Shown piece after piece: positions 1 to 64,000 of a DNA stretch of 64,000 nucleotides. The notes beneath the pieces were generated by a model that saw only the letters and a list, made by a program, of their open reading frames with translations, was not told the origin of the DNA and did no database searches. The DNA lies in contig NW_004457342.1 of the NCBI RefSeq assembly GCF_000313135.1, positions 50,729-114,728 of the forward strand, in the 5' to 3' direction. Origin of the DNA: Acanthamoeba castellanii str. Neff. Taxonomy: Eukaryota; Discosea; Longamoebia; Acanthamoebidae. Position 1 is the stretch's first letter; each line of letters begins with the position of its first letter. The translations under genes and the position numbers were made by a program.

Positions 1-75
1 TCACTTCGAGTTCAGTCGTTTCTTCTGTTCGCTCAGTGAGCTAATCTCTCGTTGTTTCTTCTTCTTTGATCACAG

Positions 76-303
76 TCCCCCGACGCTGTCCGCGCCAACG
101 GCCTGAACCTCGCTGGCGTCAAGTACCTCTGCATCAAGGCTGATGACCGCTCGGTGTACGCCAAGAAGAACGCCACCGGTGTGTGCTGCGTCAAGACCAG
201 CAAGGCTGTGCTCATCGCCCTCTACGACGAGAAGGTCCAGCCCGGCCAGTGCGCCAACGTGGTGGAGAAGCTCGCCGACTACCTCATCGCCCAGGGCTAC
301 TAA
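76..303 (+). CDS. Profilin, 3' terminal exon
   Basis: This is the last exon of an actin-monomer-binding profilin, which delivers ATP-actin to barbed ends and binds poly-proline and phosphoinositides in the cytoplasm. The 75 codons run from an intron acceptor (…gatcacag at 66-75) to TAA. They contain the family's C-terminal half, including LAGVKY, ADDRSVY, VKTSKAVL, YDEKVQPG and the end helix NVVEKLADYLIAQGY, which is very close to Acanthamoeba profilins as I know them. The 5' exons lie outside the window. Codons are CpG- and C-rich, typical of a highly expressed amoeba gene. Confidence 0.93.
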   Translation, partial: SPDAVRANGLNLAGVKYLCIKADDRSVYAKKNATGVCCVKTSKAVLIALYDEKVQPGQCANVVEKLADYLIAQGY

Positions 304-664
304 AGTGGTTCCCTCCCGATCTCAGGTAGTTTGACATCTTCTCGAGGCGGACCGTCTCGCCCCGTTCAATCATCTTGGCGCCTCGATGTGTCGCACACCT
401 CAGCCTGTAATATCAAAAACATAAATTGGTGTTTCACCACATCTCGAACCTTTTCTTCTTTGTGTTGAGCGGGTCTTGAACCGCGCCACACGAGAAACAA
501 GTCCAAAAAACCCGCCAAAAAGCACGAGGTTGTGAAAAGAGTGCCCCCCACCTTTTGGCCAATACAAACACACCAAGGAATTGAATGAAATTTCGACAAC
601 CACAAGGCCACAGCGACCCAGAGGGTCCTGCCCAACAAGATGAGCATAAGCATTGAATCCAACA
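304..664. other. Intergenic spacer, profilin to SET gene
   Basis: No convincing gene. It holds the profilin 3' flank and the presumed upstream region of the next gene. Base composition changes inside it: CpG is common up to about 490 and then nearly disappears. Confidence 0.5.
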
Positions 665-3600
665 ATGGAAGAAGAGGAGTTGCCCCTGATGCTCAGCTTG
701 GCCTCAATCTCCAGTGATTGGGAAGGAAATGAAGATGAGGGGCAAAGTGAGGACTATGAGGGGGAGGAGGAAGAGGAGGAAGAGACAGTCCCAAGCATCA
801 CAGCACAAGAGCAGGAGAGAAGAAGAAAGAAGAGTATTCTTGTTGACTTCATCCATGAATTGCTGCCCAAAGCTGTTGCAGCATTCCATGAGGATCAGGA
901 GCAGGTACAGCCCCTTTCTAGAGTATAACCATTCACAAACACTCATCATTCCCTGGGGACAGAAACTGGCTGTGCAGAGGCAAGAGGAACTGGCTGTGCA
1001 GAGACAGAGGCAAGGACTGGCCCATGAGGTAGGGACAGAGCTTCTCACCCTCTCTGTGCTCTAACTCACCACACCCACAGCCACTTCCTCTGCCACAGGC
1101 CAGAGAAGCCCCAGCCCCTGATCCTGTGGAGTATCTGCCCAGAGGACAACATTATGATCCAATTGTGGGCCAAATAGGAGTACCAGCCTCTGCTTAGCAT
1201 ATTGTTTTGGCCAAGTGTGCTGATGTGCTGTAAATGTTCTGGCAGAGACTTGACATCCAAATCCTCCCCTACATCCCATGGTGTGAGGGAGATGATGGAG
1301 TGCTGAGAGAAGTGCACCCTGAGTCACCATGGACCGATTTCTATCCACAGGGCATGTGGATTGATGATATTCACCACCAGTGGAAGGTAACTTTGTTTTT
1401 TCTGCAGACAACCTGGGTCCTCTCTCTTAAATTCTCATTCTACAGCAAGAGCATGATGGACTGCTACACACTATCTCTCAAGTGTATGGCACAGCCAGTG
1501 ATGCAAGGTCACTCATTACCCAAGCCTTCCATGAGGCATTGGGCTACCCTGAAGATGTGGTGCATGAACAGTACACCCTCCACCCTTTGCTTTGGGTCTG
1601 ATGAAGTTGTGTTCTCATCTGTCAAGTGCAGACTGGCCCAAGTATACCCAGAGCCTAGGCAGTACCACTCCCAATTCTGATGATTGTTTGTTTGTTTGCT
1701 GATGGGTGCTGCACAGGGTTTTTGGTCAAACTGTCAACCTGACCCACTGGTTCTGTCACATTTGCTATGAATTTGACTGTGGCCAACATGCACTGGTACC
1801 ACTCCCTTAAGGCTTCACAACTCCCATGACTGACTGGGTCTCTATCAGGGTGAAACAACTGAAGCAAAGCTGCCCTACCTCCCTGCATCAACAGAGGAGG
1901 AGGTTCTGGCACAGCACAGAGAGCACTGCAGCAAGGACTGTTCCTTTCTGGCTCTTAAAGCAGTGCAGGCCAGTCAGGAGCAAATTGAGCTCAGTTCTGA
2001 AGAAGTCCTGTGCTTCAGCTTGGTCTTCCCCCTCCATGGTCCCAACTTCTGTCAGATTGCTTGTGACCTTGGTGTGCAGGTACTCCCCCCATATCTGGGT
2101 CAGTTTTGAGAGATTGAAGATGACTGGTTGTGTTCAGGTAACCTGCAGCCAGGTGGGTGGCTTCTACTACCAGAGCAAGGAGGATGTCATGACTGCCCTT
2201 GTACAGGAACAAGATCAGATGATGCACACCAATGGTGCAGCACATCCCCACCTTGCCAATCTGCCATTTAACTTCTCACAAAAGGTGTGCAGAAAATTCA
2301 CAACCCAGCAGTCCAGCCAAAATCAAACAAAAGGTTAGAGGTTGTTTGTTCTCACTTCACAGCATCTCAATCTATCTTCCTCTTGCAGGAGATCATGAGT
2401 GGCAGAGAGCAGGAGAAGAAAGATGCCTACATGTATTGCACCTGCCAGGGCCAGTGTGACACTAATTGTCAATGCCTGCTCAATGGTATGGCCCCTCACC
2501 ATATTGCCTCTTTGTTCTAACTCTTTTTGTTCTTGCAGGAACAGGCTGTGAGATTCAGTGCTTGTGCCCCAAGTCATGCCACATTCACTGGAGGGGCTGC
2601 CATTGCCATGCAGGCAACAATGCATGTGGCACAAACCATGTATGTCACTCTATTCCCAGCATCACAGCACATTCCTCACTTCTTCAGCTAGTGTCCATGT
2701 TTCAAGGCTAGGAGGGAGTGCATGCCAGACCTGTGTGCTGCCTTCAAACCTGGACAAAAGAGCCACAGCTGTAACAACACCAACCTCTGCTACAGCCACT
2801 CAAAAAAGGTGAGTAATCATTCCATTTATTTGTATCTGTGTCATGATGTTCTAATTTGTACTAATGGCCTTTCAGAGGTTACTTGTTGGTTACAACAGTG
2901 CAATCCAAGGCTGGGGATTGTTTGCTGGTGAGCCTATCCATAAGGGTGAGTTCATTGGTGCCTATGCTGGTGAGGTACACTGCTCCTGCTTTCTGTGTGG
3001 CTTACCACAATGAACTTAACTGTGCCTCAGTATGTCTCTCCACAGGAGACTGCTGCAAGAGAAGAAGTTGTGCTGGCATCTAGGCAGCCCTCCTATATCT
3101 TTAGGCTCACCTCCAATGGGCCTCAACTTGATGCTGCTACCATTGGAAACAAGCTCAGGTTGCCCCACCCTCAGTCTTGTTGGTTTCTGCTCTAATCTTG
3201 GTCCCTGGGCAGGTTTGCCAATCACACTGAGGATGCAATAGCAAATGTGGGGGCCACCAACAAGACCATGGCTGGCCAGCAGCATGTCTACTTCTATGCC
3301 ACCAAGGATATCCCTACAGGCACCCACACACTCTTTACCAAACACAACACCATCCTTTCCTAACTTCTTTATACCACCAGGGGTGGAACTCCTCTATTCC
3401 TATGGAGCTGACTACAATTACTCTGAGATGTCTCCTCTTGATGCTTCAGGTACTCAACATCCTCCACCTTTTTACTGGTATCTCACATACCTTCAACTGC
3501 AGTGATAGCTGGGAAACAAGACAAGATTGGAAGGACCAGAGGACCCTTTCTGGTGGAACAGAGTGCTGGGCGTGTGACTTTTGTAATCCTTCCCTTGGTC

Positions 3601-3677
3601 ACTCTTGCTTTCAGTTTTGGAGAAGTAACAAAGTTCAACATGGTTCTATGCCAAAGGCTGTTTAGTGGAGGGTCATA
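665..3677 (+). CDS. Enhancer-of-zeste-like SET-domain methyltransferase, multi-exon
   Basis: This is probably the catalytic subunit type of a PRC2-like histone H3K27 methyltransferase. Exon 1 (665-904) encodes an acidic N-terminus. About 1840-2080 gives a cysteine-bearing SANT/MCSS-like segment ending VFPLHGPNFCQIACDLG, which parallels the FCAIARLIG region of EZH2. Exons 2390-2485 and 2539-2639 form the Cys-rich CXC domain (CTCQGQCDTNCQC, CLCPKSCHIHWRGCHC). 2712-2808 holds the pre-SET ECMPDLC, and 2876 onward starts the SET domain (GWGLFAGEPIHKGEF). RFANH and a YSYGADY segment match SET motifs, but the usual NHSxxPNC reads NHTEDAIAN. Short introns with GT-AG ends separate the exons, and some exon limits, especially 1440-1830 and the last exons, are uncertain. 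The whole gene has almost no CpG, unlike its neighbours. Confidence 0.82.
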
Positions 3678-3871
3678 GGCCACAGCCTGCAGCTGCTGAT
3701 TTACTCAATTTCGGTTTTGGGAAAGCCTTGTGTCATGGAACAACACCCCTCGGAGCTCTCCCAAATCACCAGATCGCTCCCTTCAACTTCTCCGCCGGCA
3801 ACCCCAACCAAAACCCGACAAACAAAGCGGCAGCACGAACGCAACAAAGTACCAAGAAGAAGAGGAAGAGG

Positions 3872-6065
3872 ATGGAAGAGGAGGCGACAGAGAAGCTCCT
3901 GCAGGATGAGGGCTTCGAACTGGTATCGCCCGACATCGACCGCGGTGCGCACTCAGTCGTATTTCGCTGCCGCGTGGTGAACACCAGGCGACGCCCGGAA
4001 GATGAGGTCGTTGTGGTGCCACCACAGCATAGCCACCGCCATCTTCACCTCCACCACCGCGACGGCGGCACGAAGATGAAGGAGCGGACAAATCATCGGA
4101 AGATGATGATGGAGATGAAGATGACGAAAATGGAGAGGCCAGCGAGGGGATCGAACACCGACAAAACAAGAGCCTCGAGGAGGGACAGGTGGTGCGGGTC
4201 AAGGTGCTCAACGTATCCCTGCCCCTGCCACGCCACCTCACCAACTTCCACCACGAGCACCAAGTGGTCGCCTCGCTCCGCGACGTGGAGGGCGTGGTGC
4301 GGGTCGTGGCCCGCCTGTCGCGGCCCGGCGTCGAGGCCCTCGTCGTCGAGGACTTTGGCGGCGAATCGCTCGACAAGTGGCTCGCCCGTGACGGCGCCTT
4401 CGCCTCACACGGCCTTGAGGGCATCCGCACCTTTCTCGCGCTGGCCCTCTCCATCACCCGCACGCTGGGCAACATCCACAGCCGCTCCGTGGTCCACAAG
4501 GACCTCAAGGTGCGTAGCCGGCTTTTTTTTTATTATTATTATTTGTTATTTGTTTGTTTTTTATCCGCAGCCCGCACCAAACCAACCGGAAAATGAAGCG
4601 TTCACTAGAAAGAACGAAAAGCGACAGAAAGAGCGAAAGAGACTCACGCGTTCACAGCCACACAACCTCATATGGAACAGAGATACGGGCGTGGTTAAGG
4701 TCTCCGACTTCGGCATAGCGTCGGTTGTCATTCGCAGCAAGGACACCACGTCGGCCCAAACGCAGGGCAAGCAGTCCGCTGTGCACCACGTGCTGGGCTC
4801 ACTCGCCTATCTCCCACCCGAGCTCTCCTTCCGCGCCACGGGGGGCAGCTCGTCGCTTTACACGGCCACGTCAGCGCCCTCTGCCGGCGGCGGCGGACAG
4901 GTTACGACCCGGCCGGTCGACTACCGGAGCGATTTCTACTCGCTCGGCGTGACCTTCTTCGAGCTCCTCTGCGGCACGCCGCCGTTTCGCGAGCGCTCGG
5001 CCGTGCGGATGATGCACGCCCACATGGCCAAGCAGCCGCCGCTGGCCCATGAGCTCAACCCGAACGTGCCGCGCTGTCTGTCGGCGGTGGTCAACCGGCT
5101 GCTGGCCAAGTCGGTGGAGGAGCGGTATCAGAGCAGCCGCGGCCTGGTGGCCGATCTGCAGCGATGCCAGGCCATCATCGAGGCCCGCGCGCAGGCCGAC
5201 GACGAAGTCGACGACGCCGAGAAGGAGCGGCTGGTGGCCAAAGCCGAGGCGGCCGAGCTGGCGTTCGTGCCCGGGCAGGACGACGTGTCGGACGTGTTCG
5301 CCTTTCCGGCCAAGCTTTACGGTCGCGAGGAGGAGACCAGCCGGCTGCAGGACATCTATCGATCCCTGTCGCACTCGCACGCTCATCCCAAAAACCAGGT
5401 GAACACGACGACACACGCACACACGCACACACGCACACGCACACACGCACACGCACACACGACACACGACACAACACATGCGCTCGAGCTCATCGTCGCA
5501 TGCATATTGCAGGTGTTGATGGTGGCGGGCTATTCTGGTGTGGGCAAAACGTCGCTGGTGGGCCAACTGCGGGAGGTCAAGCAGCAGGCCTACTTCATCT
5601 CGGGCAAGTACGACTTCAACAAGCGCGACGTGCCCTATTCGGCCATCGTGGCCGCCTTCTCCGACGTCATTCACCAGGTAATTGTTCATTTGTATTATTG
5701 AATTATTATAATACTTGTATTTATTATTCTTATTTAAATACTATGTTATAATCAATCTTTAACTTCATCTTTATTGCGATTATGTTTTATTTTATTTATG
5801 GTACTTCAATTTTGCGGGGACAGATTCTGGCCGAGGAGGAGGAACAAGTGAGCCGGACGAGGGAGAGGCTGCGCGAGGCGGTCGGCACGAACGGCCAGCT
5901 GCTGGTGAACGTGATTCCGAGCCTGGAATTGCTGATCGGCGAGCAGCCGGCGGTGGAGCTCGACCTGGGGATGTCGGAAATGCAAAATCTCTACAACCAA
6001 CTCTTCACGCGCCTAATCGACGTCTTCTCGAGGTATTTGCTCCTTTCTCTTTTTGTTGAGCGCAA

Positions 6066-6097
<32 letters not shown>

Positions 6098-9000
6098 CTA
6101 ACGTGCACACAGCATCAAGCCAGGGCAGCCGTTGATCATGTTCCTGGACGACTTGCACTGGGCCGATCAGCCGTCGTTCCTGCTGATTCAGAAGATTGTG
6201 TGTCGCACGCCGTCGACGGGGAGCGGTCCGCTGCTGCTGGTGGGTGGCTATCGCGACAACGAGGTCAGCCCCACGCACCCGCTGTGGATGCTCCTCGACG
6301 AGTTCCGCAACAAGGGCGTCCAGTGCAACAGCATTCTTCTCGAGGTACGCACTGTACACAGTCAGTCACACCACCTGGTGACTACTACGATGGGCGATCA
6401 CGATGGAATCTCACGCATGCAACCAAACAAACGTTACACCCAGCCTCTGGGGATTGACGATGTAAATAGGATGGTGGCCGATGTGCTGCACTTTGCCGAG
6501 GCGCCGGAGAGCACGCTCAAGCTCTCGGAGCTGGTGTTCACGAAGACCAAGGGCAACCCGTTCTTCACCATCAGCTTCCTCACCAAGCTCCATCAGAACA
6601 GCTCATTGTACGACTCTCTCGCTACTATCGTTCATGTGTCGGGGGGGGGGTTGTGTTGGCGTGGGTTGGCCCAGTAATACATAAATGGCGCGTGCAGTGG
6701 TTCGACTACACCAGGGGCTGTTGGCAGTGGGACCTGGAGAAGATCGAGGGCATGCAATACACAGACAATGTCGTCGAGTTCATGGCACAGGATCTGCGCA
6801 AACTCCCCAACGAGGTGCTTGCTTGTTCGCCCCACGCTACGATGTGACGTGCTTTCGCTGAGTGGACGTGGGCGCGCAGACTCTCGGTCTGCTGGAGGTG
6901 GCCGCCTTCTTCGGGGGCAAGTTCGATGTGCGGGACATTGCCGAGTATGTGTCGATGCCGGTCGAAGCCGTAGAAAACCTACTCTGGCAGACCCTTCATC
7001 AAGGTGCCTCTTTCAACCGTTCCCACCGTCTTCTTGGCTTGAGCTGGGACTGTGTGTTGCGGACCCTGGCTAAGGTTGGTTGGCGTCGGTGCCCGCCCAC
7101 ACAGGATTCGTGATGCGTTCCGGGGACTTTGACTATCGGTTCCTGCACGATCGCATGCAGCAGGCGGCCTACGAGTGTGTGCCGCCCGACCGGAACAAGA
7201 CGATGCACCTGGACGTGGCCCAATTCCTCATGACCAAAGTCAACACCAAAGAGGACTTCACTGTACGCTCTCTCGCCCCCACCTGCGGTCCACTTTTGCC
7301 TGTCGATTCATAAATTCACACACAACGCGTGTTCAGCAAGCGACGTGGAACCGGAAGCAAGAGAGCTCGAACGAGCAACAACGATTCGACATCTTCGACG
7401 TTGTGTATCACTTCAGCGAAGCTGCCGATCTCATCCAGGACCCCGAACAGCGGCTCGTCATCGCGCGGCTCAACCTCAACGCCACCATCAAGGGCAAGAA
7501 CTCAATGGGTGCGGCCACACAATATTCTTATTCTTATTATTATTTCGTTTTCCTGTCGTCATAATAATTAATGTGTATTTTTTGGTATTGGCAGCGTATG
7601 AGATGGCGCGTAAGGTGGCGGCTCAGGGAATCGAGATGCTCCCGGCCGATAGGTGGGAGTCGCAGCACAACCTCGCCTTTCAGCTCTACCTGGGTATATA
7701 CCACCCTCTCTCATCTATCTTGGTCGCCAATACCCGACCACTGACTGACTGACTGCCACACACACACACACACAAACAAACAAAAAAGAGCGGGCGCAGT
7801 GCGAGTACCTGTGCAAGAACGTCGAAGCCGCGGAGCAACTCTTCAGCGCGGTGGTAGAACATGCCAAGGACGCGTGGGAAAAGAACGAAGTCTACATTCA
7901 GCGCAACCAGATGTCCACCTGCATGCAGCGCTATGATGTACGCACAGCTCTTCTTCAACTCTCTTGACAGGTGTGGCTCATCATCGTGCTGGCCACCTAT
8001 CGACAGGACATGATCTCGTACGGGCTGCAGGGGCTGGCCGCGCTCGGCCTGGACCTGCCGGCCGACCCGGACAACGAAATGGTGCAGCGGGCACTCAAGG
8101 AGGTCGACCAGCTGCTGGCCAACCGCCAAATCTCCGACCTGCTCGACGACCCGCCGGCCACCGACGAAAGGGCTATGGTGCGCACCATCCCCATCATACC
8201 GAATTGTGCTAATGTAGTAGTTTTCAAATGCTCTGTGTTGTGTTGCCAGGTTATTCAAAAGCTCATCAGTAAGATGGCTGTTGGTTACTACTTCGTCAAG
8301 CCCAATGCCTACACTCTCGCACTGGCCACCGGCGTACGACTCCCTTTGTGTTGCAATGGGGGGGAACAACAATCAATCACTAACCTTTGCTTATGTGCTT
8401 ACGTGTGCATGTGTTTGCGTGTGTTGTTTGCAATTCCCAACAGGTCAAGACAAGCATCCAGTACGGCCACGTGGCGCACTCGTCGCTTCTCTATGCCTGG
8501 TACGGCTGGGTAGCTTGCGGGATTGCCAAGCGGGTACTGCTCTCCCTCGCCGTTGCAAAGAAGACTTCTTCTTTTTGAGGGGCGCACTGATCGTTGTCAC
8601 TTTTGGTCGTGCTGGCTGCAGTTCCGAGAGGCCTACCAGTGGGGCAAGTTGGCCATCGATCTGTGCGAAAAGCACTACGCGCATTCACGCTTCGCTGATC
8701 GCGGAGAGGTGTGGGAGATCTTCTACTGTACGCACATTATCGCCTGCGTGTTCTGCGCGTACGCGAATGCTGATTATAATATGATTACATTGTGGCAGCG
8801 TATCTCAACTGGTTGAAATACCCGTTGAGCGAGTCCATCCAAGGATTGGAGCTCGGATTCAAGCACGCAGTGGCTGGCGGTAATCCAGCCTTTGGCACCG
8901 GGTGCGCTTACAACCTCGTCGGCAGCCTGTGGTACAGCGTGCCTCTGCCTCAGATCGTCTCTTGCAGCGGTGCGTTCTCTCTCTTCCCGCGGGTGTCGTG

Positions 9001-12000
9001 TCGTGCCTGGTACGTGCGGCACATTCTCATTTCTTTTCTTTTCTTTTCTTTTTTCTCTCTAGACCCCTATCGGCGGTACTCGGAGGAGACGGGCTGGACT
9101 GATGTGTGCAAGATGCTGATCACCTTTGAGCGCTTTGCCAAGCTGCTGATGGGCACAGCGGTCGATGAGTCTGACGAAGAGTTCGAGGTCTACATCGAGA
9201 CCGATGCGAGGCCAATGCCCATTGGTGCGTACGCCACCGAGAGACTGTCACTGTCATTGGCGCCGTCTAACCCGGTTGTGCGGTCGTCGGTTTGTGATGA
9301 TGACCTCAGCGCAACACCACACCGTGAGAATGCACTACCTGTACATAATGGGTCGGTACCATGAGGCACTCCAAGCCGCCCAGAAGACGCTGGAGCGGCT
9401 CTCCTTCATCGCCCAGTTCAAGGAAGAAGTCGGTTCGTGCGCTGTCTCGCCTGATGATCGCACCTCTCTCGGCCAACACTCACCCACCGCCGTTGTGTGT
9501 CGTGTGTGTTGTGTGTCGTGCGCTATAGAATTCCATTTTGTATATTCTCTGGTGCTGCTGGCCTTGTGCAAAGGGGCGCAGAACTTCGTCACGCCCAAGG
9601 AGCGCGTGCGCGAGCTCGGATCGGTGTGGCGCGAGTCGGAGAAGAACATGGAGGTGAAGCCCTCCGAGTCCCGGCTTCGCGCGATCGAGAAGCAGCGAAA
9701 GAAGCGTAAGGAGAAGATGCGATCCCTGGAGCGCGGACCCTACGGTGTCAGCAATGGCGGGAGCGGCGGGCGGCTCACCGGTGCCCTGCCCCACTCGGCG
9801 CGCGACCAGAGCGGTGGGCAGGCGGTAGCGCTGACCAAGGAGGAGTACGAGTCGTACAAGGCCACCGCGGCACAGATGCAAGCCAAGCTCAAGCAGTGGG
9901 CCGACGCCGCGCCCTGCAACTTCGCCCACCAGTACCTCTTGGTCGAGGTTCGTTCGAAGCCGCGTGTGTCACTAATCGTGTGTCGAGAGTGTCATGAATG
10001 CTGATAATGCCTTCCAACGACAGGCGGAGCGAGCATGGCTGGCCGAGCGCGAGCGCAGCAGCGGGCGTGACAACACGCGGCTGGCCGAGATCGTCGACAT
10101 GTACGAGAAGGCCTTTACCATGGCCATCGAGAACGGATTCGTGCAGGACGCCGCCACCGCCAAGGAGCTTTCCTGGCAGGCACGTACATTCATTTATACT
10201 AGAGTACTATTTGATAAATAATACTAAATACGCAATTTTGTATGACATGGTCAGGTGCTCAAGGCCATGGCAGACCAGGCAGCCGCCGAGTCGGCCTATT
10301 GCTTCGAGAAGTGGGGCGCACGCGCAATCACACGGAAGAACAATGCGACCAAGGCCACTGGGATGCATTCGCCGCCGCCCGTGCGCAGCCTCACAGCCAC
10401 CTCAACGCACATCAACCCGTACTCCAGCACGACAGCCATCATCTCCAGGTACCACCTGGTCCCCACCACATTGTTCACATACGGCCACGCACCGCCGACT
10501 CACACAGTTATTGGCCGTTCTAGTGCACTCGACCTGGACGCAGTGGTGCAGGCCACGCAACACTTGTCATCGAAGCTGAATCTGAGCGAACTGCTGACCT
10601 CGCTCATGGACCTGATCGTCACCAACACCGGCGCCACTCGCGTACGCGACCGCGCACCACTTAGCACCTGCGGGTGTTTTATTCTTAATTTTTGTGTTGT
10701 CGACATACAGGGAACGCTGCTGCTGACGCAGGACGAAAACAATGTCGACAGTAGCGACAGCTCTCGCGGAAGCGACGAGTCCGACGAGAACGACAAGCCC
10801 GGACAACTGCACATCCGGGCGAGGGCCAAGTCTTCCCGCAGGGTACTGCCCTAACCTCACTCTTTTTGTCGCCTGTGTGCTCCCTGACTGATCCAGTGAG
10901 CTGGTCGTACACTCTCTGCAGGGAAATGTGCGCGTGAAGGTGGTCCAGGTGGTGTACAACGGCGAGAACTCTGATTTGCCCAACCGAGTGATCAACTACT
11001 GCTGGCGCACCAAGAGTATGATCAATTTAACATTCTTTGCATTCTCGCATATATATAGTAATGGGAGTGCTTGACTGACACATGTGCTTGTATGTTGTGT
11101 GTCGATGTAAACAAAGGTGCGGTGGTAGTGCACGATGTGTTGGTGGACCGACGCTTCGAGACGGACGACTACGTCATGCGGCGCCAGCCGCGTTCGGTGC
11201 TGTGCCTGCCCATGTCGATCAAGGGCGTGCACCGCGGCCTGGTCTATCTCGAGAACGGAAGCGCGGTGGGCGTGTTCAGCGACGATCGGCTGCGGCTGGT
11301 CAAGCTCCTCACGGGCCAGCTCATGAACACGCTCGAGAACGCGCTTCTGGTCGACAGGCTGCGACAAGCCAACCGGCAGCTCCGGGCCAAGAACTCGCAG
11401 CTGCGGGAGATCGACAAGGTCAAGGACGCGTTTCCTGGCCGTGGCGAGCCACGAGCTGCGCACGCCACTCAACGGCATCATCGGCATGGCGTCGCTCATG
11501 GACGACACCGACATGAACGGCCAGCAGCAGGAGTGCATCACCGACATTCAGGACTCGTCCGAAACCCTGCTCTCCCTAGTCAACGACGTGCTCGATTTGT
11601 CCAAGCTCAAGGCCATGAAGCTCAACTTTGTACGTCGTGTGTGGTGTCGTGTGTCGTGTGTCGTGTGTCGTGTGTCGTGTGTCGTGTGTCGTGTGTCGTG
11701 TGTCGTGTTACTGATGGAGAACACGGTTGCAGGAGGCCAATTTATGCGTGCTCGATCAATGCGTGGAGACCTGCCTGAGCGCGGTTGAGGCTCAGGCGGC
11801 CGCCAAGGACATCGACCTGGCCTATATACTCGATCCCGCAGTGCCTCGCCATCTGATGACCGACACCCTGCGACTACAGCAGGTCATCGTCAACCTGCTC
11901 AACCACTCCCTGCGAATCACGGAGTCGGGCGAGATNNNNNNNNNNNNNNNNNNNNNGGGGTCACCGCCAGCCGCCGCGAGCTCCGTCCAGCCCGGCGCGC

Positions 12001-13708
12001 CCTCTTCATCATCGTCATTGTCATCGTCGCCGCTTGCATCATCGTCATCGGCGGGGTCGCACCTCCCGCGGCGGCACTCCTTGCCGGGCTCGCGTCTCTC
12101 GCGGTCTTCATCGTCGCTGCACGACTTGCCGGACGACGACAGCAACGACGTCGACAGCGACCACGGGAGCACCAGCAGTGGCGAGGGCAGCGCCGGCGGC
12201 CTGGGCGACGGCGATCGCACCCGTCGTCGTCGAAGCCGCAGCCGAACGCGCACGTCGCCGGCCAGTCGCACGGCGGAGCAGTTTTACACGTCGGCGCGCT
12301 GGCTCACCTCCGTGGTGAGCAATTCCTCTCTGCCCACCAGCCCAGCATCGCGCACGGGCCTGGCGCTCGCCGACCCAGACGTCGACTCCGACATGGACAT
12401 GGACATGGACAACGACTCGGCTGACAAAACGCGGAGGAGGACCGAGAAGCAGCTGGACCGCGCCACCAGCGCCGACGAGGGAGTCAAGGAGGAGAAAGAG
12501 GGGCAGACCAACTGCAACCGGAGCACCGAGCTGCACTTCCGGGTGCGCAACTCGAGCAAGGTCGTCAGCGAGGAGGAGCTGGAGCAGCTGTTCCGGCCGT
12601 TCTCCTACGGCAGCGCGGTCCACGCCTTCCAATACGGCGGTGGCGGCCTCGGTACGGACTGGTCCCTTCCGGCCCCACAGTGGCTTTTGTGTCATTAACC
12701 GGCCAACGCGCTCCGAGCAGGGCTGTACGTGTGCAAGAAGCTGTGTAAGATGTTTGGGGGGCGGATGTGGGCCGAGAGCGATGGCGACGGCCCGGGGTTC
12801 TCTGTCCACTTCACGATCCGCTCCGGCTGTACGTCTCCCGTTCCCATCGCTCATTGCCCCAGTGTGCAGACCGGCTGACTTGCGGCGGTGTTGCGCTCGC
12901 ATGTGTAGTGCCGCGTTGCCTGGGCCAAGCCGCAGTGGAGCCGATCACGTTCGCGGGCAGGAGGCTGCTGATATTCTTGCGTAACGCGACCAACACCCAG
13001 ATCCTCAGGGGCCGCCTCGAGCACGCCGGTGCCGCCGTACGTGTTGCGCGTTGCGTTTCGTTTTTTAGTTTCGTTTTTAAGTTTCGTTTTCGTTTTCGTT
13101 TGTTTCGTTTTTTGCTTATCGCGCTGCATTCGCATTCGCTTCGCAGGTGACGGTGGCCTCGACCCGAGAAGAGTTCCTGGCCAGCCTCGACGCCAAGGAC
13201 CCCAGCGGCACGAGGACAGAAGATGGGGAGGACGGTGGCCCATTCGACGCGGTGATGCTGGACGTGGCGAGCTACGGCCAGGCGGAGGTGTATCTCCTCT
13301 CGCTCGCGCAGCTCGTCCCGCTCGTCCTACTCGCCACCACCACCGAGCGCGACAGCGACCGCGTACGGGAGATGAACCTCCAGTACTCCCCCTTCCACGT
13401 CATGCACCTTCCCCTGCGCCAGGTACGATCTCAGATTAGGGCTTGGCCAAGTGGTGCGCGAGTACCGGGCTGACCAGTGCCGTGCTGGTGCGGTTGTGCA
13501 GGCGCGGTTGTTGGAGGAGGTGCAGGAGGTACTGGCGAGCTTCGACGGCGGCCAATCCACGACCGCCCACATGCGACGAGACCGCGCGTGGGACGGCTAC
13601 GCCGAGGCCCAGCCGCACGGGCGCCGGGCCAGCGCGCCCATCGTCCGCCGGCCGAGACTGCCGGTCGAGGGCGACCACCCACTTGCCGCTGACCAGCAAC
13701 CCACATAA
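3872..13708 (+). CDS. Multi-sensor Ser/Thr kinase / AAA ATPase / GAF / hybrid histidine kinase, many introns
   Basis: This is a large two-component signalling protein with the architecture of fungal group X kinases and cyanobacterial multi-kinases. A protein-kinase-like N-terminus has HKDLK at about 4490, SDFG near 4710 and PPE near 4820. A STAND-type ATPase follows, with Walker A GYSGVGKTS at 5530 and Walker B LIMFLDDLHWAD near 6140. A long helical region runs to about 10500, then a GAF domain (10520-11370), HisKA with ASHELRTPLNG at about 11444, and HATPase G-boxes near 12720-12830. The C-terminal receiver-like domain (12910-13440) keeps a candidate Asp (VMLDV) but lacks the N-terminal acidic pair. 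More than 20 short introns are visible, several filled with CA or TGTCG microsatellites. An extra T at 11431-11433 shifts the frame just before the H-box, and 21 N lie inside the ATPase domain. The start at 3872 is the first in-frame ATG before the kinase domain. CpG-rich throughout. Confidence 0.88.
5403..5476 (+). repeat. Intronic CA/CACG microsatellite
   Basis: A run of ACAC/ACGC units fills an intron of the histidine kinase gene between the kinase-like and ATPase parts. Similar CA tracts lie in introns at 6066-6096 and 7757-7780. Confidence 0.85.
11637..11708 (+). repeat. Intronic (TGTCGTG)n microsatellite
   Basis: About ten tandem 7-bp units sit between donor GTACGTCG at 11631 and an acceptor near 11733. 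The intron separates the HisKA dimerisation helix from the following segment. Confidence 0.9.
11936..11956. other. Assembly gap (21 N)
   Basis: The 21 undefined bases fall within the histidine kinase ATPase domain. The flanking serine-rich low-complexity stretch (11960-12250) may explain the failed assembly. Confidence 0.99.
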
Positions 13709-14006
13709 CATAATGGGCGAGAATGTTATGACCGCCTAGCACCAGCCAATCAAGCGCGAGGTGATGATCACGCGTCACGAGGACAACGGATTTTATTTTC
13801 TGCCAAGGACTGGTCGAGCACACCGCGGGGTCCGCTGCCGGAGTGGCCTGCGAGTGGGGTGGCGGGTGGTGTGAGCGTAGGAATTCGGGGTGTTTGGTGC
13901 TCATGATGGGTCGATAGGCGTCGTTGTAGAGCATGCGGTAGTCGGGACCCCAGTAGATGACCAGCGGGAAGCAGGAGAACAGGCAGATGGCGATGGCCTC
14001 ATGCAT
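13431..14006 (-). pseudogene. PAS-type sensor fragment of a second histidine kinase
   Basis: On the minus strand the segment 14006-13870 encodes FPLVIYWGPDYRMLYNDAYR followed by PIMSTKHPEFL, a hallmark of PAS/GAF-type sensor histidine kinases (WGP-x-YNDAYRP). The reading then runs into sequence without recognisable domain content and overlaps the 3' end of the upstream histidine kinase in antisense. No further exons are found on this strand. It looks like the N-terminal part of another kinase, cut off from its catalytic half, which lies in the opposite orientation just to the right. Confidence 0.6.
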
Positions 14007-14094
14007 GACCTGTGCAGAGCCGCAGCACTACTCGAAGATAGTGTCGTGGTGGCTGCCCTCCATCGCCATCGCAGCTGTGGCCCCGCAGGCGATG

Positions 14095-14545
14095 ACGACG
14101 TCGGCTCTCTCCTTTCCTCGCTGCGCTGTCGTACGAGCTGCGAACGCCACTCACTCCCGCGCTCCTGCTGTCCGAATCGCTCTCAGTTCGTTTGTGTAGC
14201 GGGGTCTTGCGCGCGCCACATTCAAGACATTGACCGTTCTCACGTATGGCGCAGCTGAGGGTGCACTTTCGGAACGAGCGGAAGAGAGCATGCAGATGAT
14301 TGACGAATCGGTCGAGCTCAAGGTGCGGCTTATCCACGACCTACTCGACTTCACCAAGATCGCGCCGCACTATCCACTTATTTTTCATTCCCTCAAAGCT
14401 TATTCATTCGTTGTGACGTGTCCAGTAATAAGCTGAAGCTGGCCGTGCAAGAGGCAGCGGTGCACGAAGTGCTCGGGCGCACTCTCCAAATCGTCGGGCA
14501 CGAGATCAGCGCGAAGAAGCTCACCGTGTCGACCCACCTGCCACG
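14095..14545 (+). pseudogene. HisKA fragment with H-box His replaced by Tyr
   Basis: A frame near 14110 reads FLAALSYELRTPLTPALLL. This is the H-box of PAS-type histidine kinases with the phospho-accepting His changed to Tyr. Downstream, EESMQMIDESVELKVRLIHD and LLDFTKIA (14280-14360) form the second HisKA helix. After an intron-like gap, NKLKLAVQEAAVHEVLGRTL (14420 onward) matches the linker that precedes the ATPase domain. No ATPase G-boxes follow. Together with the minus-strand PAS fragment to its left it looks like one gene split by an inversion. Confidence 0.6.
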
Positions 14546-14990
14546 CCCCTGTCGACCACATCGGCGATCCCCTCGTGCTCTACGAGCTGCTCCAGTCGTG
14601 CGTAGCGACCAAGGGCACCTACGAGGAGAAGATCGAGCAGAACGCCATCCCACGAGGTGTCCAACAAGCGCAACGAGTAGCTCGCCGGTGACATGAAGAA
14701 GGCCGACGACGCCGGTGTGGAGTACGCGATGAGCGTGGACCCGGCCTTTGCGATGGCCGAACAGATCGACGAGCTGCTCAAGGGCTGCTGGCCCTGGACG
14801 AGAAGGGCACCCAGCTCAAGGACGCGCGGGCCAAGGACCCCAGCAGGCCAGCCTTCGTCAAGAGCATGCTCGACGCGCGGCCAAGCAGCTGGGCGCTTCC
14901 AAGGGCGGCAAGCGCAGCAAGCACGTCGTGGAGGCCATCAAGCTGGGCCAGGAGGGCTTCGGCCAATTTGTTCACACTCTACTTTTGAAA
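14546..14990 (+). pseudogene. Degraded coding region of unknown function
   Basis: Several frames in turn give good amoeba codon use (for instance VEYAMSVDPAFAMAEQIDEL at 14718 and KHVVEAIKLGQEGFGQFV at 14920), but they need repeated frame changes and cross stops. I do not recognise the family. The helical, Ala/Lys-rich content is reminiscent of a helical-bundle cytoskeletal protein, but that is only an impression. Confidence 0.35.
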
Positions 14991-15143
14991 GGTCTTGTCT
15001 TGTTGTTCGACTTCATGTACACGTTACGCTACCGAAGAGCGCCTTCAGGGCAGGTCGCTGAGAGAGGGCGCAGGACCTGCGTTGTTGGTTGTAGTGAGCC
15101 ACTTCCCTGGTCTGAGGGGGGCAATAAAAGAGAGGGGGTTTAC

Positions 15144-15547
15144 CAAAGTCGCTGCGCTTGGGCTTCTGGTGCTGGCGCTGGAACTTGCCCTGGTTGCTCA
15201 TGTCCCCCGAGTGGCCCGTCGACGACCACCTGGCCAGACGCCCCACCGCTTCGCGTCAGGAGGAAGAAAGAGCGAAAGAGAACGAAAGCGAAGAACGAAA
15301 GAGAGAAAAGCGAAGGGGAGGGGGCACGTACGTGGTCTTGCCCTTGATGATCTGAGGCTTGGGTTCGGGCTTGGCAAGGTCTTCGAACTTGTTCTTGAGG
15401 CTTCCAGCACCCGCAGGGGCTGAGTTCACCTTTTCCACCACAATCAGAATCAAGGGGGGGGGAACGTGCTACGATCGAAGTAAAAAGACGTCAGTTGGCA
15501 GAAGTGCTCACCTTGGCTTGCTGCTTCCAGGGATTCGATTCGGCCAT
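15144..15547 (-). CDS. Small basic protein, spliced, unknown function
   Basis: ATG at 15547 begins exon 1 (15547-15512, MAESNPWKQQAK), which ends at GTGAGC. Exon 2 (15429-15332) encodes a Gly/Ala/Lys-rich stretch with GSLKNKFEDLAKPEPKPQII. Exon 3 (15229-15144) encodes MSNQGKFQRQHQKPKRSDF, and the terminal exon lies further left but is not secure. The protein is short, basic and likely disordered. It is transcribed divergently from the secreted-protein gene starting at 15776, so the 15548-15775 spacer probably carries both promoters. The family is not recognised. Confidence 0.55.
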
Positions 15548-15775
15548 CTTGCTTGTCTTACAGAAGAATGCAAGAGCAACGGATGTAATTAATGATTTCA
15601 CCAATTATTTCGCAAACATTTCGTTATTTCACCAAACAATCGGGAACTACTGGACCAGGTCACCTGATTGGCCGAAGTCATAACGGCGAGGATCCTGCTT
15701 TATCTTCTTCGCTCTTTCAGTTCTTCCGTTGTTTTTCTGCCCAGACAGTTTCAGTTGTTTATCTGCACCAGCACA

Positions 15776-17065
15776 ATGCCCGGCCGCAACGTCGTAGGTT
15801 TGGTTTTGGTCGTGGCCGTCTTCTTCGTCGCCTCCGCTCTCGCCGTTCCCCAGTGGCCTCTCCAATGGTACCTTCACCTTCCACTCCACAATTAACAACT
15901 CACGAATCCAAAGAGAGAAGAACGAGAATCTAAACACCCACTCCTTTGGACCCGCACGAAACAGGCAGTCGGAGTTCAACTTCGTCAACGTGTCGAACCG
16001 CGTCCTCCTCAACTATGGCTCCGTACCCACCTCGCTAACTAATCCTTCACATATGACGGTAACTGACTTTTGATGATCTTTCACACATAGTACCACTTCA
16101 AGAGCGACGGTAAGACCACGCAGCTGCGCATCGACAACTTCAACTGCCCCGTCGGCGACCGCTCCTTCTTCTGCCGCGTCATCTTCGCCCGCGACACCAA
16201 CGTGCGTGCCCCCTCTGTTTGTTGCTTTTTGTTATGTTCGTTTTAACTCCGAACCTGACACCAACGTGTGCGCTGGGGGAGCAGTGCTATCTGTACGCGC
16301 CCGAGAGGAACAACCTGTGCTGCCTCCTCGTCCCCGGCCTCCTCGCCACCGGACCCAACTGGCTCCGTACTCTCCGTTCTTTTCCATTTTTTATATTTAT
16401 TTTATTTTGTTATTTTATTTAAAATTAATTCATGGTTTTATTTTTATTTCTTCTTGTTCTGAAACCTCTTCCTGTCGTCATGATCAGACAATGCGACTTT
16501 CCTGGGCATCAAGGAGTACCAGCACCAGAAGACCAACGCCTGGCTCAACGTACGTACCACCGCTTGCCAGCTCTTCGTTCGAATGACGCCTGAGAAGAGT
16601 GTTGCGGTGGGTAATATTGATCTCGCTACAATCATGTGATGACGGTGGTGGTAACGGCTGTATAGACGCCCAACAAGGACATCTACTACGAGACGCTGAA
16701 GACCAAGACGGCCGCCTCCGACCCCGTGGCCCTCGCCGACAGCTCCACGGCCCTCGAGTGGAACACCTTCCGACGCGGCGCGCAGGTGTGTACCCCTCGT
16801 TCCTTCAGTCCCACACAGCTCGCTGGTCACGCTTGCAGCCCTAACCACGCATCCCCCCCTCTGAAGAGCGATTCCCTGTTCGCCATGCCGCGCGATGGCT
16901 CCTGCCAGAAGCCCTGCCATTGTACTTCCACCCTCCTCTCGCTTCCTTTTCGTCACACCCTTTTGTTCGAATAGCTCAACACCTTTCTATATTCTCTCAA
17001 CGAACTGGTGCGCAGTCAGTCGCACGGTGGAGCTGCCCCTCGTTCCCTTCATCTCCGCCCAGTAA
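15776..17065 (+). CDS. Secreted ependymin-related-like protein, about 7 exons
   Basis: ATG at 15776 starts a signal peptide (NVVGLVLVVAVFFVASALA). Exons then give FNFVNVSNRVLLNYGS, a block with NFNCPVGDRSFFCRVIFARD, a Cys-pair segment (NNLCCLLVPG), NATFLGIKEYQHQKTNAWLN, YYETLKTKT, and LFAMPRDGSCQKPCH. The final exon ends at TAA 17063-17065. The order (secretion signal, spaced cysteines, a beta-rich 'FLG…W' core and a late 'F-x-P-x-x-C') fits ependymin-related lysosomal or extracellular proteins. The match is by pattern only, and other secreted beta-rich families remain possible. Introns are 50-130 bp with GT-AG ends. Confidence 0.55.
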
Positions 17066-17165
17066 CGTTGCTGTTGTGCGCTCACACGTCGTTGAACAAC
17101 TCGACTAAAGAAAGCTCTCTTTGATTTACACCCCACGCACACGCACGAGTTCGGAGCTAAAAGAT

Positions 17166-18577
17166 TCAGGCCCACTCGCCAGAGCTGAGGGGCGGTGCGG
17201 AGGAGTGGAGCCGCTTGTGGAGGTGGAGCTCCTCGAACGGCTTCGAGTCGGAGCGCAGGAAGTAGCGCTCGTCGACCTCCTCCACTCCCTGCAGCACCCG
17301 GCCCGCCCGCCCGAGCTCCTGGTCCAGCCGCGCGGCCGCGCCCACCAGGATCACCTGCGCGCCCTCCTCGTCGAGCAGCGTGGGCGGGTTCACGGGGACG
17401 AAGGTGGTCGTCGTAGGGGCGGGCGGGGGCGACTCGGCCGGCTCCTCGGGCAGCGGTGCCAGGCCGCCCAGGTAGGCCTGCACGTCGCGCTCCACCGCGG
17501 CCGCGAGGTCGCGAGCCCGGCGGTCTTCGCCGACGTGGGGCGCCGGCGGCAGCTCGTCGGTGGGCGGCTTGAGGACCGGGTTGCGCACAACGATGTGGTA
17601 GCTGCCCTCCTTGGGTATGTTGAAGCAGCGCTGCACTTCGCCCGGCTCGTGCGGCAGCTCGAGCACGAAGGCCAGGTGCGTGTGGCGCTCGTGCTCGACG
17701 ATTCCGTACACGCCCTCGCCCACGGCCCGCACCTCGGGCACCAGCTGCCGCTTCTGGCCGCCGCCGCTGCCGACGTCGGTGGTGCTCTTCTTCGTGCCGT
17801 CGCCCTCCTCCAGCACCTTGCGCACATCGTGCAGATTCCCCACCTTGGCCACCACTCCTGATTTGTCACTCTTCAGTCTTCCGCCGAAATAAAACACAGC
17901 CAAAATAAATAAAGAACAAAGATATAAAATGCAACTATGTTGAAAGCACCTAGCAGACGCTCGTGCTGGTCGATGTCGGGCAGCTTCTTGCGGGGGATGA
18001 CCAGGAGGCGCTTGTGGAGCGGGAGGGTCTCTTGGTTGATCACAGCCGCCGGGCTGGGTCCCTCCTTGGTGAGCTTCACCCACTGCTTGGGCGCCACCGG
18101 GTCCTCACCCTTGGGCGACAGCAGAACGTACAGCCTGTAGCACGTCAGCGTATGCCGTGCGTGGTGTGTGGTGTGTGGTGCGTGGTATGTGGTGTGCGGT
18201 GTGTGGTGTGTGGGTGTGTGTGTGCCTGTGAGTGTGTGGTGTGGTACCGTGACACGTCATCGAGGTCGTGCGGCAGGCGATAGGGATCGTTCTCGAGGCG
18301 CGCCTTTGGCCGGTAGAAGAAGTAGACCAGCCCTGTATGCCCCCCCCCCGCGAATTTGAGTGCTCCGCCTACCATCAGGGAACAACCACAACACGTGGGT
18401 ACCGGTCTCTAGAATGGCGGTGTGGCCGTGCTGGTTCTGGGTGTCTTTCTTGTGGTGCTCGCGCGAGTGCTGGTGCTTGTGCAATCTGTGCGGGGTGTAG
18501 CAGCGGGAGGGCACCCAGGCCAACACCCTCTGCTGCGATGCCACTCGACCGACCCTTCCGATGCCGCGCTGCAACAT
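17166..18577 (-). CDS. Probable mitochondrial protein, unknown family, spliced
   Basis: ATG at 18577 opens an Arg-rich, acid-free N-terminus (MLQRGIGRVGRVASQQRVLA) typical of a mitochondrial targeting peptide. Short exons follow: HVLWLFPDGR, then GLVYFFYRPKARLENDPYRL, then SPKGEDPVAPKQWVKL. The long last exon (about 17870-17166) contains HTHLAFVLELPHEPGEVQ and FNIPKEGSYHIVVRNP, then an Ala/Pro/Glu-rich region and HLHKRLHSSAPPLSSGEWA. The conserved core resembles domains of unknown function, and I cannot name a reaction. The intron near 18145-18255 is a TG/CA-rich microsatellite. The junction at 17880-17950 does not keep frame with the obvious splice sites, so a small error or unusual site is possible. 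Confidence 0.6.
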
Positions 18578-18879
18578 GGTCCTATACTACTACTTCACTT
18601 GCTCTTGAGAAACTTGTTGTGGCCCTGTGCGGTTGGTTTTGCACATTCACCACCCGGCCACATGAGCGCGTGCCCACAGAACATCAGAGGAGCTGGATTT
18701 CGACGAGTTTGCAAACGAATGTCAAACTTAGTAGAGAGAATGTTGAGCAACGACACCGGGTCCCGGGAGGAGCACACTGATCTGGGTGTGGTAGCCACGA
18801 AGCTCAGACAGAGAACGACCATCCCAGTTGTTCGCTACTGTAAATTGCGTTATTATTATATTGTTTTATTACCATTTTC
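18578..18879. other. Spacer between two minus-strand genes
   Basis: No supported coding sequence. It contains the 5' flank of the mitochondrial-type gene and the 3' flank of the Rab gene. Confidence 0.45.
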
Positions 18880-19892
18880 TTATTTGACAGAAATAAAATA
18901 CTGGAGTAGGCACTGGCTTGACCGAGCCAAGGCTGCAATCCGCTCCTTTTCCGCCCGGCCTGTGCTCGACTTGTCGTAGAGCGCCTGCAGCACCTCCGCG
19001 CTCGGGGTACAGCACTCGAGACCCGCGCCGTAGCTGGAGAACGGGTCCACGCCCAGCAGAGCCGCCTCGGTCAGGCGCAGGAACGTGCTCTCCACTTCGC
19101 TTCCTGTGAGGCTGCTGGTTTTGGCCCAGCCGGCGGCGCCCAACTCCAGGGCTAGCGCTTGGCCCTCCTCCGGCGACACTTGCCTCTGATGCTCCAAGTC
19201 GTTCTTCGTTCCAACTGTCAATACACACACCACACAACACATCACACCACACACACGACACACACAACGATGCTTTGTTGGTAAGCTGACGGTCACCGTC
19301 ACAGGACAAGGGAAGGACTGTAACATACCAAGGATGAAGGGCATCATGTCAACATGGTCGACCAGGCTTCGCCGCGCCTCTTCGACCCAGTACTTGGCAT
19401 TCTCCCACGAGCTTCGCGCGGTGATGTCGTAGATCACCAGCAGGCCGCGCGACCCTCGGTAGTACGCCCGCGTGATGCTGCGGAAACGTTCCTGGCCCGC
19501 CGTGTCCCACACTTGTGATGAAAGCAGAATCCAGGTCAGCCAAAACGCACAAGATCGAACGCGCGCGAGGGACCCCGCCAACAGAGCGAGAAAGCGAGGC
19601 TGCCAGAGGGGTGATTACCTTGCAGCTTGATGCGCTGGCCGCACATCTCAATTGTTCTGATGCCAAATTCAATGCCGATGGTGCTGGAGTATTGACGGAA
19701 TTTGTCTCTCAGAAAGCGAGTGTGGAGGCAAGTCTTGCCCGCACCTGTTTTTTTGGCGAAAGAACACGAGAGTCAGCGCCATTGAATCGCCAACAGCTGC
19801 ATCATCCAAGCATAGGCCTCACAATGAAGCGCACCGCTTTCGCCGATGAGGTTGAACTTGAAAATATGGTTGTAGTCCGCAGATTGATGCAT
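18880..19892 (-). CDS. Rab-family small GTPase (Rab4/Rab14-like), spliced
   Basis: This is a membrane-traffic GTPase. ATG at 19892 opens exon 1 ([14 protein letters not shown]). Exon 2 completes the P-loop [11 protein letters not shown] and gives the effector region [10 protein letters not shown] (19740-19625). Exon 3 has [20 protein letters not shown]. The last exon gives [12 protein letters not shown] (TKxD in place of NKxD) and the [12 protein letters not shown] loop. The LTG and the [12 protein letters not shown] stretch resemble Rab4/Rab14. The C-terminus as read ([13 protein letters not shown] at 18880) has no prenylatable cysteine pair, so either a further splice is missed or the protein is not prenylated. 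Introns are short and one carries a CA repeat. Confidence 0.85.
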
Positions 19893-20264
19893 TGATGGTA
19901 GAGGGCCCCAACATCCCAGGAATGCAGGCTGGAGGAAAAAGCTGATTGGGTCTAGGGGGGGGTCAAAGATAGATTTGTGATTGGGTTTAGGGGGGGTCTA
20001 GTATTGTTTTTCGATTGGGTTAGTTGGCTGATGTTGTGTGGAAATCTTGCTGGAAGGAGGGCCATGTGGGCCCACAGGGAGCTTGCCCAGACTTGCCCCA
20101 AGTGGAGCCAGAAGATGAACACATCAATGTTGCCACATCTCTTGCCATGTCTTGCAGTCACCACACCCACACAGGTGCACATGAGTGACTGGGAATGTAA
20201 ATGTAAGCTGCAAAGGAAGATCCAGAAGAAGAAATGGAAGAGGAGAAAATATAATTGAGATTGA
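19893..20264. other. CpG-poor spacer at start of transposon-rich region
   Basis: No convincing gene. Two near-copies of GATTGGGTCTAGGGGGGGTC-type sequence occur at 19947-19998. CpG drops to near zero here, marking the end of the ordinary gene block. Confidence 0.4.
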
Positions 20265-20429
20265 GTGAACTACACTTGGAGACAGCAGAGATCTTCAGAT
20301 CCACAGCCACCGCTATCACTGTACCATCACCACGCTGGCAATAATGTAATGCACCATCTCCTGTGCAATTCTTCTTTCCCCCAATCTGACTGGCCCTCAT
20401 GCCCATGTTTGCCAATTGTCATGCCCAGG

Positions 20430-20840
20430 CCCACCATCATGCCCACGCCCACCATTGCGCCTGCTCCCACCGTCGTGCCTGTGTCCACCGTCATGCCCAC
20501 ACCCACCGTCATGCCCACTCCCACCATCATGCCCGCGCCCACTGTCGTGCCTGCTCCTACTGTCGTGCCCGCGCCCACCGTCGTGCCCACACCCACCATC
20601 GTGCCTGCGCCCACCATTGTGCCTGCACCCACCGTCGTGCCTGCGCCCACCGTCGTGCCCGCACCCACCGTCATGCCTGCGCCCACCGTCGTGCCCGCGC
20701 CCACTGTTGTGCCCGCGCCCACCGTCGTGCCTGCTCCTACTGTTGTGCCCGCGCCCACCATCGTGCCCGCGCCCACCGTCGTGCCTGCTCCCACTGTCGT
20801 GCTCGCGCCCACCGTCGTGCCCGCGCCCACCATCAAGTGC
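20430..20840 (+). repeat. 18-bp minisatellite, coding-compatible (P-T-V-V-P-A)n
   Basis: More than 20 tandem copies of an 18-bp unit of the type CCCACCGTCGTGCCTGCG, with period changes between copies. All three forward frames stay open, the main one reading PTVVPA repeats within an ORF at 20265-20864. It lies upstream of the degraded transposase gene and may be its linker exon. A coding role is unproven. Confidence 0.85.
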
Positions 20841-21019
20841 GTACCGTCACCTAATCACGTGTAGGAATGCACCCTACCACACTCACACCTCACATACAAT
20901 CATGTGCAGGCCCTTGTCCACCATCATGTCCTCATCTACAGTACCACCCACACCACCATCCACTGTAGCACTCAGGCCAACACCCTCGGCCACAGCCATG
21001 ACCACAACCACCACCATCA

Positions 21020-22672
21020 CAACCACATACAGACGCCTTCCCTTCATGTTCCAAGTGTATAAATGCTCATATATATGTGAATTTTTAGGCCCACATTGTT
21101 CATACCACTCAGGAAAGGGCGTGTGTTCACCCTGGCTGTGTGGCAGCTGACCAGCAAATTGTGCAGGAAAGACTTTGTCTCCTTCAAATGTGTTGGAAAT
21201 GTCATCCAGCATTTGGCCCGTCACATGTGCAACAAGACAGTGGTTGGCCCTTCACCAGAGACCAGCATGTGTATCCTGGTGGAATTCTTGTTGGCTTGGT
21301 GTTACAACGTTAGTAAATGCCTTGAGACAAGCAAAGTAAGTGGCATGTTCTAGAGTTGGTTTGTGTGTATAGAAGGAATGAGGGTAGGTACTAACATACT
21401 CACAATGTGCCCTACAACAGGATGTGTTCATTGCTCTTGATGGGACAACAAAAGGCCATGATTGTTCCTTCCTAGGGGTTTGTGTTGGTGGTGTCCAAAA
21501 TGGAACATGGTGGTCAGTGATGGTGGATGTGCTGGAGATGATTGAGGGGAAAACAGCAGCAGAGCAAGCTAAGAAGGTGGCGCAGATGTGGGACGACTTA
21601 TGAGCATGGCAGCAGTGGCAAGGAGTGCAGGACACAGACCTTGACACCATCTGCTCCATCACCTTCAACAACACTGCAGATAATCAAGGAGTGAAAAAGG
21701 GACTCAGAGTGGCCCTTGACCAAGAGAGAGAGGAGTGGGCAAGAAGGGAGTGGCGTACAGGCCGCTGGTGGAGAAGGGCTGTGGTGATCACATCATGAGC
21801 CTGTGCATGAAGGAGTGGGAGAAGAGAGTGGTGAAGAAGGTGGGAAAGGAGTGGTGGAACCTCAAGCCAATGCAACGCCCCCACAATGTGAGGACATACC
21901 TTAATCAGTTCACCTCCACAATGTACCATCTTGCATGGCAGTTCAGTCATGAGTGGAAGGGCAAGTGGGAAGGCTTCATGCAGCAGTTCAGCATCAAGGG
22001 CAAGCCTATTCAGAGGGTCACACAAGTGCAATTTGTGAGCACTGACCAAGTTGCACACCAAGTACTAAAATGGTACACCTCACCACCACAACCACCACAA
22101 CCACCACAACCACCCTCACCCCCACATGCACACCCACGCCCACGCTCACGCCCATGCCCACACCCACACCCACGCCCACATGCACACCCACACCCATGCA
22201 CACACACACACCCATGCCCATGCCCACACCCACACCCACATGCACACCCACACACACATGCACACTCATGCCCACACCCACACCTACCACAACCACCACA
22301 ACACCATCACCAACATTGCAGTATCACTAACCATCACTTTCCATTAGGTACCCACTGATATACCTTTGGTATCTCTCCATGCATGGGAGCTTGACACAGA
22401 AGGACCATGATGACCTGTGTGCTCTGCTCAACCCTGACGTTCTGCATATGATACAGATCAGTGCCATTGGCTTACAGGTAACTCACATGCTCACCACATC
22501 ATTAGAAAATAGTCATTATTGATGTTACCTGTCACCACAGGCACTCCTTGGACTGTTCATGAAGCATCTGCCAAAAATCAACACGGTGGGGGAGTACTGT
22601 ACCCATATTCAAGAGCTGCACAACACCGTCTCTGCACTCCTCACTGACCCAGCCAAAGCAGATGCCTGATCA
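21020..22672 (+). pseudogene. Degraded DDE-type transposase gene, spliced
   Basis: Exon 21040-21332 encodes NVIQHLARHMCNKTVVG. After an intron with acceptor CTACAACAG at 21420 the next exon reads IALDGTTKGHDCSFLGVCVG, a catalytic-Asp neighbourhood like that of hAT/Kolobok-type enzymes. It continues with ICSITFNNTADNQGVKKGL, then after a frame change CGDHIMSLCMKEWEKRV, and ends ALLGLFMKHLPKINTVGEYC before TGA near 22672. An in-frame TGA at 21601 (DDL*AW) sits where CGA is plausible. CpG is scarce. The family call rests on the DGTT and NNTADN…CGDH order; inverted repeats were not located for this copy. Confidence 0.55.
22075..22285 (+). repeat. CCCACA/CACCA low-complexity tract
   Basis: Irregular CACA-, CCACA- and CCCATGC-type units. 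Read forward they give Pro/Thr/His-rich peptide, and they interrupt the transposase gene between its core and C-terminal exons. Confidence 0.8.
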
Positions 22673-24023
22673 TGGTCTTGACATCTATTGCATGATGTCT
22701 GCTGACCTGCAGCGTGCCATACATCAGTTAGCAACAGAGCACCCTGATCAAGTCCCCACCAGCCCCCCTCAACTACCCTCCTTCTTCCTCTCAACATCAG
22801 CCACATCTCTATCTCCCCTCACACAAAACTCCACCACCATCACCACACCGTCCACCATCACTGCGTCCTCCACCGTCACCGCGCCCTCCACCGTTGCCGT
22901 GCCCTCCACCGTCGCCGTGCCCTCCACCATCACCGTGCCCTCCACTGTCACCATGCCCTCCACCATCACCGTGCCCTCCACTGTCTCCGTGCCCTCCACC
23001 GTTGCCGTGCCCTCCACCGTCGCCGTGCCCTCCACCATCACCGCGCCCTCCACCGTTGCCGTGCCCTCCACCATCACCACGCCCTCCACCATCACCACGC
23101 CCTCCACCATCACCATGCCCTCCACTGTCGCCGTGCCCTCCACCGTCACCGCGCCCTCCACTGTCACCATGCCCTCCACCATCACCGTGCCCTCCACTGT
23201 CTCCGTGCCCTCCACCGTCACCGTGCCCTCCACCGTTGCCGTGCCCTCCACCGTCGCCGTGCCCTCCACCATCACCGCACCGTCCACCATTGCTGCGTCC
23301 TCCACCATCATCACGCCCTCCACCATTGCTGTGCCCTCCACCGTCACTGCGCCCTCCACCATCACTGCGCCCTCCACCATCACCGCGCCCTCCACTGTCA
23401 CCACGCCCTCCACAATCACAGGCCAACACAACACAAGGGTGGGACGAACCCAGAAACAGAAGCCATCTGGTCCTCCTCCTCTAGCAGCGCGGCGTGCTGT
23501 CTACGTGCGGCTCTACCTGCGTGCCATCATCAAGACCATCACAAAATTCGACAGTAACTTCCTGCGTGGGGGTGAGTACACCACCAATCCCGACCTCCAC
23601 TCCCTCCACCTACATACCACTACGCGAGACATCAAGCAGATCTTTGCCAAAGTCAACTGGCTCTTCCACATGAAGAGCTACTCGTTGCGAGCAGTGACTC
23701 TCCCAGGCTTCCTTGCCATGGAGGAGGCCCCCAACAATCCAGACCTCCTGCAGGAGTATGATCAGTATGGGGTATACCCTCCCTGCCTTTCCTATTCATT
23801 GCAGGGTAGCAATGGGGCTAACGGACACCAGCTGTGCAAAGAAGCATGCGAGCTCCTTGCAGCACAGCCTACGCACGCAGAGATCCATGCTTGCAAGGCA
23901 GTCTGTTTCCTGCACCAGAAGCAAATGGAGCGGCAACAGGACCAATGGCGGAAAGAGCAGCGCCATGAAGACAGGGCTATAGTCAAGACACTGGCAAGGC
24001 ATGGCATGAGGGTGCAGGGATGA
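22662..24023 (+). CDS. Transposon-associated protein with Ser-Thr-Pro repeat, unknown function
   Basis: A 453-codon frame starts MPDHGLDIYCMMSADLQ, runs through about 30 copies of a six-residue STxxxP repeat, then has a basic, globular C-terminal half (RRAVYVRLYLRAIIKTITKF, NWLFHMKSYSLRAV, HAEIHACKAVCFLHQKQMER). It overlaps the end of the transposase frame by about 10 nt. It is followed by an intron-like gap and a SAP-like exon at 24057. The globular part is not recognised. CpG occurs mainly inside the repeat units. Confidence 0.5.
   Translation: MPDHGLDIYCMMSADLQRAIHQLATEHPDQVPTSPPQLPSFFLSTSATSLSPLTQNSTTITTPSTITASSTVTAPSTVAVPSTVAVPSTITVPSTVTMPSTITVPSTVSVPSTVAVPSTVAVPSTITAPSTVAVPSTITTPSTITTPSTITMPSTVAVPSTVTAPSTVTMPSTITVPSTVSVPSTVTVPSTVAVPSTVAVPSTITAPSTIAASSTIITPSTIAVPSTVTAPSTITAPSTITAPSTVTTPSTITGQHNTRVGRTQKQKPSGPPPLAARRAVYVRLYLRAIIKTITKFDSNFLRGGEYTTNPDLHSLHLHTTTRDIKQIFAKVNWLFHMKSYSLRAVTLPGFLAMEEAPNNPDLLQEYDQYGVYPPCLSYSLQGSNGANGHQLCKEACELLAAQPTHAEIHACKAVCFLHQKQMERQQDQWRKEQRHEDRAIVKTLARHGMRVQG
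22845..23420 (+). repeat. 18-bp coding minisatellite (S-T-x-x-x-P)n
   Basis: Around 32 tandem copies of an 18-bp unit such as CCCTCCACCATCACCGTG. It has the same period as the repeat at 20430-20840 but a different consensus. Copies vary at CG/CA/TG positions. Confidence 0.9.
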
Positions 24024-24038
24024 CTTACCAACAACATA

Positions 24039-24453
24039 ATGTACACATTCCTTCAGGAGGTGAAGAAGCATGACTGCAAAATCCACCTTGGCAACAAGCG
24101 GCGGGCAGACCTCATTGCCAAGATTTGGGCCTATGACAGCCACACCCCCACCATACAAGAGCCAGGTGAGGATGACAAGCATGAGGAAGAGGAAGAGCAG
24201 GAGCAAGAGCAGGAAGGGCATGTACAATGACCAACTGGAGAGAGAGGAGGAAGATGGGGCTGACCACAGGGCTTGTCATGAAGAGGAAGCTGAAGAGAGT
24301 GATGGGGAGGAGGAAGAGGCTGACAACTATGATGACAATGACAACAATGACAACAAGGAGGAGGAAGGGCATACCATGCCATCTATAATGTTCAGGAGTC
24401 CCCAGCACCACCACATCATGGCACAACACTGTTCACGCGGCCTGTGTGCCTGA
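24039..24453 (+). CDS. SAP-like DNA-binding exon with acidic tail
   Basis: After an acceptor at 24056 the frame reads EVKKHDCKIHLGNKRRADLI, which fits a SAP domain (two short helices, Gly before the second). It continues into Glu/Asp-rich low complexity. A second frame further right (EEADNYDDNDNNDNKEEEG) is equally acidic, so the 3' end is uncertain. It probably belongs to the same transposon protein as the preceding frame. Confidence 0.45.
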
Positions 24454-25192
24454 ATTGATGCCCTTGGTGTTGAATTTCTCTCCTGCCTTCATTGCCTCTC
24501 TTCAATCTCTCTAGTGATTGTTTGCCTCTCCTTGCCCAGAAACAAGATTCACAGATTTCCATGTTTTTCTTTTTTTCTTGTTACCATTTTAGGGGAAAGA
24601 AAATTCCGAAGATTACTTCAAATGCTGTTAAAATGGGTTCCAGGGTGAGGGAAACTCATTCTTCCACTTTGCTGCCACCACCCATGCATTGAGTGCACGC
24701 TGAAATAACAGAGAAGCTGTGAAAGCTGGCCCTTGAGCTTCATGAAGAGAGGAAGAGTGCATGGATGTTGTTACCATCTGTTACTGAGATGCAAAAGCTC
24801 AAGTCTTCATCAACCACCTGTGTGTGAGGGGTGTAAAAAGCATGACCCTCAAAGTCACACGTCAGGAGCATGGCCAGCACACAGGGTCTTGAGCCAGAGT
24901 TCTTGTGTGGCACTTTCATGATATGGGTTGGTGACTTGGATGTGACCCAAATTGTCCCCACATCTCATCTTCTGCAACATCTACTATGCACACTCCCTTT
25001 TGGCGACGGCCAGCGCCATAGGATCTTCCTACCCTTCTACTCCTACGAGGTCGACTTCCATGCACACCACAAACTCAGTGTGGAGGTGCATAACCCTTGC
25101 ACTGGCTCCAGCTCCAGGACATGGGTGTCTCAGTCCCACTTCACCGACATGGCCATTGCTGTGGAATATCGGGTTGTGGTCAGAAGAGGCCT
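24454..25192. other. CpG-poor sequence with one weak open frame
   Basis: An ORF at 24870-25196 (containing RIFLPFYSYEVDFHAHHKLS) ends exactly on the TAA created by the TTAA target site of the next element. It may be an exon cut by that insertion. Nothing else is recognised in the stretch. Confidence 0.35.
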
Positions 25193-25196
25193 TTAA

Positions 25197-25275
25197 GGGA
25201 GCAGTGGGGTCTGGAGTAAAATAAAATTGAGCACCATGGGGCTCAAGTGAGCAGATCAGCGCTCAAAGAATGTGC
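25197..25275 (+). repeat. Left terminal inverted repeat of the TTAA element
   Basis: Begins GGGAGCAGTGGGGTCTGGAG directly after TTAA. It pairs with the complement of 28789-28711. Over the 79 bp the arms differ at four places, each CA or TG here against CG in the right arm. Confidence 0.93.
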
Positions 25276-25729
25276 GTCAAGAAAATGGATTTAAAAAATT
25301 TCAACTATGCGGACATGACCGTCACATGCGCAGTAGAAGCTCTCGCCGGTGGTACTCCAGTGCTTGAACGCGCTCCTGGATGCGTTGCTTCCGTGCCGAC
25401 GGTGGAGGTGTGTTGTGCTTGAGGACTCGTCGAAGTTGCTTGATCTCCTCCATCACCTCCATGGCTTCGTTCTTGGCGGCAATGCTTGAAGGAGAGGGGA
25501 GGATGTGCAGCGCCAGTTCCTCAAGGCGCTCGTCAAAAGTGCGTGGGCGGTGTTGTGACAGCGGAGGAGGCAGTGCGGTGATGGCTGGAAGGGTAGCAAG
25601 AAAGTCCCCCAGGTCGAAGCTGTCTTGTTGCAAAATGAGGGGAGCAGAGGATGGTACGGGTGCTGAGGAGGGCACAGAAGACAATGAGTGAAGGGAAGCA
25701 GCAGGTGTATGTCCTCAATGATGTCAGAC

Positions 25730-26245
25730 AAGGCTCCCCTTAGCCTTGTAGCGTTTTGTGCACCCAGGATAGGTACATGCAAAGGGCTTGCCATCCGTGG
25801 GTGATGGAGGCTGAGAGGCTGTGGAGGATGATGAGTGGGATAGTGAAGAGTAAGATGAGGATGAAGAGGAGGAAGAGGAGGATGATGATGATGATGATGA
25901 TGAAACTTGAGGAAAGGTAGGTGGTGAGACAAGGGGTGGTAAATGGTTGAGCTGCATGTCTTCCTTGCCTGCTTTCTCCTTCCCTTTGGCTTGTTTTGCT
26001 GATGGTGCTGAAGATGGAGGACCAGTCTGCCTCTTGGATGTTGGTTGTGTTATCTCCTGTTGATCATGCCAATCAGCAGTTGGCTGCACATGTGCACACA
26101 CACACAATGGGGCACATACTGTGGGCATGTGACCAAAAACATGGTCCTGTACATGCTGAAGCAGTGTTGCCTTCAACTCACTTGACCTGCAGGGAAGCTT
26201 GTGCTCAACAAGGTATGCCTTGAGGTCTGCCATGACCACTATCAC
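25730..26245 (-). pseudogene. Transposon SAP / Ser-rich / C2H2 protein fragment
   Basis: The minus-strand frame starts MIVVMADLKAYLVEHKLPCR (SAP-like), has a Pro/Lys-rich linker, a run of about 16 serines (GAT/ATC microsatellite at 25880-25905) and a finger start FACTYPGCTKRYKAKGSLV. The frame then stops. Shifting by one base continues to a final His pair, so a single-base change breaks the finger. A downstream frame (25684-25322) encodes a coiled-coil-like tail ending HRRELLLRM. Confidence 0.5.
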
Positions 26246-27119
26246 TCACATAAGAAGAGCAGCCACACACCACACTGTGGGGAAACGCACACTCTCCCAC
26301 TCTATGACCTTGCACACTGTGGGCCACAGACTGGGCTGAGGCTATCTTGGGTTTGTAGGTCACTTTTTTCTTTTGTTGGGCTGCCTCTCCTCGCCTTTCT
26401 GTGCGCCACACCAGATGACCAGTTAGGGCACCACACATGTGCCAGGAAATGTTGTGTACTTGTTTCAGCCTGTGCTTGAGCTCCTTATGCTGTTGTTTGT
26501 ACTGCAGGGTGTGCTTGTAGGCATCTCACTTAGCCCAGTTCCTGACACACCTGCGCCAGGTGGCTTCATGGTGGTGGTTGATCTTGAATCCAAGATGATG
26601 CAACACATCCAGAAGTGATGTGCTCCCTAACATGTAGGTGTCAGCACAGACATATGCATAAAAGGGTGAGTGGGCAAGCAGAAGGGTGAATACTTTCATT
26701 CCGCTCAAGTATCCCAGCATCAAAGAGGGGCCCATACATGACTGTCAGATTGCGCCGCTTGTCTGCTTGCTTGGCTGCTGAGCTGTTCAGAGACTTGATC
26801 TGGTTGGTATTGAATCCATGAAGGTAGCGCTGTCAATCATCAACGTAGCCCTCTATGAACACCCAAAGTGCGTCAACCGCTGCTGCATCATTGACCGGGT
26901 GCAAGTGGGGGGTTGTCTTTTGTGGCTGTGGGGCATGCAGACACTGGGTGTGGCACTCGTCCGTGGTGTGAGGCACAAACCCACGCATGTGGCTGCAGAA
27001 TGCCTCTTCATTCCAGTGATACTTGACACCTGCACAACCTCCCCACACCAGCGCACACACCCACCACATGACATGATCAACACACAAGTGGTGCTGGTGT
27101 TTTACAGGTGTGCTGGCGT

Positions 27120-27760
27120 ACCAAGTAGGAAATGAGTCTTCAGTGAGGCGCCCAGGTCTGCCAAAGCAGGGAAGTCTTCAGTAAGGTGTTCAAAGCTCTT
27201 GATGAGACCCTTCACATAGTGGTTAGGATCTTGATTGATGGTGATGTCCTTGCCAAACTGAGCTTCCATGATTGTGTGGATAGCTGAGTCCCCATCCGCA
27301 GTCACTGAGGTGAGTACAATGCCAGCCTCCTGAGTGTTCATAAGTGGGCCAGATATCAACAACAGGGCAAGCAGAAGCAGAAGTCAGTTGTGGTGCATCT
27401 ACCTTGAGCCAGGCAAGCACAATCACTGAGCCATCACCTTCAGCAGTACTGGAAGTGCCTGTGTAGGTGTGGAGCTCATGCTGAGGGGCGCCAGAAGCAG
27501 TGTCCTTTTGCATGTGCTTGCAGGCAATGATTCCACCTTTGGTGTTTTCTGCAGCAATAACAAGCCAGATGGTGCTGGTTGAGCAGGGGTGCTAAGATGG
27601 GGTACTGGGACATAGGCACATACCTACTTGGGCATCCTGAGCCACAATAGTAGTGTCATTGGCATGCCAACCACGTGAGTCGTAGCGGGTGTCCATGGCG
27701 ATATGTGCCCTCTCTCGGCAAAGAAGAGCAGCAAGCTTGTCTGCCATTGAGGCATTGGTC
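27120..27760 (-). pseudogene. Kolobok-like transposase catalytic region
   Basis: This carries the DDE-like core of the element. HIAMDTRYDSRGWHANDTT supplies the first Asp, then an interrupted middle, then TADGDSAIHTIMEAQFGKD with the second Asp and NQDPNHYVKGLIK with the DxxH…K helix typical of Kolobok enzymes. The exons are joined by CpG-poor gaps and need frame changes (around 27600 and 27360), so the gene is not functional as read. No upstream start is clear. Confidence 0.65.
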
Positions 27761-28710
27761 AGTGTTGTAAGAATTGGGCTGACCTGACAAAAATGTGTGG
27801 CAAAGTGATAAAAAAAATTTCAATAATTACAAGTTGAATCAGCTGAAGGAGAATGGATGGAGACTTGTACCACTTTCTTCATCAGTTGTGCAAACCCTGT
27901 CCTCTCAATGGGTAGGATCCCACCGGCAAGGGCAAATACTGCTTCGAGCCATTCAAATCCAATTCCAGCGATCCCCCACGCGACCAGGAATCGAGTGGGG
28001 GCGTCTCAACAATGAGGGTTCGAGGCCATGGGGGATGTACTTGTGAACTTGACGAAGAACTTGCAGGTCTACATTGAGCATCGAATGGTTGTGGAGAATC
28101 CTCCACCCACCTCCCGCCAATCCTCACACCGCAACGTCGCAGCCTCCATGCAGTGGGGGCACGCCATTAGCCGGAAGACCGCAGCAAACTGCTCAAGCTC
28201 AATAAAGCCAAAGCAGTGCTTGGGCTGCACCTTTGCCCTCGCTCAGGTTTGCCGCCATGGTGGAGAGGCACTTCGGCAGCTCTTGATCCGCGCCAGCTTG
28301 GCCCATCGACGTTTCCGCTCTTCCTGGCACCGTTCCTTCTCCTCTCTTGCCCGCTGCTGTTGCTCCCGCCGCTCCTTCTCTTCTCTCAATTTCTCTTCTC
28401 ACTCATGACGTTGCTTCTCCTCCGCTGCTTGCCTCTCTTCATCTGCTTTTCACTTGCAGTTTTCCTTTCATCTAGCAATCTGGTTGGCGTTGTGCCTCTC
28501 CTTGTAGGCCCTGCGCACAACAGCAGGGTCAAGAAGTTGGAAATTCAACAGCTTCGCCTGCTCCTGTGCGTTGTTCATCTTGTGATACCCTCCGCGTACT
28601 GCGGCCCTGCCCCTAGGCACCACGCTTCTTCGTAACTTTTAGTACCCAAAAGTTTGGTTTTTTTGTGCACCACACAATACCACAAAATCCAGAGCAATAA
28701 AACGCACTTG

Positions 28711-28789
28711 GCGCATTCTTCGAGCGCTGATCTGCTCACTCGAGCCCCACGGTGCTCAATTTTATTTTACTCCAGACCCCACTGCTCCC
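28711..28789 (-). repeat. Right terminal inverted repeat of the TTAA element
   Basis: Complement of the left arm, ending CCCTTAA. It keeps CG at all four sites where the left arm has CA or TG. Confidence 0.93.
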
Positions 28790-28793
28790 TTAA

Positions 28794-29033
28794 CCCTAAT
28801 TCTCGCCCCTCCCTCAATCAAAGTACCACCCAGCCTGGCCACTTGTGCCCCCCTTCTCTCTCTCGAATAAAGTGTCCATACGAGGCGCGCGGCCAAACGA
28901 ATGGATTCTTCACCTTGACAAGAATAGACGTTCCCATGTAGCAAGAAAACAGTGCACACACACCGCCGCTACTCGCGCCTTTTAGTGGACATAACTTTTA
29001 ATTTTTTACAAGAATTTGTTTGGCCCACACACG
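28794..29033. other. Spacer right of the TTAA element
   Basis: No recognisable gene. CpG frequency rises back to host level across this stretch. Confidence 0.4.
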
Positions 29034-29307
29034 CTACTGGCTCTCCAGCGCAGCTAGTGACTTTTCGATACCGTCGAGCCTCACTCTGATACGACGGCAC
29101 TCCTGCATAACGGCGTCTAATTCTTCCTGGTTCATAGCCACGAATAAATTAACTACAACACACATACACACATACACAAGTATTTATACCTGAGCGTCCC
29201 CAGCCCCGCCGGACCCAACGCGAACGCCGCGCAGGCCGTCAGAGTGCCGTGCCGGAAGCCCGTCAGGAGGGTCGCAGCCGTCACGTACGTCCCACCGATG
29301 AGTGCGA
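29034..29307 (-). pseudogene. 3' exons of a membrane-protein gene, 5' end missing
   Basis: On the minus strand an acceptor TTTTTTTCAG precedes an exon reading ALIGGTYVTAATLLTGFRHG then TLTACAAFALGPAG, a hydrophobic Gly/Ala-rich hairpin. An intron starts GTATAAATAC (about 29188), and the last exon encodes EELDAVMQECRRIRVRLDGI plus EKSLAALESQ and TAG at 29036-29034. Upstream exons would have to overlap the F-box sequence on the other strand. The hydrophobic pair resembles Tim17/NDUFA11-type membrane segments, but this is only suggestive. Confidence 0.4.
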
Positions 29308-29327
29308 CAGCTGAAAAAAACAACACC

Positions 29328-29757
29328 ATGCAGCAGCAACGCAAGCGCCCTCGTATTGAAGAAACAAACATCAGCGGCCTGCCCAACGAGATCTGGCTCC
29401 TCATCCTGTCGTTCGTGCCCGAGTGGCTCAACCTGCACTTTGTCTGCCGCGATTTCTACGCCATCTTCGATCGGATCTACTACGAGCCCAAACGCCGGCT
29501 CACCCCAAGGCCCGCGTTAAGGCGATCGAGAACGGCACCCATCGGTTCATCGAGCTCGCAGGAACTATCCGCCCCAGCAACCTCGACCTACTGCGCTGGG
29601 CTCGATGGGCAATCGGAGAAGCCTCTCGCATTCGGGACTCACGAGGATCCTGGTGAAGGGCATCGCATTGAACGATGCAAGGAGGGCAGATTTCGTGGCC
29701 TTTTGGGAGATGGGCTGGCCACAATATATCGATTTCGATTTCGACGACATATAATAA
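29328..29757 (+). pseudogene. F-box protein, frameshifted
   Basis: ATG at 29328 (MQQQRKRPRIEETN) leads into a clear F-box (ISGLPNEIWLLILSFVPEWL, HFVCRDFYAIFD), the Skp1-binding module of SCF ubiquitin ligases. Then KRRLTP is followed by a shift at the CCCC run near 29505 into KAIENGTHRFIELAGTIRPS, and a second shift near 29640 into ILVKGIALNDARRADFVAFW and a stop near 29752. The later part resembles the substrate region of amoeba F-box/ankyrin-like proteins. Two frame changes in 430 bp make it a pseudogene unless the assembly is wrong. Confidence 0.6.
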
Positions 29758-29789
29758 AACCATCCGTGGTTAGTTGGATTGTTGAACAG

Positions 29790-29905
29790 CTAGCGCACTG
29801 CTTGGGCATGTTGGGCCATAATGAGACAGAGCGCAAGCAACGTGAGGCCAAGGCCAGAGCATCGCAACACTCGCGAGAAGAAGCGTGGCCGCGTTGTGTG
29901 AGGTT
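29790..29905 (-). pseudogene. Signal-peptide exon fragment duplicated from the beta-helix gene
   Basis: The minus strand reads FFSRVLRCSGLGLTLLALCL then IMAQHAQA, nearly the same as the signal-peptide exon of the beta-helix gene at 32988 (FFSQGMRYSGLGFALLALCL). No beta-helix exons follow. Two residues later the sequence meets a stop and the 3' end of the F-box pseudogene. It is the broken first exon of a tandem copy. Confidence 0.65.
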
Positions 29906-30104
29906 GTTGACGCCTTTGTTGTGTTTCGAAAAGTGAGACTTGGTTTTGCGTCCCACGGTTGCCCAACAGCGGCCTATTGGTGCGATACTCCGGGCCAATA
30001 GCCACAATGTTGATTGTATACTGCAGATCCTCTATAGTGTCTAGAAGATTAAGCACAGGTACAAGGTACAAGATCGGTCTTGTTGAAGACTGGACAAGTA
30101 AGGT

Positions 30105-32988
30105 TCACGCCTGCAGGAACAACGCGGAGACCGAGCGCGAGGCCGCCAGGAAGAAGCCCGTGGCGACCGAGGCCGACGAGCCATCGCCATCGCTGTTGGC
30201 GCCAGCAGAGTTGGCCTGGGTGCCGTACTCGACGAAGCCCACGCTGGGCTTGCTCGCTCGCGCGTAGCCTGATCACCACCATCACAATGAATTGCAAGAA
30301 CAGGAGAAAGTCTTGGAATCGCGAGCCATCGTCATCACCACAGTTGTGGGTGGGTGGTGGATGTACCGTTGTAGTCGGTTTGGACGCTAGCCAGAGCAAC
30401 ACCAACGCCGCGAGCCGGCGACGAGGCTCCCTGATGGCCGGCGCACGAGTTGTGAGATGTTGAGGCGTGTCAGCGCAGTAAAAGGAAGTAATACTAAAGT
30501 GATTGGTACCAGGTAAAAGTCGGTCAAGGGCGAGCCGATGGTGGGAAGGCGGCCACTGGCGAAGTTGATGAGCGTCGAATTGACGGCCAGCGATGTTCTC
30601 GTGCCCGACGTGTCGGTACAGTTGGTCGGAATGCTGATAGAAATGCACTTAGTCAGCACTGCCGCTGCACAAATGGAGGATTGGTACCGGTGGCTGGGTT
30701 GGTGCGTACGTGTTAACTCCGACCCAGACATTGTTGGAAATGGTCCACCCGCTTCTCTGTCCAGCTGCATAGCGTGCAAGATTTAGGTCGTGGCTGGCTG
30801 ATGGGAGTGATGGGAGCGCGTACACATGCAAGTCCACGAGGGCTTGAGGGAAGCAAAGAGATGGTCGACCACATCAGTTCGATTGGTGAGCAAATGAATA
30901 AATAAATAGATAAAGATATGCGAGATAATGCGAATGTGGGTACCTTGGTCCAGATCAGGTTGTTCCTAAACTCGTTGCCCGACGACACGACGTTCCTTTG
31001 CTGCGGCCAGGTGAAGGGTCCGATCTGATTGTGGTGTAAAAAAACAAATCAATTCGGCATCGAAGTGAGTGTGTGCGCAGCGCCATGTGACGTGCGATGG
31101 CGTACTCCGGTGGCGTTCGGGTTCCAGATGGTGTTGTAGTAGATGCGCACATTGTTCACCCAGTTCTGAAGTCCAGCGCATCGCTGTGTTTAGGGCTGGA
31201 ACTCAGGCACAGCTTGAAAGACGACGACGTACAGTGCCAACGTAAAAGTTGGAGATGCCATTGGTGCCAACGAGCAGGTTGTTCTTGATGGTCACATTGA
31301 AGCTTGGTTGCGGATTGGCCTGGATTTGAAGGCCCGCAACACCGTCAGCAGACATTTGAAAAATGTGAACGCAGCCACACAGTCGTACCATCCAAGTTTC
31401 GGCTCCTACGAGGATGCCGGTCGCCGGCCAGGTGTAGGTCGTGGTGCGGTAGTAGAAGGGGTTCTTGGAGTAGATGTAGTTGCTGTCGATCACCACACCG
31501 TCCGCGTTGTCCACATCTGTGTCGAGGTTGTGGGGAGGGGTTGAGCATGGTGGTGGAATCATTATGCACAAACCAGATGGGCACGTACAGATGTTGACAG
31601 AGTAGGTGTCGTAGACCACGTTGTGCCTAACAATACAGCCGGACACCTGGATGAAAGAGAGACAAACAGTGCGTCGCACCGAAGTGAGTTGATTTCGAAT
31701 CCTAAAAGGCGGCAAGCTGAAATCAAATGGGACCTGAATGCAGTCGATGCCCTCGCCCCAGCTGTTGTAGACCTTGTTGTATTCGATCAGCCAGTTCTTA
31801 AGAGGCTTGCCTGAGCACGAGTTACTCCTGCGCGGGTGTGATTGTTGTTGTGTTGTAACGTCAGTCACACATACACACAGCAAAGGACTTGGGGCTGCGG
31901 CGGGGAGCATACGAGACAACTTGCGCCCAGGACCCGTATTTGCCAGCATAGTTTTGCATGCATCCATTGTAGACCGTGTTGTTGCGGAGCACCACGTTGT
32001 CACCACAGCCTCCGATTCCTCTGCAACCAACCAACTTCAGAATGGGCATGAAGTTGTGTGGGCTGAGAGGCAAAGATGTCGTGATTGTTTTGATGCCTTG
32101 CGTTCTAGGAAGTACCTGATCTGTACGTCATGCACCAGGCAGTTCTGGACCACAGTGTCACTATTGTAATAGAACGAAATACCTGTTTATATATGCAGAA
32201 GGAAGCAATGTGTTTAGAAAGACAGATGAATTTTCAGCCAAATGGAGGTGTGCTTACCGGACTGAGTCGAGTTGCGGACGATGATGTTGTCCAATATGAT
32301 GAAGTGACAAATGTTGAGTCTCACGAGCCCCTGTGGAGTTGTGAAAATGGTTGTTAGGTCCGAAAGATTCCTGAGGTGGCGAGGGTCAAGGTGGGCCGAC
32401 GAACCTGCCAGTCGCCAGGGGTCGCGGTGGTGCCATCAACAATGGCGCGCGTGCCGGGATAGCTGGTGATGGTGATCGGTTTGTCCTTCGTGCCCTGTGG
32501 GATGTTGGAATTCAACATGGTCAATCAACCTTAGGTCATCATTTCAGGTGGTCCGAACAACGTGAACGTACATTGATGTTCTGCAGGGTCTGCACCTTGG
32601 TGAACGTCCCTGCGAAATGAACACATGAGAGAAGCGAGATCATTGGCAAGAGTGGATTAAACGCCCAACACAAGACCCCATATCAGCCCTACAGTACCGC
32701 GCATGTAGACGATGTCGCCCGGCTTGACCTTGTAGCTGTAGATGGCGTCGAGCGAGGTGAAGTTGCCCTTCCCGCTCTCATCCACCACCCATGTTGTCTG
32801 CAGATGCACCACACACCCCCAAGTTGAGCGTCTTTTGCATGAGCCGATTGCACAAGTACCACCAACAGCACCCCTGAAGTTGACGGGAAATATACCGCTT
32901 GCGCGTATTGGACCAGTAGGAGACACAGGGCCAGCAGCGCAAAGCCGAGGCCAGAGTACCGCATCCCTTGCGAGAAGAATGGCTGCAT
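30105..32988 (-). CDS. Secreted right-handed parallel beta-helix protein, about 14 exons
   Basis: ATG at 32988 opens MQPFFSQGMRYSGLGFALLA and a signal peptide ending VQYAQA. Successive short exons carry the pectate-lyase-like repeat: VDESGKGNFTSLDAIYSYKV, KPITITSYPGTRAIVDGTT, HFIILDNIIVRNS, GISFYYNSDTVVQNCLVHDV, NVVLRNNTVYNGCMQNYAGK, NWLIEYNKVYNSWGEGIDCI, GCIVRHNVVYDTYSV, GVVIDSNYIYSKN, FNVTIKNNLLVGTNGIS, VRIYYNTIWNPN, EFRNNLIWTK, GWTISNNVWVGV. The C-terminus (SVATGFFLAASRSVSALFLQ) is Ser-rich then hydrophobic, compatible with a GPI-anchor signal. Likely a cell-surface or secreted carbohydrate-binding or lyase-like protein; catalytic residues cannot be assigned. Confidence 0.8.
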
Positions 32989-33544
32989 CACTGTTGTTGT
33001 AGTTAACTGTAAGAAGCTCGGGTGAGGTCTGTGTCTGGTGTCGCAGTGTCTTTTAGGGTGTTTCGGTGGCCCAGGAGGTGGTATTGGGTAGCCCAAGATG
33101 ATGGGGATTGGCGCAAGGGATCCGGTCGATCTCCGCCCCACTCCCGCGATTGGTTGGTGCCGATCCTAGGATCACAACAGCAATCGGCGGTATCATCCTT
33201 TCGGCTCTTTGGCTGAAGCCAATAAAATTTAATTCACGCCACGTCGTGCTGACTGTCTGCCGAATCGCGAATCGGCCAAAAGTCGAAAAAAAGGCGGATT
33301 TGGTTGAATCGAGCAATATTTTGCCAATCGTTTTCATATATATTTGAGATTAATTCCGGGAGTCCAATCGGGGCTCAGCCGAAAAGAAAATAGAAAGAAA
33401 TCAGAAAAACATGACCCTGCTGCCTAAATGTGAGGCACTTGGAAACTGTTGTGGAGGGTCAAAGTTGTGTACTTTTTCGGGCAATTGCAAGCAATCGCAG
33501 TCGATCTCTGCTTTGCTTCCTTCACACATTATCCCACATTCCCA
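32989..33544. other. Upstream region of the beta-helix gene
   Basis: No supported gene; presumed promoter side of the gene to the left. Confidence 0.4.
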
Positions 33545-33775
33545 AATTGTGCGCATGCTTCAGAATCAACACGCCGACGGACACGTCGTCATCACCCTCG
33601 ACAATGCGGTAGCCCGCCGCACGCGCCCTCGCCGCCTCCGATCCGATCAAAAAGATGCGCTGGAGCGTCCTCAGCATGTCGAAGTTCAGATCTGTGCCGC
33701 CGTCGTTGTGCTAGCCAGGATTAGGGTCCCGGTTTCGTCGTATCTCGCGAGCGCCGACAACAACAACACTTAAAA
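33545..33775 (-). pseudogene. Orphan exon-like fragment
   Basis: One minus-strand frame has host-like codon use (FDMLRTLQRIFLIGSEAARA then RAAGYRIVEGDDDVSVGVLI) but no start, stop context or neighbouring exons. Function unknown. Confidence 0.3.
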
Positions 33776-34078
33776 AACAGCACATGCATGGTGTCCGATG
33801 CCGGCCGAAGAGATCGCCGCCGCCGCCACGCAGCTGCCGCCGACGCCGACGCAACCTCGCTCCACTTTCTGGAAGAGGTGTTGCACTATCTCATCTCCTC
33901 CCTCGATAGACAGATTTTAGGCCAATGCCAGTGGACAGCGTTTTATTAGGGCAACGCCCCGCATTTTAAAGTGGACAGCGTTTTAGGGCAACTTTGTTGG
34001 TTCTTTTTGTCGGCGCCCTGACATTTTCCAGTGTGCGGAGGATAGCCACAAGCTCAGACCAACTACACACTCGCGAGC
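33776..34078. other. Spacer with short direct repeat
   Basis: GTGGACAGCGTTTTA occurs twice (about 33932 and 33971), each followed by GGGCAAC. This is upstream of the next gene and may be promoter-related; no gene is seen. Confidence 0.45.
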
Positions 34079-34910
34079 ATGCAGGCCTGCTTCAAGTGGT
34101 TGGCTGTGGTGGTGATGATTGTGTGCGCGCTCTGCGCCGCCTCGAATGGAGCCGAACTGTTTTTAGCTCGGTACCAAGACAGCGGATGTTCAGTCCTCGC
34201 GGAGAACTACCAGGTCCAGCCTGACGGGAACTGCACGCCAAGCCAACCCTACGACTACGAAAGCGTCTTCTATTCGTTCGCCACTGACGTCGCCAACGCC
34301 ACAGCTGCCAAGTAAGTGTTAATAAGAGATATCAGAGATCAGTTCTCGCCTTGAAGGTTGTTTATTAACCTCATTTGGTTATGGGTATAGGTATCGCTAC
34401 GCTTGTGACTCCCAGTGTGAGGACTGCCTGGCTCAAGGGACGACAGTCTTCGGACACTGCAACTCTATCTTTTCAGCATTCGGTTATTCGGCGATCTGGC
34501 GCGCTCAGCCTGCCAAGTTGCAGGTCGAGTTCTTCTCTGACGCACGATGCACCACTCTCCTGCCCGAGCTGAGCGGTGCCTTCGCCAGTGGTGTGTGCAT
34601 GGCCAGCAAAGAGCTGAACTACAACTCGCGCTACTCCTTGGTGAATGGAGAGAAGGGACAACCGCTGGTCCTGTATGGCCTTGGATGCCCCCGCACTACC
34701 TGTTCTTTTTGCTACCCATATGGCCAGGCTCAACTCAACACCTGCTTCCAAGTCGGTATGATATACTTGCCGCCGCACATGTTCCAATATCACTACCCTT
34801 GAGTGACCATTCTTCATCTTCTTGACACGAATCAATCAACTAACACCAACTTCAGCCCCCTGGCGCAGATGGGCAAAGGTGAGCATCGTAAACTGAACCA
34901 CTGCGGCGAC
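34079..34910 (+). CDS. Secreted Cys-rich protein, unknown family, spliced
   Basis: ATG at 34079 gives a signal peptide (CFKWLAVVVMIVCALCAASN). Exon 1 ends at 34313. The intron ends TATGGGTATAG at 34391, and exon 2 encodes CDSQCEDCLAQGTTVFGHCN, VEFFSDARCTTLLPELSG and GCPRTTCSFCYPYGQAQLNT. The many spaced Cys suggest an extracellular disulfide-bonded domain. An intron starting GTATGATATAC (34758) leads to a short last exon; the exact stop near 34900 is uncertain. Other amoeba secreted families share this style, but I cannot name it. Confidence 0.6.
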
Positions 34911-35033
34911 GACATGCGACTCCGGCGGACGATGGACGACATGCGACTCCCAACATGCGACATCCTCCTTCCCTTGTTTCCCTTCTGCTCCCTTCGAGGG
35001 TTGACCAACTATGACTTTTTCGCCTTTGTCGGC

Positions 35034-35378
35034 TCAGAGCTGGGGGGGCTGTTTCTTGCTGGAGGAGACCAGCTCGGTGAAAACGTTGGGTACGGCCTTA
35101 CCAAAAGCGACAGGGACAAAGTTGGGGGGTGGTGTTTTATTTACCCCAGAGGCCATGAAATTGTCAAACACCTTTCTCACCACTTCGTCGTTGCATCCGC
35201 CACCCACCACAACCGAGAGCGACCCCTTGGCTTGCTTGACGTTGGACATGCAGGCCTTCCCCTTCACGATGAGCTTGGCATCCTTGTCGATTTCACAGTT
35301 GTTGTCCATGTGAATCCACTTGGCTGCTGTCAGGCATAAGACAGAAAAACACACAAGTGTAAAAGGCCAACACCACAA
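35034..35378 (-). CDS. Small protein with Val/Gly-rich core, start unresolved
   Basis: The frame reads AAKWIHMDNNCEIDKDAKLI then KGKACMSNVKQAKGSLSVVV, GGGCNDEVVRKVFDNFMASG and FGKAVPNVFTELVSSSKK. It carries normal CpG, so it belongs to the host-like side. No ATG lies upstream in frame. A splice acceptor (CTGACAG at about 35326) or the internal Met at about 35308 could give the start, or the 5' end was lost at the boundary with the virus-like block, which begins two bases away. Confidence 0.45.
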   Translation of the reverse strand: MWCWPFTLVCFSVLCLTAAKWIHMDNNCEIDKDAKLIVKGKACMSNVKQAKGSLSVVVGGGCNDEVVRKVFDNFMASGVNKTPPPNFVPVAFGKAVPNVFTELVSSSKKQPPQL

Positions 35379-35380
35379 CC

Positions 35381-35893
35381 ATGCAGCAGTCCAACACCAA
35401 GCACGCCCGCACCAACACCAACTCCTCTCACACCTGCAAAACCCTGACCTTCAAGACCTCTGACAACCAACACTTCCCCATCAATGTCTCCAAGGGCAGG
35501 CACACAGCAACACACTACCTGATGCTCCTCAGATCAGATCACATCATCAATGTCAATCTGACCACCACCAATTTCCAACCCCTTCAACTGGCTCTTTCAA
35601 TGTTGGACCCCAACAACAAGACCCCCAACCTCATTGTCTGTGCTGCCCTCATGTCAAGTGTCCATCCAATCACCAGATGGCTCAAACAATGTTGCCCAAT
35701 TGCCCAATCATTGGGCATCAACAACATCACAAAGCATCCAGAGCACATCATTGGTGGTGATCTCATGCCATCTGGACAACACCAATGTGCATGTGGCCCC
35801 AAGATCCCTGGCCAAAAGAAGGGAGAAAATCATGAAAAGAAGCTTGTTGGGCACCTTGTCCATTCTCTCACAAAAGCCAACAATGGAAGGTGA
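35381..35893 (+). CDS. Virus-like orphan protein
   Basis: A 170-codon intronless frame from ATG 35381 to TGA. The middle part (TLTFKTSDNQHFPINVSKGR, TNFQPLQLALSMLDPNNKTP) looks globular, and the C-terminus is basic (PKIPGQKKGENHEKKLVGHL). CpG is rare. It is convergent with the next minus-strand gene (11 bp apart). The family is not recognised. Confidence 0.55.
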   Translation: MQQSNTKHARTNTNSSHTCKTLTFKTSDNQHFPINVSKGRHTATHYLMLLRSDHIINVNLTTTNFQPLQLALSMLDPNNKTPNLIVCAALMSSVHPITRWLKQCCPIAQSLGINNITKHPEHIIGGDLMPSGQHQCACGPKIPGQKKGENHEKKLVGHLVHSLTKANNGR

Positions 35894-35904
35894 CACAAGT
35901 CAGA

Positions 35905-36501
35905 TTATGGCGCTTCCACCCGCTCTGGATGGTCTTTGGAACGCCGCCACTGTGTTCAAAGGATCTTCTCTTGTCACTCACCCCATGTTCACGCCACCTC
36001 CACGACCAAGTCATCACCTACCTCCAGCATGTGACCATCCAGATCAATTGGTTGGCAAATCTGGATAAATTGGCGATAATCCCCAGTTTTGTCATGCATC
36101 TGCACATGGATCACATAGACAGCAACCACTGGACCAGCCAAAAGATGCCGCCCAGGCTTGTATCACTAGATATCAGCATACAATCACACAAAGGGATCAC
36201 CAAGGCCATCCACAGGTCACACCTCAAACAGATCATGCTGAGGATCCAAGATCCCATTTCATCATCGCCGCAGGTGATCTTGCCCAAGATCATTGCCACG
36301 ACAAGAACGCACTCCGTCTGCATCAAGTGCCAACACATCATCCACAAGGAATGCTGTATGGCCTGCTTGTGGTGCATTGTCAACTGGCACAAGGGCATAC
36401 CCATCAATCGATGGTGGTGCAGGAGGTGGTGATGTGAGTGACCAATTGTAATAACACGTAAAATCACCATTTCCTGGGCCAATAAAGAGTGCAGCGTTCA
36501 T
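35905..36501 (-). pseudogene. Virus-like gene with seven in-frame TGA and one TAG
   Basis: From ATG 36501 (MNAALFIGPGNGDFTCYYNW) one frame runs 198 codons to TAA 35907-35905 with no frameshift. Stops occur at 36262 (TGA), 36217 (TGA), 36184 (TGA), 36166 (TAG), 36163 (TGA), 35989 (TGA), 35974 (TGA) and 35956 (TGA). The flanking peptide is convincing, for example LLAGPVVAVYVIHVQMHDK and RRSKDHPERVEAP. TGA codons sit in basic contexts where Arg would be expected, consistent with CGA to TGA change. No family recognised. Confidence 0.65.
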
Positions 36502-36524
36502 TCTTCTTCTTATTTGTGGCCACC

Positions 36525-36956
36525 ATGTTGGACTGTACGAGCGCCTGCATTGACCAGCTCAGCATGTGCATAAACAAGAAGAAGGCAAGGCTTCAGAAAT
36601 ATGCCCATGCCACAAACGACCTTGTGTGGTTGAAGAACAGCATCTGGCGACTCAAAAGTGTGCAACTGGAGCTCATGATGACATGTGAGGATGCCGAAAA
36701 CGTGGTCTCGTGCATGTTGGAGGGCATGCAGCATGAAATGTGAGCCCAACTCAAACTGTTGGGCAACGAAATGCCCAACCATGTGTACTACGTCAAGGAC
36801 CCTCGCTGGTTCCTCTGCGATGAACACAACAAAGGACACCCTGAATCCAGGCTGATCTGCATTTGGTCCCTCAACAAGGACGATCTCAAGCTCACACCAT
36901 CTGAACAGAGGGCGTTCAAGCGCCTCAACATAGTGTGGACCATCTGCCTAAAATGA
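36525..36956 (+). pseudogene. Virus-like gene with one in-frame TGA
   Basis: ATG 36525 (MLDCTSACIDQLSMCINKKK) to TGA near 36954, one frame, interrupted only by TGA at 36741-36743 between HEM and AQLKLLGNEMPNHVYY. The C-terminal half has VYYVKDPRWFLCDEHNKGHP. An AATAAA (36482) precedes the gene and CATAAATAAAC follows it (about 36987). The function is unknown. Cys, Trp and Lys distribution suggests a small intracellular protein. Confidence 0.55.
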
Positions 36957-37035
36957 CAGATGGTGTGTGGAAAGATCTTGGTCCTCATAAATAAACAAAC
37001 ACAATCCACTTTTTCATTCTCCATTCACACCAGCC

Positions 37036-37996
37036 ATGAACGCTGAATCCGAACTCCCATCCGACGTATCTCTCACCAAGACCCTGGAACTGCGCTGTTC
37101 TGATGGTTCCATCTTCGCCCCCGCTTTGCACATTTGGCGCCTGCCTTTCCTGCACCAAGCCCTCATGGAGTAGGTCATCAACCCGCCGATCCAACCGTCC
37201 GGCCTGCCCAAATTTTTGAGGCCCGCTCGATACATTGAACGCAGCATCGCGACATCACTGTCAGTCCGCGACGCGACCGATCTCATCAACTACGTGAATG
37301 TGAATGCGGGGCTCACCGACAGCATTGTGTGTCTGTGCGTCAAGCATGGCATCAAAATCCCACAGGAGGCCATGCACCTCCTGGCCCTGAATCACGGCGC
37401 CCTCATCAAGTGCAAGTTCAACCTAGGCCCGCTGCTGGCGCTCTGTTCGTCACACGGCGCACACAGATTCAGCAACCTGGCCAAAACCAGCAAGACCATC
37501 AGGACCAAGCAATTCAAGCTCTCCACAGAATCCAATTTCAGTGGCCTCCATGAACTGGAGCATGAGCGGGTGCCACGGCGATGGTTTCTCTTGGCTGTGT
37601 CTCAAGATTGTGCTGCTGGCCCTGCCCACTGGATGCTTGTGGAAGCCAGATGTCATTGATCAGATCCTACGCAGGCAGCGTTGGTCGTCCAACAAACTCA
37701 ACGCCAATGACAAGGTCATCAACACCACGACCACGTTCAAGGTGAGCGGCAGGGCCAACCAGATGGTCACCAGCGCCGTCGGCCGTTGGCCCATGCGCAC
37801 CAATGACTACGTGGATCTGTGGGCTGAACAACAGCACATGTGCAGTGTCAAGCTGTGGCTGATTGCCATACCGATCACCAACAACGACATCATGGGGCGC
37901 ACAAAGCGACGCTTCTATCCCAAAGCGGCCATGATCCTCCCAGTTGTTGAACTGGGTAAGGTTGACGCTGCTGCCAGTGAAGTCAGCCAAGAGTGA
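37036..37996 (+). pseudogene. BTB/Skp1-like N-terminus protein, interrupted
   Basis: ATG 37036 starts NAESELPSDVSLTKTLELRC followed by SDGSIFAPALHIWRLPFLHQ, which fits the first strands of BTB/POZ or Skp1 folds used in ubiquitin-ligase adaptors (common in giant viruses). A TAG lies in frame at 37171-37173, after ALME. The frame continues through RDATDLINYVNVNAGLTDSI to about 37560, then shifts by one to LKIVLLALPTGCLWKPDVID and LWAEQQHMCSVKLWLIAIPI, ending 37996. CpG is higher here than in neighbours. The tail overlaps the start of the antisense fibre frame by a few bases. Confidence 0.5.
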
Positions 37997-40778
37997 GACC
38001 AATGAGAAGAACGGCGTGGGCGCCTTGCGCACGATGCTCAAGTCTATGCTCAGTGGTATGGGTGCATTGGTGGTGTGCACTGGACATGAGCAGTTGGGTG
38101 ATGGCTGATGGCAGAGCAAACTGGCTGTTGGATGTTGCTATGGCGCCATTGCCCAATGTGATGTGATCCATGGCGGTGGCCAAGTTGGTGTTGGCGCCAT
38201 CGCCCATGCACATGCTGCGTGATCTGGTGGTGATGGTGAGGCTGGAGTTGGCGCCCACCGCCGTGTTGTTTGTGCCTGTCATGGTGTTCCAGAGGCTCCA
38301 GAAGCCAGTGGCGGTGTTGGTGCCACTGAGGCAGTTCTTGAGCGCGCCTGTGCCGACGGCGGTGCTGTTGACTGTGCTGGTGGCCGCTGTGAGCGCCTGG
38401 TATCCAATGGCTGTGTTGCTGTTGGAAGATATGATGTTGGCAAGTGTCTGGTGGCCCACGCCCATGTTAAACTGAGCAGTTGTGCTCTTGGCAAGCGCAT
38501 TGTAGCCAATGGCGACAGCCAACGAACCAGTGTGGAGTGTGAGTGCGTTCAATCCAACAGCAATGCTGGTGCTGCCCATAGTGATTGATGCAAGAGCCAG
38601 AGAGCCAATGGCAACATTGTCAGTTGCGGTCATCAAGGCAGCCAACAGACCCATGCCCACTACAACATTGCGTAGTCCCATGGCAGTCACATTGAAGGCA
38701 CCACTTCCCAGAGCTGTGTTGGAGGCCAAGGTGACACCAGTCACACCGCCAATCACAGACATGCTCACGTCCAGGAGGTTCACCAGCAACACCTTGTCTG
38801 CCCCATCAAGTCCCACATAGCCACCAGCCACATTCTTGTTGGAGGGATCTTCTTTGGCTGCAATGGATGCTGTAATGGCTGCCAGTGTCATGTTGCTCAC
38901 ACCACCTGCCTTGTGGATGTAGCCAGAGGCATCCATGGCAAGCAGCATGCCCACACCATTGGCAGCTGTCACAAGACTGTCTGCCTTGGCGTGTGTGACT
39001 GTGGTTGGGATTGCAAGCTGGCTGTTGGCATCCACCATGGTGCCACTGCCAAGTGTGATTGAGTTGGATATGTCATCTGCAATGCTTGTGTTGGCATTGT
39101 AGCCCAGGAAGGTGTTGTTGTTGCCTGTCATCAGGTTGTTACTGGCTGTGGCACTGACTGCTGTGTTGTTGAATCCAGCAGTGAGTGTGAGGAGGGTGGC
39201 ATTGCCAATGGTGGTGTTTATCCCCAGGGTGACGTTGTTGGTCTGGAAGTCCCACAGCACTTTCGTTCTGATGGTGGTGCAGTACGTTATGCTGTCGTCA
39301 AAAATGTTCTTAGTGGCATCTGTACCCAGCACGGTCTGGCGCGCCCTTGTCGCTCCTATCAAAGTGCCAGGGAGTGTCAGTGTTGGTGCAGGAAGTTGCG
39401 CTGCAGGCACCTTGCTGGCGCTGTCGAGCGTTGCAAGGCCGCTGGCTTGGCCCTTGGAGGTGATGAAGGAATTGATCTGTGCGTGCGTGTTTGTGCCCTT
39501 GTTGGTCAGGTTGGCATGATCCACTTGCTTGTAGGCCAGGCCCATGGCGGCGGTCAGATCGGCCATTAGCACTTGCTTGTTGGTGCTGGGTGCCAGTGTG
39601 ATGGGTGTGCTGCCGTTGCCAGTGGTCAAGATTCCCTTGGTGACAGGTGGTGCATAGGTGTTGCTGAGCTGCATGGCAGGCACCTGGCTGGCGCCATCGA
39701 GCGTCGCCAGACCACTGGTGGCACCCTTGGAGTTGACAAAGGTGTCAAAAGTGGCCACATTCATGGTTGTGCCACCAGCCTTACGCACGTTGCCAGAGGC
39801 ATCCATAGTGAGCAATGTGCCCATGCCATCCATGGCCATCCCAAGTCCTGTGGCCTTGATGTGTGTGATTGCAGGTGTGATTGCCATTTGGCCATCAGTG
39901 GTGGCCGATGCATTGTATCCAAGCGCAATGTGGTTGTTGGCTGTTGCCAAGTTGACGTTGGCGCCATTGCCCATGCATGTATTGCACAATCTGGTAGTGA
40001 TGGTAAGGCCAGTGTTGACGCCAATCACTGTGTTGTTTGTACCCATTGTGGCATTGAAGAGGCTCTGGCACCTGATTGTGGTGTTGATGCTGCTGAGGGA
40101 CTTCTCTAGTGCGCCTGCGCCAATGGCTGTGCAGTTGACTGTGCTTGTCGCTGCTGTCAGGGCCTGGTAGCCAATCGCCATGTTGCTGCTGGTGGTGGCA
40201 ATGTTGGTGAGCGCCTGATGACCCACTCCTGTGTTATACTGGCCTGTAGTGTTCTTCATGAGTGTGTTGTGACCCACAGCCACCACTGGCATGCCCATGT
40301 GGACCATGAGTGCATTGGATCCAATGGCAATGTTGGTGCTGTTTGTGGTGGCGGCAGTGAGAGCTGTTGAACTGATCACAACGTTGTTGGATGTGGTGGT
40401 GGATGAAGCAAGTGCACCAGGCAAGATTGTGATGTTGCATGTGCCAGTGGCTGCCACGTTGAAGGCACTGTTGCCCAATGCTGTGGTTGTGGATGATGTG
40501 ATGCCAGTGATGCTGCTGATTGCAGATGGGGTTGCACTTGGGATGTTTGTTGGTGGCACCTTGCTTGTGCCATCAAGCAGTGTGAGTCCACTGGCCTGAC
40601 CCTTGGAGACAACAAAAGTGTTGATCTGTGCATGTGTGTTGGTGCCCTGGTTCAAGAGCTTGCTGTGGTCCACTTGCCACACCAAGTAGGACAGTGGCAA
40701 CGAAGTGTCAAAGGCCAAAAAGGAGCCCACAGGGTGGGCTGTCACCACCACAAACAAGCAAGTGTCCATTGAGCTCAT
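37983..40778 (-). CDS. Fibre/adhesin-like protein with NTAIG-type repeats, 931 aa
   Basis: An uninterrupted frame from ATG 40778. It has three repeated modules, each with a linker like HAQINSFITSKGQASGLATL…SKVP (residues about 50-80 and 430-470, with a diverged third near 650). Each linker is followed by 14-residue beta-roll repeats such as NTAIGYQALTAATSTVN, NNTFLGYNANTS and ALGSGAFNVTAMG. This is the YadA-head/Hep_Hag-like left-handed beta-roll seen in bacterial trimeric adhesins, phage tail fibres and some giant-virus surface fibres. The C-terminus past QFALPSAITQ loses the pattern and may be frameshifted. No signal peptide or intron. Likely a virion surface fibre. Confidence 0.75.
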   Translation of the reverse strand: MSSMDTCLFVVVTAHPVGSFLAFDTSLPLSYLVWQVDHSKLLNQGTNTHAQINTFVVSKGQASGLTLLDGTSKVPPTNIPSATPSAISSITGITSSTTTALGNSAFNVAATGTCNITILPGALASSTTTSNNVVISSTALTAATTNSTNIAIGSNALMVHMGMPVVAVGHNTLMKNTTGQYNTGVGHQALTNIATTSSNMAIGYQALTAATSTVNCTAIGAGALEKSLSSINTTIRCQSLFNATMGTNNTVIGVNTGLTITTRLCNTCMGNGANVNLATANNHIALGYNASATTDGQMAITPAITHIKATGLGMAMDGMGTLLTMDASGNVRKAGGTTMNVATFDTFVNSKGATSGLATLDGASQVPAMQLSNTYAPPVTKGILTTGNGSTPITLAPSTNKQVLMADLTAAMGLAYKQVDHANLTNKGTNTHAQINSFITSKGQASGLATLDSASKVPAAQLPAPTLTLPGTLIGATRARQTVLGTDATKNIFDDSITYCTTIRTKVLWDFQTNNVTLGINTTIGNATLLTLTAGFNNTAVSATASNNLMTGNNNTFLGYNANTSIADDISNSITLGSGTMVDANSQLAIPTTVTHAKADSLVTAANGVGMLLAMDASGYIHKAGGVSNMTLAAITASIAAKEDPSNKNVAGGYVGLDGADKVLLVNLLDVSMSVIGGVTGVTLASNTALGSGAFNVTAMGLRNVVVGMGLLAALMTATDNVAIGSLALASITMGSTSIAVGLNALTLHTGSLAVAIGYNALAKSTTAQFNMGVGHQTLANIISSNSNTAIGYQALTAATSTVNSTAVGTGALKNCLSGTNTATGFWSLWNTMTGTNNTAVGANSSLTITTRSRSMCMGDGANTNLATAMDHITLGNGAIATSNSQFALPSAITQLLMSSAHHQCTHTTEHRLEHRAQGAHAVLLIGLTLG

Positions 40779-40842
40779 CTTTGGTATTCATTAACTAGAA
40801 TTGCATGCCAGCAACACAACCTCAGAAAAGAAATGTATTGGC

Positions 40843-41058
40843 CTATGCTGCGACCCTTTTCATGGCATATCACTTGATTGTTGTGATGAGCTTGTTGTAG
40901 TTGGCTTTGTGTATGAACTTTGTTCTTCATCTCCTTGACCATCCTGCAGAAGAAGTGCTTGTTTCGCCCTCCTCCCTGGTCATCTCCAGGATGTTGACAG
41001 ATTGTCCCAAAGCCAGCTTTTGTTCTCAAGACCGCAGCAGGGCAGTCATGGCTGTCAT
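40843..41058 (-). pseudogene. Small virus-like gene with three in-frame TGA
   Basis: ATG 41058 to TAG 40845-40843, one frame. TGA occurs at 41026, 40927 and 40870. The peptide between is natural-looking (EQKLALGQSVNILEMTREEG; TKFIHKANYNKLITTIK; YAMKRVAA). All three TGA precede or follow basic residues, consistent with lost Arg codons. It lies 65 bp upstream of the fibre gene on the same strand. No family recognised. Confidence 0.5.
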
Positions 41059-41249
41059 GCAATGAAAGCACGCCTTCCTTGCCACTTCCTCCCATCCATT
41101 AGCCTCATGCTTGGCTAGTTAAATTAGCCTAAGCAACAAAAATCACACCAACCCTCATTTTGTGGGGTGTCAATATGGGCTGGTTTCTTCAGCCTTGGCA
41201 CCACAACTTGCAACACAGACAAACAGAAGAGCAGCCATGACACAAAACA

Positions 41250-42401
41250 ATGCCCATCTTGGCCCTTCATGCCTCCTCAGTTGTCACCATCCTGCTCTTG
41301 TTGTTCCTCCTTGCTCCTCCCCATGCAACAGAGGCCCAGTGGACCACCATGTCTCCCTGGCATGCTCCTCCCTGGCAGCCACTTCCATCAGCAACCTGGC
41401 CCTCTTCACTGGCAGCTCAGGTTCAGGGGGGTACTCCAGCATGGGACATCTACAATGCATCATCCAACAGGTGGACCACCACCACACTCTCCCAGGCCCA
41501 TAAGGACCTGGTGGCCACTTCCATCAGTGACCTGGGGTTCTTTGCTGGTGGTGACGCTTTGGAGGGGCTCTTTGCTGTGGTGGACATCTTCAATGCATGG
41601 TCCAACAACTGGACCACCACCACGCTCTCCCAGGCCTGTACCCAACTGGCAGCCACTTCCATCAACAACCTGGCCCTCTTCACTGGTGGCTCAAATTCAG
41701 GGGGTACTCCAGTGTGGTGGACATCTACAATGCATCATCCAACAACTGGACCACCATGCTCTCCCAGGGCCATCACAAACTGGCAGCCACTTCCATCAGC
41801 AACCTGGCCCTCTTCACTCATGGTGACACTTCAGGGGCGCTCTTTGCCATGGTGGACATCTTCAATGCATCATCCAACAACTGGACCACCACCACGCTCT
41901 CCCAGGCCCATTCCCAACTGGCGGCCACTTCCATCAGCAACCTGGCCCTCTTTGCTGGTGGCTTCTCTTCAGGGGGGGAACTCCAGTGTGGTGGACATCT
42001 ACAATGCATCATCCAACAGGTGGACCACCACCACACTCTCCAAGGCCCATTTTGGCCTGGTGGCCACTTCCATCAGCAACCTGGCCCTCTTCGCTGGTGG
42101 CACCACTCTTTCTGGGGGGGTTGTTGGGAACGTGGTGGACATTTATGACTTGCCCACCCCATCCATCACTTCCACACTGTCAAGCACGCCCTCTTTCACA
42201 AACACCCCATCAAGCATGCTGTCAGTGACGCCATCAAGCATGCCCCCTTCCACACCATCTTCATGGCCAAGGCCAATGGGTGACAACCACATTGTGGAAA
42301 TCGCAGTGGGCGTGGCTGTACCAGTGGCCACCATCCTCCTCTTGGCCTATGTTGGATTCATGGTTGTGGTGGTGGTGCTTGTGAGACTTCAACGCCAATA
42401 A
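41250..42401 (+). pseudogene. Kelch-repeat type I membrane protein, frame-broken
   Basis: ATG 41250 gives a signal peptide (VVTILLLLFLLAPPHATEA). Six to seven kelch-like units follow, with consensus VVDIYNASSNxWTTTTLSQA then LAATSISNLALFAGG, but they alternate between frames. A Ser/Thr/Pro stalk (SSTPSFTNTPSSMLSVTPSS) and a C-terminal membrane helix (GVAVPVATILLLAYVGFMVV) end at TAA, followed at once by an AATAAAAAAT signal. Frame changes fall at a 2-bp deletion near 41442 and at a homologous poly-G tract that is G6, G5 and G7 in successive units. Probable virion or infected-cell surface protein. Confidence 0.65.
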
Positions 42402-42488
42402 AAAATATCCCCAACCTCAGTGTTCATTAACGTCCTGTTCTTTCTATGTTTGTCCCTGGCAACAACCATCATGGTGGTGACACGTCAT

Positions 42489-42665
42489 GGTGCTTGTTGG
42501 TTGCCAAACACCAGTGGCAGGATTTCATGATCCAGATGCAGCATTGCTCAACTTTGTGTGCAACAGGTACCAGAGAGGTCTCAGGGGCTCTGCTGATCCT
42601 GGTGTGCTGGCGCTTGTTGGTGTTGGTGGTCATCTGCATGGTGCTGGTGCTGGTGTTTAATGAAG
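42489..42665 (+). pseudogene. Small membrane protein, frame-broken
   Basis: One frame gives DPDAALLNFVCNRYQRGLRG. Shifting by one base near 42570 gives a strongly hydrophobic helix (ALLILVCWRLLVLVVICMVL). The pair looks like one small single-pass protein with an indel. Weak evidence otherwise. Confidence 0.35.
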
Positions 42666-42710
42666 AATATATATGGCGCCATGTCCTGCCTTACATGATG
42701 TGCCATGTTT

Positions 42711-43238
42711 TCAGGTGGTCCATCCCTGCACTTGCACATCAACAGTGTCATCCAGGTAGGGGCTCCCAGTGAGTGAAAACTTGCCATTGTGCACATTGAG
42801 GATGGTGAACTGGTTGCTGCTGAAGATGCTGTTGCTGTAGTAGCCTGAGGTCTTGACAAATGTCAACCAGCCAAGGATGGGTGCGCCATTGCACAAAATG
42901 GTGTTCTGGTCCAAATAGCTGGTTGAGTTCTTGGGGATGCACTACTGGGTCAATGATCCACTTCCATAGGGGTTGAGCGTGGTGGGCGTGGTGGGGCTGA
43001 GGGCCTCGTTGCTGGGGGTGATGGTGGGGCCAGTGAGGGTCCACGAGGTGAGGTCTGAGTTGCTGATGTTGCAGTTGAGGGGGCTGGCAGTCACTGATAT
43101 GTTGCAGATGCAGTTGGCCAGGGGCGAGCTGGCCATGTGGAAGGTGAACATGGTGGTGCCAAAGTAGAGTGGTGAGCCCTGGCTGGTGGCAAGGGTGGCA
43201 AGCATGGCCAGCAAGAGCAGAACAGTGAGGGTGTGCAT
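42711..43238 (-). pseudogene. Secreted glycoprotein-like gene with in-frame TAG
   Basis: ATG 43238 opens a signal peptide (MHTLTVLLLLAMLATLATSQ). Four Cys lie in NCICNISVTASPLNCNISN, with several N-x-S/T sites. After YGSGSLTQ a TAG at 42942-42944 interrupts. The same frame goes on with CIPKNSTSYLDQNTILCNGA and FVKTSGYYSNSIFSSNQFTI to a stop at 42711. An extracellular beta-rich protein is likely. The host-range or function cannot be stated. Confidence 0.5.
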
Positions 43239-43497
43239 GTCTCTTGGTGGTGGTGAGGTGTGGAGAGTGACATGAGGCACATACTTGGACTATTTATGGT
43301 GCTGAATGGAGTCTGTGATTGGCCATGCAATCAAACTGGTGTCCATGTGAGCTCACATTGGCCACATTGGACCTTATAGAGGCAACCATGGTTGTTGCCA
43401 TAGTACCACTGACACCATGCAGAGCAACCCATGTAAATGCATTCTGGGCAGTATTGTCACTGTGTGATCTGTAACCAACAGACTTGTTGAGTATGAC

Positions 43498-43779
43498 TTA
43501 ATAGGCAAACTGCCCAGATTTGTTGATGGTGGGAAACTGACAGCCAGTGAGTGTCTGATTGTGTTTGAAACGACCTGTGATCATGATGACAGGGTGAATG
43601 AGATCTGACTGGCCATTGTGCAGCTGGGATGTTTGAGTGAGTACGTGCCTGCGCCAATCAAATACCTTGATGGTTGGGACTATCTGGATGGTGTTTGGCC
43701 TGTGTGTGTTGAAGAGAGTTGCAACTTGCATGTCTATGTGACCTGTATCATCTTGCTGAATGATTAAGGAAAAGCACAT
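43498..43779 (-). CDS. Virus-like orphan protein, 93 aa
   Basis: Frame MCFSLIIQQDDTGHIDMQVA … GRFKHNQTLTGCQFPTINKS, stop at 43498. Short beta-rich composition, intronless. It is immediately downstream of the zinc-ribbon gene on the same strand (about 30 bp). No homologue recognised. Confidence 0.45.
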   Translation of the reverse strand: MCFSLIIQQDDTGHIDMQVATLFNTHRPNTIQIVPTIKVFDWRRHVLTQTSQLHNGQSDLIHPVIMITGRFKHNQTLTGCQFPTINKSGQFAY

Positions 43780-43809
43780 TGGATCTGCGCCATTGCTTAA
43801 TGTTTATTC

Positions 43810-44130
43810 TCAATTTGAGGGACCAAATGAAGCTGTGATCATGTAATAGTAGACACCAGTGCACTGATCACCACATTTCACACAGATCTTGTTTTTCTCC
43901 CCACATGCTTTGCAAAGAGCGCAGTCTGGCGTGGCAGATTCATGTCCATCCATACCCAACCTACATGGCCTTGGCTTTGGCTTATGAGGTTCGCCAATGG
44001 GGAAAGTCAGCCAGATTCATCCCTTGCACATGGTGCACTTGAGGTGTTCCAGATCCTCAAATGGGATGAACTGACAATCCTTTTCAATCTTTATGACTTG
44101 TGGTGTTGTGATGATCTGAAACCATTCCAT
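43810..44130 (-). pseudogene. Cys-rich zinc-ribbon-like protein with in-frame TGA
   Basis: ATG 44130 (MEWFQIITTPQVIKIEKDCQ) to TGA 43812-43810 in one frame. Cysteine pairs CTMC, CALCKAC and CVKCGDQC suggest one or two zinc-binding knuckles. A TGA at 44017-44019 directly follows CKG, where CGA (Arg) is plausible. The gene sits 60 bp downstream of the receptor kinase on the same strand. Confidence 0.55.
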
Positions 44131-44189
44131 AGTTTGCACTGCCAGAAAGTGTTGCCAAAAAAAGCAAAGACATTGTTGCTGTACTAATT

Positions 44190-47100
44190 TTACACATTGA
44201 GTATGGCATTGCCACAAGCGCTGATGATGTCCACCAGTTGCTTGCACACACTCTCCATGGAGGGCCTCTTGGCTGGCTTGGTGTGCCAACATCACTTGAT
44301 GAGTCAGTGCAGTGCTTCAGGACAATCCAATGTGATGTGTGGGCGCTTGCCTTCAATGATGGACATGACCATGCACATGAATGGCTCATTGGCATATGGC
44401 ACCTTGCACATGAGAATCTCCCACAGGATGACACCAAACAAATAGACATTGGCCTGCGTGCTGTAGTCAAGGCCCTGGATCACCTCAGGCGCGCTCCACA
44501 CAGGCATGCCACAGTTGGTCATGGTGGCATTGTTCTCCTTGATACACACAAAGCCAAAGTCAGCCACCTTGACAGTGAGGCAGTCATCCACAAGCAGGTT
44601 CAACAACTTGAGATCATGGTGGAGCAGCAGCAGATCAAGCAAGTGGAGGTAGCACACACCATGTGCAGCGCCATAGGCCATGTGCATGCACTGGGTGAAC
44701 ATGAGTGGGTACTCAGAGGTGTTGGCAAGCACACCAGCGAGGCTGCCGCAGGGCACAAACTCAGTGATGAGCAAGAGGTGCTTGTCACTGATGGTGGCGC
44801 TGATGAAGAGCAGGATGTTGGGATGTGAGAGCTCAGTGAGAGTGGCCACCTCAACTTGGAATTGGAGTGCCTGCTCCTCAGTCATTTTCAACCAGTTGAA
44901 GATCTTGACAGCAACCAGCATCAACTTGCTCCACAGGCCCCTGTAGACAACAGCACTCGTCCCACATCCAATCATCTTGCTGGTCTCAATCTCATGCAGG
45001 TCAATAAACCACCAGCACTTGTTGGCCAACACCAGCAGGCTCATGTCCTCAGCAGGAAGCTGGAGCACGTCACAGTCATTGTCACCATCTTCATTGAACC
45101 ACACATGATTCTTGGTGCACATCTCAAGCAAGTTCACAATCAGCTGGTAGGCGATCCCCTCAGGCGCTGCTTGCTCAAGATCAATGTTGCCCATGTGTTG
45201 GATCCAAAGGGGATGCATCCGCCCAATCTCATCAGGCAGGTCAGCAAGCTCAGCCTTGACGTCAGGCAACACAAGCACCTGACCGCCTGACAACATGTGC
45301 ACGATGGCCATGGCTCCCTTCACCGCCAGACCAACATACTCAACACAGCACATCTTGGGGTCCATGATGCAACACACCAGGCCAACATGCACACCCATGT
45401 GCACATGCAGTCCACAGTAGACAAAGTGTTCATTGGACAAGTTGCCATACTTGGTGTGTGCGCCATTGATGCACAGCAACCTGGCGGGCCAGTCAGTGAC
45501 AACAAGGGCATGCTGTGCACTGGAGCACCAGGCCACAGCATCAATCACCTGGTGGAAGGCAATGCAGAAGGTGCCAGTGCCCATGCTCACCTTGAGGCCA
45601 GACATGTGCACCTCATAGCCATTGTGGGTCGTCATGAGATTGTGCATGAGCACATTGTGGATCATGGTGGCTTTGCATGCCACTGAGTGGTTGAGCTCCC
45701 ACAGCCAATTGGCTCCAGAGATGTTGCTGATAACAACATAGACATCACTGTCATGCAGTGGCAGTTGGGCCATGCCATACCCATGGGCAGTCAGCCAGAC
45801 ATTGCTGTAGATGGATCACATGGACAATGCATTGGATCTGGACAACAATCCACGTGTCATGCTGCCAGAGTTGTCGCCCAAGTCATTGATGCGCTTCTCA
45901 GGGGTACACACACCTGCAACAATGTTGAGGGCGTTGATGATCTCCAGCAGCGTCAGTCATTCAATGACGTCCTGGGCCCAACAGCAACACATGAGATCTT
46001 GCATCTCAGCAATCTCCTTCTCATAAACAAGGTCCTGGGCGTTGATATACAGCGAGGGCACCATGTTGTTGTCGAACACAGGTCACTTCTGGTCACAGAT
46101 GACAGCAACCACAATCACAGCTGGTGACATCCCATTGTACAGCTTCTCACACATGATGATCTCCCACAAGATGATACCAAACAAGTAGATGTCAGCCAGC
46201 ACACCATCAGCCATGGTTGAATCACTGAGGATCTCAGGCGCCGCCCAGGGGATGCTGAGGCCCACCTGTTCATTCCCCACAGCGCATCACGCCGTGCTGA
46301 GACCAAAGTCAGCAACCTTGGCATTCCACTTGGAGTCAATGAGCACTTTGGGCGACTTGAGATCGCGGTGGACGATGCCCTGCGAGTGGATGTAGTGCAT
46401 GCCCTTGGTGATCCCAAGCGCAAGCTTGACACAAAGCGCCAGCAGCAGGTACTCCATGAGCTCATTCTCAAGGAGATCAAAGAGCAAGCCCAGCTCCATG
46501 TGCTCCATGATGATGCACAGATCTGGAGGCTTGGTGCACGTGGCGTAGAACACAATCACATTTGGATGGCGCATGGAGTTCATGATGTCAACCTCTCCAC
46601 GCAGTTTCTGCAGCTTGTTGTGGGAGAAATGGGTGCAGTGGGCGGTGAATGTCTTGATGGTGACTTTGGTGCTGCGCCACTTGGCCTTGTGGATGTAGCC
46701 ATTGCTGCCAGTGCTGATCAGATCGCCAAACTTGATGTTGGATATCAATGGGTCCCATGTGGGTCGCTCACGCTTGCGCTGCACGATGCCCATGCTGAGT
46801 GCAGCCAGAACACAGACTAACATGAAGAGTAGGAGCAAGACGATGCCAACGCCGATGCCGATGCTGAGCCTGAGCCTGAGACGCAGCTCTGAATCGCTGT
46901 TGGTGCTCGCGGCGGCGCTGGTGGGCTTGACCGCCAACGCGCACTGGACGCCCTCCCATCCCGACTGGCAGTTGCACGTTGCGTTCCCAATGGTGTAGCG
47001 CGCTGAAGGCACGACGCACGTGCCATGGTTGGAACACATGGTGCCCACGTCATCCATGCACTCGGATCGCGCAAAGGCCGTCTTGGTCGGTCCGCCGCAC

Positions 47101-47546
47101 GTGACGCGATGAAACGAAAGCGCGAGACTGGTGGCGAGATCGTGCGAGACCTGGCTGGCGGGCATGACGCCTTCGCTGTCAGAGAGCTGTGCGGTGACGT
47201 CAAGCGTGTTGGTCTGCGTCCAATAGACCCACTTGAGGAAGGTGGCCAGATTGGGGCATCCGTAATCGCGCGACGGCGGCACGTAGATGTGGCTCCAGTA
47301 GACAATCAGCCATCCAGTGGTGGCACGTTTGGCCAGATCCAAGCGCGCCATCTCAACAATCGACAATCTCGTGGCCAAGATCCGAACGCCGCCCTGGATG
47401 AGGTCGCCGATCAGCAGCGTCCGCGATTCCGCCACGATGCTCATGGCGTCAAACCCGATCCCGTATGGCGTGGCCGCAAGGGTGCGCACAACGCCCAGGG
47501 CTCGCGGGCAGTGCCGAAAAGCGGAGGCCGTTCTCAGAAACCACAC
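44190..47546 (-). pseudogene. Receptor-type dual kinase with cyclase-like domain, six in-frame TGA, 5' end missing
   Basis: A single frame of about 1119 codons carries: the tail of a periplasmic-binding-like ectodomain (47546-47100); an EGF-like CSNHGTCVV…CNCQSGWEGVQC; a membrane helix (GIGVGIVLLLLFMLVCVLAA, about 46830); kinase 1 (HRDLKSPKVLIDSKWNAKVA, DFGLS); a class III cyclase-like domain (45750-45200) whose metal Asp is Asn (VISNISGAN) and whose N/R pair is lost; and kinase 2 with GCGTSAVVYRG, VAVKIF, HHDLKLLNLL, ADFGF and APEVIQG. Internal TGA: 46287, 46083, 45957, 45816, 44304, 44292. The true stop is TAA 44192-44190. The architecture matches mimivirus R831-type and Acanthamoeba receptor kinases. 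CpG is common before about 46800 and rare after. Confidence 0.8.
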
Positions 47547-47560
47547 CCACGCGCCAAGTG

Positions 47561-47704
47561 CAGCTTATCGTAAGCAACCTAATCCCTACCATTGACCAAG
47601 ACAGAGCAGGCGGGGAGCCGACCAGCTACGTGAAGAAGTTGGCGCTGAGATCGCCTTCAAGGCGAGCAAACGACGTGAGAACCGTTCAGGTTACATTCAT
47701 TCCC
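47561..47704. other. Junction between receptor-kinase remnant and SPRY gene
   Basis: No gene. The kinase ectodomain frame ends without a start, so its upstream part is missing; host-like composition begins here. Confidence 0.4.
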
Positions 47705-48472
47705 TCACTCGTCCCAGCACTGGGTCGGCAGCAGCTCTACGAAGTCGTCCTTGGAGAAGAGTGACACGGAGAAGTAGTAGGAGTCGCCCGCTAGGGGCAT
47801 CGCCAGGCCGGCCTTGCCGTTGACCGAGAAGGTAACTGTGCCACGCTGCTGCTCCTCCGGGTCCAGTACCTCGTGGGGCAGCGAGCTGTCGAGCGCCGCC
47901 GTGGCCGCCGAGGGCGACAGATCGAGCAGCACACCGACCTGGTCCCCCGCGCCGAAGGCGCCCAGGCCAGTCGGGTGCACGATGCGGTTGAAGTAGTACC
48001 ACTTGCTCGCCGCCTCGACGCCCTTGGCCCGCCTGGTGTCTGAGCGCGGCAGGAAGTAGGCCGGCGACTTAGCGTTGCCCTCCACCACGGCCTTTGGCTG
48101 GACCGCGATGTGGACCATCATGTTGGAGCCGCGCGCGCTCGCCAGCTTGAACTCCCGGTAGTGCTTGCCCGCGGCGTAGCTCTGGCTGGAGAGAATGGTG
48201 GACCAGACGTTCCCCTGCTGGCGTTCGGTGCGCGCCTTGGTCACCACCAGCCCTTTGGGCGTGACGTCGAGGTCGATGTGGCGGTGGTTGGGGTGGGTGC
48301 TGAACGTGTGGTGGGGGTCTATGGCAGCAGCCGCGGGGGAGTTCTTCTGCTGGGCAGCGGCTTGCCTGAGTTGAGCGTTCTCGGCCTTGACCTCAGCCAG
48401 CTCGAGTCGCAGTCGCGCCAGCTCGGCCTGAAGTTGAAGTGTGGCAATCTGCTCAGTTGTGTTGTCGGACAT
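47705..48472 (-). CDS. Coiled-coil / SPRY-domain protein, 255 aa
   Basis: ATG 48472 (MSDNTTEQIATLQLQAELAR) starts a coiled coil (RLRLELAEVKAENAQLRQAA). A SPRY/B30.2-like domain follows: HIDLDVTPKGLVVTKA, VWSTILSSQSYAAGKHYREF, GAGDQVGVLLDLSP, TVTFSVNGKAGLAMPLAG and SYYFSVSLFSKDDFVELLP. SPRY domains mediate protein binding, often in ubiquitin ligases. The frame is intact and CpG-rich, unlike the degraded genes around it. An unspliced small gene is compatible with host or virus, but codon use is host-like. Confidence 0.75.
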   Translation of the reverse strand: MSDNTTEQIATLQLQAELARLRLELAEVKAENAQLRQAAAQQKNSPAAAAIDPHHTFSTHPNHRHIDLDVTPKGLVVTKARTERQQGNVWSTILSSQSYAAGKHYREFKLASARGSNMMVHIAVQPKAVVEGNAKSPAYFLPRSDTRRAKGVEAASKWYYFNRIVHPTGLGAFGAGDQVGVLLDLSPSAATAALDSSLPHEVLDPEEQQRGTVTFSVNGKAGLAMPLAGDSYYFSVSLFSKDDFVELLPTQCWDE

Positions 48473-48913
48473 GCTGTTGGTGTAGTTGTTGAGCGAAGAA
48501 GGGCGCAAAGAGATTCCTTTACCTTTGGTTCCTTTTTTTCTTCGTCCCCGACACATAAGTGGAAGGGGACCACGTGAAAAAAACCCCACTGGTTCAACAC
48601 AGCCCGGAAATATGCGATTGGCCATTTTTTGCCGGCGATGGGGCCTTTTCTTGCGCTTCCCCGCAGCAAATGCCCACAACCTGCAAGCAAGCGTGGGAGG
48701 AAGCGAAGGAGTTTCGGCAAGAAAGAAAGAAGTAAGCAACAGCGCCCTCTTTCAGAGGAACCCCGCGTTGGTGTGGTGTGCAGGTGGGGGTGTGACCAGC
48801 ATCACACAGCACCCGTTCTTTCATTTTTCGGAAGTGTGTCCACAAAAAAGAGACGGGGCGTCTCGTGTTGTCGGGAAAAGCCACTGTTAGAGTTCCCTGT
48901 CATACTTGCCATT
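48473..48913. promoter_or_regulatory. Divergent spacer between SPRY gene and secreted-protein gene
   Basis: The two genes diverge from this 440-bp stretch, so it should contain both promoters. No defined motif is recognised and no frame looks coding. Confidence 0.4.
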
Positions 48914-49302
48914 ATGTTCATTCATCCTGTGAGCGTAAACACCATGATGACCCTCGGGACAGCAACAACGGCATTTTTCTTCTTGTGCTGCTTCTGCACC
49001 AGCACAGTTGGCGTCTTCCTTCCGACCGGCTCGCCTTCCGCCAATGTCAACGCGGTGTGGTCCAATCTCAACATCACCCAGCTCTACCCCACCACCGGTA
49101 AACATCCTTCTCCGCCCCAGCCGTGGTTCGGAGTTGAAACAAAATCAACATCTAAAGTCTTGCCATCATCGCCTGTTTGCAGCTGTGGCTGGTGATGTCC
49201 TGTTCGAGTCCAATCATGGGATGGGGCACGCGGAGGGTGTGTCGCCCGCCGTGGACCTCCCCTCTCAATGGCTCTTCATGCCCGGCTTTTTGTGTTTGAG
49301 AT
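48914..49302 (+). CDS. Secreted protein, two exons, probably truncated
   Basis: ATG 48914 with a hydrophobic leader (TATTAFFFLCCFCTSTVGVF). Exon 1 continues VNAVWSNLNITQLYPTTG, and an intron begins GTAAACATCC (about 49099) and ends TTTGCAG (49182). Exon 2 gives AGDVLFESNHGMGHAEGVSP, AVDLPSQWLFMPGFLCL and a stop at 49302. The last residues lie on the edge of the F-box-like block, whose first gene ends in antisense here, so the true 3' exons were probably lost at a junction. Confidence 0.5.
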
Positions 49303-49624
49303 GATGGTGCTCTCTTTGCTCCATCAGCAGGGAGTGATCGGATGGTACACAGTACTCGATCTTGCACTGGGAGTCGCGCAATATCCAACAGCGGTCAACG
49401 AGACGCCCGCGGTGCATGCAGTCTAGCCCTAAGCCGTCGTAGTACCTGAGCTTGACGGTGAACACGGATCTGGGGCCTCGGATTCGGTCCAGATGGGGAG
49501 CGCAGTGTCTCCTTGGTGCATCTGCGAAACTTTACGCTGACGCACGCCACGTTTTCAAATCCTTGGGATGGATGAAGCCCAGGATCAGGCACATGAGCTC
49601 GTTGTCGATTTCTGAGAGGAACAT
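49265..49624 (-). pseudogene. F-box-like family member 1, twice frameshifted and 3' truncated
   Basis: ATG 49624 (MFLSEIDNELMCLILGFIHP) matches the N-termini of its neighbours. A one-base shift near 49545 is needed to read NVACVSVKFRRCTKETLR, which aligns with TAACASRRILECAKTTIR of the next gene. A second shift returns to SVFTVKLRYYDGLGLDCMHR. The frame then runs into the exon of the secreted gene on the other strand. Confidence 0.55.
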
Positions 49625-49670
49625 TGCGTTTGTGCGGGCTTCGTTTCGATAGTTTGTTTTTATGCGTTCT

Positions 49671-50270
49671 TTACAAAGGGACCAACAGACCGGATTCGAT
49701 ACACGCCCTGAATACGATTGCCTGTAGTCTTACGATCTCAGCGACGGATCCGTCGCGTTCTGTGATCATCGGGCACTCCACCCGTCGATGATCGGGAAGG
49801 CGCATGGTGGTCAAACAGGGATCCGATCGTATTATCAGCGATCCCGGCTGCAGGATCTCGCATACATGCCCGTTGGAATGGATCGCGGCCCACGCTCCCC
49901 CATTCTTCACCCAGCGCACGCGATAGTGCCCGTTATCGTTGGTGATGTCGGCGTTGATTTCCGACACCTCGTATTTGATGGTGCATCTGATTGCGCCGTG
50001 GCACTCTTTCCTCATCCAGATTGAGATCGGCGCTCGAAACGATCGCCAGTTCCTGACGTTTTCGGTGAGATCGTAGCCGTAGCCATCGTGGAATCCGATC
50101 GCGGCGTTATCGCGTTCGGGGGATGCGATCCGTTTGAATGCCCGCATCCGGATCGTTGTCTTGGCGCACTCGAGGATTCTGCGGCTCGCGCATGCCGCAG
50201 TCCTCAATTCTACCGGGTGGATGAAGCGCAGGATCAAGCAAACCAGCTCGTCGTCGATCTCTTCAGCTAT
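49671..50270 (-). CDS. F-box-like family member 2, about 199 aa, no ATG
   Basis: The frame begins after an in-frame TAA (50273-50271) with ATA at 50270, where ATG would be expected, then EEIDDELVCLILRFIHPVEL (F-box-like). It continues RILECAKTTIRMRAFKRIAS, a middle with CHGAIRCTIKYEVSEINADI and HYRVRWVKNGGAWAAIHSNG, and the end VRLQAIVFRACIESGLLVPL. Intact apart from the start codon. The F-box N-terminus with a novel C-terminal domain is typical of viral ubiquitin-ligase adaptors. CpG content is moderate. Confidence 0.55.
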   Translation of the reverse strand: MAEEIDDELVCLILRFIHPVELRTAACASRRILECAKTTIRMRAFKRIASPERDNAAIGFHDGYGYDLTENVRNWRSFRAPISIWMRKECHGAIRCTIKYEVSEINADITNDNGHYRVRWVKNGGAWAAIHSNGHVCEILQPGSLIIRSDPCLTTMRLPDHRRVECPMITERDGSVAEIVRLQAIVFRACIESGLLVPL

Positions 50271-50377
50271 TTATGGGGGGCGACCAACAAACCAGAACCA
50301 ACACAATCTCCGAACACAACGGCCTGCAGCCCTGTGATCGAGCACACGAGCTTATTGTCGATGCTGGAAAGGGGCAT
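50267..50377 (-). pseudogene. Internally deleted mini-copy of the F-box-like family
   Basis: A 36-residue frame joins the family N-terminus (MPLSSIDNKLVCSI) directly to the family C-terminus (TGLQAVVFGDCVGSGLLVAP), skipping everything between. ATG 50377, TAG 50269-50267. It overlaps the start of member 2 by four bases. Confidence 0.6.
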
Positions 50378-50400
50378 TTATGTCATCAGAAGGCCCGTCT

Positions 50401-50922
50401 TTAATCAATCAAGCGTGGTATAATGCGACGGGTCCTTGCACTGCCTTCCCCAGCGCACTTTAAATCAGCGCAATAACCGTTCTTGAGCAGGAGCGCCTCG
50501 CGCCTCCGAGCGTGTGCTTTCTTGGCAGCCTCGCTCCTCTTGGCGTCGATTACCTTGGCATCCTTTGCGCGCTTCTTCGCCCGATACTCTTCGATGATTG
50601 AATCGATTCCAATCTGGAGGGACTCCCTGATTTTCTCGACCTCGGCCTCCGATCCGGCCCGAACGATCCACGCCGGGTGATGGGGATTCCACTTGCCTCC
50701 AAACTCGTTCTTCACGCGCTCTTTGACCTCGTACAGGCTCCGCGCGGAGAAGGCCCATGCATCGTCCTCAAAGACGCTCATGCACCGACAGCTGGCGTAG
50801 CACAACTCGAGCGCCCTCCTCACTTTGATCTTGGTGTCCTCATCCGGCGCATAATTCCATCGCCTCTTCCGGTTGTTCATCTCAAGTTCAACCGGGCGGA
50901 TGAACGTGAGGATCGAGCCCAT
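50401..50922 (-). CDS. F-box-like family member 3, 173 aa
   Basis: ATG 50922 (MGSILTFIRPVELEMNNRKR) keeps the IxPVEL signature but not the upstream helix. It continues with a different domain: ALELCYASCRCMSVFEDDAW, KNEFGGKWNPHHPAWIVRAG, then a basic coiled coil (EYRAKKRAKDAKVIDAKRSE, AAKKAHARRREALLL) and GYCADLKCAGEG. Intact. The GGKWNP…W motif resembles short DNA/RNA-associated modules of DUF type in giant viruses and phages, but this is not certain. Confidence 0.55.
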   Translation of the reverse strand: MGSILTFIRPVELEMNNRKRRWNYAPDEDTKIKVRRALELCYASCRCMSVFEDDAWAFSARSLYEVKERVKNEFGGKWNPHHPAWIVRAGSEAEVEKIRESLQIGIDSIIEEYRAKKRAKDAKVIDAKRSEAAKKAHARRREALLLKNGYCADLKCAGEGSARTRRIIPRLID

Positions 50923-50938
50923 TGTCGATGCATTTATG

Positions 50939-51226
50939 TCAGATGGCCATCCTGAATTTTATGGTCGGCTGCAGGGAATAGCCCGTCAAAACAAAGTCTT
51001 CGGTGTGCACGTCATCCAGCATGGGTTTCCTCCCGATGGTGAGTCGCGGCGGGTCGGATGGTGTGCGCGCGATCTGCTCCTTCATGCCATCAACGTGATT
51101 CTTGTAGATGCGCGCGTCGCCCATCGAGATCGTGAGCGATCCCGGATCCTTGTCTGTGATCCGCGCGATGAGCACAGCAGTGCGGCATAATCCGAACGCG
51201 ACGTCCTGGAGACGGCCCGCCATCAT
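50939..51226 (-). CDS. Orphan protein next to the F-box-like family, 95 aa
   Basis: ATG 51226 (MMAGRLQDVAFGLCRTAVLI) to a stop at 50939. The frame is intact with DKDPGSLTISMGDARIYKNH and VLTGYSLQPTIKFRMAI. Same strand and spacing (about 16 bp) as member 3, so part of the same cluster. No family recognised. Confidence 0.5.
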   Translation of the reverse strand: MMAGRLQDVAFGLCRTAVLIARITDKDPGSLTISMGDARIYKNHVDGMKEQIARTPSDPPRLTIGRKPMLDDVHTEDFVLTGYSLQPTIKFRMAI

Positions 51227-51333
51227 TCCAAGCTGCACGATGACCACGACGCATTATTATTGTTTCAGCATAAAGGAGGCGACTCTTTTTTTTTAATGGG
51301 GGTCCACAATCACAGGTGGAGACGCAACCATCA

Positions 51334-53720
51334 TCACGGGAGGAGAGCAGTTATGGTGCCGGAAATTATTAATCTATCCGGATAGGTTGGTCTTTCTATC
51401 CAAAACACAGCTGGCCTATCCACACGGGTTTTGGATAGATTTATCAGTGGGCAAGGCACAAAAAGAAGAAGGAAAGCTTGTTTATTGCAAAGCATCAAGT
51501 TCGTCGTTGTCAGGGAAGCGGCCATTCTTCTTCGGCTGGCGCTTCTGGTGCTGCGGTGGTGCATCCGATCTTCTGAGTCGACGTGGGTGGGGAGAAGGTG
51601 TGAAATACTCCTGTTCGGCACGTTGTGCGTCTCGACGTGCTCGACGTGCACATCGGGTTGGTGGCGAGTTGTTGGAGCTGTCGCCTGGCATGGTGGCCTT
51701 CCTGGCCTTGTTGTGTTCGGCACAAGCAACCTTGAGAGTGTCGTCGAGCTGGTTGTTGAAGAGCTGGCGCTTGCTCTGGCTGGCAACTGGGCGGGCGAGA
51801 GTCTTAGGCTTGCGACCGACGGAGGCAGGCCTCTTGAGGTAGGCCTCTTGCTGTTGCGCGATTTCGTCATCATAGACAGGCAGGGAGGGGCGCTTCGTTC
51901 TTTTCGCCAGGCGGCGAGGGGAGCACAATCGTTAATGCGCCCGCGATTGCCGTCCTCGTGCTCGCTGTCCTTGTGCTCGCCGCTGCTGTGCTTGCCGTCC
52001 TCGTGCTCGCTGCGCCCGTGATCGCCGTCCTCGTGCTCGCTGCCCCCGCGATTGCGGTTGCTGTCCTCGTGCTCGCTGCGCCCGCGATCGCCATCCTCGT
52101 GCTCGCCACTGCTGTGCTTGCCGTCCTTGTGCTCGGCGTCCTCGTGCTCGGCGTCCTCGTGCTCGGCGTCCTCGTGCTTGGCGTCCTCGTGCTCGGCGTC
52201 CTTGTGCTCGGAGTCCTTGTGCTCGGCGTCCTCGTGCTCGGCGTCCGCGTCCTCGGCGTCCTTGTGCTTGGCGTCCTTGTGCTTGGCGTCCTCGTGCTCG
52301 GCGTCCTCGTGCTCGGCGTCCTCGTGCTCGGCGTCCTCGTGCTCGGCGTCCTTGTGCTCGGCGTCCTTGTGCTCGGCGTCCTCGTGCTCGGCGTCCGCGT
52401 CCTCGGCGTCCTCGTGATTGTTGTCATCATATTCGCCGTCCATGTCAGTTCCTGTTGCTGTGTCGATCACCTCGTCGTTCGCTGCCGTAGGTTGTCCTGC
52501 GCCATGCACAATGCGGGCTGCAATTGCGTGCTTGCACATTTTTCCCGTTTTGAGGTGGTACATACAGCTGCAGGCCCAGGTTCCGACCTTGATCACGTAG
52601 TCACCGTATTCGTAGAGGTCGCCCGTGCTTGCAAGCTTCAGCTTCTCACGTTCCTCTTCGATGATCGTCTTGGCATCGTTGATTCTCCTGGCGAGGCGGG
52701 TGTGGGAGAGGGAGTCTTGGGCGGTGTGGATCCCTGCTTCTTGTTGAAGATACCGCGTGTCGTAGTGGCACAGCACCGATCGGAGGAGCTGGAGGGTTGT
52801 GCTGGGCGAACTGGAGCTTCGATGGTTACAGAAGGATGTTACCTTCTTGAACATGGACTCAACAACGTTGTTGGTGTTCCACATGCCCTCTCGCTCTCCT
52901 GGCCTGTCCTTGTCGACCCAGGCAGGTCGCCACTTGTCGCAGAACCAGTTGTTGTTGAAGTACTGATACAGCTTTGGACCAGCAAGTTGATGTAGCTCCT
53001 GGCAGTGCTGCTTGAACTCCTCATCGTTGTCAGCACGCTGAATGAACTTCAGCTGGACCAGCACTGCAGCAGCATTGACTTTGGATTTGCCTGTCATTTG
53101 TGGTGTGTTGGGGTGAGTTTTGATTGTGACCTCAGCAAAGCAGTAGGGAATGGTGTACCAATGTGCTTGTGAACCTCCTCTCTGAAAGTCTTCTGGACAT
53201 GGAATTCACAGAGGAGATACTGGCAGCCCAGGGCAGCAACAGCTCCTTGCTCAATGTCATCCTTGTTGATCATGAAGACTGGGGTCCACCACTTCCCAAG
53301 CTTGGTTTCAATTTCATCACATAGAACCTGAAGTGTGAAGTGTAGAACCTTGGACCACTCAAGAGATGTGAAGACGAAGGCCACTGGCCAGCCATGGCCC
53401 TGGTTGTCCTCCACAACGACTGCCCAGATGGGCCACTGTTGCTTGCTGAGCTTGAAGATCCCATTGAGGCCAACAAGGTGTTGACTGAATTGGTGGACAA
53501 GCTCCATTGCTTGCTTGGGGATGAGGACACAGACAAACAGTTTTTGTGCAGCAATGGTGTCATGCACCCATGGGTCATGTGGGCCAGGGTAGAGGGTGAT
53601 GCAGAGTACAGTTGATGTTCTCCATGATGGTCCCACCTTGCATCTGGGCTTTCTTCCTGCCATTGGCAAGAACAGCCTGGACTTGCTTGAGTGATGGGAG
53701 AGTGTCATGTGTGACCTCAC
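51334..53720 (-). CDS. MULE transposase with SWIM zinc finger
   Basis: The 53720-53094 frame has IWAVVVEDNQGHGWPVAFVF, DEIETKLGKWWTPVFMINKD and LGCQYLLCEFHVQKTFREEV, the D…D…C-x-FH layout of Mutator-like transposases. The second frame (53097-51334) continues helical sequence (GMWNTNNVVESMFKKVTSFC). It then has a SWIM finger WACSCMYHLKTGKMCKHAIA (about 52560, CxC…CxH), a long (EHEDA)n repeat and a basic tail. A short intron or frameshift joins them near 53100. Upstream fragments (54170-53800, for example CGMGGCTTAM) suggest further degraded N-terminal exons with in-frame TGA. Confidence 0.7.
52125..52410 (-). repeat. 15-bp coding repeat (E-H-E-D-A)n
   Basis: About 19 tandem 15-bp units (CTCGGCGTCCTCGTG on the plus strand) within the transposase tail. 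Looser EHEDG/EHEDS copies continue to about 51950. Confidence 0.9.
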
Positions 53721-54278
53721 CAGTCACTGGAGCCCACTCCTGTCAAAATCATGGTCATTAAAGCTGTATCAAGTTTAACTTGTGCAACAAACAGAGCACT
53801 GAACATACCTGAAGCTTGACCAACTCTCACATGGCAGTTGTGCATCCACCCATCCCACAGTCTAGACCATCAGCCTTGAGAATCTTGGTCTTGACCTGTT
53901 TTGTGGAATAAACCAGAAACAGGGAATAACTTGCATAATGACACAAGAAAAATCAACCTCTGAGGACTGTACCTGAGTGGGCTTGCATGGCGTGTAGGTC
54001 ACCACATTGGAGGCCCATGTTGTGTTCTGTTGTGCAAATTACAATCAAGTATTAACAAAGGTTGTAGAATCTGAGGTGAGTGAACAGTTCTCACACCAGG
54101 CATCTCTGATGATGTGCTTTCAGGCCACAAGAGGAGTCTTTCTTTTGAATGCAGCATTTGAGCTCCTGCTTGATCAGGATGTTGATCCAGTTGACTGACA
54201 GCACCTCCTCCTGTTGATCTGATCCACAAGGGCTGGACACACCAGCACATCTACACCCTTGCCTCAGCACTCATCAAC

Positions 54279-54428
54279 ATGGCCATGTGGTCCATTGCCA
54301 TCAAGCTCCTCAGCCATAGCGCCCACACCAATGTTGCATGGATGCTGGCGCTGCTCATGCTGATGGCCATCCTTGTGGTGGTGTTGGCCAAGATTGTGTT
54401 CAATGCTGACATCTTTGGTGACCAGTGA
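54279..54428 (+). CDS. Small membrane protein, 5' truncated at transposon edge
   Basis: An open frame starts after TGA near 54200 without ATG (DLIHKGWTHQHIYTLASALI). It continues from Met 54279 through HTNVAWMLALLMLMAILVVV and LAKIVFNADIFGDQ to TGA 54426-54428. A strong single membrane helix. The missing 5' end abuts the Mutator-like element. Confidence 0.5.
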   Translation: MAMWSIAIKLLSHSAHTNVAWMLALLMLMAILVVVLAKIVFNADIFGDQ

Positions 54429-54465
54429 ACACTGCGTTTTTTCATGTGCACTTAAGCAAACCACC

Positions 54466-54756
54466 ATGTCCTCCCAGAATCAACACATCTACAAGGCAGT
54501 CAACACATGTGGTGCGCCCTTTGGCAAGGAGACCTATGGTACCATGGGTGCGCTGTTGGAGAGCATCCCCATCATGTCCCACACACCCTATGCACCCACA
54601 CCCAATGCTGGCAAGCTGGTGTCACCCTACGCCCCACTGCTGGCTCCCACCCCATCTCCTCCCAAAAAGAGCCATGATCTTGAGAAGTGGCTCCTGGTGA
54701 TTGGTGTGCTGCTCACCCTGGGCGCTGTGGGCTTCATCATTTACAGGCAGTGGTAA
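54466..54756 (+). CDS. Tail-anchored membrane protein, 96 aa
   Basis: ATG 54466 (MSSQNQHIYKAVNTCGAPFG), a Pro-rich middle (PYAPTPNAGKLVSPYAPLLA), and a C-terminal helix EKWLLVIGVLLTLGAVGFII with YRQW tail. Intact. The layout is typical of small virion membrane proteins. CpG-poor. Confidence 0.65.
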   Translation: MSSQNQHIYKAVNTCGAPFGKETYGTMGALLESIPIMSHTPYAPTPNAGKLVSPYAPLLAPTPSPPKKSHDLEKWLLVIGVLLTLGAVGFIIYRQW

Positions 54757-54792
54757 AAGAAGCCCTTTGTAATATATGTGTCTGCATGCAAC

Positions 54793-55173
54793 ATGGAAAT
54801 TGGTGTCATCCCCATCATCATGCACCACAACACCAATGATCACCTGATCACATGGCTGTCTAATCCACTCTGGCCTCACACCATGCTGAGTTGCTGTTCT
54901 TGCCCATTGGACGCATGCCACTGCTCATGCCATGTGAATTCTGGAAGCATGCACATCATGGCATGCTGCAGGACCTGTCCCAAGTGTGGTGTCAACATCC
55001 ACCTGGCCAAGTACAATGATCACATGAAATCATGTGACAATTATGATGATGATGACAATGATGAAGATGTGGAACACCGCTGCAAAAAGCTCTTTGGTCT
55101 GACCATGAAGCAACAGATGTGGCTGTTCATTGCACTCATCACAATAATGGTGGTGGTGGGACTCATGTGTTGA
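54793..55173 (+). CDS. Zinc-finger protein with C-terminal membrane helix, 126 aa
   Basis: ATG 54793. Cys/His-rich region (SCCSCPLDACHCSCHVN; CCRTCPKCGVNIHLAKYNDH, a C-x2-C…H-x4-H type knuckle), an Asp-rich linker encoded by a GATGAT run, then QMWLFIALITIMVVVGLMC. Intact. Possibly a membrane-anchored zinc protein of the virus-like set. Confidence 0.6.
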   Translation: MEIGVIPIIMHHNTNDHLITWLSNPLWPHTMLSCCSCPLDACHCSCHVNSGSMHIMACCRTCPKCGVNIHLAKYNDHMKSCDNYDDDDNDEDVEHRCKKLFGLTMKQQMWLFIALITIMVVVGLMC

Positions 55174-55382
55174 ATGAATACATCTTGTCAATAGCTCATG
55201 TGCAACACCCAAGATGGCATCACACAAGCATCACTGTCATCTGATGATGAATCCTCATCAAAGTCCTCATTGCAGTCACTTCATTCATTGTGCACTTTGC
55301 ACCACTGCTGCTTCCACTTTCGCCATTTCTTTTTTGAAATGTGTGTGTGTTTTGAGTAGGTGTTGTTGTCATCATGATCAGA
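55174..55382. other. Spacer with TGA-only open frame on the minus strand
   Basis: Reading the next minus-strand gene past its TGA gives a frame whose stops to about 55220 are all TGA, in a basic context. It could be a decayed Arg-rich tail. No independent gene is seen. Confidence 0.3.
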
Positions 55383-55589
55383 TCACTTGTCCTCAGATCC
55401 CATATCAGCAGATTGCTTGTGGCCAGTTTTGAGTTTTGGGATGGGTTTCATTGCACTGACCTGCCATACCTGGATGTGCTTGTTTGGATCCTGGCTTGCA
55501 CAATCCATCTTGCCCATTGCATTGCAAAGCAGGATATTGTTGCGCTTGGCCTTGAGGAGGCTTGGGAAGAGCAGCTTGTGTAGCTCCAT
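55383..55589 (-). CDS. Virus-like small basic protein, 68 aa
   Basis: ATG 55589 (MELHKLLFPSLLKAKRNNIL) to TGA 55385-55383, with IQVWQVSAMKPIPKLKTGHK. The stop may be a decayed CGA (see the spacer to the left). 43 bp downstream of the larger minus-strand gene. No family recognised. Confidence 0.45.
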   Translation of the reverse strand: MELHKLLFPSLLKAKRNNILLCNAMGKMDCASQDPNKHIQVWQVSAMKPIPKLKTGHKQSADMGSEDK

Positions 55590-55631
55590 GGGCGTTGGGA
55601 TGGAATTGCATGAGAGGTCAGCACAGTGGCA

Positions 55632-56945
55632 TCAGTAGCTGGGCATGATGATCTTGTTGTGCTTATAGCACTTGGTCTTGATGGTGTTGAATACAACAAA
55701 GAACCAGATGGTGTTGGAACAGTGCTTGGCCTCCTTGTTGGGGCACCACCAGCAGTCAGTCTTGGTGATGTAGTAGCCCCCAGTGGCCTTGTACTCAACT
55801 GATGTCACACTCTTGCAGTCCATGTAGTGGTGTTTGGCGCACAGGGTCTCCATTAGCAGCCAGATGATGCAATTGCAATTGATTGTGAGAGGTTGTTGGC
55901 TGACCTTGTAGTTGGGATTGTGTGGTCTGACTCGCTCCCTCTTGCTGATTCCCTTTGTGATATGGCGCTCTTTGTGGATGTGCTGGCGCCTCAGCTCATC
56001 TTGAGAGAGGCCATCAATGAGATCCAATTCCTTGATCTTCTTGACCCAATCCAGCATCTTGGGTGGTTCCATGAGCACACCATTGGGCTGATGTAGAGTG
56101 CAGCAGTCAAACTGGGCATTGAGGTTGTGCTGCAGCATGTTGAGCTCCTGTGGTTGTGGGGCGCCTGATCCATTGATGATAGGCATGACCAATGTGCGTC
56201 TTGCTGACCTCAAGACATGTCATGCAGGGCAGGAGCTGATTGGGAGTGACACATTTGCACTTTGGATGCACATCAGTGGTACAACACAGCACCATCTCCT
56301 TGGGTTTGGTCTTGCCCTTGCTGCCACATGCATGGCACTTCTTGGCCTTGGCTGATGCAAACATGTGCAAGCTGTTGGGCTTGTAGACTGACTCATTGAG
56401 CACACTCACCCATTGATTGTAGGCTGGCCACTTGCCAAAGGCCTTGTGGAGGTGGTGGATGATGGTGCAGCAGATGGTGCATGCCACCTGCACATTGACC
56501 TTGACGCCTGGCCAGAAACCATGGAGGCTGAACTTGTACATTGGTGAACTGGGCTTGTTGAATGACATGGGTGACTGATAGATGATGAGCTGCAGTTTGT
56601 AGTCATCCAGCTGTGTGTAGAGCTTGTGCATGAGCTTCTGGATGATGGCGACGATGGTGTTGATATTGTCCTGTGACATCATGCATGGTGGAAATTGAGA
56701 TTGAAGAAGAACAGAAAGTAGTTGGTGCGCTGCTTGATGAAGTAGGATGGTATGCTGTGGTGGGTGTTGGCGAGGTAGAGCCACTTGAACTTGTTGAGTT
56801 GATTGTCAGGCATGTAGAGCATGAACCTGCTGAAGCTGAGGTGGCTCTCAATTTCGTGGTTGTACTTGAGCTGGTTGTTGTTGTGCTTGTAGTGATAGAA
56901 GGTCTTGGCATTGTGTGGCTTGCGGCTGGTGGTGTGTTCATTCAC
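55632..56945 (-). pseudogene. Virus-like protein with central zinc-binding motif, two frameshifts
   Basis: ATG 56945 (MNEHTTSRKPHNAKTFYHYK) runs to about 56690. One shift leads to MMSQDNINTIVAIIQKLMHK and a Cys-rich module CHACGSKG…CCTTDVHPKCKC…CMTC (56330-56210). A second shift near 56190 leads to QELNMLQHNLNAQFDCCTLH, IINCNCIIW-type sequence, CWWCPNKEAKHCSN and a stop at 55632. Total about 437 codons. The Cys spacing suggests a treble-clef or ribbon zinc site. Function unknown; transcription-factor-like roles are possible but unsupported. Confidence 0.5.
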
Positions 56946-57060
56946 ACATGCTGTCTATGTGCTCATGAGTGCCATCCCCATGATAGCAAGAGCGCCTCCC
57001 AGGGCCACTCATGGGATGTTGCAACAGTGTTGGTCATGGTGGTATGTGTGAAAAAGTTTG

Positions 57061-57537
57061 CTACAGTGGCACACATATGGTTTCTCTGTATGCAATGCTG
57101 CCAGTGATGTTGGCCATGAATTGTTCAAGCACGGCCTCCATGACTGGTGTGTTCTTGGGGTCATTGTAGACATGCTTGGAGAGCTTGCTGGTGATGTATG
57201 TGTCAATGGCCTCCTTGTGTGCATTGCAAGGTCGTTGGGCTGTGATGAAGTGCAGTTGCAGTTTGCGTCAGGCAAGCAACAGGGCTGTTATCTGGAATGG
57301 GTTGTTGGCGCACATCATGTATTGGTGCTTGGAAAGTGTGGTGTGGCTGCTGTGTGTCATTGCAAGGTAAAGGTTGTATTGCCACTTGGTGTCTCATGTG
57401 GTGCTGTTGAGCAGCAAATCTGCAAACATCCAGTGGATGCTGATGCTGATGAACTCACCCATGTCACTCCATTGCTTCACCCAGGTGTGGCAAAACATGG
57501 ATATGGCCATGGTGGTGTGATCCTCTTCAGTGGCCAT
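57061..57537 (-). pseudogene. Virus-like gene with two in-frame TGA
   Basis: ATG 57537 (MATEEDHTTMAISMFCHTWV) to TAG 57063-57061 in one frame. It includes GEFISISIHWMFADLLLNST, then TGA 57394-57396, DTKWQYNLYLAMTHSS and SKHQYMMCANNPFQITALLL, TGA 57268-57270, then LQLHFITAQRPCNAHKEAID, TYITSKLSKHVYNDPKNTPV and EAVLEQFMANITGSIAY. Both TGA follow the pattern of a lost Arg (TT*DT, LA*RK). Composition is clearly protein-like, unlike the antisense plus-strand frame. Confidence 0.6.
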
Positions 57538-57663
57538 GGTGTGTGTGTTATGTGTTGGTTGGATGGCTGATCCCAAGCAATACCAACATTTGTGTGTGCC
57601 CAGTGGTTGTCATGGGTGACCATTGGTGTGTCCAAAATAAAATTTGTCACTGTGTGCATCAAC

Positions 57664-57999
57664 ATGGATACTGTGAGATTTACAATCAGCTGGATAGTGG
57701 ACAACACCATCCAAGAGCCACTGCACACACTCTACATGGGTGGCCCATTGCTGGGAGGGTACAGATTCTGGGAATTGCTGCCTGACAAGGAGATCTGCGC
57801 CATGATGATGGGTGTTGAGGCGTCCTTCTGGTGCAGATTGGAGGCATCAATCGCCATGTGCAACCAGCAGATCAAGTGCAAGGTGGACACATTCATCATT
57901 GGCATCATCAGATCTGTCATTGGGGCCCTGCTTGTGCTGACTGTGGCAAAGCATGGCATGCAGGTGTGTACTGGTGCATCTGATTGTGAACACCATTGA
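57664..57999 (+). CDS. Membrane-associated virus-like protein, about 111 aa
   Basis: ATG 57664 (MDTVRFTISWIVDNTIQEPL), then LGGYRFWELLPDKEICAMMM, CRLEASIAMCNQQIKCKVDT and a hydrophobic helix FIIGIIRSVIGALLVLTV. The annotated end is a TGA at 57999. A one-base shift near 57950 would instead give LVHLIVNTIEKRRYAHRPIH, a more typical cytosolic tail, so a small indel is possible. Confidence 0.5.
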   Translation: MDTVRFTISWIVDNTIQEPLHTLYMGGPLLGGYRFWELLPDKEICAMMMGVEASFWCRLEASIAMCNQQIKCKVDTFIIGIIRSVIGALLVLTVAKHGMQVCTGASDCEHH

Positions 58000-58035
58000 G
58001 AAGAGGAGGTACGCCCACCGCCCCATCCATGATGA

Positions 58036-58455
58036 CTAATGACCATGATTTGAGAAACAGAACATGGTGGTGTAGCCAACGCCAGCACTTGGATCATATG
58101 GCTGGATGGTGAACTTGTAGTCACCCTTGAAGAGCCAGTATGGCATGTTGATCTGATGCATGCTGGTGACAATCTGGTTGTACAGGCTCGAGTAGTGGCC
58201 TGGGATGGGACCAACAAGATTGTACTTGAACCCAGATCTGGTCACCATGGCGTTTCTGTTAATGCTGACAGGTGCATTCCACTTGATCATCCAGTTGCAC
58301 CCACTCACCAGTGACTGGGCATCAGCCACCTGGCCCATGTTGGGGTTGAATGTGCTTGCGGTGTTGGCCTCCAGGATGGAGACATGGGGCAGCTGCAGCA
58401 ACTTGTTCTGGGTCTTGTAGAAGTTGCAGTGATGGGGACATTTGTTGGATTCCAT
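58036..58455 (-). CDS. Virus-like orphan protein, 139 aa
   Basis: ATG 58455 (MESNKCPHHCNFYKTQNKLL) to a stop at 58036. Beta-rich composition with SGCNWMIKWNAPVSINRNAM, VGPIPGHYSSLYNQIVTSMH and YDPSAGVGYTTMFCFS. Intact, intronless, CpG-poor. Divergent from the next gene by 14 bp. Not recognised. Confidence 0.55.
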   Translation of the reverse strand: MESNKCPHHCNFYKTQNKLLQLPHVSILEANTASTFNPNMGQVADAQSLVSGCNWMIKWNAPVSINRNAMVTRSGFKYNLVGPIPGHYSSLYNQIVTSMHQINMPYWLFKGDYKFTIQPYDPSAGVGYTTMFCFSNHGH

Positions 58456-58469
58456 TATGGGTGTACATC

Positions 58470-58871
58470 ATGGCCCATGAGAAAAAATGTGTCTGCCCAT
58501 CACAAAATCTGAACACAACAGCACCAATGGAAACACCATTCTCTCATTTTCACGTCCATCAGACCATGAAGCCCACTCACCTGGCTGGGATCCACATCAT
58601 CACATGTGTGGACAAGGACAGCGTTGCACAAGTTTGTGGATACAAACTGCATCACAAATTCAAGGATGCGCAGATGGTGTCATTGATGTATTGGATTGCC
58701 AGTGAGTGCTCAGTCATCATTGGCCCCCACACCAGCTGCAGGTTTGCCTGCCATGCCCTCAGCAAACAACTCATTGCCCTCACCCACAATGGCCAGCTGC
58801 CTTGTCACATGAATCACAAAACCACCCTCACAGCGACCTCAATTGAACACACTCTCTCACAATGTCCATGA
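58470..58871 (+). CDS. Virus-like orphan protein, 133 aa
   Basis: ATG 58470 (MAHEKKCVCPSQNLNTTAPM), HLAGIHIITCVDKDSVAQVC, LMYWIASECSVIIGPHTSCR, stop TGA 58869-58871, which overlaps the ATG of the next gene by 10 bp. Intact; function unknown. Confidence 0.5.
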   Translation: MAHEKKCVCPSQNLNTTAPMETPFSHFHVHQTMKPTHLAGIHIITCVDKDSVAQVCGYKLHHKFKDAQMVSLMYWIASECSVIIGPHTSCRFACHALSKQLIALTHNGQLPCHMNHKTTLTATSIEHTLSQCP

Positions 58872-59134
58872 GCCAACAAGGTTGTCATCATTGGAGGAAT
58901 TGGGACATTTGCATCATTCATCCCATTGGCCAATTGGATCATGATCCTGAAATGGAGTCCATTGTGGATGAAAGTCAGATCCCAACCAAACTGCCCAAGT
59001 GGGACTTGCTCTACACACCTGGTGTGACCAACTGATGGCGCCATTGTGATGATGGCAGCATCATGCACATCAAAATTGTCAAGGCAGCACATCGCCATGA
59101 GCTCTTCCTGCTGTCCCCCTCACATCCAAACTAA
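58862..59134 (+). pseudogene. Virus-like gene with one in-frame TGA
   Basis: ATG 58862 to TAA 59132-59134 in one frame: CHHWRNWDICIIHPIGQLDH, MESIVDESQIPTKLPKWDLL, YTPGVTN, TGA 59033-59035, then WRHCDDGSIMHIKIVKAAHR and LLSPSHPN. The TGA sits where Arg is plausible. The compact overlap with both neighbours is typical of viral gene spacing. Confidence 0.55.
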
Positions 59135-59465
59135 CACCCACATCACATGTCCAGATCCATCATTTGAGCACACACCAAAGACCAAACCCAAACCAACAAA
59201 CCACAAGTTTGTGCAGTTTCAGCAACCACTCCTGGGCACAAATGTGACCAATGAAGAGCTCTTGGAGTGTGCCATCACCAAGATCAAAACTGCAGAACTG
59301 CAACAAGCCATCTGTCTCAACAACATCAAGAAACAGCCAATAGGGTCAGATGACAACTACAACAGCTTCCTCAAGAGTGACTACAACAATGATGATTTCA
59401 GTGATGAAAGCAATGATTACAATCTCATCTTCAAGTGCAACAATGACAACAACTTTGATGAATAA
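59097..59465 (+). CDS. Acidic Asn/Asp-rich tail protein, 122 aa
   Basis: ATG 59097 overlaps the previous gene. The chain has FEHTPKTKPKPTNHKFVQFQ, LGTNVTNEELLECAITKIKT, then a strongly acidic Asn-rich tail (DYNNDDFSDESNDYN). It ends GATGAATAA, overlapping the next ATG. Intact; likely disordered C-terminus. Confidence 0.5.
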   Translation: MSSSCCPPHIQTNTHITCPDPSFEHTPKTKPKPTNHKFVQFQQPLLGTNVTNEELLECAITKIKTAELQQAICLNNIKKQPIGSDDNYNSFLKSDYNNDDFSDESNDYNLIFKCNNDNNFDE

Positions 59466-59691
59466 AAATTTGTATTATCTCAGGATCCTGCCACACAACA
59501 TGAATCAGGTGATCTACAGAGGTGAAAGCCACACACTCAATCATCACAAGAGGAAGATCCACAATCTGGTGCTCAAGCACACCAGAGTGTGGGCTGAACC
59601 ATGCTGCAAATCCTTCACCTGGATCCTCCACCTGAAGATCCTGTTTGCCTATCCAATGACCAAGCTCTGCTGGGGCGATGGCCAACTTTGA
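59458..59691 (+). CDS. Small basic virus-like protein, 77 aa
   Basis: ATG 59458 lies within the previous stop region. MNKNLYYLRILPHNMNQVIY, KRKIHNLVLKHTRVWAEPCC. Its end overlaps the next ATG (59678). Intact; family unknown. Confidence 0.5.
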   Translation: MNKNLYYLRILPHNMNQVIYRGESHTLNHHKRKIHNLVLKHTRVWAEPCCKSFTWILHLKILFAYPMTKLCWGDGQL

Positions 59692-60034
59692 CACCTTTGT
59701 CCAATACTTTACCAACACCACAGTGACAATCCTGCAGGATGGCATCATCATCAACTGGAAAACAGGCCACATCAGTGTGCACTGGAAGTTCTCAACATAC
59801 TTGAGCAAGACCAGTGTGCACCAGGTGGTCAACAACGCCTACCTGGGGATCATGTGTGATGGCAAGTTTGTCCAGTGGATGGAGTTTCTCAATGGTCGTG
59901 TCAAGATGATGCAAGCTGCCAGGGTGCTCTCCTACAGCAATGGCCCCAATGGCATCATGAAGCCCTGGCCAGCTTTCATTCCTGGCAAGGAATCGTGCCA
60001 CGCCATTGTCACAGTGTTGTGTCCATTGCAGTGA
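59678..60034 (+). CDS. Virus-like orphan protein, 118 aa
   Basis: ATG 59678 (MANFDTFVQYFTNTTVTILQ), then NNAYLGIMCDGKFVQWMEFL, ending IVTVLCPLQ, TGA. Intact beta-rich protein. It is the last of four plus-strand genes overlapping head to tail, and is convergent with the next gene. Confidence 0.55.
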   Translation: MANFDTFVQYFTNTTVTILQDGIIINWKTGHISVHWKFSTYLSKTSVHQVVNNAYLGIMCDGKFVQWMEFLNGRVKMMQAARVLSYSNGPNGIMKPWPAFIPGKESCHAIVTVLCPLQ

Positions 60035-60040
60035 TCTTTG

Positions 60041-60650
60041 TTACTCAAACAAAAAGCCCACATATTTGAGCATGTACAGATTCATCTTGATCACCATGGG
60101 TTCTGCTGAATTGTTGGTGTGTCCAGTTCTGATGTGCAGGATGAAGTTGCCACCACTGGACCCAATCATGGTCACATGATCTGCTTTGCACATGAAGGGT
60201 CTGAATTCACACAGCCCAACCTTGAGGTTGACCTTGGCCTTCAAGTCACCAAACTTGTGGTGGGTGTTGTGGTACATGTCAGTGTGATCCCATTTGGTGA
60301 TGCACTCACCATCCTCACTGAGCATGTGTGCCTCTTGTATTGCCCAGATCAATGAAGGAGCAGGACAGTGCAAACCCAACACATCCCACCACACCCAGCA
60401 GTTCAAAGGAGAAACTGTTGGATCCAACCTCAATTGAGGATCCAATCAGCACTCTCTGGATGTGCAGCAGGATGATGTTGTCAACAGCCCACTCAGACTC
60501 AATTGTGCTGCACACCAGCATGCATGTGAACTCCACCTTGACTGACTCAACGGCAGGCTCATCAGTGAAGGTGAGACAGATTGAGTAGTGCTCAGGGTCG
60601 CCCTTCAGGATGCCCAAAACACTGTGTCTGGAAAAAGGTGCCAGTGGCAC
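60041..60650 (-). pseudogene. Virus-like protein, frameshifted and lacking a start
   Basis: The frame opens after a TAA with GTG, no ATG (LGILKGDPEHYSICLTFTDE). It continues VKVEFTCMLVCSTIESEWAV, shifts by one base near 60350, and goes on EAHMLSEDGECITKWDHTDM, LKVGLCEFRPFMCKADHVTM, MIGSSGGNFILHIRTGHTNN, stop 60041. About 200 codons. The missing start places an edge of the virus-like block near 60650. Confidence 0.5.
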
Positions 60651-60890
60651 CTTTTGTTAAGTAAAATCTGTACAAGTGATATATGTGTATGTGCAGCGAA
60701 AGCAGTACTTTTGTGAACATGGTGTGTGAGTGGTTTTGGCAAATTATGTACAGAGAGTGGCAAAACAGGGAAAAATGGTGTAGGTCATGGTAAAAGCAGA
60801 TGGGGCCAATGAAGAATTTCAAGGCATAAGTGTAAAAAAGGGCAAATGTATTTTGTTGGAATGAGGAACAGAACAGAGTGGAGGGAAACA
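60651..60890. other. Boundary spacer and 3' flank
   Basis: No gene. AT-rich 3' flank of the minus-strand gene to the right. Confidence 0.35.
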
Positions 60891-63755
60891 TTAGCCAATG
60901 GACTTCTGCACTTTCCATGGACCAGAAGAGGAGGAGGAGCTGGTCTTGGGTGTGAGAGGGGCAAGGGCAGGATGTGAAGTTAGGCCTTGTAGGAAGGAAG
61001 TGATGGCTGTGAGATCTGACTCCTCCAGGAATTTAGAGTGGAAGGTGAGGAGCCAGTTGCCAAGAGAGGAGATGTTGCCCTCTGCTATGGGGGTAGAGGA
61101 GAGGCAGACAAAGCTGGAGTAAAGGGCAGCACAGAAGGAGAGGTAGTAGGTGGGATTTGCCTCATAGAGAATGTGGTAGGGGGTGGTGGGCGATGTGATG
61201 GGGTGGGGAGAAGGATTGGGAAGCTCTAAGCTCTGGATGAGGAAGCTGTAGAGGCCAATGTGAAGCGGGGTGCGGTCCAATGATTGAGCAGTGAGGAAAG
61301 CAGGAGCAGAGCGGACAACCTCACACGTTGGGTGTGGGATGGGGATGTGGTGCAGATAGCAGAAGGGTTCAGGGATGGTGTCGCTGGCCAGAGGATGCCA
61401 GATGGCAGACATGTTAACCCTCTTGTGGCTGAAGATGAGAACATCAAAGCCACTGATGAGAGGTTCAGAGGTGGGCATGGAGCTGGAGTAAGTTGGGGAG
61501 CTGTAGTAGAAGTGGAGTAGGTGGAAGACCTGGAGGGTGGAGTGTGACTTGAGTGAGGTGATGGCGTTGGCGATGTTGGAGGGAGATGAGGAGATGTAGA
61601 ATCCAATGCTGTAAGACTTCAATAGGTGAGTTGCTGCATTGTTGATGTTGAGAGGAATGTCTGCACTGTGGATGGTAAAGTTGTGCATGTAGATCAACAC
61701 CTGTGGAAGAAAAAAACTGGTGGACAACAGGAATAAGTGAAAAACCAATGTGCATTGGGAAAAGTGTCGACAAATAAAAAACCAATGCGCATCAGGAAAG
61801 CAATGCAGGCCAATAAACGCACTGGCCATTCATGGAATTGTGTTGGTTGGCCAAGAAGCTTGGTGAGCGGCTCAGTGAATTGGGGGAGATACTTTTTGTG
61901 GAGAGCAAGCTCTGCCTTGTGCTTGATGGTAGATGGCGACTTTTCCTCTTCAGCCTTACCCTTGCCACATTTCTTGGTAGCTGTAAAGAACAAGCATGTG
62001 GTGAGCTTGGAACTTTACCAGCAAAATGAAAAGTACTGGTTGGGGTGGTCAGAGTGGTGCCAGAAGCTTCAGCAGCAGTGGGTACTGCAGGCTGAAGTCA
62101 GATAATAGTGGTGTAAGTGAAAGTAATGGGGTGTGAATTGGAACAGGAAGGAGTTGATTTGTACCATTTTCCCCTTGGCCAATGCAGAAAGACGCCAGCG
62201 CTGTTCACTTGTGGACATTGAGGCAAGGGATGCCTCCTCTGCTCAAGAAGCTGCAGTGGCACATGCAATCTCCCCTCATAACTGGCGAGGTGTGGTCTCC
62301 TCTGCCTCATCACTGAGAAGTTTCAACTGGAACAGGTGCTTGCGGAACGTGTTGACAACTTCAGAGGTGATGCTGTGGGGCTGCTCAATCTCAATGTTTT
62401 TACCACGCGGCGCAATGTATTCCACAACACAGATCCAGTCCCAGATGTGGTGAAGCTCCTCAGGATCTTCACAGCAGCAGTCAGCCTCCATGGCTGCATG
62501 AACGGCCTGATGAAAGGCCTCCATCTGCCTTTTGATCATGCTCCAGTGGTTGGTGATTAGCGACCAGAAGTTCTCTGGCAAGAGGGAAGTAGTTAGACTT
62601 GTGGGGAGAAGAACAAAAGAACTAAAGAGAAAGGACATACTCTTGGAAGGGGCTTGGTGTTGATAGCACTTATAATGATGAAGCACAGTGATCATGTCGT
62701 TGGCACTCAATTCCCTGAAGGCACCAGAGTTGAGGTTGTCAAGGGAGATGAACACCTGACCCTCTGGAACGAGGCAATTGAGTTCCTTGATAAGACTGGA
62801 AAAGGGGAACAGTTAGCGAGGACTCAAAACAAAGGTGAAGAGTTAGAGTAGAAATAACATACTCCACCACTCCTGGAGCATGGAACAGGGCCCTTAAGGT
62901 AGTTGAGTACTTCTGCAGAGTGGTGGGCTTTGGTGCAGCATGACCCTCAAGTGTTTTCTGTGAGGTGTGGGGTGATGAGTAATGGTTTGAAATACAAAGG
63001 TGGTGGACATACCAGGTGCTCAGCGAGAGCATTGTAGTCAGTAACAGTTTTTTTGCCACATGTGATCTGGAAGAGTGGGTTTTGGCCAAGGGTGTAGTAG
63101 TTCAGGGCCTTCTTGAAAGCATTCAGGATGACTGAGCCCACTGAGTTGATGTAGTTCTCAAAGCTGGAGATGCAGTTGAGGATGATCCAGCTGAGTTCCA
63201 TCCCTGCAGCTGCTGGCACAACTTCATAGACATTCTCCCACTGCCAGTGCTCAATGAGGTTCCAGACCACAACTCTGTGGTTACAATCAATGGCCTCTGG
63301 AAGGTTAAAAGTTAGTACCCAAAAAAACCAATGTGCATTGGGAATTGTGAATAGCCTAAAAACTGTATGGCCATGAGTGCAGCTAAAATGAAGTGGTGTG
63401 GGAAGTAATACCAAACTCATCAACATTGTTTCAGTCAAGGCGCTCATCTTCATTGAGAAATCTAACAATGAAGGGCTTGGTTGTGAGACACCCTCCATCC
63501 ACAACAGACTGCAGCAAGTGACGAATTCCTGGAACTGTCACTGGGCGATGCTGTTCTGATGGCAGTGCAGGTGGTTAGCAAGTGAAAGCATCTACACATT
63601 GCCAGAACGAAAAGAGGAGTTGTACCAAAGATGGTGCAGTTCTGCACGTCAAGGTGGTGTGATGTGGGTTGAACCCAGGTATGGTGCAAAGTTGAAGGGT
63701 TGATGCAATTGAGCTGCTCCTTCTGCTGGTGAATTGCTTGGTCATTGCAGGTCAC
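60891..63755 (-). CDS. Unidentified multi-exon gene, CpG-poor, with in-frame TGA
   Basis: Minus-strand exons, right to left: NDQAIHQQKEQLNCINPSTL (63730); RHLLQSVVDGGCLTTKPFIV (63500) with TGA at 63431; AIDCNHRVVVWNLIEHWQWE then NYINSVGSVILNAFKKALNY (63290-63020); KTLEGHAAPKPTTLQKYSTT; NLNSGAFRELSANDMITVLH; FWSLITNHWSMIKRQMEAFH then GKNIEIEQPHSITSEVVNTF (62570-62300) with TGA at 62276; HKAELALHKKYLPQFTEPLT (61900); and a last exon from about 61700 (IYMHNFTIHSADIPLNINNA … GPWKVQKSIG). Introns are 60-120 bp. No family recognised; it could be host or transposon-derived. The gene may start beyond 63755. Confidence 0.5.
61745..61796. repeat. Palindromic repeat pair in an intron
   Basis: CCAATGTGCATTGGGAAAAG then, 36 bp on, CCAATGCGCATCAGG. 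The first is the TG form, the second keeps the central CG. It lies in an intron of the minus-strand gene. Confidence 0.8.
63327..63343. repeat. Palindromic repeat, single intronic copy
   Basis: CCAATGTGCATTGGG with the same flanks (run of A before) as the copies at 61745 and 63899. Confidence 0.8.
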
Positions 63756-63889
63756 CTGAAGGCTGGCGCTGATGATGTTGGGGTTGGACTGAAGTGATTG
63801 GAAATTCAGGAGTGTATGAATTTTCGTTTCTGAATAGTAAGGTTGAGGTCAGCAACACAAACTGTTAGAGAACATGGTTCTCACAGGTC

Positions 63890-64000
63890 GAAAATAAAAC
63901 CAATGCACATTGGGAAAAGAGTCAACAAATAAAAAACCCAATGCACATTGGGAAAAGAGTCAACAAATAAAAACCCCAATGTGCATTGGGAAAAGAGTTG
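63890..64000. repeat. Three tandem palindromic units
   Basis: Three copies of a roughly 40-bp unit: CCAATGCACATTGGGAAAAG twice, then CCAATGTGCATTGGGAAAAG, joined by GTCAACAAATAAAAA. The window ends inside the array. Confidence 0.9.

What the first reader, a model, noticed from the sequence alone, without database searches (positions are those of the whole stretch)
1..64000. Sharp, patchy CpG depletion that tracks foreign or silenced DNA
Seen: host-like genes (1-500, 3750-19850, 29000-35380, 47600-51300) are CpG-rich, while 650-3740, 19900-27900, 35400-36950, 38500-46700 and 52900-63800 have very few CpG and abundant TG/CA. Borders at about 3740 and 35380 are sharp. Exon 1 of the SET gene (240 bp) has no CpG at all. 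Known: methylated CpG decays to TG/CA, and methylation-marked endogenous giant viruses have been described in another unicellular eukaryote (Amoebidium). Inference: the depleted blocks are or were methylated.
Basis: partly seen in the sequence, partly recalled or inferred. Interest (0 to 1): 0.9.

Follow-up and report, generated by a model that had tools for sequence, protein, structure and literature searches.

The report
Methylation scars erase CpG in amoeba
In the amoeba Acanthamoeba castellanii, virus-derived and repeated DNA that is probably silenced by methylation has lost nearly all its CG letter pairs by mutation inside the genome, leaving a readable scar that also makes copies of such DNA look older than they are.

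Summary
The CpG depletion is real: a two-state segmentation puts 31.2 of 64 kb in CpG-poor blocks (o/e 0.03-0.32; one 2,236-bp stretch without CpG). The window is Acanthamoeba castellanii Neff, whose virus-derived and transposon DNA is already published as 5mC-silenced; that idea is not new. The decay itself I did not find described.

Copies inside the genome show the loss is acquired. In 6 of 9 duplicated-block alignments 85-94% of differences are CG/TG/CA exchanges (other three 48-70%); in 26 repeat alignments the median is 76%. Many are TG-versus-CA pairs, which need a lost ancestral CpG. Five CpG-rich host pairs give 13%, with one such pair. In 11 of 21 repeat copies the per-base CpG rate is about 400 times that of other sites (conservatively 44-265). 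YCGR sites go first and RCGY last, while strand choice nearly ignores the flanks, against UV or APOBEC-like causes and for methylation occupancy.

Unexpectedly, in older repeat copies and the kinase block, nearby CpGs tend to have mutated on the same strand over hundreds of bp. Independent deamination does not predict that; a RIP-like active mutator is possible, not shown. 5mC was not measured here.

The parts
531..3745 (.). CpG-poor block (o/e 0.03, 5 CpG in 3.2 kb; none between 1335 and 3571); single copy, no domain recognised in the frames scanned
   Evidence: composition; only one further hit, 69 bp; 4 open frames, no Pfam match
19880..27922 (.). CpG-poor region (blocks 19880-20445, 20860-22847, 23630-25258, 25621-27922) broken by CpG-rich islands at 20446-20859, 22849-23626, 25260-25616; partial copies on C175 and at C190:119190-121630
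35294..37038 (.). CpG-poor block (o/e 0.32); a 667-bp partial copy on C248 (85%) not compared
38035..46761 (.). CpG-poor giant-virus-like insert (o/e 0.24), with partial duplicates on C126 and C207
37986..40787 (-). 934-codon open frame, repetitive; best named relative Medusavirus stheno T3 (55% identity over 51% of the query)
44307..45815 (-). open kinase frame, CpG-poor; identical to an annotated Neff protein; nearest named virus protein Pandoravirus japonicus (38%); copies L003 and L004 used for the decay test
52940..64000 (.). CpG-poor block (o/e 0.14), reaching the window end
53097..53723 (-). piece with a weak MULE transposase match (E 0.0027, below the Pfam cut-off)
56110..56805 (-). 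piece matching the AEP_C962R primase domain (25.4 bits, cut-off 23); the only match found in the genome at E <= 0.001
60618..64000 (.). dispersed repeat, 25 loci fetched, 87-98% identical; holds a 312-codon open frame (60894-61829, minus) whose counterpart in copy L028 matched 8 proteins, 5 from Acanthamoeba and 3 unnamed
3751..19879 (.). CpG-rich host block (o/e 1.05), kinase, AAA and GAF domains
27924..35289 (.). CpG-rich host block (o/e 0.91), F-box domain
46765..52939 (.). CpG-rich host-like block (o/e 1.06), EGF-kinase frame

Best explanation
The CpG-poor blocks are silenced DNA of Acanthamoeba castellanii Neff (a Medusavirus-like insert, a dispersed repeat, other unidentified DNA) that lost its CpG inside this genome. 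Shown, for the blocks that have copies: CpG changes to TG or CA largely independently in each copy, after copying, far faster than other sites; the same is not seen in five CpG-rich host pairs; CpG is also low next to repeat insertions; YCGR sites go first and RCGY last, while strand choice nearly ignores the flanking bases; in older repeat copies and in the kinase block nearby sites tend to be hit on the same strand over hundreds of bp. Inferred: the substrate is 5-methyl-CpG kept by the amoeba's DNA methyltransferases as part of heterochromatin, and the thymine left by deamination is poorly repaired (one UDG-family enzyme was found, of UNG type). The same-strand clusters most likely arise because deaminated bases gather on one strand before replication, for example in long-lived cysts, and are later broken up by gene conversion; this last step is conjecture.
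For: Kinase ORF against copy L003: 200 differences, 191 transitions, 182 CpG-type, 77 TG/CA pairs. Repeat against CpG-richer copy L028: 121 transitions, 5 transversions; L028 CpG became TG 44, CA 59, kept 34. Five independent host pairs: 190 transitions, 331 transversions, CpG-type share 0.13, CpG/other ratio 1.5, one TG/CA pair. 21 repeat copies: CpG kept 0-23% except L028 (80%), private non-CpG change 0.07-1%; rate ratio median 433, range 152-1855, in 11 copies; conservative 44-265 in 11 comparisons. Halo: 10 of 19 repeat left ends lie in DNA with CG share 0.22-0.44 at 700-1500 bp but 0-0.07 in the nearest 100 bp. Flanks: YCGR kept 8 of 503, RCGY 55 of 243. C5-methyltransferase matches on 4 contigs; one UDG-family match. 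5mC on TEs and viral genes in Neff is published (PMC12344493, PMC12210455; abstracts, named sections and passages read).
Against: 5mC was not measured at these coordinates. Same-strand clustering is not expected if each site deaminates independently. The three youngest repeat copies, the window's own included, show little or none (0.53 at under 25 bp against 0.65 in older ones), so one process may not explain all. Three of nine duplicated-block alignments have a CpG-type share of only 0.48-0.70, and repeat alignments go down to 0.38. The roughly 400-fold ratio is far above the tenfold or so usually quoted for methylated CpG in vertebrates (recalled). HhH-GPD/MBD4-like T:G glycosylases were not searched.
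Confidence: 0.78

Rival explanations
1. A RIP-like active mutator: an enzyme, perhaps a DNA methyltransferase acting processively on one strand, converts CpG cytosines in foreign or repeated DNA to thymine in bursts.
For: CpG transitions with very little other change; same-strand concordance 0.635 under 25 bp, 0.578 at 25-100, 0.549 at 100-400, 0.505 at 400-1000 against 0.50 in within-site shuffles (z 10.5, 13.6, 13.9, 1.8); in six mutually unrelated copies 0.625, 0.550, 0.550, 0.523 against 0.513, 0.499, 0.509, 0.503; seen again in the kinase block and at short range in other duplicates; copies hit largely independently (39 of 45 pairwise concordances lie between 0.41 and 0.58).
Against: The most depleted block has no other copy today. 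Concordance is far from complete, and near absent in the three youngest copies. The flank effect acts on the CpG as a duplex and hardly on the mutated strand. No sexual stage or RID homologue was tested.
Confidence: 0.2
2. Composition inherited: the virus or transposon was already CpG-poor on arrival.
For: No free-relative DNA could be obtained for a comparison, and blocks without compared copies are untested.
Against: TG/CA discordance between copies needs CpG in their ancestor; one repeat copy is still CpG-richer; DNA beside repeat insertions is depleted too; protein exchanges lean from relative to window in the CpG-decay direction in 10 of 10 comparisons, for example 55:11 (Medusavirus stheno) and 53:6 (Pandoravirus), with control exchanges 12:13 and 15:7; two Medusavirus comparisons (14:5, 17:8) are not significant.
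Confidence: 0.02
3. UV damage: dipyrimidines holding 5mC deaminate in sunlight-exposed amoebae or cysts.
For: CpG survival falls with the number of pyrimidine-preceded cytosines: CCGG 1 of 446, GCGC 73 of 478 in poor blocks; YCGR 8 of 503 kept, RCGY 55 of 243 in repeat copies.
Against: At repeat sites with one pyrimidine-preceded strand the mutated cytosine is on that strand 284 times and on the other 336 times (p 0.04 the wrong way); in three other blocks 13:17, 12:12 and 14:11. UV, and TC/CC-preferring deaminases, predict the pyrimidine strand.
Confidence: 0.03

Closest known systems
5mC-silenced endogenous giant viruses and transposons of Acanthamoeba (PMC12210455, PMC12344493)
   Same: Same strain, same classes of DNA, CpG methylation, heterochromatin; 85-95% identical duplicated viral regions; decay by point mutation in general is proposed in PMC12210455, and PMC12344493 notes that 5mC is mutagenic.
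   Different: CpG decay is not described in the sections and passages read ('deamination' and 'dinucleotide' 0 hits in PMC12210455). Here most differences between copies are CpG changes, so such duplicates are younger than raw identity suggests (for example 14% raw, 1.4% without CpG).
Giant-virus endogenization in Amoebidium (PMC11244446)
   Same: Hypermethylated viral inserts in a unicellular eukaryote.
   Different: No CpG decay in the passages searched ('deaminat' and 'CpG depletion' 0 hits).
Repeat-induced point mutation in fungi (PMC9246332, PMC2621366; passages read)
   Same: C-to-T change with little else; a CpG-preferring type is reported for Microbotryum; strand-coherent runs are a hallmark (recalled).
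   Different: DNA with no other copy is also depleted; coherence is partial; no repeat requirement, sexual stage or RID enzyme shown.
CpG depletion of methylated vertebrate DNA (recalled)
   Same: Methylation-linked CpG to TG/CA loss.
   Different: Confined to blocks beside CpG-rich host DNA, deeper (o/e down to 0.03), with a much larger rate ratio.

Membership tests
5mC-silenced endogenous giant virus DNA of Acanthamoeba | genes of giant-virus origin | tested here: met
   Medusavirus stheno relative of 37986-40787; Pandoravirus relative of the kinase; AEP_C962R domain at 56110-56805. Met for 38035-46761, weakly for 52940-60617, not for the other blocks.
5mC-silenced endogenous giant virus DNA of Acanthamoeba | CpG hypermethylation and silence at these coordinates | not testable with these tools
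   No methylation or RNA data held; published for Neff viral regions in general.
5mC-silenced endogenous giant virus DNA of Acanthamoeba | partial copies scattered in the genome | tested here: met
5mC-driven CpG depletion | CpG-specific transitions acquired after copying | tested here: met
   host control
5mC-driven CpG depletion | independent site-by-site decay on either strand | tested here: inconclusive
   largely independent between copies, but same-strand clustering within older copies and little in the three youngest
Repeat-induced point mutation (RIP) | C-to-T hypermutation with few other changes | tested here: met
Repeat-induced point mutation (RIP) | strand-coherent runs | tested here: inconclusive
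   present but partial; near absent in the youngest copies
Repeat-induced point mutation (RIP) | restricted to duplicated DNA | tested here: not met
   531-3745 has no other copy beyond 69 bp and DNA beside repeats is depleted; former copies cannot be excluded
Repeat-induced point mutation (RIP) | RID/Masc1-type methyltransferase and premeiotic timing | not tested
   methyltransferase pieces found but not classified

The most novel reading that the evidence does not exclude
Acanthamoeba has an active, RIP-like genome defence: a strand-processive, methylation-linked process that mutates CpG in foreign and repeated DNA in same-strand tracts of hundreds of bases, the first such system known outside fungi.
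Probability: 0.18. Interest if true: 0.88.

Novelty: new variant of a known kind. Interest (0 to 1): 0.62.

Why it matters
CpG loss is a sequence-only marker of probable past silencing: it could flag viral and transposon DNA in assemblies that have no methylation data. It also distorts dating: the 12 copy pairs, about 4-16% diverged by raw identity, differ by only 0.2-2.4% outside CpG, so age comparisons by raw identity of viral duplicates in this strain may mislead. A recent survey concluded that 5mC does not substantially shape base composition across eukaryotes (PMC12695648, passage read); here it may do so locally. The same-strand clustering makes it testable whether an amoeba mutates invaders actively; a review calls RIP the only known exploitation of 5mC mutagenicity so far and says it may well have evolved outside fungi (PMC9246332, passage read).

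Tried and rejected
18S search for the organism did not complete; the organism was named from a 100% protein match on a contig of the same length. DNA of free giant-virus relatives was sought in viral contigs with five queries; none was confirmed. Phage tblastn of the 934-codon ORF gave 8 records, mostly tail-fibre-like, under 60% identity. Pfam passed its cut-off for 2 of 40 poor-block pieces scanned, a part of the 312 frames of 90 codons or more; NCBIfam passed for none of 6 window pieces; the primase piece had no solved-structure match. SET gene: not found. UV and APOBEC-like deamination: rejected on strand choice. A first kinase alignment used the window copy in the wrong orientation; its rows with that copy are void and were redone. 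'Host pair' lines that involve L055-L062 are tandem-repeat islands of poor blocks, not host controls, and that output was cut; one search replaces them. Paper searches for this decay or for RIP in an amoeba or protist: (two returned no paper); none found in the listings.

Caveats. One search's direction test can also reflect a general GC-to-AT drift. One search's shuffles do not control for site effects; those do. Relatedness of a few copies could inflate one search's z values; in six mutually unrelated copies the effect stays but also reaches 400-1000 bp (0.523 against 0.503), so its length limit is uncertain. In one search the blocks 42909-43753 and 41016-41636 (17-25 sites) are mostly not significant. 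Some depleted flanks may be insertions into already silent DNA: 9 of 19 stay at 0.01-0.08 out to 1500 bp.

Full report
Observation. CpG o/e in 500-bp steps falls from about 1 to 0-0.3 in blocks, with TG and CA raised to 1.5-2 and GpC normal. A two-state HMM gives 31,233 bp poor and 32,737 bp rich, with sharp borders. Variance/mean of CpG counts is 15.7 against at most 1.07 in 200 shuffles.

Where it is. The window lies at C190:50729-114728 of a 38.4-Mb genome in 250 contigs. Its CpG-poor kinase is identical to an annotated protein of Acanthamoeba castellanii Neff on a contig of the same length, 294,834 bp. In that strain 5mC is CpG-based and enriched on young transposons and on genes of viral origin (PMC12344493: abstract, sections 6 and 9, passages), and viral inserts are hypermethylated heterochromatin (PMC12210455: abstract, sections 9, 10 and 16, passages). 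The genome holds C5-methyltransferase matches on four contigs; the best resembles HaeIII-type enzymes and, more weakly, DNMT1.

What the poor blocks are. 38035-46761 is giant-virus-like: the 934-codon frame is 55% identical to a Medusavirus stheno protein over half its length, the kinase has a Pandoravirus relative at 38%, and partial copies lie on C126 and C207. 56110-56805 holds the only AEP_C962R primase match found in the genome; a weak, sub-threshold MULE match lies nearby. From 60618 to the window end runs a dispersed repeat; the counterpart of its frame in L028 matched 8 proteins, 5 from Acanthamoeba and 3 unnamed. 531-3745, the most depleted block, has no other copy beyond a 69-bp hit and no Pfam match in the four frames scanned.

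The loss is acquired. Kinase ORF against L003: 191 transitions, 9 transversions, 182 of 200 differences CpG-type; against L004: 153 of 168; L003 against L004: 140 of 157 (a TG/CA pair counts as two differences). TG-versus-CA pairs require a CpG in the ancestor, hit on different strands in the two copies. Repeat copy L028 has o/e 0.69 where the window has 0.20; of 137 L028 CpGs aligned, 34 are kept in the window and 103 became TG or CA, while 7 of 3,378 aligned positions differ otherwise. Over all alignments of 300 bp or more the CpG-type share is 0.85-0.94 in 6 of 9 non-repeat alignments and 0.48, 0.69, 0.70 in the others (pooled 0.85); in 26 repeat alignments it is 0.38-0.95, median 0.76, pooled 0.77. 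Control: five independent CpG-rich host kinase pairs (from 17 loci, identity 87-90%) have 190 transitions and 331 transversions, CpG-type share 0.13, one TG/CA pair, CpG/other ratio 1.5.

Rate and spread. Of 25 repeat loci, 4 were second views of a place and one was too short; 20 plus the window copy were used. CpG kept is 0-23% except L028 at 80%, with private non-CpG change 0.07-1%. In the 11 copies with at least 80 CpG sites the per-base ratio has median 433 (152-1855); counting every non-CpG difference from L028 against the copy gives 44-265 in 11 comparisons. Outside 19 repeat left ends the CG share is 0.014 in the first 100 bp, then 0.035, 0.082 and 0.172 at 700-1500 bp. In 10 of the 19 it reaches 0.22-0.44 at 700-1500 bp yet is 0-0.07 in the nearest 100 bp, as expected if silencing spreads; the other 9 stay at 0.01-0.08, so they may be insertions into already silent DNA.

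Context. In poor blocks CCGG is nearly gone (1 of 446 CG+TG+CA) while GCGC persists (73 of 478); rich blocks: 118 of 464 and 251 of 667. In 20 repeat copies YCGR is kept 8 of 503, one-sided sites 87 of 707, RCGY 55 of 243; three other duplicated blocks and the window/L028 pair show the same trend. Yet at one-sided sites the mutated cytosine is on the pyrimidine-preceded strand 284 times and on the other 336 times (p 0.04), and 13:17, 12:12, 14:11 in the other blocks. The flank effect thus acts on the CpG as a duplex, as methylation occupancy would, and hardly on the mutated strand; UV and TC/CC-type deaminases do not fit. One UDG-family match was found, with a UNG-type motif (motif recognised from recall), which would leave T:G from 5mC unrepaired by that family.

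The unexpected part. Within a copy, nearby lost CpGs share the mutated strand more often than chance: 0.635 under 25 bp, 0.578 at 25-100, 0.549 at 100-400, 0.505 at 400-1000, against 0.50 when states are shuffled among copies at each site (z 10.5, 13.6, 13.9, 1.8). Copies agree with each other about half the time (39 of 45 pairs between 0.41 and 0.58) and site effects are small (chi2/df 1.33). In six mutually unrelated copies the effect holds: 0.625, 0.550, 0.550, 0.523 against 0.513, 0.499, 0.509, 0.503 (z 8.4, 5.1, 9.2, 5.6), there reaching beyond 400 bp; one of them, L030, has a copy-wide bias of 98 TG to 34 CA. The kinase block shows it too (0.72 and 0.65 under 25 bp for window and L003, expected 0.53 and 0.52), as do other duplicates at short range; two small blocks mostly do not. 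It is near absent in the three youngest repeat copies, the window's included. Passive deamination with lesions gathering on one strand before replication (cysts) and later gene conversion could produce it; so could a processive enzyme. I rate the passive route higher, because DNA without other copies is depleted too and coherence is partial.

Free relatives. No DNA relative was confirmed in viral contigs. At protein level, exchanges from relative to window in the CpG-decay direction against the reverse are, for the 934-codon frame, 55:11, 14:5, 17:8, 70:11, 58:11 (the first three Medusavirus; 14:5 and 17:8 not significant) and, for the kinase, 53:6 (Pandoravirus), 48:13, 44:5, 34:16, 39:12; control exchanges are 12:13, 0:2, 4:7, 14:18, 17:17 and 15:7, 10:14, 12:14, 14:10, 16:17. 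General AT drift could also contribute.

Novelty. Methylated viral inserts in this strain are known. I found no account of the CpG decay, its context rule, its rate or its strand clustering in Acanthamoeba (listings; sections or passages of PMC12210455, PMC12344493, PMC11244446, PMC12695648). A review calls RIP the only known exploitation of 5mC mutagenicity so far and says it may well have evolved outside fungi (PMC9246332, passages).

Noticed in passing
20446-20859 and 22849-23626: 18-bp tandem repeats stay CpG-rich inside poor blocks but also have very high TG; comparison of the second with its copy shows CpG-type differences there too, so it seems to be decaying from a denser start.
   Followed up: partly
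25193-25275 and 28711-28793: 83-bp inverted repeats, 95% complementary, bound a segment with a partial copy on C175 ending at the same repeats: perhaps a mobile element with terminal inverted repeats.
   Followed up: no
41372-42100: 138-bp tandem repeats in a frame with a weak Kelch match, inside the virus-like block.
   Followed up: no
63896-63998; related sequence at about 61740-61800: 38-bp minisatellite near the window end; matches to window 61740-61800 also occur as tandem arrays near other repeat copies on C200, C173 and C44.
   Followed up: no
L028 (C200:720988-723370): A repeat copy that has kept 80% of CpG sites though its left flank is CpG-poor: recent insertion into silent DNA, or escape from methylation.
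   Followed up: partly
51951-52416: 15-bp tandem repeat, CpG-rich, in a host-like block.
   Followed up: no
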